Below, in pieces: positions 1 to 64,000 of a DNA stretch of 64,000 nt (positions within the stretch are counted from its first letter, which is position 1; each line of letters opens with the position of its first letter). Below the pieces are notes generated by a model, which was not told the DNA's origin, searched no databases, and saw only the letters and a program-made list of their open reading frames with translations. A program made the translations under genes and the position numbers. This DNA is from Tetradesmus obliquus. Its lineage: Eukaryota > Chlorophyta > Chlorophyceae > Sphaeropleales > Scenedesmaceae. The stretch is from the NCBI GenBank assembly GCA_030272155.1, contig CP126196.1:5208501-5272500 (forward strand), read 5' to 3'.

Positions 1-516
1 CTGCTGCCCCCGTCCTCGCACCTCATCCTCCTCAGATGGCTCCTCCTTCTTCTCCTCCTTGGCGGCAGCAGCGCCACCAGCAGCACCACCGGCAGCTGGG
101 GCGGCAGCCACAGCAGCGCCACCGGATGGCACAGACTGCAGCTTCTCCCTGCCAGCAGCAATGAGCTCGCTGATGTCCTTGCCCTCCAGCTCCTTCAGGA
201 GCCTCTCCACGTCGGCAGCATCAGCCTCCACGCCGACTGCGAGACAAAGGGCATACATGGGTTAGATCAAGCGGGGAGGGAGGCCAGCATGTGCGGGGCA
301 GGCGACAGACTGCGGCGACTGCTGCTGTTTAAGCCAGACTACTACTGCAGCGCACCTGAGCCCAGGATCGCCTTCACATCATCTGCAGTTGGGTTGGCCT
401 TGCCACCCAGAACGGCCTGCGAGCAACAATAAGCTTCAGCACGCCATTCGGGTTTGCTGGTGGCCTGCCATGCGTGCTTCAAAGCTCACCAGCAGCACAG
501 CGGAGACCACACGCAT
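1..516 (-). CDS. RPP2: 60S acidic ribosomal protein P2 (3' end outside window)
   Basis: Lateral-stalk protein of the cytosolic large ribosomal subunit, which recruits translation GTPases as a P1/P2 dimer on P0. Three exons join in phase on the minus strand: 516-490, 416-356 and 236-22. A GTGCG donor at 21 implies one more exon beyond the window. The spliced protein starts [14 protein letters not shown], continues with [15 protein letters not shown] and [20 protein letters not shown], which is the conserved P2 N-terminal dimerisation domain, then an Ala/Gly-rich hinge and an acidic [13 protein letters not shown] stretch. Only the usual C-terminal MGFSLFD-type tail is missing, presumably on the next exon. 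The 27-nt first exon is too short to appear as an ORF but gives the expected start exactly. No duplicated exon fragments are visible here, unlike several neighbours. It is transcribed divergently from the gene starting at 2350. Confidence 0.9.
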
Positions 517-2349
517 CTTGCTTGTGTCCGTGAGATTTCTCTCGACTTTAACCGCTTAGCTGAAAGGGGAAGGTCGAGGGTGGCACTAGACGCTTTGTGC
601 ACTGAGACGGCCGGAAACCTGCGTGGCAAAACCCGCCAGCTCTCAACACCCGCACTGTGCTTAAGCTTGCTAGCAACGATGTGTTGTACCTGATACTGCA
701 GTGCATAAGCGTGCTCGGGGATGCTTGCGGCAACAGCAGTAACCAAGCTACTTGCTGGGCTGGGCACTGTGCCCCGTTGCTGCTCACGCTGTTGCACCGA
801 CAGTTTCACAAACGTTTCACCAGGGTGCATGCCCTTGCAATTGAACTCCAGGTCAACCGTGGCTTTGCAGTGCCACAGCACCAACAGGCAGCATGCAGGC
901 TCACTCCAGACTCGTGCGCTGCGCTGCAGCCAGGTGGAGCTGAAATAGTCAGGTGCTGCTTCTCCACGCGCCAACCTTATGAATGCATTGTGTGTTATGT
1001 TATTTATATGCATCCTGATCAGCAGGTCCCGCCAGCCAGCAGTTTGCAGCCAGCTGTGCTGTCCACAGCTGCAACTGCAAGCAGCTGATGCCACTGACCA
1101 TCGAAGGTGACCACGTACCATGTATGACAGACATCAGATGCCACCTGGTGTGCACACGTGCGTGGTGCCTGCATGTGGGACTGTAAATCTTGCAGCAACA
1201 CAGTTCACGTCCCGATATTATGAATGCTTTCGACGCGCTTCTCGACTGAAACGTGCTGAGGATACTTCCATGCTTTCATGCTATATGCAAACTCTCTGTG
1301 AACAGTGTGCAAACACAGCGCCGCCTGCAGCTGCTTTATGCAGACTTTGAGAGTATGCAAATAGGACGATTCTAAGCATGGTAAAAGCATAACTGCGCAG
1401 CTTCAAGCAATGCTGGTCCAGAAGCCCCCCGCCCTAGGGCTCCTGGCGCTCCAAGTGGGCTGAGCATGCAGGCACAGCAGTCTAGAAGCACAGGATCATG
1501 CATGAAGGCTGCCGCAGACAGTGTTTTGGTGGGTGGCGGGGGCATGGCGCATTTGATTATGTTGTACTGGCTTTTGAATGTGCATACGAGTATGCGTACA
1601 GCTGCACGGTGGCTGTGTCCTGTCATATGCACTGCTCCTGCCCCACCAGGCTGGTGCCACCAGTGGTGGCCCTCAGCTCAATATAGCAGCAATGATAGCA
1701 GTGTGTGTGTGTGCCGTTTGTGGCCAAACCACTCCATGAAGGTACATGCTGATGCTGGCCGCGTTATTGGGCAGCATTACTCTGCTTCAGATGGCCCTGG
1801 GCAAGTACAGTTGTACTGAGTACATGTAGTCAGCAGCAGCAGCTGCAGCAGGCAGTACAGCAGCCTCGTTGCACACACTAGTGTGTTGCAGGTCAAGTGC
1901 ACATGGTCGGTGGGGCTGAAGAATTCATATAGTTGCATGCTTGCTGCTGTTCAATTGGACAAAGTGTATGCTTGCTGTCGATGCATGCCAGTGACCTGCA
2001 CTACGGTAGTGCTGGCCCATGCCCGTGCTGGTTGTCATAATTGCAACAACTAAATGGCACCCGCGTTTTCTCAAGTAACTAAATCGCTTGCTGTGGGCAA
2101 CGGCAGGCCCTCGCTGCCTCACTGGGTCATGGCACTTCGCACTCGCACCCGAGATACCTGACAGCCAGCTGATGGACTTGAGATCTGTATCCCGTAGGCC
2201 TTACATTGACCCTCCTCAGAACTTTGAACAACACAATTACTCAATCGCTTACTTTGGTGTCCCTTGATAGTTCATCTAGGAGGCCCTCTTGTCAGCGTGC
2301 TGCGCGTTCACTTAGATCGTTAGCTGCAATCGGCAATTGACTATTCGAG
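517..2349. other. Divergent intergenic region between RPP2 and the split-barrel gene
   Basis: About 1.8 kb separates the start codons of two divergently transcribed genes, so it must hold both promoters and 5' leaders. Open frames on both strands lack recognisable domains, transit peptides or matching splice boundaries, and I could not support a gene. Sequence is less triplet-rich than most of the window. I recognise no specific promoter element. Confidence 0.5.
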
Positions 2350-3139
2350 ATGCAGTCACAGCAACTTCTCGCAGCAGGACGCAGCCGGCCATGCTTGGGT
2401 GTGGCACTGAGGCAACAGCTGCGTAAGCCAGCCCTGCTGTGCCGAGCAAACAGCAATGGAAATGGCGTCACATGCCCCACACCAGCTGAAACTGCGAGAA
2501 CTGTAGCTGACCTATGCACTGAAGGTGAGCTGAGACATGCATGCAGCTGGTGCTATAGCCTGCTGGTGAAGCTGCGTAGCATCTGAAGGGACATTGCTGC
2601 ATCTAGCACATGGTTGCATCGCCATTGTGCACAACCCACAGCTTTGGTGGTTTCACAGTTCAGCTGCATATTCAGCAGCTGCAATTCAGCAGGCAGGACG
2701 CAGTCATCAGGGAGCTTAGAAGGTGGCTGCAGACTGTGCAGCTGTAAGCAGTATCAGCTCAAAACAGCACCGGTTGTGGCTGCACACTGCCAGCAGCTGT
2801 GCCTTATTAACAACACAGCGCCAGCCGCGTGTGCTGTGGTGCCATTTGCGCTGTCATAGTTGTCACGGCAACCCTAGCAAGCCCCTGCCAGCCAAGCCCC
2901 TGGTCATCAATCCATTGTTTGTCGCAAGACATGCAAGCCGCGCCACAAGCTGGCTTGGAATTGCACAAGGTTCACGTGCACGCTAGTGACACAGCAAAGC
3001 ACTAGCGTCTTCTTGCCGGCGTGCCAGTCTTAGATGTGCATCCACACACCCTGCATTCTGCAAGCACTTGAGCTGGGTACACAGTCCCTCACAACGCGTG
3101 TCACAGTCCCTCACAACGCGATTGCTGCGCATAACGCGT

Positions 3140-3170
<31 letters not shown>

Positions 3171-5499
3171 TGCTGCTGCTGCTGCTGCTGCTGCCTTTAT
3201 CACGTGTTTCCAGGCTCGCTGTGCACCGTGACAGCTGACGGCCTGCCCCTAGCCGTGCCCGTGGCTTACAGCCTTGACGCAGCAGGCAACCCTGTGCTAC
3301 AGCTGGTGGCAGGATCAGCAGAAGCCTCTGCCCTGCAGGCCAGCCGCCGATGCAGCCTGCTGGTGCAGCCGGCCTCATTCCCGGCACGCAGCCTGGGCAG
3401 TGTTGCGCTGCAGGGCGCAGCGGCAGCAGTGGACGGCCAGGAGGGTGCCCCCAGCGGCAGCTGCCTGGTGACGCTGGCGGTGGACGGTGCCACGTACTAC
3501 GGTGGCCTGGACGCGGTGAGTGGCTTGCTGCTGAGCTTCGCAGCGCAAGTAGTTTGGGTTACATGTGGGTTGCTTTATACAAGGTTTCTATGGTACAAGC
3601 CGGTGGTTGTTCTGAGGGCGCAGCTTGGGCAGTGTTGCGCAGCAGCAGCGGACGGCCAGGAGGGTGCGCCGGCTGGCAGCTGCCTGGTGACGCTGGCAGT
3701 GGATGGGGCAACTTACTACGGCGGCCTGGACGCGGTGAGTGGCGTGCTATACTGAGCTTTGCAGCGCAAAGTATTCGGGATTATGTCTGGCTGTCCTGGT
3801 AAGGTTTGCAAGATGTAGCCGGCCTTTTTCCTGGCAGCTGCCTGGTGACGTTGGCGGTGGATGGTGCCACCTACTACGGCGGGCTCGACGCGGTGAGTGG
3901 CGTGCTGCTGAGCTTCGCAGTACAAGTAGTTTGGGTTACGTGTGGGTTGCTTTCTAACAGGGTGTGTATGGTGCAGCCGGTGGTTGTTCTCGGGGCGCAG
4001 CCTGGGCAGTGTTGCGCAGCAGCAGCGGACGGCCAGGAGGGTGCGCCGGCTGGCCGCTGCCTGGTGACGCTGGCAGTGGACGGCGCAACTTACTACGGCG
4101 GCCTGGACGCGGTGAGTGCGGGGTTGGTGCATTTGTTCTGTTCTGAGTGTGTTTCTGATGAAATTGTGGCAGCCGCCTGGTGATGGTGGCTGTGGACGGC
4201 GCCACGTACTAAGGCGGCCTGGATGCGGTGAGTGGCGTGCTATACTGAGCTTTGCAGCGCGAAGCATTGGGGGTTATGTCTGGCTGTCTTGGTAAGGTTT
4301 GCAAGATGCAGCCGACCTCTTTCCCTGCTGGCAGCTGCCTGGTGACGCTAGCGGTGGATGGGGCAACTTACTGTGGCGCCCTGGGACGCGGTAAGTGAGG
4401 AAACCATGGTTTTGGTGGATGTGCTGGCGCATAGCAGTGTCCTTTCTGAAGCGCATGAAGATGTGGGCTGTTTCATAATGTTTCTGGTGTGATCGCGGCA
4501 GCTGCGTGGTGATGCTGGCGGTGGATGGGCCGTGTACTATGGTGGTCTGGATGGGGTGAGTGAGGGGTGTGGTGGGCGTTCTGTAGCTGCCACCGTGTGC
4601 GGCCCGCACACGGGCTGGCTGTGCCTGGCGAGGAACAGCATGCAGCAGAGCCTTGTTTATTTGGCAACTCGCAATGCATGCATTTCAGCATACTGACTCA
4701 TAACAGCGCTGAATCAGCGCGCGCTGTGTGTGTTGCAAGAGCAGGTGGTCAGCTTGCTATGTGTCACCACATAGTACTTGACCCGCACCCGCTGACAGCG
4801 CCTGTGTATGCTGCCCCATCTCTTGTTTTGATTTGAAATTGCAGGCCGCACACGGGCTGGCTGTGCCTGGCGAGGAGTACCATGCGGCTGAGCCTTGTTC
4901 ATGTGGCAACTCACAAGTATGCTGCCTCGTGTCTTGTTTCATTGGGTGCAGGCTGCGCATGGCCTGGCTGTGCCTGGCGAGGAGTACCATGCGGCTGAGC
5001 CTTGTTCATGTGGCAACTCATAAGTATGCTGCCCCATCTCGTGTTTCATTGTGTGCAGGCCGCACATGGCCTGGCTGTGCCTGGCGAGGAGTACCATGCG
5101 GCTGAGCCAGACCTGCTGAGGCAGTCAGCCAGCACACTCATCAACACTTGGAACAGGTGCGGCAAGCGCCGGGTGCTGCCTTGCTTCGGCTAGATGGTTG
5201 GTTCACTATTGACCTGGAACCGGCACGGGTAGATGGTTGGCTTACTGTTCACATGGAGCACAAGCGGCAGCACGCACAGCAGGGTTTGCTGCTGCTGTGG
5301 GCAGGCAAGTGCTGCTGCTGGCTGGCAGTAGAGTAGCACAGGAGGGTGGGTGCAGCTGACTGTGCAGGGCTGGCAGCGTGCCGCTGGGAGCTGGCACCAC
5401 ACAGCCGGAAGCTTTTGCTCACAGGACAGCAGCTTGCAAGCAGACAGTGAGGCACCTGCAGTGCTTTGCCAGCAAACTGCCTTGCATCACCCAGACGTG

Positions 5500-5536
<37 letters not shown>

Positions 5537-5867
5537 CCGTGCTGCCTGCTGCCTGCTGCAGCGAGCGTGCTGAGGACATCTACCGCATCATGGCGCTGCA
5601 ACACTGCTGTGATTACATGCTTGCATCACCATGACATGCTGTTGCTGCTGCTGCTGCTGTGCGTGCTCCCTGTGCAGCGAGCGTGCTGAGGACATCAACC
5701 ACATTGTGGCGCTGCAACACTGCTGTGATTACATGCTTGCATCACCATGACATGCTGCTGCTGCTGCTGCTGCTGTGCGTGCTCCCTGTGCAGCGAGCGT
5801 GCTGAGGACATCTACCGCATCGTGGCGCTGCAGCTGGGCGTGCCGCTGATCGAGGTGAGCCGCTGCG

Positions 5868-5915
<48 letters not shown>

Positions 5916-6410
5916 GCGTTACTGCGGCAGCAGCAGCAGCAGCGAGCGCAAGCGCCTGTGCAGCCACATATTGTATATGGCTCATTTGCAGTGCATATGG
6001 CAGCGCAGCTCAGTGCTGCCTGCAGCATGTTTTTCTAAACAGCGCAGCCCTTTGGGGTGGACATTCTACGACGCAGGCACACAGCAGCCCCACCACCCAC
6101 TGGTCCTGTGAGCAGTGTGTCACGCCTCTGTGCCGCTGCTGTTCCCTGTGGTTGCCCTGCCACACTTTTGATGCTGCCGCAGATGCTGTATGCGGAGCTG
6201 CTGTGGGTTGACCGGCTGGGCATGTATGTGCGCGCCGAGGTGCTGGGCCGGCAGCCTGCCGTGGTGCGCGTGCCCTTCCACCGGCCTGTGCTTGACGAGC
6301 GCGATGCGCGCAGCGTGGTGACGATGGCGAGTCATATCAGCTGGGAGGCGGACCGGAAGTATGTGCCGCCGCCGCTGCCTACACCTACACCGGCCGGCAG
6401 CAACAACTAG
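2350..6410 (+). CDS. Plastid FMN-binding split-barrel / DUF2470 protein (GluTR-binding-protein/HugZ-like)
   Basis: Five exons join in phase: 2350-2524, 3214-3515, 5059-5156, 5794-5854 and 6183-6410, giving about 287 residues. The N-terminus (MQSQQLLAAGRSRPC, then a basic Leu-rich stretch) looks like a plastid transit peptide. Exon 2 encodes a pyridoxamine-phosphate-oxidase-like split barrel (GSLCTVTADGLPLAVPVAYS, later CLVTLAVDGATYYGGLDA). Exons 3-5 encode a DUF2470-like domain (LINTWNSERAEDIYRI, then LLWVDRLGMYVRAEVLG and RVPFHRPVLDERDAR). This pairing is typical of HugZ-like haem-utilisation proteins and of the plant glutamyl-tRNA-reductase-binding protein; the tetrapyrrole role is inferred from family. 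Introns 2, 3 and 4 hold arrays of partial exon copies listed separately. The model uses the copies that give one continuous frame; including any other copy is an untested alternative. It ends convergent with SLBP. Confidence 0.8.
3516..4560 (+). repeat. Six partial copies of exon 2 3' end + donor inside intron 2
   Basis: After the real exon 2 end at 3515, the segment encoding CLVTLAVDGATYYGGLDA and its GT donor recurs with exon ends at about 3734, 3892, 4111, 4227, 4390 and 4555. Spacing is 219, 158, 219, 116, 163 and 165 bp. Donors stay recognisable (GTGAGT, GTAAGT), while the copy ending at 4227 has a TAA in the TYYGG codons and later copies carry further changes. Copies become more diverged towards the 3' side. 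Confidence 0.85.
4590..5058 (+). repeat. Partial copies of exon 3 acceptor + 5' half upstream of exon 3
   Basis: The acceptor plus codons for AAHGLAVPGEEYHAAEP appear with starts at 4845 and 4952 before the real exon at 5059, a constant 107-bp period. A more diverged copy begins near 4597. Each copy stops at the same place in the exon and re-enters intron-like sequence, so these are tandem duplications across the acceptor. Confidence 0.85.
5545..5793 (+). repeat. Two partial copies of exon 4 acceptor + 5' end upstream of exon 4
   Basis: The SERAEDIYRI-encoding exon start occurs after CAG at 5562 and 5678, then in the real exon at 5794, an exact 116-bp period. The copies share the following CAACACTGCTGTGATTACAT segment and a CTG tract, and diverge from the real exon after the GCGCTGCA codons. 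Confidence 0.85.
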
Positions 6411-7906
6411 GCGTGACGCGCTGCGGGGTGGTTGTGGTTGCGCGCAGCGAGTGGGGGTAGTGGTAGCTTTCGACGTTGTTGACCTATAGTGAGGTATGCA
6501 TGTGGTGTGCATGGCATCAGCCGCTCAATGAGTTGTGGCCCACAACCCGTCGGAGGCTGGCTGTTGTATTGTCATCTGCGATGATGTTGGTATTGGCGCG
6601 CTGTGTGGCAGTCGGCGGAATCGCAGCACCAAGCATGTATGCAGGGGCGAGGGCATGGCTGCGGCCTGTCAGTGCAGAGTCATGAGCACGGCTGCCTGGT
6701 GTGTGGTGTGCCCACATCAGCAGTTTCACTGCAAGTTTATTGCGTTTGCCAGAGCTAGCAGCTGCCAGGTTGTGCTCAGCCTGAGCACTGAGTGCTGCAG
6801 AGTATGGGATAAACATGATAAACGTGTAGCAAGATGTCATTGCCAACATCGTTGGCCGCGTGCCAAGCCATGCATTGGTGCTGCCTGCATGCGCTGCCTG
6901 CATGCCAGCTGCTGGCCTGGCTTCCAACATCCATGCGTTCATTGCAATGCGCAGTTGCGCAGCGTTGATGTTGCACACCAAACAGTGTGTTGCTGATGGA
7001 TGGCCTACAGGCTGGCTGGGCTTGAAACTCTTTGTGGCTGATCTTTAGTTGTGACACACTTTAACTCCTGAAGGCACTGCGGATGCTGACAGTAGTAGCC
7101 TGAGTGTAGCATACGAGCATCTGCTTGGACTGTTACTTACTAAATTTTCGAATTTCATCCCACATCAACGTGCAGGCGTGCTGCCCCTACCCCTAGACAC
7201 GCTGGCTTGCTACAGTGTACGTCGGACCTCCACACTTGATGCCAGCAGCATCAGCCACTGACCGTCACTGACTGACTGTACCACAGCTGTGGGCCACCAC
7301 AAACACACATATCAACACCGTCAACAGTGTCGTAGTTGGTGACTGACCCGCCCGTTACTTCAGAGACCAGCTGTTCTCGCCAGCCAGCCATTGCAACAAG
7401 GCTCATGCCCTGCTCCATGCAACAGCTCAGCCAGGCCGCGGCACCCTTTTGATGTGAAAGCATTTGAAAGCATTTGACTTTCATGTTGAAAGCATTTTGA
7501 CAAAAAAAACTAACGTGCAATGGTATGTCCCTGATGCCAGCCTAGGCTGAACCAGAGATAGCAACATGCAGCACACTCTATGCATCCAACGGTAAACGAA
7601 GTGCAGCCACACCTGGCACGATGGTTGCTGCAAGCAGGGGTGCAAGCAGAAGCCCCTAAAACGGTCATGTTACAAGCCCCTGCAATACTACCACAGTGGA
7701 CCTGCAGCGAGTATGGCACCAGCTGCGCAACTCTCAATTCCACCTGCACCTTCACCACGCTTAGCGTACAGTTGTACGCTGCTGGCAGCAGCTGCCAGTC
7801 TCTGCAGACTGCATCATCATCAGCGAAAGCATACAGCAGGCCCTGCCACGAGTGCATGATTCCAGCAGCACTGCTTGGTACTCTCAGCGAACAGCAGCAG
7901 GTAGCC
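6411..7906. other. Convergent intergenic region / 3' UTRs
   Basis: About 1.5 kb lies between two converging stop codons. It should contain both 3' untranslated regions. Open frames here are short, lack domains and have no splice partners. Apart from the candidate poly(A) signal at 7670-7674, I see no further element. Confidence 0.5.
7670..7674 (-). terminator. Candidate TGTAA poly(A) signal of SLBP
   Basis: On the minus strand the pentamer TGTAA lies about 235 nt after the SLBP stop. TGTAA is the usual chlorophyte polyadenylation signal. A pentamer can occur by chance, so this is a candidate only. Confidence 0.4.
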
Positions 7907-9466
7907 TTAGCAGTGCTTGGACGGCCGGCTGTCCACATCAGCCTGCAACACACAGCAGCAATGGCAGCACCGCATCAGCAGGCAGCGCCACAGAACTTGG
8001 ACGATAGGTAGCCTCACAGAAATGTGGACCACAGCAGATATGCAAGCCGCGTTCAGTGCACTGATGGCGTCTTCTGCATGCATTGCATGAGCTACAAAGC
8101 AGCAGCACCAGCGCAAACTATCGGCCAGGGCAAAACACCATGCGTTGCTGCTCACCTGGCTGCTGCTGCCGCGCTTGGCTGGCGTCAGCTGCCTGCTGCT
8201 GCCAGCCGCCAGGTCACCAGCAGCAGCCGCACAGTCAGGGGGCCTCCTGCCCGACCCCTCAGCAGGCAGCCCATCCTGCATCTCACGCTGCTGCTGCTGC
8301 TGCTGCTGGCTGCCGCCCTTGTAACTCGAACCGCCCCTGCTGCTGCTGCTGCCCCGGGGACCAGCAGACGGCCTACCGCTGCCGCTGCCATGGCGGTGCT
8401 CCTGGCTGCTGCGTGCTGCGCTGCGGCTGTTGTGGCTGTTATAACTGTTATATCGTGGCGGCTGGCCATACTCGCGCTCGTGATCTGCACCCGACTCGCC
8501 CCTGGCAGCACCCGTGTCATCCCTGCTGCTCTTGTGGCTGTTGCTGTGGTGCGCGATGCGCCGTGCCCCACTGCTGCCGCCCCCGCTGCGCTGCACCTCC
8601 TCCCTGCGGCCGCCGTGCCTGTGCTGCTGCCTGTCGCGCTCATCAGCCTGCTGCTGCTGCTGCGTCGGGCTGTGCTGCGTGGCCACTGGCGCTGCCTGCT
8701 CCTGCCTCTGCTGGCTGGCAGTGTCGTCCTGCCGCATGCGGCTGCTGCTGCTGCTGTGCTGCGGCTTGGCGGCGCTGCGCTTGTTGGCTCTCCAGCGGTT
8801 GCTGTTGGCGGCTGCTGCACGCGGCGCATCAGGCATGGCGGGTGCAGCATCCACCTGCAGGTGATAGGGGACGGACAAGCGGGACGCATCAAGACCAGCA
8901 AGCAACAGCACAGCAGCATGCGTGCAGTGACGCAGATGGCTGCATAAGCTGTTGTGGCGAAGGCATGCATGGTATGGTGTGCATGGTGCCAGCCGCTGGG
9001 TGCTCCCTGCGCTGCCGCAGCAGCAGGCAGGTGCACGGCCCACCTGCATGTCTGCGGCAGCTGCTGCTGCGCTGCTGTCGCCTGCTGCTGCTGCTGGCGC
9101 TGGCGCCTCCACATTGTCAAACTTGTGCAGGTGGCGCCTCCAGGCCTTCACCTGCAGGGCAGCAGCAGCAGCAGCCACGGGGACACGCACACAAGTGTTG
9201 GCGGGCACGGTATTCATTACAATCGTTACGCTTACCTTTGTTTGTCGCTGTCCTAATCGTATTTGTCATTTGCCGGCCACTTTGCTGAATCGCTTACATG
9301 CCAAATGCAACCTGTCTGTCAACAACGGGCATCAGGATTGAGCTGCAACATGGCACACAGCAGGTACAGTCACCAGCACAGTTCGGCGGTGCACCATGCA
9401 GCAGCACACATGCTGAGCGACGGAGTGCTGCAACATTCTCAAGTACAGCAGACGGTTATGCAATGT

Positions 9467-9508
<42 letters not shown>

Positions 9509-10070
9509 ACTCACGATGCCGTCCCAGGTGCGCTTGCTCATCTTGCGAGTGATGTCTGGTGTCGGGGGGTCGTGCTCCTTGCCCCGCAGCTTACGCTTGT
9601 GCCTGTGAAGCAGCAATAGACGGTGCCATTTCCGCGATCTCTTGCACACCTTAGCATCTGCTGTGGAAGGCTAATGCCATACACAGCACCAAAGCGTGCT
9701 GCAATGAGCTGGCTGCTGCTGTGTTGGGTGGTGCTGCCGCTGCATGCTGCAAGGCACTCACTTTGGCACCGCCTGCAGGTACCTCTCGTAGCCCAGGGTG
9801 TTCTTGCCGAAGTCTATCTGCTGCTGCCGTGCCATGAGGCGCTTGGGGTCGTTTTCAAACTCCTCATCCCCATCTGCTGCTGCTGACGGTTCTTCATCCT
9901 CCGCATCGCTGATGTCACCCCAGCGAACACCTGTGCAGTTATGTAAACATAGCTCAGCACTACCGATGATGTTCTGGGACAGAGAGCACGTGAGAGTCCC
10001 CAGACTGCTCACCATCAGGCAGGAGCGGGACAAAGCCACTTTCTGTAATTGCCTCTGCATGTGCTGCCAT
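7907..10070 (-). CDS. SLBP: Histone mRNA stem-loop-binding protein
   Basis: Binds the 3' stem-loop of replication-dependent histone mRNAs to direct their processing, export and translation. Six exons join in phase: 10070-10013, 9930-9762, 9602-9515, 9151-9044, 8854-8156 and 7942-7907, about 385 residues. The RNA-binding domain spans exons 2-4: RQQQIDFGKNTLGYERYLQ, then KEHDPPTPDITRKMSKRTWD, then VKAWRRHLHKFD. The phases match exactly at both junctions inside the motif. The family's Tyr/Asn/Thr/Gly core, TPD phospho-site context and WRR-LH ending are all present. Exon 2 begins with an acidic stretch (ISDAEDEEPSAAADGDEE). The long C-terminal tail (exon 5, 233 codons) is Ser/Gln/Arg-rich with RGG-like and His-rich segments and looks disordered. 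The start is the first ATG in the open frame; the frame stays open further 5', so extra N-terminal codons on another exon are possible. Confidence 0.92.
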
Positions 10071-12214
10071 GTTGAACTGAAACAGGTAGAACAGATTGGT
10101 TTCGAAGCTCTCAGAGTCCTTCCCGGGGGTAGGAACAGACGGTGCAAGCAGCAAAGCAACACGGAAGCGGGTGCAGCAGGTATCGTGTTTGCAGTGTTAG
10201 GTCGCGGCAAAGGAGAGACTTACACTTCAGAGTATAAGGTTTATTCAGAGCAAAGCGTGGCTACTCGTCAAAAGAATCAGTGCGGATGTCAGGTTTCAAA
10301 GCAATTCAAATGCTGCGGTGCAGGGTTCGAATTCAAACCTTCCTTCAACACATTTCCTGCAGTACTCCTGAACTGCTGCATTCCAATCCTGCTGCTTTGG
10401 GTGTATACAGTTGCAGTTGCGGGCAACTCTGTTCCATGCAGTGATGGGCAAAACAACACCACACATTGGCCCGTCACAGTCTGAAGGTGTTGAAGCACAC
10501 AGCCTCCGCCACTGGTCATCCTGGCAAGTCGTTTCTATTGCCCTTTGAGCTCCTCGTTGTATACAAGGGGTATAACGTGCAAGCAGGTCAATCATTGCAA
10601 GTATAATGCAGCATAATATCGTTCTGATGTCCAACAGCCAGTTACAAAGCCATCAGCCGGCCGGCGGCCCATGGGCAGCACTTCTGCTGCACAACTAGTA
10701 GTGTGCGCACTGGCACGTGCCATCACACCAACCACAGATAAGATACGAAGGTAAGGCACACGATAAAGGGCATAGCGATGCCAGTGACTTCACAAACTAC
10801 CAAATATAAACACAGAACAACGCTTTTGTTGCCCGCAGTACATTCATCATTGGTTTGGCGATGACAAGCTCGTGTACAGTCACAAACCATTACCACACCC
10901 CATCACGGTGCACTAGCAGTGCCGCGCGTCCTGGCAACTGCTGGATGCCCCATGCCCTGCTGAAATATATACATCACACCAACAAGCTCCTACCACACCT
11001 AAGCCATCTTGTGGCACAAACTAAATCACCTCCAGATGGCGAGCCATAACAGCAGCTGGGCATATGCACGATGGTGTTGTTATGCTGCGTGCACCATGCT
11101 TTCAAATGCCTGGCAGAGTGCAGCTGCTGGCTGCCTGCAAGGTGGCTTGCACCTTGCAGCACTAGCGTCTCACGTGTGCTGCCCCTGCCGCATCTGCAAT
11201 GATGATATATAGAGCGAGCTGATGCACTGCACTGCTTGCAACGCCGCAGCGCACGAAAAGCAATGAACGGCACTGTATGCGCCCCGCAGCGCGGGCATAA
11301 ACACAACAGAGCATCACAGGTTCACGATCAGTGTGTGGTCAGTGCAACACTAGCCAGCCACAGCCGCTCTGCCAGCACCAATGTGCGGCCGCGCAGGTGC
11401 TAGCCACACACGGCAGCAATCTCTATGCAAGCTGCTGCAAGGCGGCCCCACGGCCAACACAAATGCTCTAAAAAAGAGAGATGACAGGCGTGGCAAACGG
11501 GTCGTATGTGCGTTGAACAGTGTCAGCGGCCCTGCAGTAATACACTACCCTACCCTATAGGCTGTGCAGGCGAGCCAGCAGCGGCCAGCTGCCCGCACTG
11601 CACACACCAGTTGGGCCCATGCACATGCATGCATGCAAACACACCTAGCTATGTACGGTTATAACACATGCACACCCAGGCGCTGCAATAAGCCAGGCGG
11701 CAGCCCCACTGAAGCTACAGCCAGCCAGCTACAGCCAGCCAGCTACACACTGAAGCGGCAGTCAGCCAGCAGCCACTGCCACCGCTTGCTTGTTGCAACA
11801 GCCCCCTCTCAGGCAGATCATTTGCACACACACCCGCACACTGTGCACTGTGCACACGCACATTTGCATCAACAGATCCAAGTGCACTCGTAAGTCTCGT
11901 CCAAGGCTGATCAACGTACATGCGCCGCAACTGCCCTGACATGCATAGGCCAGCTGCCAGCGCCAGGGAGTTGGACTCCTGACTGCCAACCGCAGATGCT
12001 GGCACTGCTGCAGCGGCGCCGCCTGCCGCTGCCACGGCCGCCAGCAGCAGCACAGCACAGCACAGCTAGCCAGCCGCTGATCGCCTCCTGAGCCGCTGCA
12101 GCCAGCACACGCGCACGACTCTCGCTGCGCACGGGACTGTCGCTGCACATCCTGAGCAACTGCTCAGCCACGCGAGCCTACACATCGCAGCAGCACATCA
12201 TCTATAACCATCAT
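10071..12214. other. Intergenic region upstream of SLBP
   Basis: About 2.1 kb between the SLBP start and the stop of the next minus-strand gene. It should hold the SLBP promoter and leader and the 3' UTR of the membrane-protein gene. The sequence is less GC- and triplet-rich than the genes. No ORF with a recognisable domain or consistent splicing was found. Confidence 0.5.
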
Positions 12215-13386
12215 CTAGATGTTCGGCCCGCTCAGGTATGAGCCTGCATTACCAGCGCCCTGCTTGCTGCCGCCGAACCGGCCCAGCATGTAAGGCCGTG
12301 CTGCCACCTCCTTCCCCAGCTCCACTGCCGCACTCGGCGCGCGGCTGTTGTTGCGCAGCCCTGCCTTCTCCACGTCGTTCTGCTGCCCCTTCTTGCTGAA
12401 CTTGCGGCAGCAGGAGAAGCCGATGCGCAGCATATGCACCACAAACAGCGCTCCAAACAGCCCAGAGGTAGCCCAGCATAGCAGCACGACTGCGTTGCGC
12501 CACTCGCTGCCTGGGATGGCTGGCCGCGCGCTGTTGGCTGCCCTGGTGTGTGCTGCTGTGATGAATCCGGCCACCAGCCACCAGCCGCAGGCCAGTGCGG
12601 TGAACACAGCGTCCATGACCTTGCCACAGCCGCACATGTTGCAGGTGATGAGCTGCGGCAGCAGCAGCAGCAGCGCAGGCGCAGCAGCGGCAGCACCATG
12701 GTTGAGACCACAAGGCGAGTCAGCGACTGCGGTATCGTGGCAGCGCTGCTGCTGGCAGGGGCTGCCCTGTACGCACTGTGCTGCTGCTGACGACTGGTGC
12801 TGTGAGCAACATAGGCTTATACTAGCGCACGCGCACATTCACTGCCCTACTGCCCAAGCTGTGCTGCTGCTCACCTGCAGCAGGCCAATCAGGATGGTGA
12901 GCACGATGCTGACTGCTCCCACTGCATAGATGTAAGTGCAGACTGACATGTTCTTGGGGTCAGCACTGGCCAGGCAGAACTTTTGGTTGAGCTTCCACAC
13001 ATCCTGCAGGGACTGAACATTGCCCAGGTTGATTGCAGTGATCGCGATCACTGCCACCGCTGTTCCAATCTGTAAGAAACAAGGCAGCAAGATCGGGTAA
13101 GCAAGTCGCAGAGTCTAAACTTTGTGTGAGTGGCGCTCCCACCTACCTCCCTATGGCCTTCATGCTGCACACACAGCCCCAGCTTGCATAGTCATGCAAC
13201 CATATACGCAATAACTTGAGCAGTAATATGCGCAGGTGAGAAGCTCGCTTAGGCCTTCGAATCCGAGGACCCGCGACATGCACGAGGTGCAGCATCGGAC
13301 TAAAGTGCTGCCCAGAACAACGCAGACGCCTCGCGCACCTGCAGTAGGCTAAGAACTGCAACCAAGCATGCTGTTGCCGCCCTCAT
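12215..13386 (-). CDS. Four-helix (MARVEL-like) membrane protein
   Basis: Three exons join in phase 0: 13386-13339, 13069-12875 and 12652-12215, giving about 226 residues. Four hydrophobic segments are visible. TM1 crosses the first junction (TACLVAVLSLLQ then IGTAVAVIAITAINL). TM2 crosses the second (YIYAVGAVSIVLTILIGLLQ then LITC). TM3 is around FTALACGWWLVAGFITAAH and TM4 around LLCWATSGLFGALFVVHML. A Cys-rich patch (CNMCGCG) follows TM2, and the tail after TM4 is basic and cytosolic-looking (CCRKFSKKGQQ). The 4-TM layout with a short loop between TM2 and TM3 resembles MARVEL/tetraspan proteins, but no family signature fixes the name. The acceptor at 12652 was chosen because it makes TM2 continuous; alternatives upstream would add Ala/Leu residues. 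Function is unknown. Confidence 0.78.
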
Positions 13387-15124
13387 GGTCGCCGCGGCAA
13401 ACTATTGTTGTTGCACTGCTGCTGCTGCAAAGGAAGCAAGCGTGTGGGTGTGTCTCGGGATGTGCACAAAGAAATTTGTGAAAGCAGTCGCTCAATGAAT
13501 CGTGCATGTATTGCAGACGGCAGCCACCATGACGAGCGTCAATAGTTACTAGCACTTGAGACCTCCAGGTGGGTCCCAGCCATCGCGAAATCACGTTCGC
13601 GCACAGTCTTGCACCATAAAAGCGCGGCAAACAACTCTGACAACTGCAATAGTTCGCCCGAACCCCGTCCTGCAGTCATTGCTCCATTTTGGCACTGCAG
13701 TACGGCCACACCTGCGACTCACCCTTGCACCTGCATGGTGCTGCCACCGCCAGGGCCAGGACAACAAAACTAGAACGCCAGCCATCATGTATGCACGATG
13801 CATGCATATGTAGTACCAGTCGCAAGGCAAGGCACTATGCTCAAAGCACTACAGTGAGCTACAGATCTTCACAGACAGTTCTGAAGGATGCAAGGGATGC
13901 ATACTCGAAAGCCGGGTAGTATCAATGCCAGTCGCACCCTGCACCCAGCACAATCCTGGGGCATGCTGTCGGTACGCTGCAGGCCCACAGCACGCAGCGC
14001 TCTACTGTCAACCCCCAGCAGCAAACATATGAGAAGAGCATAGGAACAGCCGCCATACGCATGCAACATGCTCAATTCGTGGCAAGTGGCGCTGGACTCA
14101 CAATCAGAGGGGCAGGTACAGCCCAACCCAGACTGCAAGCCAATATGGGTTCCGCGGTGCGGGGCCCTGCAAGTGCACTCTGCATCAAACAACAGCACCT
14201 GACCGCCATGCATGGCACAGTGACCAAATGGGTGCAAGCATGCATTGAATGTTCCAAGCAACAAGTGCCAGTGCTCTCAAGTTACTACCATGCACAAAAG
14301 AGTGACGCGCTGCACACCCAGCCGCTGCTGTGGCAGCACCGCAGTCAAAGCCTGGAACATCGCACACACGCAGAGGACTGCTCCACATCATGACGGCGAC
14401 TGCAAGCATTGCTAAACATGCATTCACGGCACATTTGAACGTCATTCTCCGACAAACACCGTCTCAGCCCTGCACTGCGGCCCGCCAATCCTGGCGCCCG
14501 CAGCCCACCGCAAACTGTCCTTCCAACCGGCCCAGCAAGTTGCTGGCCAGTTTTTTTTGCTCATCACCAGCACCAACAGCCAGGAAAAAGTGGCAATTTG
14601 GCCACGCTGTGGCCAGATGCCAGCATGCCTCGTCAACAATGATCAACCTACATGTGGAGCACCCAGCCGCTGCTATACACCCGTGCTCCGCTGCTGCTCA
14701 CAAAACGCACCGCCGCTTTCTGGCCAGCCAGCGAGCAAAGGCGGAACAACAGTGCTCGCTCCAAGCGCACATCAGCGACAACAGCTGATGCAGTAGCTCC
14801 ACCTGCGTCAACTCAAGGTGTGCGTCAAATCAATCCAATGACACCAGGCATCCAACAAGCCTGCAACCAGGCTCTTGCAAAAAGCAGCTGCCACCTCATG
14901 TAGCTGCCTCCTTTTAGCAGCACCATGCAGCACAAGCGCAGCAGTTGCCATCGAATCAAAAATATGTGCTGCTGCATGACCTGCAGGCCATGCAGCCAAG
15001 CAGCTCAGCAGCACGCAGCTGTCGCTGGTCAAAATTGCACACCACAGGAGCCCAAAACTGCGCCAGCGCCGCCAACACCGCCACCAACCGCCCACCCTGC
15101 CCTCACCTGTCCTCCACTCCCTTG
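13387..15124. other. Intergenic region upstream of the membrane-protein gene
   Basis: Sits between the start codon of the membrane-protein gene and the distal 3' flank of the coiled-coil gene. Open frames are short and compositionally unremarkable, with no domain or splice support. I see nothing specific in it. Confidence 0.45.
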
Positions 15125-15535
15125 CAGCACCATCCTGTATGCAGGAGGCAGCTCACCCCACCCCCTTGCCCGGATTACACGCCTTCACACCCTCCCCCCA
15201 GCCACCTCCCCGCCTGCTGCCGCAAACCACAACCACCCTAGCTGTGGACACTGCCCAGCACCCAATCCTGTAGGCAGGAGGCAGCTCAGCCCACACCCCC
15301 TGCCCCCAGTGCCGCCCCCTGCCCTGCCCCCAGCCACCTCCCTGCCTGCTGCCGCAAACCACAACCAACCACCGTAGCTGCGCACTCTGCCCAGCACACA
15401 ATACTGTATGCAGGAGGCAGCCCACACCCCCTGCCGCCAATGCCGACCCTCCTCCCCGCCCTCCCCCCCACCTCCTTGCCTGCTTCCTCACACCACAACC
15501 AACATTTTTTTTTAGCTGCGCACCCTGCCCAGCAC
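15125..15535. repeat. C-rich tandem repeat, about 134 bp x 3
   Basis: A block starting TGTATGCAGGAGGCAGC and continuing through CCACCTCCCTGCCTGCTGCC and CAAACCACAACC recurs with starts near 15136, 15269 and 15405 (period 133-136 bp). It lies 3' of the coiled-coil gene, probably in or just beyond its 3' UTR. Confidence 0.75.
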
Positions 15536-15566
15536 GCAACAGCCTGACAGACCCAGCACCACACAA

Positions 15567-15571
15567 TTACA
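15567..15571 (-). terminator. Candidate TGTAA poly(A) signal of the coiled-coil gene
   Basis: TGTAA on the minus strand about 500 nt after the first stop of the coiled-coil gene and about 120 nt after the last duplicated stop. Supported only by the motif and its position; another TGTAA lies at 15175-15179. Confidence 0.3.
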
Positions 15572-15693
15572 CCGCCAGACAGCCATGGCCAGTCGCCACA
15601 ACTGAGCAACAACGCATGCCAGGTGGCCCAACAGCTCCCCTACAGCAGCAGCAGCCCTGCCTCACACCAGCCCGCACCGCCCGGGCCTGCCAC

Positions 15694-16072
15694 TTACTGC
15701 TGCTTAGCAGCAGGTGCAGCGCTGTCAGCAGCAGCAGCAGCAGTAACACCGCCCACCGCTGCCACGCACTTGCTGATGGTGCCTGCCAGAGCCAGCTTGT
15801 GTGCCCTGACTCAGGCCAACCCACACAGCCTGCCCGCTCACCGCCCGCAGCAGCAGCAGCAGCACTGTCAGCGCCGAGCCACCCCGCCTCAGGCCAAGCC
15901 TCACCACCGGCCGGCTCTCTACTGCTCAGCAGCAGGTGCAGCTCTGTCAGCAGCAGCAGCAGTAGCAACAACCGGCCCGCCGCCGCCCACCGCCGCCATG
16001 CACTCCCTGATGGCGCCTGCCAGTGCCAGCTCGGCTGCCCTCACGTAGACCAGCCCACACCCGCCTGCCCGC
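15694..16072 (-). repeat. Two extra tandem copies of the coiled-coil gene's terminal coding segment
   Basis: Immediately after the first stop (TGA, 16075-16073) the segment encoding LALAGTISKCVAAVGGGG through AAPAAEQ is repeated twice. Each copy carries its own stop at the equivalent place: TAG at 15921-15919 and TAA at 15696-15694. In translation the first copy reads LALAGAIRECMAAVGGGG. The copies lie in the 3' UTR if the first stop is used. Confidence 0.85.
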
Positions 16073-16638
16073 TCACTGCTGCTCAGCAGCAGGTGCAGCA
16101 CCGTCAGCAGCAGCAGCAGCAGTAGCAACAACCGGCCCGCCGCCGCCCACCGCCGCCACGCACTTGCTGATGGTGCCTGCCAGTGCCAGCTTGTCTCCCG
16201 GGGCCACTCCCTGCAGGCCCACCACACTCTTGGCCAGGCACGCCAGCCAGTCCAGCAGCGCCATGTTGGAGGACACCTGAGGAAAGGTGTGACACAGCAA
16301 GAAAGCACAGCAGCAGCGCTGTGGGTCAGCAATGAGCAGCAGGGCATGCTGTGGACACCTGGCCGGGTGTAAGACGCAGCGGCAGGCAGGCACGCCAGCC
16401 AGTCCAGCAGCGCCATGTTGCTGGACACCTGGGGGCGGGTACAGCACAGCAGGAAAGGCAGCAGCAGGGTGATGAGTGAGCAGCAAAAAAAGCAGCAGCG
16501 AAGGTACAGCAGCAAGCAGCGACAGGTGGGTGAGAACTTCAGAGGATGCCTTGTGGCGGGCCAGGGCAGCATGCAAGCCAGTCCAGCAGCGCCATGTTGC
16601 TGGACGCCTGGCGGCAGATGATACACAGTAGAGAAGAC

Positions 16639-16681
<43 letters not shown>

Positions 16682-18855
16682 CAGGTGCGTCAGCACGCCA
16701 GCCAGTCCAGCAGCGCCATGTTGGAGGACACCTGGAGGTGAGACACAGGGAGGGGGGTGGGGGGGTAGAACAGCAGCAGGCACGGCAGAAGAGTGGTGAG
16801 TCAGCTGCTTGGAGATAATGTGGAGGCGGGCCAGGTGAGCATACCGGCCAGTCCAGCAGCGCCATGTTGCTGGATACCTGGGGGGCAGATGCAGCACAGC
16901 AGCAAGCAGCAGCAGCAGCGCAGGCTGTGGGTCAGCAATGAGCAGCAGGGCATGCTGGTGGGCACCTGGCCGGGTGTGAGACAGCAGCGGCACGCATGCA
17001 AGCCAGTCCAGCAGCGCCATGTTGGAGGACACCTGAGGAGAGGTGTGACTCAGCAGCAAGCAGCAGCAGCAGGGTGATGAGTCGGCGCGTCAAACATGTG
17101 AAGGCGGGACACGTGAGCATACCGACCAGTCCAGCAGCGCCATGTTGCTGGACACCTGGAGATTGACACACAGCAGCAAGCGCAGCAGCAGCAAGCAGCA
17201 GCAGGCTGGTGAGTCAGCAGATCCGAGGCTACGCAGCGAGTCGAGCCAGCAGCACAGTAACGTTGTGCAGCAACGACTTCTGAGACGGCGCAGGCTGTAG
17301 GCCCGCAACCTACGAGTAGCAGACAGCACTCACCGAACGCAGCTGACAGACACATGAACGCAACACTGCTGGCAACCCCCGGTGCGTGCGCTGCGCTGCT
17401 GCAGCCACCCAGCTACACGCCGCGTCGCTCCTGCAAGCTTTCAGCATGCAGCCCCGCCACAACCCCTCGCCGTACCTGTGACTCCAGCAGCGTGCGCGGG
17501 TCAGCCTCCACCAGGCTGCCCACGCCCTCCACATCGCCCCGCCAGGCTCCTCGGCAGTCTTATGCAGCCCAACCAAATTGTATGCAGCCCACTCAACATA
17601 CACATACACCCAAATATAACCAAACAAGACGCTCAAACGCAACTGTCCAGCCCCGACCCGCACCTGTGACGCCAGCAGCGCGCGCACGCGTGGGTCAGCC
17701 TCCACCAGACTCCCTCCACCCTCCAAAGCGCCCCCAGGCTCCCCGGCAGTCTTTCGCAGCCCAACCAAATCTCAAGCAGCCCAACCAAAAACAAACAGAC
17801 ATATGAAACATACGCCCCAACATAAAATTACAACGCGGGCCCACCTGTGACGCCAGCAGCGCGCGCACGCGCGGGTCAGCCTCCACCGAACTGCCCCCGC
17901 CCTCCACCGCCCCGTCAGGCTCCCCGGCCGTCTGTTGCAGCCCAACCAAATCTTGATCAGCCCAACCAGTAACAAACAGACATGCAAAACAGACGCCCCA
18001 ACATGATATTCCAACGCGGGCCTACCTGTGACGCCAGCAGCGCGCGCACGCGCGGGTCAGCCTCCACCAGGCTGCCCCCACCCTCCACAGCCCCGCCAGG
18101 CTCCCCGGCAGTGAGCAGCGCCAGCTGCGCAGCAAGCTGCTCGTTGCGCCTTGCCAGCACCGCCAACTCAGCCTCCCTCAGAGCCAGCGCCTGCTTCGCT
18201 TCAGCAGCCACCTTCTCCGCTGCCGCTGCAGCCTCTGCTGCTGCTGCCTCAGCTGCTTGTGCAGCTTCTGCAGCAAGTGTGGCTTCAGCCGCCTTTGCCG
18301 CTTCTGCGGCAATCGCACCCTCTGCGGCGGCGCGTTTTGCGGCCTCTGCTGCGATTGCGGCTTCTGCAGCTGCCTTGCCTTGCTCAGCAGCAGTCGCCTG
18401 CGCCTCTGCAGCCTGCGCTGCCGCGGTGGCCTTCGCAGCTAGCTCCGTGGCTTTCGCTGCTTCTGCGGCACTCGTTTTCACGGCCTCGCTGCGCTGCTGG
18501 TCCTCGGCCGCTGCTGCTGCTGCCGCCACCGCCGCCACAACCTCTGCGGCCGCCATTGCGGCGCGGCTGTTGGCTGCTGCTGCGGCTTCTGCTGTCTCTG
18601 CTGCTGCCAGGGACAGCACCTCCTGCTCGAGTGCAGATACGCTGGCATCAATGTCGCCCCGTGCCGCATCCAGCTGGCCACACACCAGACCCATCTCGCC
18701 AGTGATGTCAGCAAGCACCTAAACGCATGTAGCACAGCAACAGCAGAGCGGCGTGCATGTCAGCGATGGCATGTCAAGGGCAGTGCCGTGATGTCAGCCA
18801 GCACCTGTTTGGGCCCAGCAACAAAATCAGACAGCACGGAAGGAAGGAGACGCAG

Positions 18856-18886
<31 letters not shown>

Positions 18887-19416
18887 CGACATGCATGTCA
18901 GCAGCGGCTTTTCACATACAAGGTGAGGCTGCTTAGCACATGTGACGGTGCTGCCAAACAGCCAAAGACAGCTAGTGCGCACTGCTGCCCCTGCACAACA
19001 AAAAGCTGCTGCCAGCGGCCACACTCACATCGCTCATCAGCCCCACCAGCTGCGCAGCAGCAGCACTGTCCGCCGCCACGCTGCTGCTGCTGCTGCTGCC
19101 ACCAGGCTCTCCCTCATCGCCCTGCAGGCTGGCCAGAGTGCTCTGTGCATCAGCCAGCAGCCCTGCAAGGCCCTGCACATGCTGCTCTGCAGCCTCCAGA
19201 TCATAAAAGGCAGCAGCAAGCCTTGCAATGGTACTGGGGAGCATCTGCTGCAGTCCCAGATCGCAGCTAGCGCCTTCCATTTCAGGTGGAATCTCCAGGG
19301 CCAGGCCGGGTGGGGGCGAGGGAGGCTTGCTGCTGCTGACCAGCTTGGATTCAAAGGAGCTGATGCGCGCGCCAGCTGCCTTGAAAGTGTCTGGCAAAGG
19401 CGGCGCAGGCGGCAGA

Positions 19417-19448
<32 letters not shown>

Positions 19449-19591
19449 GGCGTCCTTGCCTGCAGCAGTGGAAGCTGCACCACTGCTGCTGCTGCTGGCG
19501 CTTGCGCCGGCATCAGCTGATGGAGCGGGGGCGTCAGTTGGAGCCGGGTTTGCGTCGGCTTTTGCGGCGCTGGCTGGCTTGGCGGGCGCAG

Positions 19592-19651
<60 letters not shown>

Positions 19652-20360
19652 GTGGTGCGCTGGGTGCCAGGCTGGCGCTGTGTGCTGCTGCTGCTGCTGC
19701 TGCGTCTGTGGTGGGTGCCTTGGCCCGTGCTGCTGGCGCGCTGTGGCTGCTGCTGACTGTGGGGTGGCTCTGCTTCACTGCAGAGTACTCGCCAAGCCTG
19801 CAGTACCAAATGACACAGCAACAGCGGCAGTTGACCCAGCTGCGCACACAGAGAATGGAGCGCCTCACACAATGCCTGCAATGCAGGTACGCCAATGGCG
19901 TGCCTGCGGCCCCTGAGCTGTGCTCAAACAAGCATGTTTTGCACTTAAGTTCAGCACAGCTGGCTCTCATGCCCAGCCTGGCTGCAGATGCTGCCGTACA
20001 GAGTCAGCAGCATCAATCTGCTGACGCTGCTGACTGCCCTGCTGCAACATGAGGGCCTGCATCCCCTGCACTCTCCCCTGCAGCATGCACCATTTGCATC
20101 CCCTGCACTCTCATAACTTACAGCTGCGCTGCCTCGGTGTTGACTGGCGTTGGTGTGGTCTTGCTCTTGCTCTTGGCAGCAGCGCGCTTGCCACTCCCAA
20201 AGCCGCGCTTTGCCTGGCACACAACAGAGGATGCCCGCTGGCATGCCTATGTGTGCAGAAACACAGTAATGGCGGTTGCACCAGAAGTCCAACGGAGGTA
20301 TTTAAACAAGTAAACAGCGGAAGCAGTACTCACCGCCTGTCTGCGCTGCAAGGAGAGCAT
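16073..20360 (-). CDS. Ala-rich coiled-coil protein, function unknown
   Basis: Minimal model of five exons, all in phase: 20360-20334, 20213-20122, 19797-19029, 18718-18026 and 16276-16073, about 594 residues. The N-terminus is short and basic (MLSLQRRQA, then AKRGFGSGKRAAAKSKSKTT), compatible with nuclear or organellar targeting. Exon 3 has a Ser/Ala/Pro-rich low-complexity region including a Ser run from a CTG tract, then a more ordered part (DTFKAAGARISSFESKLVSS, and helices around FYDLEAAEQHVQGLAGLL). Exon 4 is a long Ala/Glu/Lys coiled coil ending EADPRVRALLASQ. The last exon reads VSSNMALLDWLACLAKSVVG and LALAGTISKCVAAVGGGG. I recognise no catalytic motif. Three further 3'-end copies of exon 4 lie in the last intron; two are 87-nt symmetric exons that would fit in frame, so longer isoforms are possible. 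Divergent from the PP2C gene. Confidence 0.7.
16277..17155 (-). repeat. Six partial copies of the last-exon acceptor + 5' end
   Basis: The acceptor plus codons for VSSNMALLDW recurs with exon starts at 17155, 17032, 16877, 16731, 16607 and 16428 before the real one at 16276 (spacing 123-179 bp). All six keep a usable AG and the SNMALLDW codons, then leave homology within a few codons. Alternate copies read SSN or SSS-type variants, suggesting rounds of duplication of pairs. Confidence 0.88.
17476..17931 (-). repeat. Three copies of exon 4 3' end + donor (TAGEPGG...RALLASQ)
   Basis: Copies at 17931-17845, 17750-17664 and 17558-17476 follow the real exon end at 18026, with a 181-188 bp period. 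The first two are exactly 87 nt, open, flanked by AG and GT, and phase 0 on both sides, so splicing them in would add 29 residues each. The third is 83 nt because of a small deletion and would shift the frame. Confidence 0.85.
18719..18830 (-). repeat. Partial copy of exon 4 acceptor + 5' end
   Basis: At about 18808-18784 a second acceptor followed by GTGCTGGCTGACATCAC copies the start of the real exon 4 at 18718 (VLADIT). It lies upstream of the real exon, matching the pattern of other acceptor-side copies. Confidence 0.7.
18857..18886 (+). repeat. Homopolymer run of 30 G
   Basis: Thirty consecutive G on the plus strand in an intron of the coiled-coil gene (C on its coding strand). Such a run can form quadruplexes and is also a place where assembly length is unreliable. 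Confidence 0.8.
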
Positions 20361-20969
20361 GATCCTGTTGTGTTGTGCTGCTGCTGTGAGCACAGTCCGG
20401 GGTGCCTCAATTACGCCAGGACAATGCCTGCCCAGAACGTAGATATGTGTTGCTGATAGGGTAGGCGTTTATTTACCGCCAAAGAGTGCAGAATAAGGAC
20501 GACGCGGTCCCCGAGATAGGAGGGGAGATGAAACCGCAGCGGAACGCATGCGCTATCAGCAGGCAGCTTGAGCATTCAGCAATCTAGTTCGAGGTTCTTC
20601 AGCTGCAAGTGCATTAATGCGGCAAAGAGGACGTAAAACGACGTGTGACACTGGCATTGACACCCGGTCCGGCAGCTCGGACCAGCAGCTGCGCATTGCA
20701 AACGATTTCATTTGCTCATTGACTAGCTTGATCTTTCATGAACGTGTCGGTAGATCTCAGACGATGATGATGCGGAGCCTGACTGATGGCTTGGACAGAG
20801 AGAACGCGATTGAGATCACTGTGTGATTGCAGTTAAAAACAAAGTACTTTCTGAACACGAAACGTTACGATCAATATCTTGCAGGCGACTGTGCGCATTG
20901 CATACAGTCACCTGTTGGTGAGACCCCTCACCATCAGTGGTTGGTGAGGCTGCTCACTTGCCATCAAGC
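20361..20969. promoter_or_regulatory. Shared divergent promoter region
   Basis: Only 609 bp separates the start codons of the minus-strand coiled-coil gene and the plus-strand PP2C gene, so promoters and both leaders must be packed here. The interval is lower in CAG/CTG triplets than the flanking genes. No specific factor site was recognised; the role is inferred from gene geometry. Confidence 0.5.
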
Positions 20970-22596
20970 ATGCTGCTACGACATGGGCACCACTACGTGC
21001 AGCTTCCTCCTGTTGCACGTATGCCCAACGCAGCAGCTGGTAGCAGCAGGCAGCTGGTCTCTTGGCCCTGCAGCAGACACCCCTGCCTGCTGAAACCGCT
21101 GCAACGGCCTGCCAGCAGCAGCAGGCAACTGCTTTCTGTACAAGCAAAGGTAAAATAGCCTTGCTGTAATGGACTCACCATTGTTATAGCAATAGAATGG
21201 CCATGCCATCAGCAATGGTTGACTGCTGTTTGAGCTTGCTTGCTGAGTCAGCGTGCATTCCTGCAAGTAGCTGGCTTGCCTGCTGGTGAGGCTGGCACGG
21301 CACACCTGCTGTGCTTGCTGAGTCCCAACATGTAACCTGGTTGCATTGCAGGCGGACCGTGACGCGGCAGCGCCTGAGCAGCAGCAGCAGCAGCAGCCTG
21401 GTGCAGCTGCCAAGCAGGTGAAGAAGCTCAAGCAGCTGACAGCGCAGCAGCAGCAGCTGGCTGCTGCGCGCAAGGCAGCAGCCACTGCAGCACAGCAGCA
21501 AGCAGCTGCCCAGCTGCAGCAACCAGCGGCAGCCTTAAAGCAAGTCAAGAAGACGCTTGCAGCAGCAGCAGCAACAGCCGCCAAGCAGGCACCCAGTGAC
21601 GGAGCCAGGCAGCAGCAGTTTGGCCCTCCACCAGCCACAGCAGCTTCACAAGCAGCACGCTCAGCAGTGAAGCAAGTCAAGAAGCGGCTAGGGCAGCTAC
21701 AGCAGCAGCAGTCAAACTCACAGCAGCAGCAGCAGCAGCAGCAGCTGGTGCCGCATGTGCCGCTGTTCGCTGGTGGGCTAGTGCCGCGGGATGGCAGCGG
21801 CGTGGCGCTGCTGCTGGCTGCTGGGCTGGCGGCGGTGGGCGCTGCACGGCTGCTGGCGGGACTGCTGGCACAGCCCAGCAGGGCACAGAGGTGGGTGGGG
21901 TGAAGAGAGGCACCCTGCATTGATTTGCAGCTGAGGGCGATGTGTGGTTGTGGGGGTGTTAGCAGCGGTTGTGTGCTGGTGCTAATTGCTGGGTGAGTGC
22001 TGGTCAGCAGCATGAAGGTCGGCTTTCACAGCAGCAGGTGGGTGTTGTGATGGCTGCTGGGCTGGCGCTGGTGGGCGCTGCGCGGCTGCTAGCAGGACTG
22101 CTGCTACAGCCCAGCAGGGCGCAGAGGTGGGCGGCGGGCGTGCATATCTTCCCTGCATGTATGCACTGCTTTGGTTGATCGCCGTGTGGATGTGGGGGCG
22201 TCAGCAGCGGTGTTTCTTGCCGCTTGGGGCGCTGGGCGAGTGCTGATCAGCAGCAGCATGAAGGTCGGCTTTTACAGCAGCAGGTGGGTGTTGTGATGGC
22301 TGCTGGGCTGGCTGCGGTGGGCGCTGTGCGGCTGCTGGCGGGGCTGCTGATACAGCCCAGCAGGGCACAGAGGTGGGCGGGGTGAAAGAAGAGCAGCACC
22401 CAGCATCAATTTGCAGCGATTGGCGATGTGTGGTTGTGGGGTGTCAGCAGCGGTTGCGTGGTGGTGCTGATTGCTGGGTGAGTGCTGGTGAGCAGCATAT
22501 AGGCCGGCTTGCACAGCAGCAGGTGGGTGCTGTGATGGCAGCGGCGTGCGCAGCTTATTCGTTTTCAAGTTGCCTGTTGGGTCAGCAACCTGACCA

Positions 22597-22652
<56 letters not shown>

Positions 22653-22819
22653 AGGGCTGTGGCTGACCGCAGCCACCTGCAAAACCTAGCTGCTGCTGCT
22701 GCTGCTGCCGGGCCTGGCAGCCTGCTGTCGCTGCCAGCCCCGCTGCTGGGTGGTGCACTGGAAGAGGTGATAGGCTTGTGCCTGTTGACGTTGTCTGTTG
22801 GGTCAGCAACTAATTGTCT

Positions 22820-22854
<35 letters not shown>

Positions 22855-25800
22855 CTGTTGCAGGGCTGTGGCTGACCGCAGCCACCTGCAGAGCCTAGCT
22901 GCTGCTGCTGCTGCTGCTGCTGGCCCTGGCAGCCTACTGTCACTGCCTGCCCCACTGCTGGGAGGTGCACTGGAAGAGGTGGAGCAGCACAGGCTGGGGC
23001 TGGCAGGGTTCAGGGAGCAGCTAGAGCACCTGGCGAGAGATGCGGCAGCAGCGCAGCAGCAGCTGGCGGCCTCTCTGCAGGACAGTGAGGATGACCTGGC
23101 AGCAGCGCTGCAGGTGAGGCAGGGGGAGGGCTAGGGGGGCCTAGCGGGCGGGGGGAGGGAGCGCTAGCCTGGTAGCAGCAGAGCAGCAGCAGCTGACAGC
23201 GCTGCAGTTGAGCCAGGGGGGCTTTGAGTCGATGGTAAGAAAGCAGGCAAGGGGTGAGATGTGGAGCAGCACCGCCTGGGGCTGGCAGGGTTCACGTAAC
23301 AACTGCAGCATCTGGCAACAGATGCAGCGGCAGCGTAGCAGCAGGTGAGGCAGGGAGATGGCTAGGAGGGGGGGGGGGCTAGGCTGGCAGCACCCTGTGC
23401 ATCTGGAGGTTTGGGAGGCTCCCCTGACATGTTGCTGCCCCACCGCCTGCTGCTTTGCCTGCGGGTCCCTGCAGACCGTATCAGGCTTTGAGGCCGACCT
23501 GTCTGATGCGGGCCTGCCTCCTCTCACCTGCTTCCGCACCGCCTGCCACTGCTGGTGATATTGTCACCGCCCCCCTTGCAGACTGTGTCAGGCCTAGAGT
23601 CTGACTTATCCTACGTGGCAAGCTTGCTGGCCAGTCAAGAAGCAGTGCTGGCAGGCCTGGGCCAGGAGGCGGCAGCAGCACTCTTTGGTACTGGAGTATA
23701 CATAAGGCTTCCCTGACATGTTGCTGCCGCTCCGCCTGCTGCTGTGGCTGTTGCCTTTGGTTTTTTGTGGCTGGCTGACTCTTTTGTTTTGCACCTTTCC
23801 TTTTGCAGACCGTATCAGGCCTTGAGTCCGACCTGTCTGACGTGGCAAGCTTGCTGGCCAGTCAAGAAACAGTGCTGGCAGGCCTGGGCCAGGAGGCGGC
23901 AGCAGCAGCAGCAGCGCACCGTGCCAGCCTGGGGGCCAGTCAGCGCAAAGTGGCGCTGCTGGAAGCAGCAGTGGAAAGTTTGACGCAAAGGTTGCAGCAG
24001 GCGGGGCAGGCGGCGGCGGCTGTGGCGGCAGCGGGCGGGCAGGAGCTAGCAGGTGCGGGGTGGAGCAAAAATTGTGTGCGGAGGTGCTTGCGCAGCGTCC
24101 TGCTGATTCAGTTGTGTGTTTGAGGAAGCTGTGAGGGGACTGGCGCTGAAAGGCAGGAGCTGGCAGGTGCGGGGTGGTGATGCATGCGCAGCCTGCTGCT
24201 GTTTCAGCTTTGTTTGCGTTTGTGAGGAATCTGAAAGGAACCGGCAACAGGCAGGCGCTGGCAGGTGAGGTGCAGGCCTAGTGCCAGCCTGGGGGGCTGC
24301 TGCTGCTGCTGCTGCTGTTGCTGCTGCTGGTGATGGCACTGTTGCTGGCAGCTGGGCTGGTTCTTTGAGCATAGCGCCAGCCTGGGGGCCAGCCAGCGCA
24401 AGGTGGCACTGCTGGAAGCAGCAGTGGAAAGTTTGACGCAGCGGCTGCAGCAGGCGGGGCAGGCGGCGGCAGCTGTGGCAGCAGCAGGGGGGCAGGAGCT
24501 AGCAGGTGCGGGGTGGAGCAAAATCGTGTGTGGAGCTGCTTGCACAGCCTGCTGTTCTAACATTGTTTTTGTTTTTGGAGGAATCTGCAAGAAACCGGCA
24601 ACAGGCAGGAGCTGGCAGGTGAGGTGGAGGCAGGTGCCAGCCTGGGGGCTAGTCAGTGCAAGGTGGCACTGCTGGAAGCAGCAATATATAGTTTGACGAC
24701 AAGGTTGCGGCGGGCGGGGCAGGCGGCGGCAGCTGTGGCGGCGGCAGGGGGGCAGGAGATAGCAGGTGCGGGATGGTGTAGTGGTGCATGCGTAGCGTTC
24801 TGCTGCTGTTTTGGTTTTGTGTTTGAAGAGGCTGTGAGGACACTGGCGACGAAAGGCAGGGGCTGGCAGGTGAGGTGGCGGCAGGTGCCAGCCTGGGGGC
24901 CTGCTGTTGCTGCTGCTGCTTGTGCTGCCGCTGCTGCTGGTGATGGCACTGTTGCTGGCAGCTGGGCTGGTTTCTGAGCATAGTGCCAGCCTGGGGGCTA
25001 GTCAGCGCAAAGTGGCGCTGCTTGAAGCAGCAGTGGAGAGCCTGATGCAAAGATTGCAGCAGGCGGGGCAGGCGGCGGCAGCTGTGGCGGCAGCAGGCGG
25101 GCAGGAGCTAGCAGGTAAGGGGGTGGTGATGCATGCGCAGCCTGCTGCTGTTTCAGTTTTGTGTTTGAGGAAGCTGTGAGGAAACTGGCCAGGAAAGGCA
25201 GGGGAGGAGGGGGCGGGGGGGGGGGGGGGGGGTGACAGGGGCTGCGGCCGGCATGCGCAGTGCCGGTGGTGGTGCGCAGTGCCGGAGGGGGAGTGCAGGA
25301 GGGTGGGTTGCGCATGCGGAGGGTGGCAGCTGCTTTAGGCAGATGTCTTGCCGCCCCTGCTGCTGCTGCCGCTGCTGCTGCTACTGCTCGTGATGTCAAT
25401 GTGGCTAGCTGGTACACCACGCCATGAGCGCAGCTGGCGGCATGCGCGCTTTGCTCATGGATCGGCTGTGCACCTGCGTGCTGCTGCTGCTGCTGCTGCA
25501 GGTGCGCTGTCCGCTGAGCACGATGCCGTGGCAGCTGCGCGCGCTGAGCTCGTGTCTTACAGTACTGCTGTGCCTGTGGCTCTGCACTTATGCACTAGCA
25601 CTGCTGCTGCTGCTGCTGCTGCAGGTGCGCTGTCTGCCGAGCACGATGCCGTGGCTGCTGCGCGGGCTGAGCTGGCGGCCCAGGTGGAGGCACTAAGGGA
25701 GCAGCTGGGGCAGGCACAGGTGGGGGAGGGGGCTGGGTTGAGATATTATTGGGGTATAAAATGGGATACTATTAGGACAGCATTGGGGTATGCTGCAGAT

Positions 25801-28800
25801 GGAGGTGTGGCTGGAGGCACTGCGGGAGCAGCTGGGGCAGGCACAGGTGGGGGGAGGGGGCTGCTGGACTTCTGCCAGCTCCTAAACTTCTGCCTTCGGA
25901 TGCTGCTTTACTCCCTCCCTTAGTCCCAGCAGGCCCGCACGACTGCTGCGGAGGGCCGTGCAATTGAGCTGGGGGCGCAGCTGGCAGTGCAGCTGGCAGT
26001 GCAGCTGGCAGTGGCTGTGGCGCAGCTGTGTGGCTGCACCTGTTTTCCGAAGCCTTTGCGCCCGCTCTGTTCTCTCACTTTCCCATGTTCTTTCAGGCCC
26101 GCCTGGCTGCGGAGGGTCGTGCCGCTGAGCTGGAGGCGCAATGGCTTTTGCACTAGTGTCCTGAACATTCAGGTTCACCTTGTGCCCCTGCCCCTGTCTC
26201 CCTTTTCTCTTCACCTTTACAGGCCCGGCTGGCTTGCTGCGCAGGGCCGTGCCGCTGTGCTGGAGGCACAGCTGTCGTGTGGCAGTTGTGTGGCTGTTAC
26301 ACCAGTGTGCTGAATCCTTTGCGCCCGCTATTTTCTCTTGATGTTTACCTATTTGCCACAGGCGCGGCTGGCAGCTGCGGATGGCCGTGCCGCTGTGCTG
26401 GAGGCGCAGCTGTCGTGTGGCAGTTGTGTGGCTGTTGCACCTGTTTTCTGAAGCCTCTGCGGCCGCTCTGTTCTCTCACCTTCTCATTTTCTTTCAGGCG
26501 CGGCTGGCAGCTGCTGAGGGCCGTGCCGCTGAGCTGGGGGCGCAGCTGGCAGTGGCTGCGCCTTTTGCACCAGTGTTCTGCTTCCGCTACTCCTGCTCCT
26601 CCCTCTTGTGCCCTACCTCCTCATGCCCGGCTGGCTGCCACAGAGGGCCACACCGCTGAGCATGCTGCTGTACAACATGCAGCGCTGCACCCACTAACAC
26701 CACCTGCTGCCTGTTGTTTGCCCTTTCTCCGCAGGCCCGCCTGGCTGCTGCTGAGGGCCGTGCCGCTGAGCTGGAGGCGCAGCTGGCGCTGCTGACAGGG
26801 GCGCAGCAGCAGCTGGGGGCGCGCCTGGCAGCGCTGGAAGGGGACGCGGCAGCAGCAGCAGCAGGCGTGAAGGAGGTGCGGTGGGCGGCATCGGGTTGCA
26901 GCAGCAGCGGCAGCAGCGTGTGTGGATTTTGGCTTGTGGTGTGGTGCTGGAAGGGGATGCAGCAGCAGCAGCAGCAGCAGGTGTCAAGGAGGTGCGCGGT
27001 AGCGGTTACACAGCGGCAGCAGCAGCACCGGCAGCCGCTGCAGTGCTGTGCCACAGACGCTGCAGTGCTGCGCCACAGACCCTGCTGCCGCCAGCACCGG
27101 CATCCCTGCTGCTGCTCTGCCTGCTGCGCGCCTAGCTTGCTGCAGCTGCGGTGCTTACGCAGCACCTGGCGTCTTTCTACATCTGCCACCTGCTGCCTTG
27201 CTTTTGAAGACCCAACCAGGGCCCCAGCTGACTGTGTCTGATTGTGCTGCTTGCATTGTGTCTGCTTTGCTTTGTTGCTATGGCCGCAGGCTGTGGCTGC
27301 TACCTCCCGGCCTGCTGCCTTGCCCTGTTGGTGTCATTCAGGGCAACAGCTGACTGTACTGCTTGCACTGCGCTTGCTTTGCGCCTGCTGTGTTTTGTTG
27401 CTATGGCCGCAGGCTGTGGCTGGTCCTGCTGGCACCACTGCTGCCTTGCTTTTGTAATGTTGGTTAGGATAACAAATCAGTTAGGATAACAAGTGGATTG
27501 TGCCTGATTGTGACGCTTGGGCCGTGTGTGCTTTGCGCGTATGGCCGCAGGCTGTGGCTGCTACCTCCCGGCCTGCTGCCTTGCCCTGTTGGTGTCATTT
27601 AGGGCAACAGCTGACTGTACTGCTTGCACTGCGCTTGCTTTGCGCCTGCTTTGTTGTGTTGCTATGGCCGCAGGCTGTGGCTGGTCCTGCTGGCACCACT
27701 GCTGCCTTGCTTTTGTAATGTTGGTTAGGATAACAAATCAGTTAGGATAACAAGTGGATTGTGCCTGATTGTGACGCTTGGGCCGTGTGTGCTTTGCGCG
27801 TATGGCTGCAGGCTGTGGCTGCTGCCTCCCCGCCCTGCTGCCTTGCCCTGTTGGTGTCATTCAGGGCAACAGCTGACTGTACTGCTTGCACTGTGCCTGC
27901 TTTGCGCCTGCTGTGTTTTGTTGCTATGGCTGCAGGCTGTGGCTGCTGTATGCAGGCTGTGGCTTCTGTATCACAGCAACACCTGATTGCTGCTCACACT
28001 TTGCCTGCACACTGCCTGGATTGCACGTTTGACCGCAGGCTGTGGCTGCAGCCGAGGAACGGCTGGAGCAGGCGGCAGCATTTGCAGCAGCAGGCAGGGA
28101 AGCAGCGGCGGCTGTGGCGCAGCTGCAGCAGCAGGTGGCTGACAGGCAGGCTGAGCTGGCAAGCCTGCAGCAGCAGCTGATGGCAGCAAAGCAGGCAGCG
28201 GATGCAGCAGCAGCAGCAGGAGATGGGCAGGCAGGTGGGCAGGAAGAGGCAGCAGCTGCTGGCAGCAGCACAGAACAGCAGCAGCAGCAGCAGCAGCAGC
28301 AGCTGCTGAGTGCTGCTGCTGCTGCCAAGGCAGTGCAGCTGGAGGAGGTGCAGCTGCATCTGGAGCAGCAGCTGCAGCAGGTGAGTGCCGCAACGCTACG
28401 TCAAACAGCCAGCAGCTGCAGTGTTGATCTGCCTCAACCTGTGCCTGGTACTCATTTGCTCAGCACTGCAGTCACCATGCAGACCGCTGCGCTGACCGCG
28501 TTAGCAGCCAGCAGCTGCCGCTGATGAGTGCAGGGGCGCTGAATCAACAGCCAGCAGCTGCAGTGCTTGCGCTGCCGGTGCCTAATGTTCATTTGCTTGC
28601 ACTGCCGTCACCATGCAGACCCGCTGCAGAGCACATCTGTGCTTGTTTGCATGCTCACATCTGCACATTGGTAAACCAGCAGCCCGTCTAGCTCTGTGGT
28701 GACTGTGCTGCTGCCGCTGCTGCTGCTGCTGCTGCTGCCTGCAGGCTCGTGCTGCTGCTGCCAGCCGCCAGTCTGAGCTGGCGGTGCTGCTTGCTGACGT

Positions 28801-28927
28801 CAGCAGCAGCCTGGCAGCAGCAACAGCAGCAGCAGTGGACAAGCGCAGCCAGCTGGCAGCAGTCAGGGACAGCATGGGGGCCATGTTTGGGCAGCTGCTG
28901 GGGGCGCTAGGCGCTAACAGCAGCACT

Positions 28928-28966
<39 letters not shown>

Positions 28967-29064
28967 GCTGGTGCTACAGATAGGGTTGGCGAGGTGCAGC
29001 AAGCGCAATGGCAGCTGCCAGCTGTCCAGCAGCAGCAGCAGCAGGCTGCAGTAGCTCTTGGATC

Positions 29065-29098
<34 letters not shown>

Positions 29099-29647
29099 GA
29101 GGCAGATGCTTCTGGCAGCAGGGCAGCAGCGCTTGCAGCCGCCATGGATCAGGTGGCAGCAGCTGAGGTGCGGCGCATGCGTCTGCAAGATCGCATGCAG
29201 TGCTGATGAGTGACAGCGGCAATCTGCTCTGATGCTCTGCGGCAGTATACGGCTTTCTTGTTGGCCTGCCTTGTAGTTTTGAGCTGCAACTTGGTGTGCA
29301 TGCAGTTGCCAGCTTCTCTCATGCCATCTGTTTGTGTGTTGGGCTTTACGTGCTGTTGAAAATCACACAGCCAAAGATGCTGCTGCGTCTGCCCTGAGAG
29401 GCGGCAGCCGGAACTTGCTGCCCCTGCCCTCGCTGCATGCGGTGCTGTCGTTGGCTGCCTCGGCTCACCCCGTTTCCCGCCTGGCTCGACTTGCGCTGCC
29501 TCGCGGCTTGCGCTGCTGCTGCTGCTTCTGGTTTTTAGGAGGCTGCCGAGGCAGTGCTGCAGGAGCTAGGGCTGCCGCAACTGTGCCTGTGTGATCGCTG
29601 CTGATAATCTGCCTCGTTGTTGCCCTGCTGCTAATTTGCCTTGTTTG

Positions 29648-29698
<51 letters not shown>

Positions 29699-29880
29699 GC
29701 TGCTGTTATTCAGGAGGCTGCTGACGCTGTCCTGCAGGAGCTGGGGCTGCTGCTTGCGATGGCACGGCTGGAGCTGGGGCAGCAGCAGCAGCAGCAGCAG
29801 CAAGCGGAGGCGCTGGTGCAGGCAGGCGCGGTGCTGCTGCCGGCATTTGGCGCTGCTGGGGACGCCGATGCACAGCAGCA

Positions 29881-29921
<41 letters not shown>

Positions 29922-30165
29922 TGAGGCGGTGGCCCTGGCTGGCAGCGCTCCGCACAGCGGATTGTTCACAAGCACGTGTTACAAGGATGGAGGGGGGCTG
30001 CTTTGGCCTGACTTGCTGCTGTCTGTGATGTGGTTTGCAGCTGCTCGTCTCAGCTGCAGTGTCTGATATGTATGCATTTGCCCATCTGCTTCATCCATGC
30101 GCTGCCAACTTAATGCTCTGGCGCTGCTGCTGCTGCGCAAGCACTGCTGCCGCCCACCTCCCATG

Positions 30166-30205
<40 letters not shown>

Positions 30206-31504
30206 CGTGCAGTCTGAGCAGCTGCTGCAGCTGCTGAGGGCTAACATGAGCAGTGAGATGATAGCAAAGGAGGCGGCACTGCGCCAAGAACTACAACAGC
30301 TGCAGCAGCAGGCCGAGCCCGCACTGCATCTGCTGGCAGCAGCAGAGGCCGAGAGGCGGGCTGCGGCAGAGGCAGCAGCAGCAGCAGAGGCTGAAGCAGC
30401 AGCAGCAGCAGAGGCTGAGGCAGTTCGGCTAGCAGCAGCAGAGGAGGCAGCAGCACGGGCCCGGTCGCAGGCGCTTGCTGCTGCTGCTGCTGAGGCTAAG
30501 GCTGCTGCTGCTGCTGCAGCTGAAGCAGAGGCACAGCTGGCTGCTGCAGAGGCAGCTGCACGGGCAGAGGCGGAAGCAGCAGCCAGAGCAGAGGTCGAAG
30601 CAGCAGCACAGGCAGTTGCAGCAGCTGCAGAGGCAACTGCACAAGCAGCAGCCACGGCAGAGGTGGAAGCAGCTGCGGAAGCAGCAGCTAAGGCAGAAGC
30701 AGAGGCAGCAGCACAGGCAGCAGCAGACTCTGCAGTAGCAGAGGCAGCAGCAGACGCCGCAGCAGACGCCGCAGCAGCAGAGGCAGCAGCAGATGTTGCA
30801 GCTGCGGAAGCCGCGGCTCTTACAGCAGCGCATGCTGAGGTGTCTGAGAGCATGGCGTCTGTGGAGAGCGCGCTTCTGTCTGTGCAGCAGCAGCAGGAGG
30901 AGCAGCTGCAGCAGCTGCAGCAGCAGCAGCCTGCCGTGGCGCTGGTGCAGGTGCAGGCGCAGCTGAGGGCCCTGTCGGGGCTGCAGGCTGAGCTGGAGCA
31001 GCAGGAGGCACAGCTGGCTGCACTGCGCTACAGGTGGGGGCAGCAGCAGCAGCTGTTGTGCATGCGAAGAGCAGCAGCAGCAGCAGGCTGTGTTGTTGAT
31101 GAAGTAGCAGCCTTGATGCGGTGGCTGATGCACGTGCTGCACAGGCATCTCAATCTTCTTGTTGAGACATGGTGCAGGGGTTGTGTTTGTGTGTTTGTGT
31201 GTTGTGTGTTGTGTGCTGAGGGCCCTGTCGGGGCTGCAGGCTGAGCTGGAGCAGCACGGGGCACAGCTGGCTGCACTGCGCTACAGGTGGGGGCAGCTTA
31301 GGATGTGCAGCAGCAGCAGCAGCAGCTGGCTGTGGTGGATTGTGATGTAGTGGCGTTCCGCATTTTGCGGCGCGCGCACAATATCGTTTTGTGGGGCAGC
31401 ACAGCAGGTAACAGGGCAGGAGCATAACATGTTGGTGCTGTGCTGTCGTACCTTCACGGAATCTGCCGCCACGCTGAAAGCTGCTCGATGCCCCAGGCTC
31501 ACTC

Positions 31505-31572
<68 letters not shown>

Positions 31573-34500
31573 TATGAGGAGCGGCTGGCTGGCGCTGCTG
31601 CTGGGCTGAGTGAGGCGGCAGGCGAGGCTGCAGGCATCACGCGGCAGCTGGCAGGGCTGCGGGTGAGGCACATGTACAAAACAAAACATTAAATGTAGCT
31701 GTTTTCACCATCAACATAGGCAGGCGAGGCTGCAGGCATCACGCGGCAGCTGACGGCGCTGCGGGCTTGATTTGAATATGATTGATCTACAGCTGATCTC
31801 ACCATCAACAGTGCAACACGTCATTATCGCTTGTTTTCCAGTAGGTGAAGTAGTTTCAGCATACAAGTAGCCAAGCGTGGCAGTGGGGGGGGGGGGGGGG
31901 GGGTTGTCCCTGGGAGCGCTGGCCTGACCGTGCTCTGTGCCTGCGCCTCTGCTACTGCCTGCTGCACTGGTATGGTGTGCTGCTGCCAGGCGCTGCTTGA
32001 GGAGCGTGCGCCCCCCCCCCCCCCCCCCCGGCCAGCCTGAAGCTGGCAGCACAGCATATGCTGTTGCTCCCCTCCTGCCCAACAATGATCCCAAGCCACT
32101 GACGCCGCGCTTTTGTATGCTGCTCTGCTGCCATGTGGTGCCTCGCTGCTGCTGCCAGGCGCTGCTTGAGAGTGCGCTGCTGCCCTGGCTGAACTGAAGC
32201 TGGCGGCCTTATTAGCTGTATTGCTCTGCTCAGCTGAAGCTCCTCTGTGCTGCCTGCCTTGCTGCTGCCTGCTGCCTGCTGCCCGGAGCTGCTTTGGGAG
32301 CTGTCTACTGCCTGAGCCAGCTGTGTTCACCTTCCTGCTTGACCGTGCTCGGTGCCGCGCTGCTGCCTGCTGCCCTGCCTTTGTGTGTGCTACTGCTGCC
32401 AGGCGCTGCTTAAGGAGCGTGCTGCTGCCCTGGCTGGCCTGAAGCTGGCAGCAAAGCATATGCCGTGGCTGTGCTGCCTGACAGTGCTCCTAAGCACGAC
32501 ACCACGCCCAATTGAAACCTGCTCTGCTGTCATGTGTTGCGTCAATGCTGTGCTGCAGGCGCTGCTTGAGGAGCGGGCCGCTGCCCTGGCTGGCCTGAAG
32601 CTGGCAGCAGAGGCCACCCTGCTGAGGGCGGGGGAGCTCATGGCAGCAGCACAGCAGCGCCTGGACGCAGAGCAGGCAGCAGCAGCAGGATCTAGCAGCA
32701 GCAGCAGCAGCAGCACGTTGCGGCTGCCAGGCGGCAGCAGTGGGGAGGCTGCAGTGCTGTTTGTCGGGCCAGCACCCAGCGATCAGCAGCAGCCAGGAGA
32801 CCAGGCTGCGCAGCCAAGCAGCAGCAGCAGCAGCAGCAATTCTGCAGACGATGTGCTGCTGCTTGCGCAGAGGCTGCTGGATGAAGGCATGGGGGCACTG
32901 CTGGGCAGCAGCAGCAGCAAAGACAGCAGCCAGCAAAACGGCAATGGCAGCAGCAGCAGAAGCAGCGGCAGTAGGTCACCTACGCCAAGCGGCAGCGCCG
33001 TCTCAGCGCCCAACACCGCTCTGCCAGCTGTGGCAGCTGCAGGTGCAGCAGCAGTCGCCACGCAGCTGCGCGCAGCGCCTGCAGCAGTCAAGCCCAGCCG
33101 CCGCCGGCAGCAGCAGCAGCACTTGCGGCTTCGTGCTGCCGGTGTGAGTTTGCCACACCCGGCTAAGGCCAAAACTGGCGGCGAGGATGCATTTTTCATT
33201 AGCAGGGCAGGCTGTGGTGGCTTTGGCGTTGCGGATGGAGTCGGCAGCTGGGCAGCGGACGGTGTGGATGCTGCTGCGTACGCTGGCGGTCTGATGGCGG
33301 CTGCTGCTGATGCGGTGGAGCGCTCCGGCGGCGGCGAGGGCCCCCGCGAGGTGCTTGCATATGCGCAGGTGAGGTAGGAAGTGGTGTTTTGGCCTTGATC
33401 ATGTTTTTGTTTTTTGTTGATGGTTCAAGCGCTCAAAACAACTTGCTGCATGTTGCGTGCGTGGCTGCGGGTGCCAGCAGGCATGCATGCTTGTAGCCGT
33501 GAGCCTTGGAATGTCCTGGGGTTTCTGCAGTGTAGTTGGGTTTCGCTGGGGGCGTGATGGCGGCTGCTGCTGATGCGGTGGAGCGCTCTGGGGGTGGCGA
33601 GGGGCCCCGCGAGGTGCTGGCACAGGTTGGGTTAGAATGATGCTTCGGCCTTGAATATGTTTCCACGGCTCAAATCTTGCTGCATGTTGCGTGCGTGGCT
33701 GCGGGTGCCAGCAGGCATGCATGCTGTTAGGCGTGCGTCTTGGAATGTATAGGGGTTTCTGCGATGTAGTTGCGTTTATGCTGGGGGCCTGATGGTTGCT
33801 GCTGCTGATGCGGTGGAGCGCTGCGGCGGCGGCGAGGGGCCTCGCGAGGTGCTGGCACAGGTGGGGTTAATGTGGTGTTTTGGGCTTAAGGTATGTTTCA
33901 AGCGCTCAAAACTTGGTGCATGATGCGTGCGTGGCTGCGGGTGCCAGCAGGCATGCATGCTTTTTGTCGTGCACTTTGGCGTCCTGCAGTGTAGTTGGCA
34001 GCTGCTGCACCTGCTGATTGCTTGCACTACTTGCACCTCGGTGTGTGTGGCAACAGCCGCCACCCTGCAGCCACCAGGGCTCATCTCAGCCGCGCTGCGC
34101 CTTGCTCTGTCTGCCTTGCCTTGTGCTGCGCTGCCTGCCACTGCAGAAGCACACGGCTATGCCAGGCAGCTGCACTGCGCCGGTGGCGCAGCTGCTGCTA
34201 ACCTCTTATGATGCTCCCTCACAGATGGTGGCGGGACCCACTTATAACTGTCATGTTTTTATGCATGCAGAAGCACACGGCCGTGCCAGGCAGCTGCACA
34301 GCGCTGGTGGCGCAGCTGCGGCCCTCCTCGCTGCTGGAGGTGTGCCTGGTGGGGGATGTGGGGCTGCGGCTGATACGAGGCGGAAGAGTCACAGCAGCCA
34401 CAGAGGTGCGGCGCGCTTGGCAGGCAACGATGGTGTGGGGTGTGTACCTGTGTCTTGTGCATGCACTGCATCCTGGAGCCACTCATGGACTGCACCGGGT

Positions 34501-37500
34501 GCGTGCGTGGCTGGTTGTCTGCATACATACCGCCCTCTGCTGTGTTTGAGGTGTGCCTGGTGGGGGATGTGGGGCGGCGGCTGATACGAGGCGGACGAGT
34601 GACAGCAGCAACAGAGGTGCGGCGCGCTTGGCAGGCAATGAGGTTTTGGGTGCAGTTGTACTTGTTTCTTGTGCATGCATCGCATGTTGAAGCCACACAG
34701 GCATGCGTGCATGGCTGCCCCTCTGCATTCATAGCGCCCTCTGCTGTGCTGGAGGTGTGCCTGGTGGGTGATGTGGGGCTGCGGCTGATACGAGGCGGCA
34801 GAGTAACAGCAGCAACAGAGGTGTGGCGCGCTTGGCAGGCAGCGATGGTGTGGGGTGTGTACCTGTGTCTTGTGCATGCACTGCATCCTGGAGCCACATG
34901 TGCGCTGCACCGGGTGCGTGCGTGGCTGGTTGTCTGCATTCATAGCGCCCTCTGCTGTGCTGGAGGTGTGCCTGGTGGGTGATGTGGGGCTGCGGCTGAT
35001 ACGAGGCGGCAGAGTAACAGCAGCAACAGAGGTGTGGCGCGCTTGGCAGGCAACGATGGTGTGTGTGTGGGGGGTGTACCTGTGTCTTGTGCATGCACTG
35101 CATCCTGGAGCCACATGTGCGCTGCACCGGGTGCGTGCGTGGCTGCCCCTCTGAACGTATAGCGCCCTCTGCTGTGTTTGAGGTGTGCTTGGTGGGTGAT
35201 GTGGGGCTGCGGCTGATACGAGGTGGAAGGGTCACAGCAGCAACAGAGGTGCGGCGCGGCTGGCAGCATGTTGTGGGGTGTGTACCTGTGTCTTGTGCAT
35301 GCACTGCATCCTGGAGCCACTCATGGACTGCACCGGGTGCGTGCGTGGCTGGTTGTCTGCATTCATAGCGCCCTCTGCTGTGCTGGAGGTGTGGCCTTGC
35401 AATCTACTGCTCCAGAGGAATTCAATATTCTGCTTGGCTGCTGTGTGTCTGCAGGTGCAGGAGCACTCGTTCAACACCCCATATCAGCTGGGGCACCTGG
35501 GGCTGCTGCCCGGCTCTGACACTGCGGGCATGGGCCTGGGCTACAGCCTGGCGCTGGCTGCTGGTGACGTCATCATTGCCGGCAGTGACGGGCTGTGGGA
35601 CAACGTGTGGGACGACCAGCTGGAGGGACTGGTGCAGCAGGGGCTGCGGTGGGTGCATTTTCTTACAAGCTGGGATCAAAGGGGTTGATGGTGTCAACTG
35701 TTTTTCAGAGACGCGTGGGACCATCTGGAGGTGCTGGTGGCGGCTGGGCTGCGTTGAGCGCTGCTTGTTTCTTTGCGGCGAGATCAAGGAAGCGGTTTCA
35801 AATATCCACTGTTATTCTTTGAAAATTGGGGATAATCAGCTTGAGGGGCTGGTGGCGGCTGGGCTGTGGTGAGGAAGAGGATTTGACATTGTTGACACTA
35901 TTGCATGTGTATTTAGGTGTTTGACGAGCAGCGGGAGGCCCTGATTGCAGACGTGCTGCGATTAGGGTTTGGGGCATGGGACTCGCATGCCACGAAGCCT
36001 CATTGCAACCCGCTTGCAACCAGGGCCCCGCGCTGCTTGTCAAACACCTAAAAACACATGCAATGTGACGTTGCTATATTGTGTAATCGGTTGGGCTACG
36101 GCCTGGCGGCTGGTGATGTTGTCATTGCCGGCAGTGACGGGCTGTGGGACAACGTGTGGGACGACCAGCTGGAGGCGCTGGTGCAGCAGGGCTGCGGTGA
36201 GCGTGGTTTAGTTGACTTGGCGACTCGTGTTATCACTTTGGTGATGCATCTTTGAGTGTAGAATGATCAGTGGGGGGCTGGTGCCGCAGAGGCTGCGGTG
36301 GATTACGGAATCAATGTACACCTGCAAAACAACATTGAGTTTTTAGAATTGTGAGGGGTGGGAGGCGGGGGCACAGTTGGTTATGTGACGACACGTCAAC
36401 GTCGGAGTAGGGTTTGGGACAGCTCAGAGCGTGCACAGCAACGGAGCGATGAGCACAGCGTGACAGCGCCTTGTGTGGTGCAAGCCGTGCATGCTGCTGC
36501 CCTCTGCACATGCTGTGCGCTGCTGCCAACCTCACGGCTTTTTTCCCTGCCTGCTGCGCTGCCTGTGCAGGCATCTGCCGCCCTCTGCTGCCGCCTGGGA
36601 TGCTGCTGCTGCTGCGCGGCTGGCTCGCTCTATTGCTGAGGTGGCGGCCGGCCAGGCTGGCGACAGCAACTTCAGGAGCCCCTGGGCGGTGGAGCTGGCG
36701 GAGCGCATGCCACAGGTGAACTTTGGAGGAGGTGGGGCCGATTTAGAGGGTGTCTGTGTAGTACAGCCCCTCATGCAGTCTATTGCTGAGGTGGCTGCTG
36801 GCCAGGCTGCCGACAGCAACTTCAGGAGCCCCTGGGCGGTAGAGCTGGCAGAGCGCATGCCGCAGGTGGGCATGTACTTGTTTTTGAGCTGTTGATGGAG
36901 CAATTGTGGAGGGCTGGAGGTCATGTGGGCTTGGCTGCAGAACTGCGCAGTGACTACGGCAGCGGCCTTGATTGAAGGGAGGTTGCTTGGGCAGCAGGTT
37001 TTCTTTGCGGTCGATTGCTGAGGTGGCGGCTGGTCAGGCTGCTGACAGCAATCTCAAAAGCCCCTGGGCGGTAGAGCTGGCGGAGCGCATGCCCACCTGC
37101 TTGTTTGCATTTGTGTTTCTATTCCGTGTGTGCATGTGGGTGGGGGGGGGGGGGGGGGGGGCGGGGAGGGGGGACACTATATGTGATGTGAGCCTCATTC
37201 AGAGCTGTGCAGGGAGCGTGGGTAGGTGCTGTTGCTGATGTGGCTGTTGCTGGCTCGCTCTAGTGCTGAGGTGGCAGCTGGCCAGGCTGCCGACAGCATC
37301 TTCAAGAGCCCTTGGGCGGTGGAGCTGGCGGAGCGCATGCCGCAGGTTTGTGAGTTTGGTAGTGTGGGCACCTTTCCTTTTGTTGTTCAGACATCACCTC
37401 CATCCTGCAGTGGGTGGGCAAACAGGCGGCCCTGGCGTGGGGGTCTGCGTTGTAGCTGGCTCCTCATGCAATCTGCAAGTTCGTGTGGTGTGGCCTGAGC

Positions 37501-38045
37501 TGCTTGCTAGCAGAAGCAGTGTCAGCACTCCAGCGCATTAGCAGGATGAGGAGCGCAAGCTGTGAGCTGGTGTGGTGTGGTCCCCCGACTGCTAGCGGAA
37601 GCAGTGTGAGCACTCCACAAGTGTAAGCATAAGAATGCGTGTTACAGTCGGTGTCAAGCGAAGGCATATGCAAAGTGCAATGCAATGCAATGAGCACTCC
37701 GGCGTGTTGGCAGGATGAGGGCGGCTGTGGGGCCTGACCAACACCAGAGGCGCTTGCAGCTGCAGGTGCGGCTGCCGCAGTGTGGCGCTACATGCGTGGC
37801 TGCTGCACACTGCATCGAAACATACCCGCTGCTGCTGCTGCCGCTGCTGGTGCTCCTGCTGCAGGCGCAGGGCCTGACGTCGCGCCCCTGTGGGGGCACG
37901 TCCAATAACATAATATCAACAACATACCGACGCTTATAATGTACTGCTGCTGCTGCCGTAGGCCCAGGGGCTGATGTCGCGCCTGTTTGGACCGCGTGGG
38001 GGCAAGCCCGACGACATCACAGTGGTGGTGGCGTTGGTGGCGTGA
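20970..38045 (+). CDS. Organelle-type long coiled-coil protein fused to a PPTC7-like PP2C phosphatase
   Basis: Sixteen exons keep one frame: 20970-21149, 21352-21890, 22864-23113, 23809-24052, 25625-25719, 26735-26875, 28039-28380, 28745-29167, 29714-29920, 30213-31033, 31572-31662, 32559-33368, 34271-34405, 35455-35648, 36571-36715 and 37962-38045, about 1566 residues. Residues 1-60 are basic, Ser-rich and acid-free, with LLSVQAK before exon 2, like a plastid transit peptide. Residues 61-1200 are Ala/Gln/Glu-rich coiled coil. The phosphatase domain starts near 1305: GVSLPHPAKAKTGGEDAFF, GVADGVGSWAADGVDAAAY, PGSCTALVAQL, CLVGDVGLRLIRGG, QEHSFNTPYQLG, AGDVIIAGSDGLWDNVWDD and GGKPDDITVVVALVA. 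The metal-binding Asp of DGVG, SDGLWDN and PDDIT are present, so it should be an active metal-dependent Ser/Thr phosphatase. The usual GDSG reads GDVG. PPTC7 proteins are normally about 300 residues, so the 1200-residue N-terminal extension is unusual. Exon 8 could end at another GT nearby. Confidence 0.82.
21891..22560 (+). repeat. Copies of PP2C-gene exon 2 3' end + donor
   Basis: The segment encoding LAAGLAAVGAARLLAGLL up to AGAG and its GTGGG donor is repeated with exon ends at 22126 and 22372 after the real 21890 (period 236-246 bp). A truncated fourth copy begins near 22533. The intervening intron sequence, including a GTCAGCAGCGGTT motif, is copied too. Confidence 0.85.
22600..22863 (+). 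repeat. CTG tract and partial copy of exon 3
   Basis: A (CTG)n tract ends in CAG at 22653 and is followed by a copy of the exon 3 start (AVADRSHLQNLAAAAAAA...GALEE) that ends in a GTGATA sequence near 22769. A second CTG tract then ends in the real acceptor at 22863. The copy lies upstream of the complete exon. Confidence 0.8.
23470..23808 (+). repeat. Two partial copies of exon 4 acceptor + 5' end
   Basis: Acceptors at about 23475 and 23581 precede TVSGFEADLSD and TVSGLESDLSYVASLLAS, copying the start of the real exon 4 at 23809 (TVSGLESDLSDVASLLAS). The second continues to GLGQEAAAAL before losing homology. Confidence 0.85.
24053..25130 (+). repeat. Three long copies of exon 4 3' end + donor plus shorter debris
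   Basis: The segment encoding ASLGASQRKVALLEAAVESL through AAVAAAGGQELA recurs with exon ends at 24505, 24765 and 25114 after the real 24052. One copy reads NYSLTTRLRRAGQ-like variants and one donor is GTAAGG. Short fragments of the GGCAGGAGCTGGCAGGTG junction appear between them (near 24160, 24260 and 24610). This single array makes most of a 1.6-kb intron. Confidence 0.85.
25490..25624 (+). repeat. Partial copy of exon 5 acceptor + 5' end
   Basis: A CTG tract ending in CAG at 25500 precedes GALSAEHDAVAAARAEL-coding sequence, copying the real exon 5 start at 25625. The copy exits into intron-like sequence and a second CTG tract forms the real acceptor. Period about 124 bp. Confidence 0.85.
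25795..25855 (+). repeat. Partial copy of exon 5 3' end + donor
   Basis: The sequence encoding VEALREQLGQAQ and the following GTGGGGG donor, real at 25719, is repeated with its end near 25845, downstream of the real exon. Confidence 0.8.
25921..26734 (+). repeat. Six partial copies of exon 6 acceptor + 5' end
   Basis: The ARLAAAEGRAAELEAQL exon start recurs with starts near 25933, 26097, 26223, 26362, 26498 and 26625 before the real exon at 26735 (period 110-164 bp). Five keep an AG acceptor with an upstream TTCTTTCAG- or CACAG-type tract. The copy near 26625 lost it. Variants include frameshifted versions (RLACCAGPCR-like) with no coding constraint. Confidence 0.88.
26940..27000 (+). repeat. 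Partial copy of exon 6 3' end + donor
   Basis: Codons for LEGDAAAAAAAGVKE and the GTGCG donor, real at 26875, are repeated ending near 26992. Confidence 0.8.
27240..28038 (+). repeat. Higher-order array of exon 7 acceptor copies
   Basis: The TATGGCCGCAG acceptor followed by GCTGTGGCTG occurs with starts at 27290, 27413, 27551, 27674, 27812, 27936 and 27956 before the real exon 7 at 28039. Spacings alternate 123, 138, 123, 138 and 124 bp, so a 261-bp dimer was itself duplicated. The dimers near 27290-27500 and 27551-27760 are nearly identical, which suggests recent duplication. Confidence 0.88.
29500..29713 (+). repeat. Partial copy of exon 9 start and a CTG tract
   Basis: An acceptor at about 29537 and EAAEAVLQELGLPQL-coding sequence copy the real exon 9 start at 29714 (EAADAVLQELGLLLA). 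Between them a (CTG)n tract at about 29651-29697 leads into the real acceptor. Confidence 0.8.
31190..31300 (+). repeat. Partial copy of exon 10 3' end + donor
   Basis: Codons for RALSGLQAELEQHGAQLAAL and CAG before GTGGGGG copy the real exon 10 end at 31033, downstream of it by about 254 bp. Confidence 0.85.
31505..31570 (+). repeat. (CTG)n tract at the exon 11 acceptor
   Basis: About 20 CTG units run directly into the CCAG acceptor of exon 11 at 31571. Read as coding it would be poly-Leu, Cys or Ala, but no splice model needs it as exon. Confidence 0.8.
31720..31775 (+). repeat. Partial copy of exon 11 3' end
   Basis: The GCGAGGCTGCAGGCATCACG segment that ends exon 11 is repeated about 100 bp downstream; here the donor position reads GCTTGA, so the copy has lost its splice site. 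Confidence 0.8.
31885..32029 (+). repeat. Inverted homopolymer pair G19 ... C19
   Basis: Nineteen G at 31885-31903 face nineteen C at 32011-32029, 107 bp apart, in the intron before exon 12. The arms could pair in RNA or single-stranded DNA. The C run sits inside a decayed exon 12 copy. Confidence 0.8.
31980..32558 (+). repeat. Partial copies of exon 12 acceptor + 5' end
   Basis: CCAG followed by GCGCTGCTTGAGGAGCG-like sequence (ALLEERAAALAGLKLAA) occurs with starts at about 31990, 32159 and 32403, and a more diverged one near 32285, before the real exon at 32559. The copy at 31990 contains the C19 run and the 32159 copy has a frame-breaking deletion. Confidence 0.85.
33369..33875 (+). repeat. 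Two copies of exon 12 3' end + donor
   Basis: The segment encoding MAAAADAVERSGGGEGPREV, part of the PP2C domain, recurs with exon ends at 33626 and 33860 after the real end at 33368 (period 258 and 234 bp). Both keep CAG plus a GT. The intronic tail with the GCGTGCGTGGCTGCGGGTGC segment is copied as well. Confidence 0.85.
34135..34270 (+). repeat. Partial copy of exon 13 acceptor + 5' end
   Basis: A CTGCAG acceptor at 34141-34146 followed by KHTAMPGSCTAPVAQLL codons copies the real exon 13 start at 34271 (KHTAVPGSCTALVAQL), upstream of it by about 124 bp. Confidence 0.85.
34406..35400 (+). repeat. About 211-bp array of exon 13 3' end + donor, five copies
   Basis: The segment encoding LEVCLVGDVGLRLIRGGRVT plus its GTGCGG or GTGTGG donor recurs with exon ends at 34616, 34820, 35031 and 35248 after the real 34405 (spacing 211, 204, 211, 217 bp). 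A truncated copy begins near 35375. Conservation of the coding part is high, including intact codons for GDVGLRLIRGGRVTAATE. In most copies a TAG precedes CGCCCTCTG and could act as a new acceptor. Confidence 0.88.
35700..36300 (+). repeat. Partial copies of exon 14 3' end + donor
   Basis: A clear copy at about 36088-36196 encodes the GDVVIAGSDGLWDNVWDDQL motif again and ends in GGTGAGC. Shorter, decayed copies lie near 35717-35755, 35829-35868 and 36262-36300. All are downstream of the real exon 14 end at 35648. Confidence 0.8.
36716..37350 (+). repeat. Three copies of exon 15 3' end + donor
   Basis: Codons for SIAEVAAGQAADSNFRSPWA through AERMPQ recur with ends near 36865, 37091 and 37345 after the real 36715. 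The middle copy has lost its CAG/GT junction; the other two keep it. A run of 20 G lies at 37142-37161 between them. Confidence 0.85.
37855..37961 (+). repeat. Partial copy of last-exon acceptor + 5' end
   Basis: A CTGCAG acceptor at about 37865 and AQGLTSRPCGG-coding sequence copy the real last exon (AQGLMSRLFGPRGG) at 37962, about 98 bp upstream. Confidence 0.8.
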
Positions 38046-38160
38046 TGACGCAGGCGCCGCAAAGCAATGCTGTTGGGCTGCTGCCAGCACGACAGCACAG
38101 GGGTGGTGGCGTTGGTGGCGTGATGATGCGGCAGGCCCCACGCAGTAGCGTTGGCACGAG
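38046..38160 (+). repeat. Copy of the PP2C-gene terminal codons in its 3' UTR
   Basis: GTGGTGGCGTTGGTGGCGTG, which contains the last codons and stop at 38045, is repeated at about 38104-38123 with the flanking GATG..GCAGGC sequence, so the coding end was tandemly duplicated past the stop. Confidence 0.7.
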
Positions 38161-38225
38161 CAGCACAGTCCTGTGTGCTGCTGCCAGGTCTGACAGGCAA
38201 TTGTGTGCTCTACCATTTGGGCTTG

Positions 38226-38417
38226 TTAAGCAGCGTGTAGGGCAGCTACATGCTGCAGCGACTTGCTGGGGACTGCATGCAGCTGCTGCGACTGCTGCTG
38301 CTGCTGCAGCTGATGCACTGGCGGCTGCTGCTGCTGCTGATGCAGCTGATGCACTGGCTGCTGCTGCTGCTGCAGCTGATGCACTGGCTGCTGCTGCTGC
38401 TGCTGCTGCTGATGCAC
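38226..38417 (+). repeat. Minisatellite of CTG tracts separated by CAGCTGATGCACTGG
   Basis: Four or more units of about 27-36 bp, each a short CTG run followed by GCAGCTGATGCACTGGC or a variant. It lies 180-370 bp after the PP2C stop, probably in or near its 3' UTR. Confidence 0.75.
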
Positions 38418-40323
38418 TGGCTGCTGCGCACAGCTGTGTGTTTGAGATTATGTGTCACTAGCGTTGTAGGGTCCGGCTGTGAGCGCCGTTCGAGCGCAAT
38501 AACTGAGCCCCTCTTTTGCTGCAGGCCGACCAGTTTTTGTCAGAAGGCTGTGTTATTGCCGCTGCTGATTACAATAAAACAGCACAGTTGGCTGGTGCAT
38601 GCTTCAGCTTGTCGGCGCCCCCGTCCTTTTTGGCACATCGGTTGGCTGCGGGCTTGTGCCCTGTGCCGCGCCACGGCACACCACGGTGGTGTTGTCAGCA
38701 TGCTAGCAGCTCTTAGCTGTGGCCACTCAATTTTGGGGAGTTGGTATGGGTGGGTCCTGCAGTGCTTGGGAGTGGTCTGGTTGCAAGTTGAGACTATGGC
38801 CAATTCTGCAAAATACCGGGCGGAACATTTCGCCCTTTTAAATGGCTGGGCACCAGGGCACTGTCAGAGCAAGTTTGCTGCCACAATGGAGTTTTCAACG
38901 CTACAACTACGCCTTAAATATGTCGGATCTAGCATCCCCCACATGCGATTTCATTGAAAATGCATAATCCGGCCCGGATTTTTGCGCTAACGATTGGAGC
39001 ACTGCCAGGGTCAGCAAGGACGCGATTAGGCAATTGAAGTGCAACAAAAATGCCTTGGAGCTGTCGGATCGTGCATCGAGCCGACAATTGTGACCAAAAG
39101 GAGCTGCTGTAGCAGCAGCAGCCACTAAATCGTCTGCTGCGACAGCAGCAACACTATCATCACAACGTTTGAATAGGAGACATAATTCGAAGCGATACAG
39201 CGTACGCGTCGATACCCGTTCAAAGTTACCTTTGGTGGTGCCAACAGCTAGTTACACCCCGAGTGAAGGCGATTCGCCGAACACATACAAGCGTACTAAT
39301 AGTCTCTCTCTTATCGATCACATTTGTGTTTGCTGGCTTTAATATGAACGGCACATGCTGTAAGATGACTGCTCGAAATGCCCCTGCCCTCAGGGCAGCC
39401 AGGGCCTGGCAGATGGCCTCAGCAGCTGATGTGCAAACATAAGTTCAATTAAAGCAAATACAGGCGTTCACAAGGTGCAGCAGTACCAGCAGCACCAGCA
39501 GCAGCAGCAGCACCAGCAGGCTTGGAGGGAGCAGCAACAGTCGCTATGCTGGAGTTGCTGCGGCAGCAGCAACGTTGCAGCTCAAACACGCACGACACAG
39601 CACAACATAACTCACTCAACTTGCGTTTACATTCTTGATTATCATTTTGAACTGCCGTTTTTGGTTGCTGTTGAAAGTAGCACATGGCAGCACATGCCAC
39701 TGGCAGGGCAACAGCGAGCTATCTGGCGTGGCTGGCTGTGGCCGGGTAGTGCTGCCTGGCACCATGTGTGCCGCTTCTGCATGCTGTATGCATCTTATAA
39801 AAAAGTCGCCGATGCATCATTCATGATGAAACATAGACATCGCTTGTTCTGGATAGGTAAGTTATGGGGACTATGTACAACTAAGATTGGCAGTTGTGGC
39901 AGCATGTTGTGTTGTGGGCAGTGCAACAGTTGCTGCTTTACTGCCAGGCTTTGGGTGTTGCAGCTCTCCTAGGAGATGCAGAGGAGATGCAGAGGAGCTG
40001 CAAGAAGAGCAGGCAACAGCAACAACAGCATCAGCAGCAACAACAGCAGCAACAGCAAAATCTGCAGAAGCAGCAGCGGTTTGACATATGCCTCAATCGG
40101 TCGTGGTGGCAGCAGCAGCAGCCAGCAGGTCAGATGCTACCGATCGTCTGTGCTGCCGTTTGCGACTCGCGGGCCGCACCCAGCAGAGTCAGGTGGGCAA
40201 AGCAAGCCGAAGCAGTTTCACGCCTTACTCAGAGCGTGTTACGCAGTAGGTTGAACGTCTCTGTAACGTGACGGGGCCGTTAGGCCGGAACCGAGGTACA
40301 GGGGCATTGCTTTTTGGGTATTG
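38418..40323. other. Convergent intergenic region
   Basis: About 1.9 kb between the two converging large genes. It is poorer in triplet tracts than the genes, with AT-richer stretches (for example around 38940-39360). A TGTAA at 39359-39363 is a possible distal poly(A) signal for the PP2C gene. Short frames on both strands have no recognisable domain; no gene is supported. Confidence 0.45.
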
Positions 40324-40328
40324 TTACA
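40324..40328 (-). terminator. Candidate TGTAA poly(A) signal of the secreted Cys-rich gene
   Basis: On the minus strand TGTAA lies 84 nt past the stop at 40412, in AT-rich sequence. Motif and position fit the chlorophyte poly(A) signal. Confidence 0.55.
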
Positions 40329-40411
40329 ATCTCAAAGGTGCTCCGAGGGCCTTGCACGTGACCAGCACCTACAGAGGGTGTGCCCACGTTGAGCAAGTCA
40401 GCCATGGTTAG

Positions 40412-43400
40412 TCAACGCAAGGGCACCACTCCCCAGTCGCCCGGGCCACTGTCGCAGCTACTTCCACTGGCCATTACTGTTGACGGCCCAAAAGTGATAT
40501 TGCCACCCTCCACGCCTGGTGTAAACATCACCAGGCTGATGGTACCTGGTGACGTGGCGTTGCAGCCCCAGGTGGTTGTAATGAACCCGGAGGCATCCGT
40601 GGTTAGCACCGGGCCACCAAGGCCAAAGGTGCAGCTCACGTTCCCTGTGCTATTGGGTGTGAGCGTCAGGTCCACCGCTATACCAGTCAATGGCGCAACG
40701 CCGGGCTGGACATACGCAATTGCTGGTACCATCTCGTCCCCGAAGAGTCCAGAGCCCACCGTATAACAGCCAGACAGAGACTTGATTATAGTAGTGTTTG
40801 GCTGCGGCTGGGTAAGAAAATTGAGCACCGGCGCGTTGCTTGAGGTTTGGCTCAGCCTGCGGCGGGCGTTCGCTCGGCTCATGTCACGTGCCATTGGATA
40901 AGCCGACATCCCCCGCCTGGCAGGAGCAGTTGGGTCGAATGTAGTGGCAGCAAATAATTCTGGCAGCTTTGGAGCCAAAGGCACGCCGGCAGTGCTTTTA
41001 AACCTCCGACTCATGTCGAACTCAGGACCGGCAGCGCTCCATGAGGTGCAGATGAAGCTGAGCTCATCAGCTCCACCGCAGAAGCGCAAGACGCCAGAGT
41101 CCAACGGGGTGGAAGAATAGTCACGGTCACTGCCGGGAGGATTGGTGCCCATAAGGGTTGACACTATGCTGTCAGCCAGTGCCGTGCTGGCGCTGTTGGT
41201 GAGGTAGTTGGTGATAATGCGCAGGTGGAAGGAGCCCTGCCAGTTGTGCAGGGGAACGGGCATGGGCACAAACACAACACATGGTCAGTCAGATGGTTGG
41301 TAAGGAACGCATGTGGCTGGGCAAGAATGTAGCATCACGCATGCTCAATGATGTTGGGATTTAGCTCCCCCGGGCCCGTTTCATATCGTCATTGGTGGTG
41401 TGTTCTGGGGGCTTGGGTTTGGGTTTGGCAGCCCTGTACTTCATCACAGTTCATTCTCATGCAGCCAGCTCTGCCAGCACAAGGGCCAGTTTAGCTAGCC
41501 CTCGCTATATCCATGTTTGCAGTGCGCTGAGGTTGCTAACCATTAGTTACTAATGCACCTTAGTAATGGACATTAGCAATAAATTCTACAACAGCAGAAG
41601 CATGGCCATTGTGCTCAGCCAGCCAGCCTGATGCCGACCGTCGCTAACCTCGGTTTTAAGCCATAGCAGGGCTTAGCTAGACTGAGCTAGCCTGGCTAAG
41701 GCGGGCAGGGTTAGCCCGCTATTCGCTGGCCACTTACCTGGCACTAGTCTGTGCCTAGTCTGCGCTTAGTCTGTGCCTAGCTAGGTATAGTTGCGCCCTG
41801 CTCACCTTAAATAACCCCTTTTTAGCGCACCCCAGGGTTGGCTAACTGGCCCTTGTGGTGGTGTGGAAGGCTCAAGTATATTTGAGTTACGTCGCCCTGG
41901 CATCAAAAACTGAAAGGTTACACAGCTAGAACCCACAAACGACAGCATGGCCACACCACAAGCCACAACCCCAACAACTTCAACAGCAACCTACGAAGAG
42001 GGTGGGCGGGCGTTTAATCCGATTAACAGGCTGCTGTCTCGTAGAAGCAGCAGCCTAGAAAAGGTCGACCACGGCGACGCACAAGGGCTAAGTACAATGC
42101 AAACACTCACTAAACCCTTCAAAACGGCACCCACTGTGAACACCCACCCTCCACCCTCGTGAGCCGCGGCTCCTGCCATAAACGCATTAAAAGGCTGATT
42201 TGTGTTGCGTCGCCTTGCAACCGCCGTACAGAGCGGAAACTACGACTATTATTGCCTTTCTATATGATCATGTTTGTGGGCTGTTTGTTGCAAAAAGAGC
42301 GATGACTCGGTACTGCTTGGATGATGATCAGTTCATTGCTTGGAGTTGCCGGGGCGCATCAGGCATGCTCTGCACACTTTGTAGAACTGCACACTAGAAA
42401 CCCACCGGACCAAAGAAGCCCGCAGTTGCAGATGTCATTGCGCGCGGACGGATGGCGTCACGATAACCGCCGCCGGTGAACAACCTGTCCGCACATGTTA
42501 CAACCACCTGTATGGAAGAGACGTCATGGTAGTGAGACGTTGCGGAAGAACAGTGCGCCTTTCAACACACCACCTGGAAGGCATTGGTGGTGGACTTGTC
42601 AAACCCTCATGTGTTGACAACATGTATCATTATTCTGCCATACTGCTTGCTAACAAGTGATAGTTGTCAGCCCGCCAACTCTTCAAAACACATGCATGTA
42701 CATCTGTCGTCAAACATGCTACAGTCTTGCAGGCAGGTTCACAAGGGCACCTCGTACCTGGGTGCCACCTGCAACCACATTACCGTTGCTGCCTCCATTG
42801 ACTTTTTTGCTCTGGATGTAGGCCAGCATGTTTGTTTGTATGCTAGCGATAGCCGATGCCACCGCGGGCGTGGAGCACCGAAAGTTGGGCGTGCACGGGT
42901 ACCAGGATACTTGGGGTGCTCTGCACTCATTCCTAGATGGGATACAATCACATGCACCGCTTGCAGGGCCTGCGCAATTGTTAGCGCATGTTGGGTCAAT
43001 TGCGCTAGAGAAAGCGTCGGTGCACAGTTTTTTGGCCTCGGGGAAAGACCAAGCAGCGCGATTGTCACAGTCGAGTGTTGCCGCAAACAGCACCTCCACA
43101 CCCTGAGGCTGCCCTATGGTGATAGGGATTGTGGGGCCGGCTGCAGGGCCAAAACCGGCCAGGGGCGCAGGGATGGTGCTGCTAGCAAAAAAGGTGAGGT
43201 CGCCAGGGGTGTTGCTGTTGTCGCAACGCCAATTTAACTGCCGCCGGCTGCCTCCAGCTGCAGGTGTCATCTGGCTACTGCCGATTGCAGGGGAACATGC
43301 CAACCCAGCAGCCGCGGTGCCGCCAGCTGAAAGTGTGACGTTCACTCCCCCCAAGTCGAGCAGCCCTGGGCAGGAGTAGGTAGCAGCGACGGTACAGTCT

Positions 43401-46400
43401 AGGGGCTTCACAGGATTGCTGACTGTCACCGCCAGCTTTGTTGCTGCCAAGGTTGGGCATGTGCTACTGATCTCTAGGCGTGGCTGGGGTGCCGCGGGGT
43501 CAAACGTCTCGGCCGTAGACTGGCCAGCTGCCAAGGTCAGGCCGCTGCCTGCGTCGCTGAGCGCGCTGCAAGCCGTTGGGAATGTGGTGCACAACTGACC
43601 AGTGTTGACAGCGTCAGCTACTGCCAAGGGGCCTGCGCCACTGCTAGCTGGTGACAAGTAGGTGATGATTGCGCGCAGCTCAAATGTGCCCTATGTGAAG
43701 GTACGAGAGAAGCATGGAAAGCAAGTGGTGAGCTTGGTGCCTTAGCACACCACAAATATATGATCATCTCATAAACGTCGAGCGCAAGCAGCAAAGTTGT
43801 TACCTGCTCAAATCGACCATGTTCTAACCAGTCGGTAGCATCATGATGACGGAAACAAGCAAACCAAAGCATCTAGCATCAACTAAGCTGACGACTGCCA
43901 ATCATCAGCTTACTTCTGCATGGCTGGCAACTGCTGCTCCTCAATCCAAAGTGCATTGCTTATCAACCTGCGTTGCTTATCAGCATGCATTCATTCCATG
44001 TGCATCACGCGCATCACGTGCAAGGGAGCATGCTGACACACCATCTAGGCGGCGCCCCACTCACCACAAGCTGCTTGCTGCATTGCAGTTGGATGTCGGG
44101 GATGGAGCCTGATGCAACGGACAGCGCTGCAGCCCCACCTGATGGGGACACATCTTGCAACAAGCCAGCCTGCAGCGCGCCGCCGATGCTGTTGAGGATG
44201 GCGCTACAGCTGGTCGACCCAGTTGCAGTTGCTACCAAGCGCAACTCCAGGCCGCGGGACTTGCCCACAGTGATCACATTGGAGGGACCTATGTTTAGGG
44301 TGTTGCCACCGCCCAAGGGGTCAGGGCTGCTAGCGGAGAATGTGAGCGTGCCCGGGGTGCTGCTTGAGCAAGTCCAACTGGACGAACCCACTGTTGTGGT
44401 AAGCTGCGCTGATGCAAGCCCTGGCGTGCAGGCGAGGCCAGCAGCGGCGCTGCCAGCAGCTGCTAGCGTGATAGGTATGCTTGAAAGGTCCAATACCCCC
44501 AGCCGAGCATACGATGCGGAAACCGCAAAGGTGTTAGGACCGAGGCTGGTGGAGGTTGAGATGATCTGTTGGGTGGTGGCAACCACTAAGGGAGCAGCAG
44601 GGGTGGTGAAGCGTATGGAGGCAGGCGTTGCAGCGCAAGTGCCAGATGTATAAGTCCAGCTGCCTGCTAATGTACATGTAGCGTTGATCATGCCCGTGCT
44701 GCCAGCAGAGCAGGCGTTGCTGGTGCTGCAGCTGTTGCCGCGCGTTGTGGAGCTGCAAGCAGTGGCCCAAGCTCCAGGAATGAAGGAAGCATCGCCCGTA
44801 GTTGGCACGGAGCCTGGGTTTGGTGTGCCGCTGCAGGTGCCTGCAACAACAGTGTGCAGGATAGCCGTGCGAGGATACATGTGCCCCGCGAGGTGTGTTG
44901 CGCATGTAATCATTGCATGGCGTGACAGCAAACTCTTTATTCTGTCAGTTATGTCAGAGACTGAGCAACTCAGCATTTGAGCTGGAAGAGGCACAAGATT
45001 AGGGGCAGAAATACAAAATGCTGTGTACAAGGAAGCACGGCGCAGCTGTCCGCCTGCCGCAGGCATACAGTCAGACAAAACACAAACAACTTATGGGCTG
45101 TGACCCGACATGGGCCTGCACTTGCACTGTGGCAAGTTACGCCGAGCTCCTAATGCTGCCCATCCCTGCATCAGATGCTCTCTGCTGCACCTGCTGCTCA
45201 GCGCTGCACTGCTGTTGCTCTCTGGCCTGAATATGCTGAATCTTTGGCAACTGCTGGGCAGGGAGACACATGATCCAGCTTGGATTCAGTGGCCAGGAAG
45301 GCTCTAGCCTCAACATCAACCACAATCTGTATTCTATATCGTTCAGTTCGTTCATCCTACAGCACAAGCACGCCACTCACCCGCAACGCAAGTGCCAGAC
45401 GTATACGTCCAGGTGCCTGCTGCAGTGCACGTCGCATTGATTGTGCCCGTGCTGCCAGCAGAGCAGGCGTTGCTGGTGCTGCAGCTGTTGCCGCGCGTGG
45501 TGGAGCTGCAGGCAGTGGCCCACGCACCAGCAATGAAGGAGGCACCGCCGGTAGTTGGCACGGAGCCTGGTGCGCCGCTGCAGGTGCCTGCAGCATGCGA
45601 TGTGCAGGGGTAGCCCCGTGTGTACAAGCGATGCACATGAGGTGTGACTGAGGCAGTGGCAGCAAAGGGATAGCTTGCACAGCTGTATCAATACTGAAAT
45701 GTCAGAATGCAGATCAGGTGACGTGCGCTTGGGACATGCATGCCGCTCAAGCAAGGGGAGCAGGACAAGGGTGTACACCCTCAGCTCATTGTCTGCTGTA
45801 GACGAGCAAACAGCTCATGCTGCGCGCAGTCAGCCTTGAAACAATCTCCCCCTGCACTTGCACTGTCGCCTGCTGCGCCACCTCCTGTTGGAGCATTAGC
45901 TACATATGCAGGGACATGCATGTCCCTGCATCAGGTGCTCTCTGCTGCCACCGCTGCCGCTGCTGCTCGGCTGTTGCATTTGACCAGACTATGCTGAAGT
46001 CTGACAAATGCTGCCCAGAATGACGATGGGTCCGATGTACATGGAGATGGCATGAAGGCTTCTGTTTACCACCAACCAGAATCGCGCTTCTCTGAATACC
46101 TACAGCATAAGCACGCCACTCACCCGCAACGCAAGTGCCAGACGTATACGTCCAGCTGCCTGCTGCAGTGCACGTCGCATTGATTGTGCCCGTGCTGCCA
46201 GCAGAGCAGGCGTTGCTGGTGCTGCAGCTGTTGCCGCGTGTGGTGGAGCTGCAGGCAGTGGCCCACGCACCAGCAATGAAGGAGGCACCGCCGGTAGTTG
46301 GCATGGAGCCTGGATCTGGGGCGCCGCTGCAGGTGCCTGCAGCATGCAGTGTGTAGGGGTAGCGCCATGTGACAACAGGAGTTGCAGTGCTACATGCAAG

Positions 46401-49400
46401 TTGTCGTGCCTAGCAAAGCATGCCATGCTGCTGCTGTGTGCTTTTACCCAATACAGGCTGCGTATGTACTAGGCTAGAATTGCACGGCACCAGCAGCACC
46501 CGTCACCATTCACTGCACGTGCCAGTGTCAACAACCGTGATTGACATTGTGATAATACGAGTGACCAGGCCAGAGCATCGGCTGTGCGCATGTAGTGACA
46601 ACGCCATGCAGCTGGGGCAGCACTGGATTGCACACGTATTGGCTCGCATGGTCAAGCTTTGACCACACAGTGTGGTGTCATGCAAAAGACGGCACGGGCA
46701 CGCACAGAAATCCAAAGTGCTGCTGCTATTTTCAAGCCGCGTCATGTGGAAATTGTGGAAAGGGCATGTCAGAAAACGAAAAAGTTGGCACCAGATGCAG
46801 TGATGGTCGCACGCGGTTGCTGTTTGCGGTGATGGTAGCATGCAGTTTCTGTGTGCGGTACACCCATGGTTACACCATCAGCCTAGAACGTGCCACAGTT
46901 CTCGGAAATAGTGACGTACTGAACCAGAGTATCAGCTGAGAATAAATATTATTATGCTTTGGATGTTTAAACTACTTCAAATATTCTGCAGCACAGGCCC
47001 TGTGCGGGCACAACACCCACCAGCAGTGCAACCGCCAGACGTAAGTTGCCAGTTGCCTGCTGAGTCACACAGTGCGTTGATCGTGCCGGTGCTGCCATCA
47101 GAGCAGGCGTTGCTGGTGCTGCAGCTGTTGCCGCGCGTTGTGGAGCTGCAGGCAGAGGCCCATGCACCAGCAATGAAGGACGCACCGCCCGTAGTTGGCA
47201 CAGGGCTTGGGGCGCCACTACAGGTGCCTGCATGCGATGTGCAGAGGCAGCCATGTGACACGTGTGCGTGTGAGGGGTGATGCGTGTGTCACTATATTTT
47301 GCATGGTGTGGCAGCAAACGGATAGATGGCCAAGCTATCGAAGATGGCATCGCATGACAGAGCTTGCATTGGCCAGGCATTGGGGTCTCAGCCCTCTCTC
47401 AGAGAATGACGGCAGTGCTATAGGGCTGGGCAGCGCTGCCTGTTGACAGCACAACGTTGTGCAGATCCAATCATCCATGGCCGATCCGCGTGTGCTGCTG
47501 TGTGTGTATGTGTGAAACGTATTACAGCTACACGGCTGCCAGCTGTGCCAGCCATGCATCGCTGCAGGTGCCGGCATAATCAGCACCCTGCTAAAACTGA
47601 TTGGTCCGCTTTCTGATGGAGTGCTGCAGCGTGATGCGTGACTTCTTGGAGCATCTGTCTGTGGCCGCCCCCGCCCCACTCACCTGCGCTGCAGGTGCCG
47701 CTCAGCTGACCCCACTGCCCGTCCCCCTGCACGTGCATAAGCACACACTGTGGTTGGCAACCAGCGACAAACGCAGCACACGCCTTTCAGCTGTTGTGGC
47801 AACAGCAGGCACAATGATGTACATGTGGCACAACTGTGGAGACGACGCACAGCAACCGTAGCACATGCCTGTGTCAACTGCGTTTTCTGGGCCAGGCATT
47901 CTACCCCGTGGATTGTGAGTGCGTTCAGCTGTCTGTGGTGTCACTGATAGGCTGTTAGTGCACGTGGGTGGCAGTGCGTGTCAACCTGTCATGGCAAATG
48001 CTGGAAAGACAGCAGCGCATATGCGCTTGACCCCGGACCATGCATGATGCCCAGAAACATGTTGAACGGACAAATTTCATGCCTCAACCTGGTATGCGAA
48101 GAACACTCTCCCGCAGCATTTTCCACTCCTTGAGTCTGCCGCAGAGCACATGGGTACTCAGCATGACACTTTGAACCACATGCTGACTGGCCAACATCGA
48201 CAGAGTCAAACCTACAGGCCACCATGGACACCAGCAGTGCTGCTGTCCCACCTGGCAGACAGCAGACAAGGTGCCGCTGAAGCCTCCGCCACAAGCAGCA
48301 GCGCTGCATGTCTGGCCCTGTACTGTCTGGCTGCATGCAGCAGCCCAAGCAGTAGCATTCAAGGGCGCACCGTTGGTGGCCCAGCCAGCAGCAGCAGAGG
48401 GCATGGGCGTTGTGCCGCAGGCAGCAGTTGCATTGAGTGCTGCGTTGCATGCAGCAGCAGGTACAGGAAGAGCAGGAGCACTCCTTAGCAGCCAAAGCAT
48501 GACGGACAATGCCCGCGAAGTGTGCGGCATGCTTCCACAGTGTGCGGCATGCTGCCATGAGCTTGGTGCCATTCACCTACATACTCAGACATACAGCCCA
48601 CATCACCTTGCATGCACAACCAGTGTGTTGGCAGCGCTGCAGCTGCCAGTCAAATGCGTGTGCATGTTCAGCAGCTGTCGTAACTCGGCAAACCGCACTG
48701 TTACTGCTGCTGCTGCTACTGCTGCTGCTGCTACGGCGGCGGCGGCGGGGGATCATGTCGCTGCTGTTGGTGCTGCTGCATGTGGCCGCGTTGCATAGCA
48801 ACACAAGTACTCGGCTCCTCACGTGCAGGCGCCCTGCAACTGCCTTGCACGTCGGTCCACACTCCAACACCATTGGCGTCCTTGCTGCACTTTGCGCTGA
48901 TGGTGCCGCCAGAGGAGCACGCGGCATCCACCACGCTGCACGTCACATTCTCCTGTGTCTTGCCACACGACGCAATCCAGGGCTCCGAAAGAAACACGGA
49001 ACCTCCCAACTTGGGCACGTTTTGTGGAGCAGACATGCACTGAACAGACGCTGTTGGCGCCTTGCAGGCACCCTGGATGCCTGTCCACACGCCAGTTCCG
49101 GTTGCACCCTTCACACACTGTGCGGTGATGGTGCCGCCAGCAGAGCAGGCCGCGTCCAGCACAGTGCATGTCGCATTCTCCTGGGTCTGCCCGCACTTGG
49201 CAATCCAGGGCTCTGACCAAAACACTGCACCTCCCAACGTAGGGACATTGGCTGGTGCAGAGCTGCACTGAACAGGCGATGCTGCAGTAGTGCAGCTGCC
49301 CGCCAGCTTTGTCCATGTGGCAGTCAGGCTCCCAGCTACAGGCAGGTACTCGCACGTCGCCGACAGCTTCTGGCCAGATGAACACGCAGCACTCGTCACA

Positions 49401-51283
49401 CACTCGTTGCCCTGCAGTGTACTGCCACATGCAGCTGACCATGCTGCCGCCGAAAAACTCGCGCCGTTTGCAGGAAACCCAGGAGGTGCTGCCCACTCGC
49501 ATGTCAGTGCAGTGCAGCTGCCGGTGCCGCCGCTCCACTTGCCGTCCTGCCCGCATGCTGCTGTGAGGCTTCCATTTCCCTTATCGCAAGCGGCTGCAGT
49601 GCAGCTTTGCCCTCTTGGTGTTGAGCCGCATGCAAGCTGCCAGGCGGGGACTGCAAGATCCACGCCTGCTGGCAGCTGCCACAGGCTGGGCGCCGGGGCA
49701 TTCAGGCAGTGTTCGTCTGCATATTGTGCGAACACCATACATGTTGTCAACGTAGCAGCAGCAGCGGTGGCAGCAGCAGCAGCAGCGGCAGCAGCTGGGG
49801 GACACCATGCACAATCTGGGCGTGACGTCACGCGCAAAATCTCGTGCGCCACTGCGCTCTGCCATGCCTTGCTTGTAGCATCAACGTTGCACCGCACCAC
49901 AAAGAACTATAAAAGCATGGCTGCACTGCACCACAAAAGATTCTCAAAGACCCTACGCTGCACTGCACCACGATGTGCTATACAGGCATGGCTGCACAAC
50001 AAAGACATGTACAGGCATTGCTGCTCTGCACCACGAAGAACATTGGAAGCATGGCTGCGCTGTGCTGGGCAGTCACCAGCACCCGCACAGCCAGCAGGGT
50101 TGTACCACTCACTGTTGGAGATGATAATGATGGGGCCACCATTAGAACCGCTGAGCTGGAACTGAGACACATCTGCAACAGCACAAGCGGCGCAACAGCA
50201 TCTGACTGTAGAATCAGCCTCTCATCAGTTTTTCAAAAGTATCTGTAAGTGCTGCATGATCGCCCTGGCCACAGCAGAGCACATGCCACTCAGTGGACAG
50301 GTGCAAACAGCCGCGACATGCATTATAGCTGTAATAGCACAGCGTCCTTATATGCTGATATCAAGTATGGTGCGCCAGGCGCTGCCGTTGTCAACACCAG
50401 CTGCAGGGCTGTCATCAGCAACCTGTACAAGCTGCTGCTGCTGCTGCTGCTGCTGCTGATCTCCCTCATCCTACGCAGCCAGTCACACCTGCAGACACGA
50501 TGCCGAACGAGAGGCCGCCTGAAGTTATGACGCCGCCACTTGCAAGACTCTGGAGAGCTGCAGTCTCGTAGGACTGCCCCACAGCTCCCCAGTACCTGAA
50601 AAATGCGTCGCCGCTGTTCACGCCAAGATTGCCGATGATGTTGAGCCAATTCAGTGCCGTGCCGGCATTGACACCATGAATGAAGGTCACACTGCTGATG
50701 GTGGAAGATGTAGACATCACAGCAAAGGTCCCTATTGTGCTGCGCTTGCGGCCGCTGCCGCTGCCGCTCCCGGCAACCTGCACAGCATGAGCAGCCACGG
50801 GCAGACAGTCAGCGCTCTATGCGGCTGCACAGGATGCAAATGCATTGTTACTGGACACGCTGCATGCAACATCCTGCTGTAGCTCGCGGATGCCTGGGCA
50901 AAGACAGTGCAAGGGACGGCACAGCCAGGTGCCAGGTGCAGCAGCCAGCAGCCAAGCACAGCCGCCATGCACAGCAGCCATGCACAGCAGCCATGCACAG
51001 CAGCCAGCAGCCATGCACAGCAGCCATGCTAGCAGCCAAGCACAGCCAGCAGCCTCAGCACGTGGTGCAAGGCTTGTGGGGCTGTGCAGCCCTCACCTCT
51101 GTACAGTTGACCACTTCTGTTACGAAGTTGATCTTGAACCCGTCAGCAGCAGCTGCCTTCTGCTTCTCTTCATTGTACTTGGCAACCAGCGCATCTTTGA
51201 AGCCACTGCCGCAGGTCGCATTGCCCAGCGTGAACACTGCGACTGTTGTCAAGTTCACTGGGATGGTGGTGTTGATGGCTGCT

Positions 51284-51334
<51 letters not shown>

Positions 51335-53265
51335 CTGTCAACCTTCCATTTCTGCTGCCCTACTCGGTTGCTGCTGCCATTCAGAGGTGCAGCTGCAGCT
51401 GCAGCGCCCAGAGGCTGTTGTTTGATAGGCAGCGCACAGCCTAAACCAGGATGCGGAAAGTCTGCAGCTTCATAAATCAATAAAAAAATTAATAATTACA
51501 ATGGGAAGCCCTTGGACCTCAAAAAATGTGCAGCCGTGAACTATGACCGCCACTCTCAATGCATGACTTCAGCTTGAAGTTAAGACATCGCTTAGTGTGC
51601 TTGCGAAATTGCAACTAGCCTGCTTCATCAGCTGCAAGCAGTGCACATCCTCGTCTGGCATGGTGAAAGAGCAGCGCTGTGCAAGCATCGTCTGGCATGG
51701 TGAAAGAGCAGCGCTGAGCAAGCATCGCACAAACCATGCCTGGCTGCATCTTAATGACATTGACAAGTGCGAGTACCGACACGGTATCAGCTTACCGATT
51801 GTCGTGCTGCGACAAGCAGCTTGTGCAGTTGCTCCTCCGCCCAACGTGAATGTGCCATCAGGGCAAGCACGGCATGCGTTGACAGCAGTGGCTGATCCCC
51901 CACGGGACCAGAAGCCAGGCTTGCACATGTCACATGAGAGGCCCCCAAAGCCAGGCTTGCAGCCTGTGATGCACAGCAGCAGCAGCAGCAGCAGAAGCAG
52001 CAGAAGCTCCAATGTTACATTGGATGTTGAAAAGTGTGGAGCAAAGTGGTCCGCTGCACAGCAAATAGCAGAATTCAAATACTGAAACAGAGCTCATGCC
52101 CAAAAGTGTTACCGGGTGGGTGTCACACAAGCAGCACTAGCAGCAGCAGCAGCAGCAGCTGCAGCTGCTGCAGCTTGCACAGCTGTTGCACATGCTATGC
52201 TGGCACGAGCACCGTCGTGCTTACAGCAGCTCGCCAACTGCAACTTTCGCTGTCTAGTCGCAAGACAGAGCACCCATGTTACCGCTGCAGCGGACCCTGT
52301 TGGTGCCCAGAGTGGTCCTGTTGCCGCTGCATGCGCTGCAGGTGGGTTTAGCTGTGAGCAGGCCCAACGCAGAGATGCAGCCAGCAGCGCACACCCTGCA
52401 GGCGGGTGGGGTGGCGCCTGGCGTGAGCTCCCTGCCAGCAGGGCAGGCTGCGCAGCAGCAGCAGCAGCAGCAGCAGCAGCCGGAGCAGCAGCAGAGGCAC
52501 GCAGCAGTACAAGAGCTCAGCGCAGCAGGTGTGTTGCACATCCATCGCATACCCAGCCGCCCAGCAGAACGCCTTGCAGCTGCCGGGTTCACTGGTTCTG
52601 GCAAGCAGCTGTTGCTGGTTGTATTGTCTGGCGTTTCTGCTGACTGAAGTGCAGGCTGCTGCAGCACATCCTGTGACAGTGCCCTGCAGTCTTCGCAGCT
52701 GGCACCCGCCAGGTGGCACTGCCGATGCATGCGAATGCATTCAAGGTGCAGCACCACCACACCTCATCAAAATTTGCTAGCAACATGCCACAGAAGTAGC
52801 TGTTCCCCACAGTAGCAACCCTGGGTGACACATACCGTTGCACGATGTTGCAGCCCTGCTGCTGGTGGTGAGGCCACGCGTGCAGTTGGTGCAGCGGGTG
52901 CTGCCAGCACGAGCAGCAGTGCTACCCACAGGGCAAGCAGTACACGTTGCGTTGCTGTTCGTGGAAGGCACCCAGCCCGCCTTGCAGCAGACACAGTCCC
53001 TGGTGCCAGAGGAAGAGAGCTGCTTCTTGCAGGACTGGCAGCCTACACTGCAGCCTGTCTTTGTCAGACTGCTCCTGTTTGCAGGAGGGTTGCAAGCAGC
53101 AGGCACTCCTGCTGCCGACACCAGGTCCTCATCTGCCGCCAGGAGCTGCCTTGCAGCTGTCTCATCGTGCTGTAACGCTGCTGCTGATTGTGCTTGCGAG
53201 CTGCAGATGCTGAGCAGCAGCAGCAGCAGGGCCAGGCAGCCCAAGGTCGTACTCCCAATCCCCAT
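40412..53265 (-). CDS. Secreted Cys-rich multi-module protein with sushi-like repeats (probable extracellular-matrix protein)
   Basis: Sixteen exons keep one frame: 53265-52836, 52447-52283, 51963-51796, 51278-51097, 50777-50596, 50161-50113, 49906-48823, 48439-48252, 47726-47684, 47227-47021, 46336-46124, 45587-45381, 44840-44065, 43690-42758, 42517-42416 and 41236-40412, about 1917 residues. It begins with a signal peptide (MGIGSTTLGCLALLLLLLSI). Residues 45-255 form TNFR/GCC2-like Cys modules (CCKAGWVPSTNSNATCTACP, GCKPGFGGLSCDMCKPGFW). Residues 430-1040 hold about eight modules of 60-75 residues with six Cys, a GASF..AW..AC core and a final W...G.C, resembling sushi/CCP folds. Residues 1040-1917 contain Ser/Thr/Gly-rich beta-type domains with repeated strands (GTFELRAIITYL, GSFHLRIITNYL). 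NxS/T sequons occur. No C-terminal membrane helix is evident. The small exon at 42517-42416 is the least certain. I recognise no named family for the whole protein. Confidence 0.75.
41280..42415. other. Intron with unusual AT-richer, TAG-rich block
   Basis: This about 1.2-kb last intron of the secreted-protein gene differs from its surroundings. It lacks CAG tracts and has many CTAG/TTAG words, for example repeated CTAGTCTG.GCCTAG units around 41746-41785. It also carries a plus-strand open frame at 41947-42162. It may be an inserted element, but I see no terminal repeats or transposase. Confidence 0.45.
41947..42162 (+). CDS. Small antisense ORF in an intron, hypothetical
   Basis: A 71-residue frame starts at ATG with an A at -3 (GACAGCATGGCC) and reads MATPQATTPTTSTATYEEGG, then a basic Arg/Ser stretch, ending THPPPS. 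Unlike most frames here it is not made of triplet repeats. It is Thr/Pro-rich with no recognised domain. It could be a real small gene, the start of a retroelement protein, or chance. It lies opposite to the host gene. Confidence 0.3.
   Translation: MATPQATTPTTSTATYEEGGRAFNPINRLLSRRSSSLEKVDHGDAQGLSTMQTLTKPFKTAPTVNTHPPPS
45381..47227 (-). repeat. Tandem whole-exon duplication of a phase 1-1 sushi-like module
   Basis: Exons 47227-47021, 46336-46124 and 45587-45381 (207, 213 and 207 nt) and the start of 44840-44065 encode near-identical modules (PTTGGASFIAGAWATACSST ... CTAAGSWTYTSGTC). Each begins G|GC ACC TGC and ends GCG G|GT or GCT G|GT. Flanking intron sequence is also shared (GCATGCGATGTG-type starts and the ATGCTCTCTGCTGC.CC blocks near 45175 and 45935), so the duplicated unit was exon plus intron, about 750-890 bp. 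Confidence 0.85.
49907..50112. repeat. Degenerate short repeat in intron 6 of the secreted-protein gene
   Basis: Variants of GGCATGGCTGCACTGCACCA recur about every 60 bp through the intron. This may be an array left by short duplications; the copies are too diverged to define a single unit. Confidence 0.5.
50938..51055 (+). repeat. Minisatellite CACAGCAGCCATG
   Basis: Tandem, partly shifted copies of a 13-bp unit related to CAGCAGCCATGCA fill about 110 bp of intron 4 of the secreted-protein gene. Confidence 0.7.
51283..51333 (+). repeat. Triplet tract at a 3' splice site
   Basis: A GCAGCA tract of about 16 units (CTG on the coding minus strand) ends in the acceptor of the exon starting at 51278. 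In translation it is poly-Ala, but the splice model places it in the intron. Confidence 0.75.
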
Positions 53266-53958
53266 GAGCTGCAGCCTGTTGGAGTTTTTCTATGACGTCG
53301 TATACAGTGCAGCGTAGTCTGCACGCTAGAAGCGCCTGCTATGCAACTCATCACCTCGCACCCTCAACCAGGTGCTCCCATGAGGGTGCACAGGTGAAAT
53401 GGCCATCAACTTGATTTAGATTTGTGAATCAAGTTGATCTAGCTCTAGTTCTGTCATCTTCAGCCTTGACTGTTGGCTTCATTTGGTACTAAAGCTGAAG
53501 GTCCTAGCAGAAGAATTGTGATGGCAGCGAGTGAACCATGAATGAAGTCATCCCCGTATATGTTTTGACTTTGATTTCATGCAATTGCTTGGCTGATCGC
53601 GGATAGTTCGACGACTTTTCATAACTAACAGCGGCGAACACGAGAGCCATGGCATCGCGCTTCGGCTGTCACTGCCTTGGCTCAGGCAATGCATATTATG
53701 AGGTATGTTACTCTTCAATAGAAAAAGACACTGGCTAGCAAACTAACACGCACACAGGCGCTGCTGGTTGCAACACAGCTGGCCTGCCGCACCTGGCACA
53801 CCAAAAGACGGCAGCAGTCATACACAGCGCAGCTCACAAGCCGCAACAGCGCACAACACCTGCCCTCCTGAAGCATTGGCAGCAGCCCCGCAGATTTCCA
53901 TCCAAGCAGCATCAGCCGCTAGAAATGCCGGCAAACGCAGTGCTCTGCAAACCTCTAT
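53266..53958. other. Short intergenic region upstream of the secreted-protein gene
   Basis: About 0.7 kb between the signal-peptide ATG and the PHD-gene stop, both on the minus strand. It should contain the secreted-protein promoter and the PHD 3' UTR. A perfect 12-bp inverted repeat lies at 53405-53438. No gene was supported. Confidence 0.5.
53405..53438. repeat. Perfect inverted repeat, 12-bp arms, 10-nt loop
   Basis: ATCAACTTGATT at 53405-53416 is the exact reverse complement of AATCAAGTTGAT at 53427-53438. It lies 140-170 bp upstream of the secreted-protein start codon, so it could be a regulatory site or a hairpin in a 5' leader. Confidence 0.7.
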
Positions 53959-55968
53959 TCACTCTTCAAGAAGCACCACGCGTACCGCACAGCCGCCTAC
54001 CGCCTGCGCCTGCTGCTGCAGGTTGCCGCAAGTGCACGCCACTGCAACAGCTCCATGCAGCACCAGCCGCACCACACAGCCGCCAAGGCCTACCGCCTGC
54101 GCGGCGGAGGCGTGCTGCTGCGGCTGCTGCTGCGCGAGCTGGACCTGCCCCTGCCCCCTGCTGCGGCTGCTGCTGCTGCTGCTGCTCCGGCTGCGGCTGC
54201 TGCTGCTAGTGCTGCTGCGGCCCCTGCTGCGGCTCCTGCTGCTGCTGCTGCTGGGGCTGGCGGCCCTGCCTCGTGAGCTCTTCTTGGGAGGGGACGCGTT
54301 GCGGCGCCCAAGGGGGCTGCGGCCCTGCTGCGCAAACAACAGCAGCAGCAGCAGCAGCAGCGGCAGTGCATGCACACGAGGGCTGAAACATGACTGAAAT
54401 ATGACTGAGTGACTTGCAATGTTGAAAGCTGAACAGGAGCAGCATGGCCAGAGGTTCATGCAGCACATACAACCCTGACAGTGCCGAGATGAGCAGCCGA
54501 TCAGATGCGCCTCAACCAGCCAGGTGTTCAGCGATTCTACATGACCAGCAGCAGCAACAATAAACGCCAAGAGCAACGCAACCAGACATGCCGCTGATGT
54601 TGCTATGGCTTAAATGGTAACATGATGATGATGCCGCTGATGTTGCCTGCACTGCGACCGCCACGCACTCTTGCAGGGCGTGCAGCAAGATAGTGCAGCA
54701 TCCACCGCAGGAAACCAGGCACTTGTCAGGTGAGATCACACAGACGCTCTGCAACTGCCAGGTGAAAGCAGGCATGGGGCTCCTGCGCCGCACAGGGCTG
54801 TGATTCATGCGGCTGGATCCATAATCGAGCAAGCCCGCCTCACACAAACCTCACACAAAGAACTCACCCTGGCAGGCACGGGGCTCCTGCGCCGCACAGG
54901 GCTGGGACTCCTCGCGCCTGCTCCCGCACGCTCACGCTCCCGAACCCTGTCACGGATGTCGCGTGCAGGTGCGGCCCCGCCTCGCTCGCGCTCGCGGTCA
55001 CGGTCCGCGAGGCTTGCTGCTGCTGTGGCGCGGTGTGTGCGGGGGCTGTCCGGAGGGGCAACGTCTGGCAAGGCAGCCTTGTGCTGTGGGGGTGCAGCGT
55101 CTCCAGCCAGTCCATCACTGTCAGCTGACTCATCAAAGTCCAGTTGCTGTGCTGGCACTGGCTTCCTCGCCCGCAGGTGTCTGCTTGCAGTGCCCCGGAC
55201 TGGTGACAGCTGCTGGTTTGCAGTTGCTGTGGCCTCAACCTCATCCTGCTGGGTTGCACTCGTGTTAGAAGGCCCTGGCTGTTGCCTGCTGCTGCCAGCT
55301 TGGCCTGCGCTGCTGCTGCTACTGATGCTGCTGTGGTTCTTCTTCACTGCAGGAGGTGCTGTGGCAACCAAGTCATCCATTGCCAGCTGTGCCGCAGACG
55401 CACCAGCCACCCATGCCTCTGTGTTGCTGCCCAGAACAGCTGCTGGCGTGCCGAAGCCCCTGTACCTGCTGCTGATAAGGCGGTACGTGCACACCTCTGT
55501 ACCTGGTTGCTGGTACAGAAGCGCCACTGGCTTCATGACCTCCCAGTGAAGACGCTTCAGCTGCTGGTGTGGGGCTGCAACACTGTACATGCGCACGCTG
55601 TCCCTGACAGGTGCCTTGGGGCATAGCGCTTTGATGTCCCTGAAAGCACCACAGTCTGCCAGTGTGATGTCACCCATGCTGATGACGCTGTTGCAGAACA
55701 GAGCCTGGCTGAGGTGTGGCTGGTTTTCATCTGCATACAGTGGCTGTGGCGCTTCAACCACTACAACACAGCCTGGCTGCAGAAATGCCAGCTGCTTGCA
55801 CCCCTCGCTGCAGTAGTAATCACCAGCTGGCACATCAGGCAGACCCAGGCAGTGTGTGTGGTTGCCTGTGTTGCATGTGCTGCACAGCAGCATGTGATCT
55901 GCATCATCTGTTTGCTTGCACACACTGCAGAAGGGATCATCGTCGTCAAAACCAGCTGCAGCTGCCAT
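53959..55968 (-). CDS. PHD-finger protein with RS-rich basic tail
   Basis: Two exons join in phase 0: 55968-54868 and 54327-53959, about 489 residues. Residues 13-58 are a C4HC3 PHD finger: FCSVCKQTDDADHMLLCSTC, then NTGNHTHCLGLP, then YYCSEGC. PHD fingers read histone H3 tails, so a nuclear chromatin role is likely. Residues 60-200 form an ordered domain of unknown type (FRDIKALCPKAPVRDSVRMY, LHWEVMKPVALLYQQPG). The rest is Ser/Gln-rich, then strongly basic (DRDRERERGG, DRVRERERAG, RSPSPVRRRSPVPAR) and RS-like in exon 2 (GRSPLGRRNASPPKKSSRGR), resembling splicing or nuclear-speckle proteins. ATG 55968 is the first in frame. The 3' end is less sure: a GT in CAGGCGGTAGGC near 54095 could be another donor, because the following sequence contains a second CAGGCGGTAGGC. 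Confidence 0.8.
54765..54867 (-). repeat. Copy of PHD-gene exon 1 3' end
   Basis: CCTGTGCGGCGCAGGAGCCC, encoding PVRRRSP at the exon end near 54880-54905, is repeated about 105 bp downstream at 54772-54800, reading SPVRRRSPMPA. It lies in the intron, on the side expected for donor-side copies. Confidence 0.75.
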
Positions 55969-56097
55969 GCTGTTGCCTATGAGGTTACTGGTGGCCGCTG
56001 CAGGTGGTTTTTGCAGGGTTTTCTGCAGCACGGTGAGGAACAGCAAGAACTTGTGTGTATGTGTGCATCAGATGCCATTCGTCTGCCAGCATTGTGC

Positions 56098-56300
56098 CGC
56101 AGTTGCAACAGGGTGCCGCAGTTGCAACAGGGTGCCGCAGGGTGCAACAGGGTGCCGCAGGGTGCAACAGGGTGCCGCAGGGTGCAACAGGGTGCCGCAG
56201 GGTGCAACAGGGTGCCGCAGGGTGCAACAGGGTGCCAAGGGTGCCGCAGAGGGCCAAGGGTGCCGCAGGGTGCAACAGGGTGCCAAGGGTGCAGAAAGGT
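56098..56300 (+). repeat. 20-bp minisatellite upstream of the PHD gene
   Basis: Units of GGTGCCGCAGGGTGCAACAG are repeated about ten times. The first two units have the variant GTGCCGCAGTTGCAACAG, and the array breaks down into GTGCCAAGG units at the 3' end. It starts about 130 bp upstream of the PHD-gene ATG. Confidence 0.85.
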
Positions 56301-57038
56301 GCCAAGGGTGCCCAGTGGTGACATTGACCTACTTATATGCTGCTAGTTGCACATGAGTGCACAACAGGCACGTCACCCTTGTCAATACGCCTGAACATAT
56401 GTTCGTGACGTCACAGCTGTGTTTCTGCTGCTGCTGCTGCACTGCAGCTCACGTGTGAGTTCGTTAAACTGTATAGCCCTCTTCAACCAGGCGTAGCCTC
56501 AGCACTTCATGTTGAGTGTCAATGCACAGCAGACTGTGCTTCACGCAATGCTGGCAGTCGTGGACACGTTGTTGGCGGCTGCAAGAGACGTATTGTGCAT
56601 CACTGGACCTTTCAGTATTACGCACATTGTTTGGCGTTATACACATCACGCTTCAATCATAATTGAGAGGTGTGATGTCTCACTCATGTCCTGAGCCTGA
56701 ATTGTGTTACAGATAACCACCAGTATGTGCGAACATGTTACATTTGCAGCTGTTTGCAATGAGTAGCGGGTGTGTGTGTCCAGTCTGCACTACAGCTGCC
56801 GCAGTGGCGGGCCGCTGCGGCGCAGCTACACTTCCATGACCTAGCGGCAGCAGATTGGCCATGCCCAGTGGGTACATCGTGCGGTTGAGCTCATGAGTGA
56901 AATCAGGTGATCATCACAGACACCCCTAGGGCAGCTAGGGCACAACTAGAGTGTACTGCAAGTTTAGCCGTTTATAGAAGTGTCTATTGTTTTTTTCAGG
57001 TTGTTGCCGGCGTTCACGTGTCAGGCAGCATTTGCAGT

Positions 57039-57039
<1 letters not shown>

Positions 57040-57085
<46 letters not shown>
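57040..57085 (+). repeat. (CTG)n tract
   Basis: About 15 CTG units in sequence without a supported gene. It generates the Leu-, Ala- and Gln-rich frames seen here on both strands. Confidence 0.75.
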
Positions 57086-57090
<5 letters not shown>

Positions 57091-58608
57091 GCTCCTCCTG
57101 CTGCTGCACGCGCTGCGAACGCCTGCATTGACGCTTACTGTGATGCTGCGGTGCTGCTGCAGCTGCTGCTGCGGCGTGCTGCAGTTCATCTGCAAGCTCC
57201 TGCAGCTGAGGTGGTGTGGGCTGCTGCTGTTGCTGTCCCGACCAGCCTGCTGGCGCTGCAACTGGTGGACTTGCTGAGCTTGAGTCGTTGCAAGTTTGCC
57301 TGTTGGTGAATATCTTTTGCGGCATTGAGGGTACAGTATGGCTCAAGCGCGCGGCAACTGTATGCATATGCAGCACGCACTTCGTGCGCAGCGGGGGTTG
57401 TGCTGCACAACTTGTGCAGCAGCTGCTGCAGCATTACGGATGTGCGCGCTTCACCACGATGTGTGTTAGTCCCTGTGAGTTGTTGTGTGTAAAAGTGAGA
57501 GTTGTACAGCTGTAACATGGCCTGCAACAAGGTGTTACATGGCCATTGATATCACGATTTGTGTGTTACACAACGGGAACACAGCCCGTTTTCAAGCCAA
57601 TGACAGGCTCATTGGGCAACCTCTACATTCACCATACACTGGATTTGGCCAATGACTCTAGCGCACTGGCAAGCTGCACTATGGCAAGCAACCCCTATTG
57701 ATGACTACACGTACAGCAGCCCTCCTCCGCTTAGCCACTGCACGGCATCCTTCTGCACCAATCAATGATGCCATCGCTTTGCCTGCCAGGCATCAATTCT
57801 GGGACAGCACATGTGTAGCACATCATGGAGCCATATCAAACCGTCATATCTGGAAAAGTTCACGCATACTGTTCACCAGTGTTGACGGAACTCAAGGCAA
57901 TTCTGGCTTTTCATGCGGAGCCCGTCACTGCCCTGCTATAAATGCATGGTGAAGTGCCAATACGACCGGAGTGACACACAGTGGAAGACTGCCAGCAAAT
58001 TCCACCACACAATAACCATGAATACAGAGAAGCAAACAAGCATTGAATTTGTGCAAGCTCATCTGGGCAGCGCGTGCCGCAGCGCGCCGGTTTGCAAGCT
58101 GGGCACTGCCCTTTGCGCGGGCTGTAAATCATACCAGTAGTTCACAAGGCAATCGACAAAGTGGTGGTGGCATTTGTCGGCGACTTCAGCAGAGCTCACA
58201 GTCGGCATTGAAGCGAAGCACCTGGTTGTTCCTTATGATAATTGAACCCTCAAACGATTTTTAGTACTACAAGTAGTTTGATTATCATGCGAGCATCTTG
58301 GTGCTGTCGCCCAGCCTCCTGATTAGGGCCGACGTGGCCGATTGTGGAGCGCAGTCTTAGGAGTATGTATTTCATACATATATACCAACGATAATCAGAA
58401 ATACTATGGTGCACGAAAGTGCCTCGGTCTTCATCCATGGGCAGTCACTGCCTGGGTAACAGTACCCCGCATGCCGCATGTGGGGCCCATTTGCAGCTGC
58501 AACTGGCAACTGGCAGGCCTGCCAGGCCGCCTGCAGTGCGGCTTGCACAAGCCTTGAAGGTACCACAAGCCTAGACATGCATGTACAAGCTTGAACTTAA
58601 GTGAAAAG

Positions 58609-58628
58609 AGCCCACCTTGAGGTGGGCT
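58609..58628. repeat. Perfect hairpin AGCCCACC-TTGA-GGTGGGCT
   Basis: An 8-bp perfect stem with a 4-nt loop, flanked by AT-richer sequence. It resembles a structured RNA element or terminator-like hairpin, but no transcript is assigned to it. Confidence 0.65.
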
Positions 58629-58745
58629 TGCAAGGCATATTGCTTAAGCAATTACAAGTTGCTCATCAAACCTGAAGCATCTGCCAGCTTCAGCACGTGC
58701 ACGTGTGCACACCACCCCGTCTCCACCATCATGGTGTAGTGCACG

Positions 58746-58759
58746 GTACGGTACCGTAC
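58746..58759. repeat. 14-bp palindrome GTACGGTACCGTAC
   Basis: The sequence equals its own reverse complement. It lies in the intergenic region and could be a dimeric factor site or chance. Confidence 0.6.
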
Positions 58760-59168
58760 ACTGGTGTGCTGAAGCTGATAACAGCGGCTAGCCCACTCAA
58801 AGCACCTGGAGACTTGGAGGTCTTCTGGTCATCAGGTGCTGGCAGCATTGCTTGCAGGTGCACAGATATGCATTTACCACGGTCCCTTGGGATTTTGAAG
58901 CCATAGCAAGTCGTCCATTCACATCTGCCGTGGACGAGGCACGTGCCGTGGCACTGCCCAAGCTAGCCTGGGTAGCGCTACAGCCGGCCACAATGCCACG
59001 CCACGCTTTGTTCAAGGCTGCAGCTGGCACCACTCTGGTCGTAGCCAGAGTGTTTTAGTTGTACATGCAAGCAGTTGTGAACTTCACAGTTTGAGTCAAG
59101 CGCCTCATGAGCTTCATCCACAAACGCGCACTGGCCAGCCATGGCTGCACAAGAGGTCTTCCGAAGGC

Positions 59169-59198
59169 TTACATTACATTACATTACATTACATTACA
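59169..59198 (-). repeat. TTACA x 6 microsatellite (TGTAA on the minus strand)
   Basis: Six perfect units. On the minus strand this is six consecutive TGTAA, the chlorophyte poly(A) signal pentamer, about 1.7 kb past the P450 stop. A direct pair of CCGTTACAGGGGA sequences follows at about 59265-59295. Confidence 0.75.
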
Positions 59199-59352
59199 TG
59201 CTCCACTTAACGGGGAGTATGAACCCCAGTCAGGAGCCAACGAGAGGCTCATAGGGGGAAGAACCGTTACAGGGGAATAACCGTTACAGGGGAGAGCAAG
59301 CCATCACCGTAGAGTGCATCACTCGGTGCCAGCGGCTGACCTGGCGTAAGAG

Positions 59353-59368
59353 CCTAGCTATAGCTAGG
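59353..59368. repeat. 16-bp palindrome CCTAGCTATAGCTAGG
   Basis: A perfect self-complementary 16-mer, flanked by AG on the left and TGAGAGGCT on the right that partly extends the stem (AGCCTAG...). Possible hairpin or binding site. Confidence 0.65.
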
Positions 59369-60900
59369 TGAGAGGCTGCATCCTGCCGTTTGCTCATCAC
59401 CATATCATCAACCAATAGCAAGCCATAGCAATCATGTTACCATTTAAGCCACAGCAATGACGCCAGCGGCCCCGCAGGGCCAGCTGCTTGTGGCGTGCCA
59501 GCCTGGCGACAGTGTCATCCAGCTAGCTGTAGCTGCAGCCTGGGTGGGCGAGCGCCAGTGGCTGGCGCTTGCACTGCACTGAGCCAGTGGCTGCAGCCAC
59601 CTGATTGCATCCATATGGTGATGGCCACGTGCTGCGCCCAGGCTGGCTAAAGCTTCAGTGCCATGAGATGGTGAGCCGTCAAAACATACGGCAAAGCTTG
59701 CGCAACATGCGGGGCTCAGCAGTGCGTGCAGCCACTCCTGCAGTGGACCACCCAAATGTTGAAAGTTCACAACAGACAAGCATGGACTAAACAGAGTGCC
59801 CTGACAAAAAGAAAGAGAAGCTATACAACACCTGCCTACTGCAAGGTGGAAGTCACGCACCAACTCGTTGAACCACACTGTGGTTCTGACACCGGCAACA
59901 GTGTGCATACAGGGCTACACAAATGCCTGCTGAAAACACAGTCGCCGTGTGCGTCTTGCAGTTCAGTCTGAATCATGCATGATAGGAGGGACATCGCAAA
60001 CACACATGGGCTGTCACCCACCCGTGAGCACAGGCTGCAGTGCTGTGGGAATCAATGCTGTACAACTGTCCAGGAAACGCGCAGCATGTTGCAGCTCACG
60101 TGTGAGGTGGGCGAAAGCACAAACCCAGTGCAGACACAGATGGCCCGCCTAACTTATTGCATGTCATTTCATTTCTCGTAATTTCTACAACTGTCAGCTG
60201 CAGACAACACTGCTGTTGCCGGTGCGTCACTCCTGCACATTGCGCAACAGCATGGCATTTGAAGTCCAGTACAGCTGCGCACAGCAGCAGTGCAAAGCTG
60301 CTGCCAGCCACCACAAACAAACTCCTGCCACATCCTCTACACACCCAGCTGCATACTCGGCAGCGGCAGCTGAATGCACTGTCAACTCAAGTCAGATAAT
60401 CAATCAATCAATCAATGTTTATCATCCTGCAACTCAAACATGCATGTGTTGGTATAAGCTTGAAATCAGCAAGGGTCAGCGCAATCCCTTTTGTCATTTG
60501 CATGACACCCACGCAGCTGCTGTGCCCTGCACCTGGCTGTATGCTGTGTCTCACAGGCACATCACAGCAAGGATGTAGTCAGCCTGGCAGCCAAAAAACC
60601 AGCCCTGCATGCCCTGCATGTCGTCACTACCACTGCACCAGGCACCTGATCTGTTTCAGATCATCAATGGCAGCTGAGGAGGTCACACAGCTGAGGAGTG
60701 TGCCACTTGCTGCAACTCCCGCTGCTTTCAACTACAGACGGCAACAACTGCTAACACTACTGGCTTCTGCCTGCAGGCGCCCCCCCCCCCCCTCGGGGCA
60801 GCTGCACTGCAGGTGTCACAGCCGCAACAACAACCAACACTACCCCTGGCTCCAAGCCAACTGCCCCCCAGCAGCTGCACTGCAGGCGTTGAAGCACCCT

Positions 60901-61725
60901 CTACGCGCGTGCGCGGGGGTGCAGGTGGCAGCGGATGCCGTGCGTGCCTGCCGACTGCAGCGTGAGGTGTGTGCTCTCACGGCTGCGCACGCCCTCGCGG
61001 CCGCCCATCTCCGGCGTGAGCTCGATTGTGAAGTTGGCGCACAGCTTGACCAGCAGCGTCATCACCTCCATCTTGGCCAGGGACTGCAGCAGCAGCAGCA
61101 GCAGCACACACACAATATATGTTACAGCTTAATGTCGACATTCCTGCGAGCTTGACAAGCAGAGTCACTCCAGCTTGGCCAGGGACTGCAGCAGCAGCAG
61201 GAGAGGAAGCAAGGGCAGCAGCAGCAGGGGGAGCAGGACGCAGAACAGCCGCCACGCCGACAGCTGCAACTAGGAGCTGTGGTGGAGGCTGTCGAAGCCA
61301 GCAGGGTGCGTTTAAACAGGCACACTGTCAGTGCGGGAAGTGAGCTTTCATGTTTCAGCCCTATGCAATGAGCCCAGAGCAGCAGCCCCAGCTGCTGCCG
61401 CTGCTGCTGCTGCTGTCACCCAGCAACCGCGCACCCACCTGCCCCACGCAGTTGCGCGGCCCCTCGCTGAAGGGCATGAAGGTGATGCCGCGCTTGCTGC
61501 TGCTGGCGGCCGCCGCCATGTCGCCTGTCGCTGCAGCGGCATCCCTGCTGTTGTACACGTACGTCTCAATGGGCACGTCAAGCCAGCGCTCCGGGTTGAA
61601 GAGCTCCGGCTTGTCCCAGTTGTGGATGGTGTTCTGGATGGCAAACAGGGGCGTGCCCACAATGGTGCCTGCTGGGATGGTGTAGGGGCCCACCTTGGTC
61701 ACCTTGGTGGGCTCCCTGCATGGAC

Positions 61726-61785
<60 letters not shown>

Positions 61786-64000
61786 CCTGTTAGGGAGTGA
61801 TACATACAAGGCAGGGAAGACGACGGAGACTGCGTACACGCTGGTCCGCGCAATACAGTGTCTATAAGCACCCTGGGCTATGTTTGAGCTAGTACATACG
61901 CAACTGCACTGCTGCACACTCGCAGCCAGCCGCCGCACCTGCCCATCACCGACACCACCGGCAGCATGCGCATGGCCTCCTTTGCACATGCGGTGAGGTA
62001 TGGCAGCTGCTTGAGGTCCTCCCACTCCAGCTCTCGTGGCGGCGGGCAGCCCGGCTTGGCCAGCAGCCCCAGGCAGTCTAACTCTTCAGCGATCTTGGCC
62101 TGCACGCCCGGCACGCTGGCGATGTTGAACAGCGTCCAGCTGGTGGTGTGGCCCGTGGTCTCAAAGCCCTCCACAAACAGGATGCCGATCTCTGACAGGA
62201 TGCGGTCCCTGGATAGCTCCGGGTGAGTGTTCATCACACGCACCAGCTGGCTGCCAATGTCAGTGTCATCCTCTGCCGGTGGGCCACGCGCCTGTGAGAG
62301 GTTTGGAAATAAGGGTGAGTGCAGGGGCAGCAGAGCAGGAAAGACGTGAGCCGGGTGTGCTGCGGTTGCTGCAGGCATGCCGTGTTGGCAAATGGCATGA
62401 AGGAACTCGCATGCAGGTGCCATGATGGCAAGGGTGCCTAAGCCATGCTGCAGCAGCAGCACAACCGGATGGCGCCAGCATGCCATGAAACAGACCTATG
62501 ACCGGCTGCCGCGCCCAGCAGTCGAGCCGGGCTGATGCACACGCCAGCTGAGCAATCTCCTGCAGCACTCCTGCAACCCGCTGCAGCCAACTGTAGCAGT
62601 GCTGGCTGCGTCCGTCCAGTCTCCTCAACCCCTCCTGTGAACCACAGCACCCGCAGCCCACCGCCCCCAGCCCACCACCCCAGCCCATCCCCCCAGCCCA
62701 CCACCCCAGCCCACCACCCCAGCCCACCACCCCAGCCCACCGTCCCCAGCCCACCACCCCCAGCCCACCACCCAGCCCACCACCCCAGCCCACCGCCACC
62801 AGTCCACCACCCCAGCCCACCGGTCCAGCCCACCGGCCAGCCCACGCCCCCAGCCCACCGCCCAGCCCACCACCCCAGCCCACCGCCACCAGTCCACCAC
62901 CCCAGCCCACCGGTCCAGCCCACCGCCCGGCCCACCTGCAGGTTGTCCAGCAGCTTGGCCATCTCGCGCTGGAAGGCTCCAAAGGCAGCACTGCCCTTGG
63001 GCCCGTACTTGAACATGGTGGGGAACAGGGGGCGCAGCGGGTTTGCGATGCGCAGCATGACCTCGGTAAAGCAGCGCGGCAGCACGCGGATCAGGTGGTC
63101 GTACGCGGGCACGTCCTGAGACACGCAGTCGTAGTCGTGGCCAAAGCCGGCCTGGCAGCAGCAGCAGCAGGAACAAGGCAAAGACACCAGCGGCAGAGCA
63201 GGCACAGCAGCTTGGTGAGCTGTGCTGGCAGCAATAGTCGTCGCCAAAGCTGGCCTGAGGGAAGGCAGAATGGGTGGAGAGCATGTCATGTAGCAGGTGG
63301 CAGGCAGTGCAGAGGAGGGTGGCGGGGTTGGTGTCAATTGACAGTGCTGCACGTGACATGGTCAGAGAACATAGGGGTAACAGCAAGTTCAATCTCCATT
63401 GCTATGGGTCAAGCGGCATGCAGGTGCCACAAATGCCAGCTGCAAGTACATAGGCTTACTGCCTGCCCAGTTCTCTGTGCAATTACGCTACTGCCAAGCT
63501 GCTGTTGCACCTGCCTTGCTAGCAGCAGGTCCCTCCACTACACAAGAGCATCATCCGCTAGCCAACCCTCCACTGCCGCCAGCGCAGCCAGCTTCCTCCA
63601 CCTGCCTACATCACCACCACCATCTGAACCCTTTACCCTCTCACCAGGCCGATCACGTCCAGAGTCACTCGCAGCGCCGCCTGGTCCACATCAACGCTCG
63701 CCGCCGGCACCCACCCAAACCCTCCAAATCCCAACCCTTAACCCCTAAACCCTCTCACCAGGCCGATCACATCCAGCGTCACTCGCAGCGCCGCCTGGTC
63801 CACATCAATGCTCGCCGCCGGCCCCTGCGCCGCAATGCGGCCCACCAGCTGATTCACGCGCCCCAGCACCAGCGGGAACTTCTTCTTGATGTGCTGGATG
63901 CTGAAGCTGACGGCAACAGCCTTGCGCACAGCCTTCCAGGAGTCGTTTGCTGCGCTTGTCAGCAGGTTGGCGTTGCCGTGCGGGTCGCACATGCGGTTGA
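60901..64000 (-). CDS. Cytochrome P450 (5' end outside window)
   Basis: Haem-thiolate monooxygenase. Five exons on the minus strand join in phase: over 64000-63759, 63151-62936, 62291-61939, 61715-61439 and 61083-60901, about 423 codons here. Diagnostic motifs are present in order. The C-helix region is NDSWKAVRKAVAVSFS, where W-K-R contacts haem propionates. The I-helix is FVEGFETTGHTTSW (the G-E-T-T oxygen-activating site). The K-helix ExxR is KEAMRML, the PERW motif is FNPERWL, and the haem loop is FMPFSEGPRNCVGQ with the axial Cys. The last exon continues with SLAKMEVMTLLVKLCANF. The N-terminal anchor or transit peptide lies beyond 64000. Between PERW and the haem loop there is an Ala/Ser-rich insertion (AAAATGDMAAAASSSK). 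Substrate and CYP family cannot be assigned from the sequence alone. Several introns contain partial exon copies. Confidence 0.92.
61100..61200 (-). repeat. Partial copy of P450 last-exon acceptor + 5' end
   Basis: CTG tract, CAG, then TCCCTGGCCAAGCTGGAGTG (minus strand, exon-like start near 61189) copies the real last exon start at 61083 (SLAKMEVM). The copy reaches a stop after SLAKLE. It lies upstream of the real exon. Confidence 0.8.
61725..61780 (+). repeat. Triplet tract near the P450 exon 4 acceptor
   Basis: A CAG tract (CTG on the coding strand) of about 18 units ends about 10 nt before the acceptor at 61716. Confidence 0.75.
62640..62935 (+). repeat. Minisatellite CCCAGCCCACCAC in a P450 intron
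   Basis: About 300 bp of 12-13-bp units (CCCAGCCCACCAC, with CACCGCCACCAGTCC variants) lie directly after the donor at 62935. A longer sub-block is itself duplicated: the CCACCGCCACCAGTCCACCA block occurs at about 62799 and 62880. On the coding strand the array is G-rich (GGTGGGCTGGG), so many GT donors and potential quadruplexes adjoin the real donor. Confidence 0.85.
63225..63270 (-). repeat. Partial copy of P450 exon 2 acceptor + 5' end
   Basis: CCCTCAG followed by codons for ASFGDDYCCQ copies the real exon start at 63151 (AGFGHDYDCV), upstream of it by about 104 bp. Confidence 0.8.
63630..63758 (-). repeat. Copy of P450 exon 3' end + donor
   Basis: Codons for ASVDVDQAALRVTLDVIGL and the GTGAGAGGG donor, real at 63759, recur about 118 bp downstream with the donor near 63640. 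The coding part is almost unchanged. Confidence 0.85.

Follow-up and report, generated by a model that had tools for sequence, protein, structure and literature searches.

Introns in a stretch of a green algal genome contain tandem arrays of partial exon copies, and these copies are probably relics, left behind in introns, of tandem duplications that recurred locally over single exon-intron junctions. The window, by which we mean the whole 64 kb of DNA analysed, belongs to a genome of 104.7 Mb from Tetradesmus obliquus or a near relative, judging by one spliced gene whose product almost equals a T. obliquus protein. When the window was compared with itself, it yielded 79 repeat pairs close to the diagonal, which form 22 clusters and cover 27.9% of its length, versus 0 such pairs after one first-order Markov (dinucleotide) shuffle. 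On exon junctions read by hand, we placed and measured 23 arrays, which together contain 59 usable copies. Thirteen of these arrays are donor-type, with copies made of an exon 3' end plus donor, and ten are acceptor-type, with copies made of an acceptor plus exon 5' end. Three further arrays (CC-3, CC-9 and one in a cytochrome P450 gene) were recognised by eye and stand outside these counts. The spacing of neighbouring copies (n=57) has a median of 164 bp and lies between 112 and 256 bp in its 10-90% range, with TRF periods of 107-261 for the array rows, and adjacent units follow head to tail at a roughly constant period, as expected of tandem arrays. The initial annotation had reported tandem partial exon copies in introns, in about two dozen arrays with periods of 100-260 bp and in five of nine genes. 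The copies themselves are confirmed, the number and spacing of the arrays are borne out, and the four or five array-bearing genes found here (gene 1, M1, one or two genes in the 21.9-37.4 kb stretch, and P450) are consistent with its gene count.

Base-by-base reading covered 3.2-6.4, 15.5-18.7, 21.3-37.4 and 63.5-64.0 kb, and self-comparison covered the rest of the window. Gene 1 (DUF2470 / glutamyl-tRNA reductase binding protein-like, 2350..6410, + strand) has exons at 2350-2524, 3214-3515, 5059-5156, 5794-5854 and 6183-6410. Its measured arrays are G1-A, with six donor-type copies at 3660..4562 downstream of exon 3214-3515; G1-B, with three acceptor-type copies at 4595..5001 upstream of exon 5059; and G1-C, with two acceptor-type copies at 5552..5716 upstream of exon 5794. 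Gene M1, on the - strand, was matched twice but only partially in a protein search, which did not confirm it. It carries three measured arrays: M1-a (three donor-type copies, 17469..17919, after exon end 18026), M1-b (six acceptor-type copies, 16387..17158, before exon start 16276) and M1-c (two donor-type copies, 15749..16031, after exon end 16151). The P450 array, also on the - strand, is a single exon 3' end plus donor at 63645..63710, after exon end 63759.

The remaining arrays all lie on the + strand between these genes and, except where stated, were measured. The donor-type CC arrays are CC-1 (two copies, 22052..22380, after exon end 21890), CC-3 (one copy, 23257..23347, after 23113, found by eye and self-BLAST), CC-5 (three long copies and one short, 24152..25122, after 24052), CC-6 (one copy, 25812..25853, after 25719), CC-8 (one copy, 26946..26996, after 26875), CC-12 (one copy, 98% identical, 31215..31294, after 31033) and CC-13 (one copy that has lost its donor GT, 31719..31765, after 31662). 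The acceptor-type ones are CC-2 (one copy, 22646..22708, before exon 22864), CC-4 (two copies, 23470..23641, before 23809), CC-5b (one copy, 25492..25546, before 25625), CC-7 (six copies, 25924..26661, before 26735), CC-9 (by eye, about 27230..27957, before 28039, with an exon part of 12 nt only) and CC-11 (one copy, 29529..29578, before 29714). Farther along, PP-1, in a PP2C gene, has three acceptor-type copies at 31981..32456 before exon 32559, and PP-3a has one at 34142..34195 before exon 34271. The donor-type PP arrays comprise PP-2 (two copies, 33557..33867, after exon end 33368), PP-3d (four copies spaced by 204-217, 34543..35256, after 34405), PP-4 (three counted copies, 35917..36301, after 35648) and PP-5 (three copies, 36791..37347, after 36715). 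The counted copies of PP-4 are 36123-36199 (97%), 36256-36301 (85%) and 35917-35968 (80%, doubtful), and weaker matches at 35711 and 35829 (74-76%) were left out. One intron-only array was seen, at 28382-28627. Repeat groups at 44.6-47.3 and 48.8-49.3 kb have no predicted junction, and a group at 15.1-15.5 kb was neither placed on a junction nor classed.

Copies lie almost exclusively on one side of their exon. When 4 kb was searched on both sides of each exon, 58 matches agreed with the side rule and 2 broke it, with simple-sequence matches filtered out (a filter that also removed the CC-2 and CC-8 copies) and with at least 3 of the 58 falling in sequence of other exons or arrays (22992-23059, 25988-26041 and 25489-25546). 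The two wrong-side matches are weak, scoring 24 and 22, versus 57 and 76 for the own copies of those arrays with a slightly longer probe. The geometry described in the initial annotation, donor copies downstream and acceptor copies upstream, thus holds, but it is no evidence of a special mechanism: the same arrangement follows whenever a segment with one junction is duplicated in tandem. The side rule is a forced outcome of tandem duplication, and the only origin it speaks against is insertion, whether dispersed or templated. Of the 26 arrays in the curated genes, 25 span a single junction (23 measured and 2 by eye; the other is the intron-only array). Random segments of the observed sizes do so in 65% of cases that either span one junction or lie within an intron. 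Single-junction geometry is therefore also favoured by chance placement, and the excess over 65% is modest and open to detection bias.

The arrays are not confined to the window. At 24 usable loci sampled elsewhere in the genome we found 68 local-repeat clusters, and junction duplication of the same kind occurs among them. Thirty-eight clusters lie on a predicted junction versus 25.6 expected (sd 2.9, maximum 33, 400 rotations), although the gene model used for these loci, an HMM trained on the curated exons, calls some copies exons and is thus imperfect. Junctions on the predicted side outnumber those on the wrong side 36 to 6, and the 6 fall in 3 clusters of 63-72% identity with a doubtful gene model. 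The other 30 clusters lie away from predicted junctions, which would fit ordinary minisatellite turnover in a repeat-rich genome, unlinked to junctions, as would the chance preference for single-junction units. The junction excess in the sample and the single junctions of nearly all curated arrays speak against such turnover, and as an explanation of array density we consider it possible, if on the doubtful side.

The gene 1 protein contains none of the copies. Its spliced product differs from T. obliquus protein P0001 at 1 position in 287 aa, and array copies are absent from that protein and from the five relatives' proteins compared (256-301 aa). The contigs behind P0001 are at most 1,663 bases long and the gene spans 4,061, so the source of this protein was probably cDNA; gene 1 alone was checked against a full-length outside protein. 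A related-alga fragment, P0049, speaks the other way, continuing beyond the exon's donor as from an intron unspliced or retained. The decoy splice sites that the initial annotation placed in these introns find support: on the splice-site matrix of an unsupervised gene-finding HMM, the scores of decoy donors are close to those of real donors, and among copies with a mapped junction 29 of 31 retain the GT and 24 of 26 the AG. Judged by sequence, the decoys look intact and are apparently unused. Such introns are a natural experiment on how splice sites are chosen, since they carry as many as six additional donors or acceptors of similar sequence and the outermost site is apparently still chosen.

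Arrays supply 68% of the length of 14 array introns examined, whose median is 948 bp and whose core, once copies are removed, is 286 bp. This core falls in the range of mean intron sizes of related algae. Published mean intron lengths are 462 bp for T. obliquus and 230-302 bp for three relatives, and introns lengthened by arrays fit this difference. The proposal that introns expanded by junction duplication is thereby upheld for the array introns examined, most of whose length it explains. It offers a countable mechanism for introns 1.5-2 times as long as those of relatives, a question often answered with transposons.

We propose head-to-tail duplication of a segment of about 100-260 bp that includes a single exon-intron junction, perhaps by unequal exchange or replication slippage. 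The copy still attached to the remaining exon would serve as exon, while the extra copy would land on the intron side, and the protein would be unaltered provided that the outermost donor and acceptor remain the sites in use. Decoys might be ignored through whole-exon recognition, given that each copy has one of the exon's two own ends. Repeated events, including duplication of blocks of copies, would lengthen the intron further. Copies would then mostly decay, while array units, the live exon included, probably keep exchanging sequence. Copies at 95-100% identity suggest that duplication may be ongoing.

Divergence among the copies bears on such exchange. Between copies and exons, 171 differences are synonymous and 106 are not (62%, versus 28-34% expected), which exceeds our estimate of what free decay of copies can yield, at most about 45-48%. 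The ratio is 244 : 224 for all copy-copy pairs and 29 : 24 for nearest copy-copy pairs (55%, bootstrap 41-67%, versus 28-34% expected). This excess is surprising because 13 of the 59 copies are broken. A strong synonymous bias marks the variants common to several units (26 : 6); changes unique to one copy, at 47 : 56, are less synonymous but still exceed the neutral share (p = 4e-4). Summed over 10 arrays, homoplasy amounts to 14 versus 3.9-4.8 expected. The likeliest source of the synonymous excess, though unproven, is sequence exchange, whether the partner is the live exon or another allele. It is quite conceivable, if short of probable, that the exon-edge copies form a standing reservoir still exchanging sequence with the live exon. 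Such a reservoir would explain why copies look selected, with mostly synonymous differences, though many are broken; thousands of non-coding exon fragments would then feed protein changes, with selection filtering the copies that enter the exon.

Alternatively, the copies may have arisen by unequal recombination of diverged alleles or cryptic species, and their synonymous differences would then be those of other live alleles rather than a product of exchange with the exon on their own chromosome. The contrast between common and copy-unique variants fits this origin, as do several residues, noted by eye, at which a window copy has the exon state of another T. obliquus strain; those residues could be merely ancestral, however. 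Either kind of exchange would yield the homoplasy excess, and recombination between alleles is indistinguishable here from exchange inside one chromosome. We rate it as rather unlikely, though less so than the alternatives that follow.

Many copies could instead be working alternative exons under protein selection rather than dead decoys. This would account for a synonymous excess in copy-copy and copy-exon comparisons alike, for the 46 of 59 copies that are unbroken, for the intact GT and AG, and for the several copies that the trained gene model calls exons. The junction core is also better conserved than the exon body among copies, a comparison biased by the choice of copies by exon part and by alignment through the junction. 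Against this stand the copy-free proteins of gene 1 and the relatives, array spacings that in many cases are not divisible by three (211, 204, 211 and 217 in PP-3d), gaps in the exon part, 18 of 20 of which shift the frame, and a second T. obliquus strain, in which two corresponding copies differ from those of the window at 7 of 44 residues versus 3 of 157 for three real exons. Because of the frameshifts and the strain comparison, alternative exons are improbable as a general explanation.

The intron parts of the copies point to duplication of whole units. The 80-nt intron flank aligns to the flank of another copy (z>5) for 38 of the 57 copies, and in those pairs flank and exon part are equally diverged (0.119 and 0.117). 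Duplication of entire junction-spanning units would be expected to give this result, although taking the best-matching flank among copies biases flank divergence downward. When only neighbouring copies were compared, the exon part was less diverged in 19 of 21 alignable pairs (0.093 versus 0.162 for the intron part). The contrast mostly vanished once the best flank among all copies was chosen, because arrays contain higher-order blocks, and a claim of far stronger conservation in exon parts than in intron parts was dropped. In 13 of 57 copies the flank is unalignable while the exon part is only 14% diverged, a combination that simulated free decay does not yield. Insertion of exon-edge pieces by transposons (introner-like elements) or templated repair could produce such flankless copies but is very improbable, given the confinement of copies to one side of the exon, the flanks held in common by two-thirds of them, and a candidate-limited genome search, skipping simple repeats, in which two array regions had no match elsewhere.

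Local tandem duplication over single junctions resembles several known systems. Zhuo et al. (2007) reportedly described intron gain via tandem duplication of an exonic proto-splice site. The same process appears in Lehmann et al. 2010 (PMC2891723), where, as here, a local tandem duplication carrying a splice site alters gene structure and not the protein; in the process as described there the duplication lies within an exon and creates a new intron, whereas here an existing junction is spanned, the intron is lengthened and decoys are left. Our arrays adjoin existing junctions and their copies are intronic. Tandem exon duplication, with mutually exclusive exons, likewise places repeated exon sequence inside an intron. 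OGDH is a reported case (PMC7969005). In contrast to whole-exon duplications with both splice sites, the measured copies are single-ended, carrying one own exon end, and some are broken. Introner elements shape many introns of one genome by one repeated process, a feature shared here, but they are near-identical sequences dispersed over introns; the two array regions searched show no dispersed family and copy the neighbouring exon only. Minisatellites share head-to-tail units, turnover and exchange among units, whereas the units here are exon-edge pieces with mostly intact splice-site dinucleotides, positioned relative to a junction. Our searches of open-access literature turned up no account of introns lengthened by junction-spanning duplications, and one paper on a T. 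obliquus genome (PMC7590803) does not use the word 'intron' in its text.

Gene models may mistake decoy copies for exons, seemingly so in the database model of another T. obliquus strain, which counts some copies as exons. The exons of the unsupervised HMM were discarded here, as the model slipped into predicting tiny exons and took copies for exons. Read-through from exon into array copies was likewise rejected; open frames do often run on in this way, yet long ones abound here and the spacings break the frame. Open frames of at least 120 aa number 195 in the six frames of the window.

Self-comparison of the window yielded 79 near-diagonal repeat pairs in 22 clusters, which occupy 27.9% of its length; a single shuffled version gave none. 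We assigned 23 arrays of partial exon copies to exon-intron junctions, 13 donor-type (exon 3' end plus donor) and 10 acceptor-type (acceptor plus exon 5' end), comprising 59 copies at least 80% identical to their probe. Matches below 80% (e.g. two in PP-4, an array of the PP2C gene at 35917-36301) and simple-repeat matches lacking a junction were excluded before counting, and the 59 include one doubtful copy (35917-35968). With three further arrays recognized by eye (CC-3 and CC-9 in the 21.9-37.4 kb stretch, and one in the P450 gene), the initial annotation's estimate of about two dozen arrays is borne out.

That annotation also proposed that donor-type copies always lie downstream of the complete exon and acceptor-type copies upstream. 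When exon probes were searched on both sides, 58 matches fell on the predicted side, at least 3 of them sequence assigned to other exons or arrays, and 2 weak matches fell on the opposite side; a simple-sequence filter removed the CC-2 and CC-8 copies from this search. The geometry holds, but it says less about mechanism than was claimed. If a segment spanning one junction were duplicated in tandem, a single copy would still be attached to the remainder of the exon and the second would necessarily lie on the intron side, so that the rule only separates tandem duplication from dispersed insertion. Two array regions searched against the genome had no match elsewhere. For 38 of 57 copies, the 80-nt intron flank could be aligned to the flank of another copy (z>5), with a divergence of 0.119 versus 0.117 for the exon parts of the same pairs; for 13 copies no such alignment was possible (z<=3), and another 6 were intermediate.

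In gene 1 (2350-6410, plus strand, DUF2470-like), the hand-spliced exons encode a protein that differs from T. obliquus protein P0001 (listed as UniProt A0A383VSP0) at 1 of 287 residues, which identifies the source as T. obliquus or a very close relative. The encoded protein is 66-83% identical, in alignments spanning the entire query, to proteins of four relatives, some of whose accessions we take, from their style, to be transcriptome records. P0001 is backed by seven contigs, whose 'lgn' label presumably denotes Logan assemblies; the longest is 1,663 bases against a gene span of 4,061, and they are therefore probably cDNA. The agreement with P0001 thus establishes which junctions of gene 1 are used and shows that none of the gene's 11 partial copies occurs in the matching product. 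Each of the six copies of the exon that ends at 3515 is followed by GT; upstream of the exon that begins at 5059 lie three copies, two of which keep AG. P0049, a fragment from a related alga, continues beyond the donor of a gene 1 exon with copies, so an unspliced or retained form is present in a database. Within the exon at 3214-3515, the window encodes V at a position where two intronic copies have an A codon and P0001 has A.

P0060, a T. obliquus protein, is a 93% match to the joined PP2C exons over the part that was scored; it lies on a contig of 6,180,925 bases (6,224,436 for the window's contig) and evidently comes from another assembly. Its apparently automated gene model contains decoy stretches, namely a copy matching 34142-34195 and copies of PP-5 (36791-37347) with intron; the arrays are therefore present in a second strain too. 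This model treats decoy copies and intron sequence as coding at window positions 36571-37347 and 34142-34405. Residues differ between window and P0060 at 3/15 and 4/29 in the two clear copy pairs (7/44), versus 3/157 in three real exons, and the corresponding copies therefore seem older than the strain split and now decaying.

The median of the 14 array introns is 947.5 bp in full and 285.5 bp from last donor copy to first acceptor copy, and arrays add 68% of their total length. CC-3 and CC-9 do not enter this calculation, which would, if anything, inflate the core; one intron start (29167) comes from the gene model only. Four array-free introns in the same genes measure 292-689 bp. In published figures, introns average 462 bp in T. 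obliquus, 230-302 bp in three other Sphaeropleales and 270 bp in Chlamydomonas reinhardtii (PMC5966456).

These introns do carry many decoy splice sites, as first suggested: of the copies with a mapped junction, 29 of 31 donor-type ones retain GT and 24 of 26 acceptor-type ones retain AG. Using the splice-site matrix of a rough model, real and decoy scores showed no significant difference for donors (6.5 versus 5.5, p 0.37) or acceptors (6.0 versus 4.1, p 0.23), and 26/31 decoy donors and 15/26 decoy acceptors reached at least 80% of their own real site's score. Since the scores do not clearly separate real from decoy sites, the outermost donor must be told by another cue, for which whole-exon recognition would be the simplest idea.

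Random segments of the observed sizes, placed in the same genes with copies removed, span one junction in 65% of cases among those spanning one junction or lying in intron only. Of 26 arrays in the curated genes, 25 do so (binomial p 0.0002; 0.004 were it 25/28); this count omits the P450 array and leaves the 15.1-15.5 kb repeat group unclassed. This is a modest excess, to which detection may contribute, because exon parts are easier to recognize; an assumption of junction targeting is unnecessary.

Beyond the window, which is C6:5208501-5272500 of a 104.66-Mb assembly with 17 contigs, we sampled 10 of these contigs at fixed coordinates, taking 27 loci, each 10 kb long; one locus with N and two of satellite DNA were left out. 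The remaining 24 held 68 repeat clusters (28 per 100 kb, versus 34 in the window), present in 18 loci. A gene model trained on the curated exons placed a predicted junction inside 38 of the 68, against 25.6 expected (sd 2.9), a number reached in 0 of 400 rotations. Where exons extend beyond the repeat, 36 junctions obey the side rule and 6, in three clusters with repeats 63-72% identical, violate it. Arrays thus appear to extend beyond the window, with figures that are rough because the model takes some copies for exons. Loci L013 and L023 are satellite-like throughout (GC 0.48-0.49 versus 0.54-0.61 in other sampled loci). At C7:5449444-5449710 (G000), two AAA-domain matches separated by 162 bases cover almost identical profile positions and may reflect one more partial-exon copy.

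Exons and copies differ at 65, 62 and 190 sites at codon positions 1, 2 and 3, a 3.2-fold excess at position 3 (bootstrap over 23 arrays, 2.4-4.4). Synonymous codon differences number 171 against 106 non-synonymous, or 62% (bootstrap 52-69%); random mutation predicts 28-34%, and a constrained exon compared with a freely decaying copy would give, by our estimate, at most about 45-48%. Thirteen of 59 copies are broken (frameshift in 12, stop in 2), and frame-shifting gaps number 18 of 20 in exon parts. The synonymous to non-synonymous ratio is 31:38 (45%) in broken versus 140:68 (67%) in unbroken copies, and 26:6 for variants common to several units versus 47:56 for copy-unique ones, whose single-base changes fall 32, 23 and 40 by codon position. 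Ten arrays of at least four units showed 14 excess homoplasies versus 3.9-4.8 simulated, 11 of them in three seven-unit arrays (only 20 replicates each) and none in four arrays. Exchange of sequence among units, live exon included, fits both the synonymous excess and the homoplasy, because lineages passing through the exon would lose harmful changes. Mixing of diverged alleles is likewise compatible with these data.

Intron gain through tandem duplication inside exons is already described (PMC2891723). There, duplication within an exon creates a new intron, whereas here a junction-spanning duplication lengthens an existing one; in the open literature searched, we found no description of such lengthening at genome scale.

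Other repeats also occur in the window. Four copies of ~230-330 bp at 44630-47336, roughly 750-900 bp apart and 76-87% identical, contain no predicted junction; they may have arisen by duplication of a whole domain or whole exon in a minus-strand gene. A 20-base unit is repeated 11 times at 56094-56312, and a minisatellite of CCCAGCCCAC type at 62648-62936 apparently lies inside an intron of the minus-strand cytochrome P450 gene.
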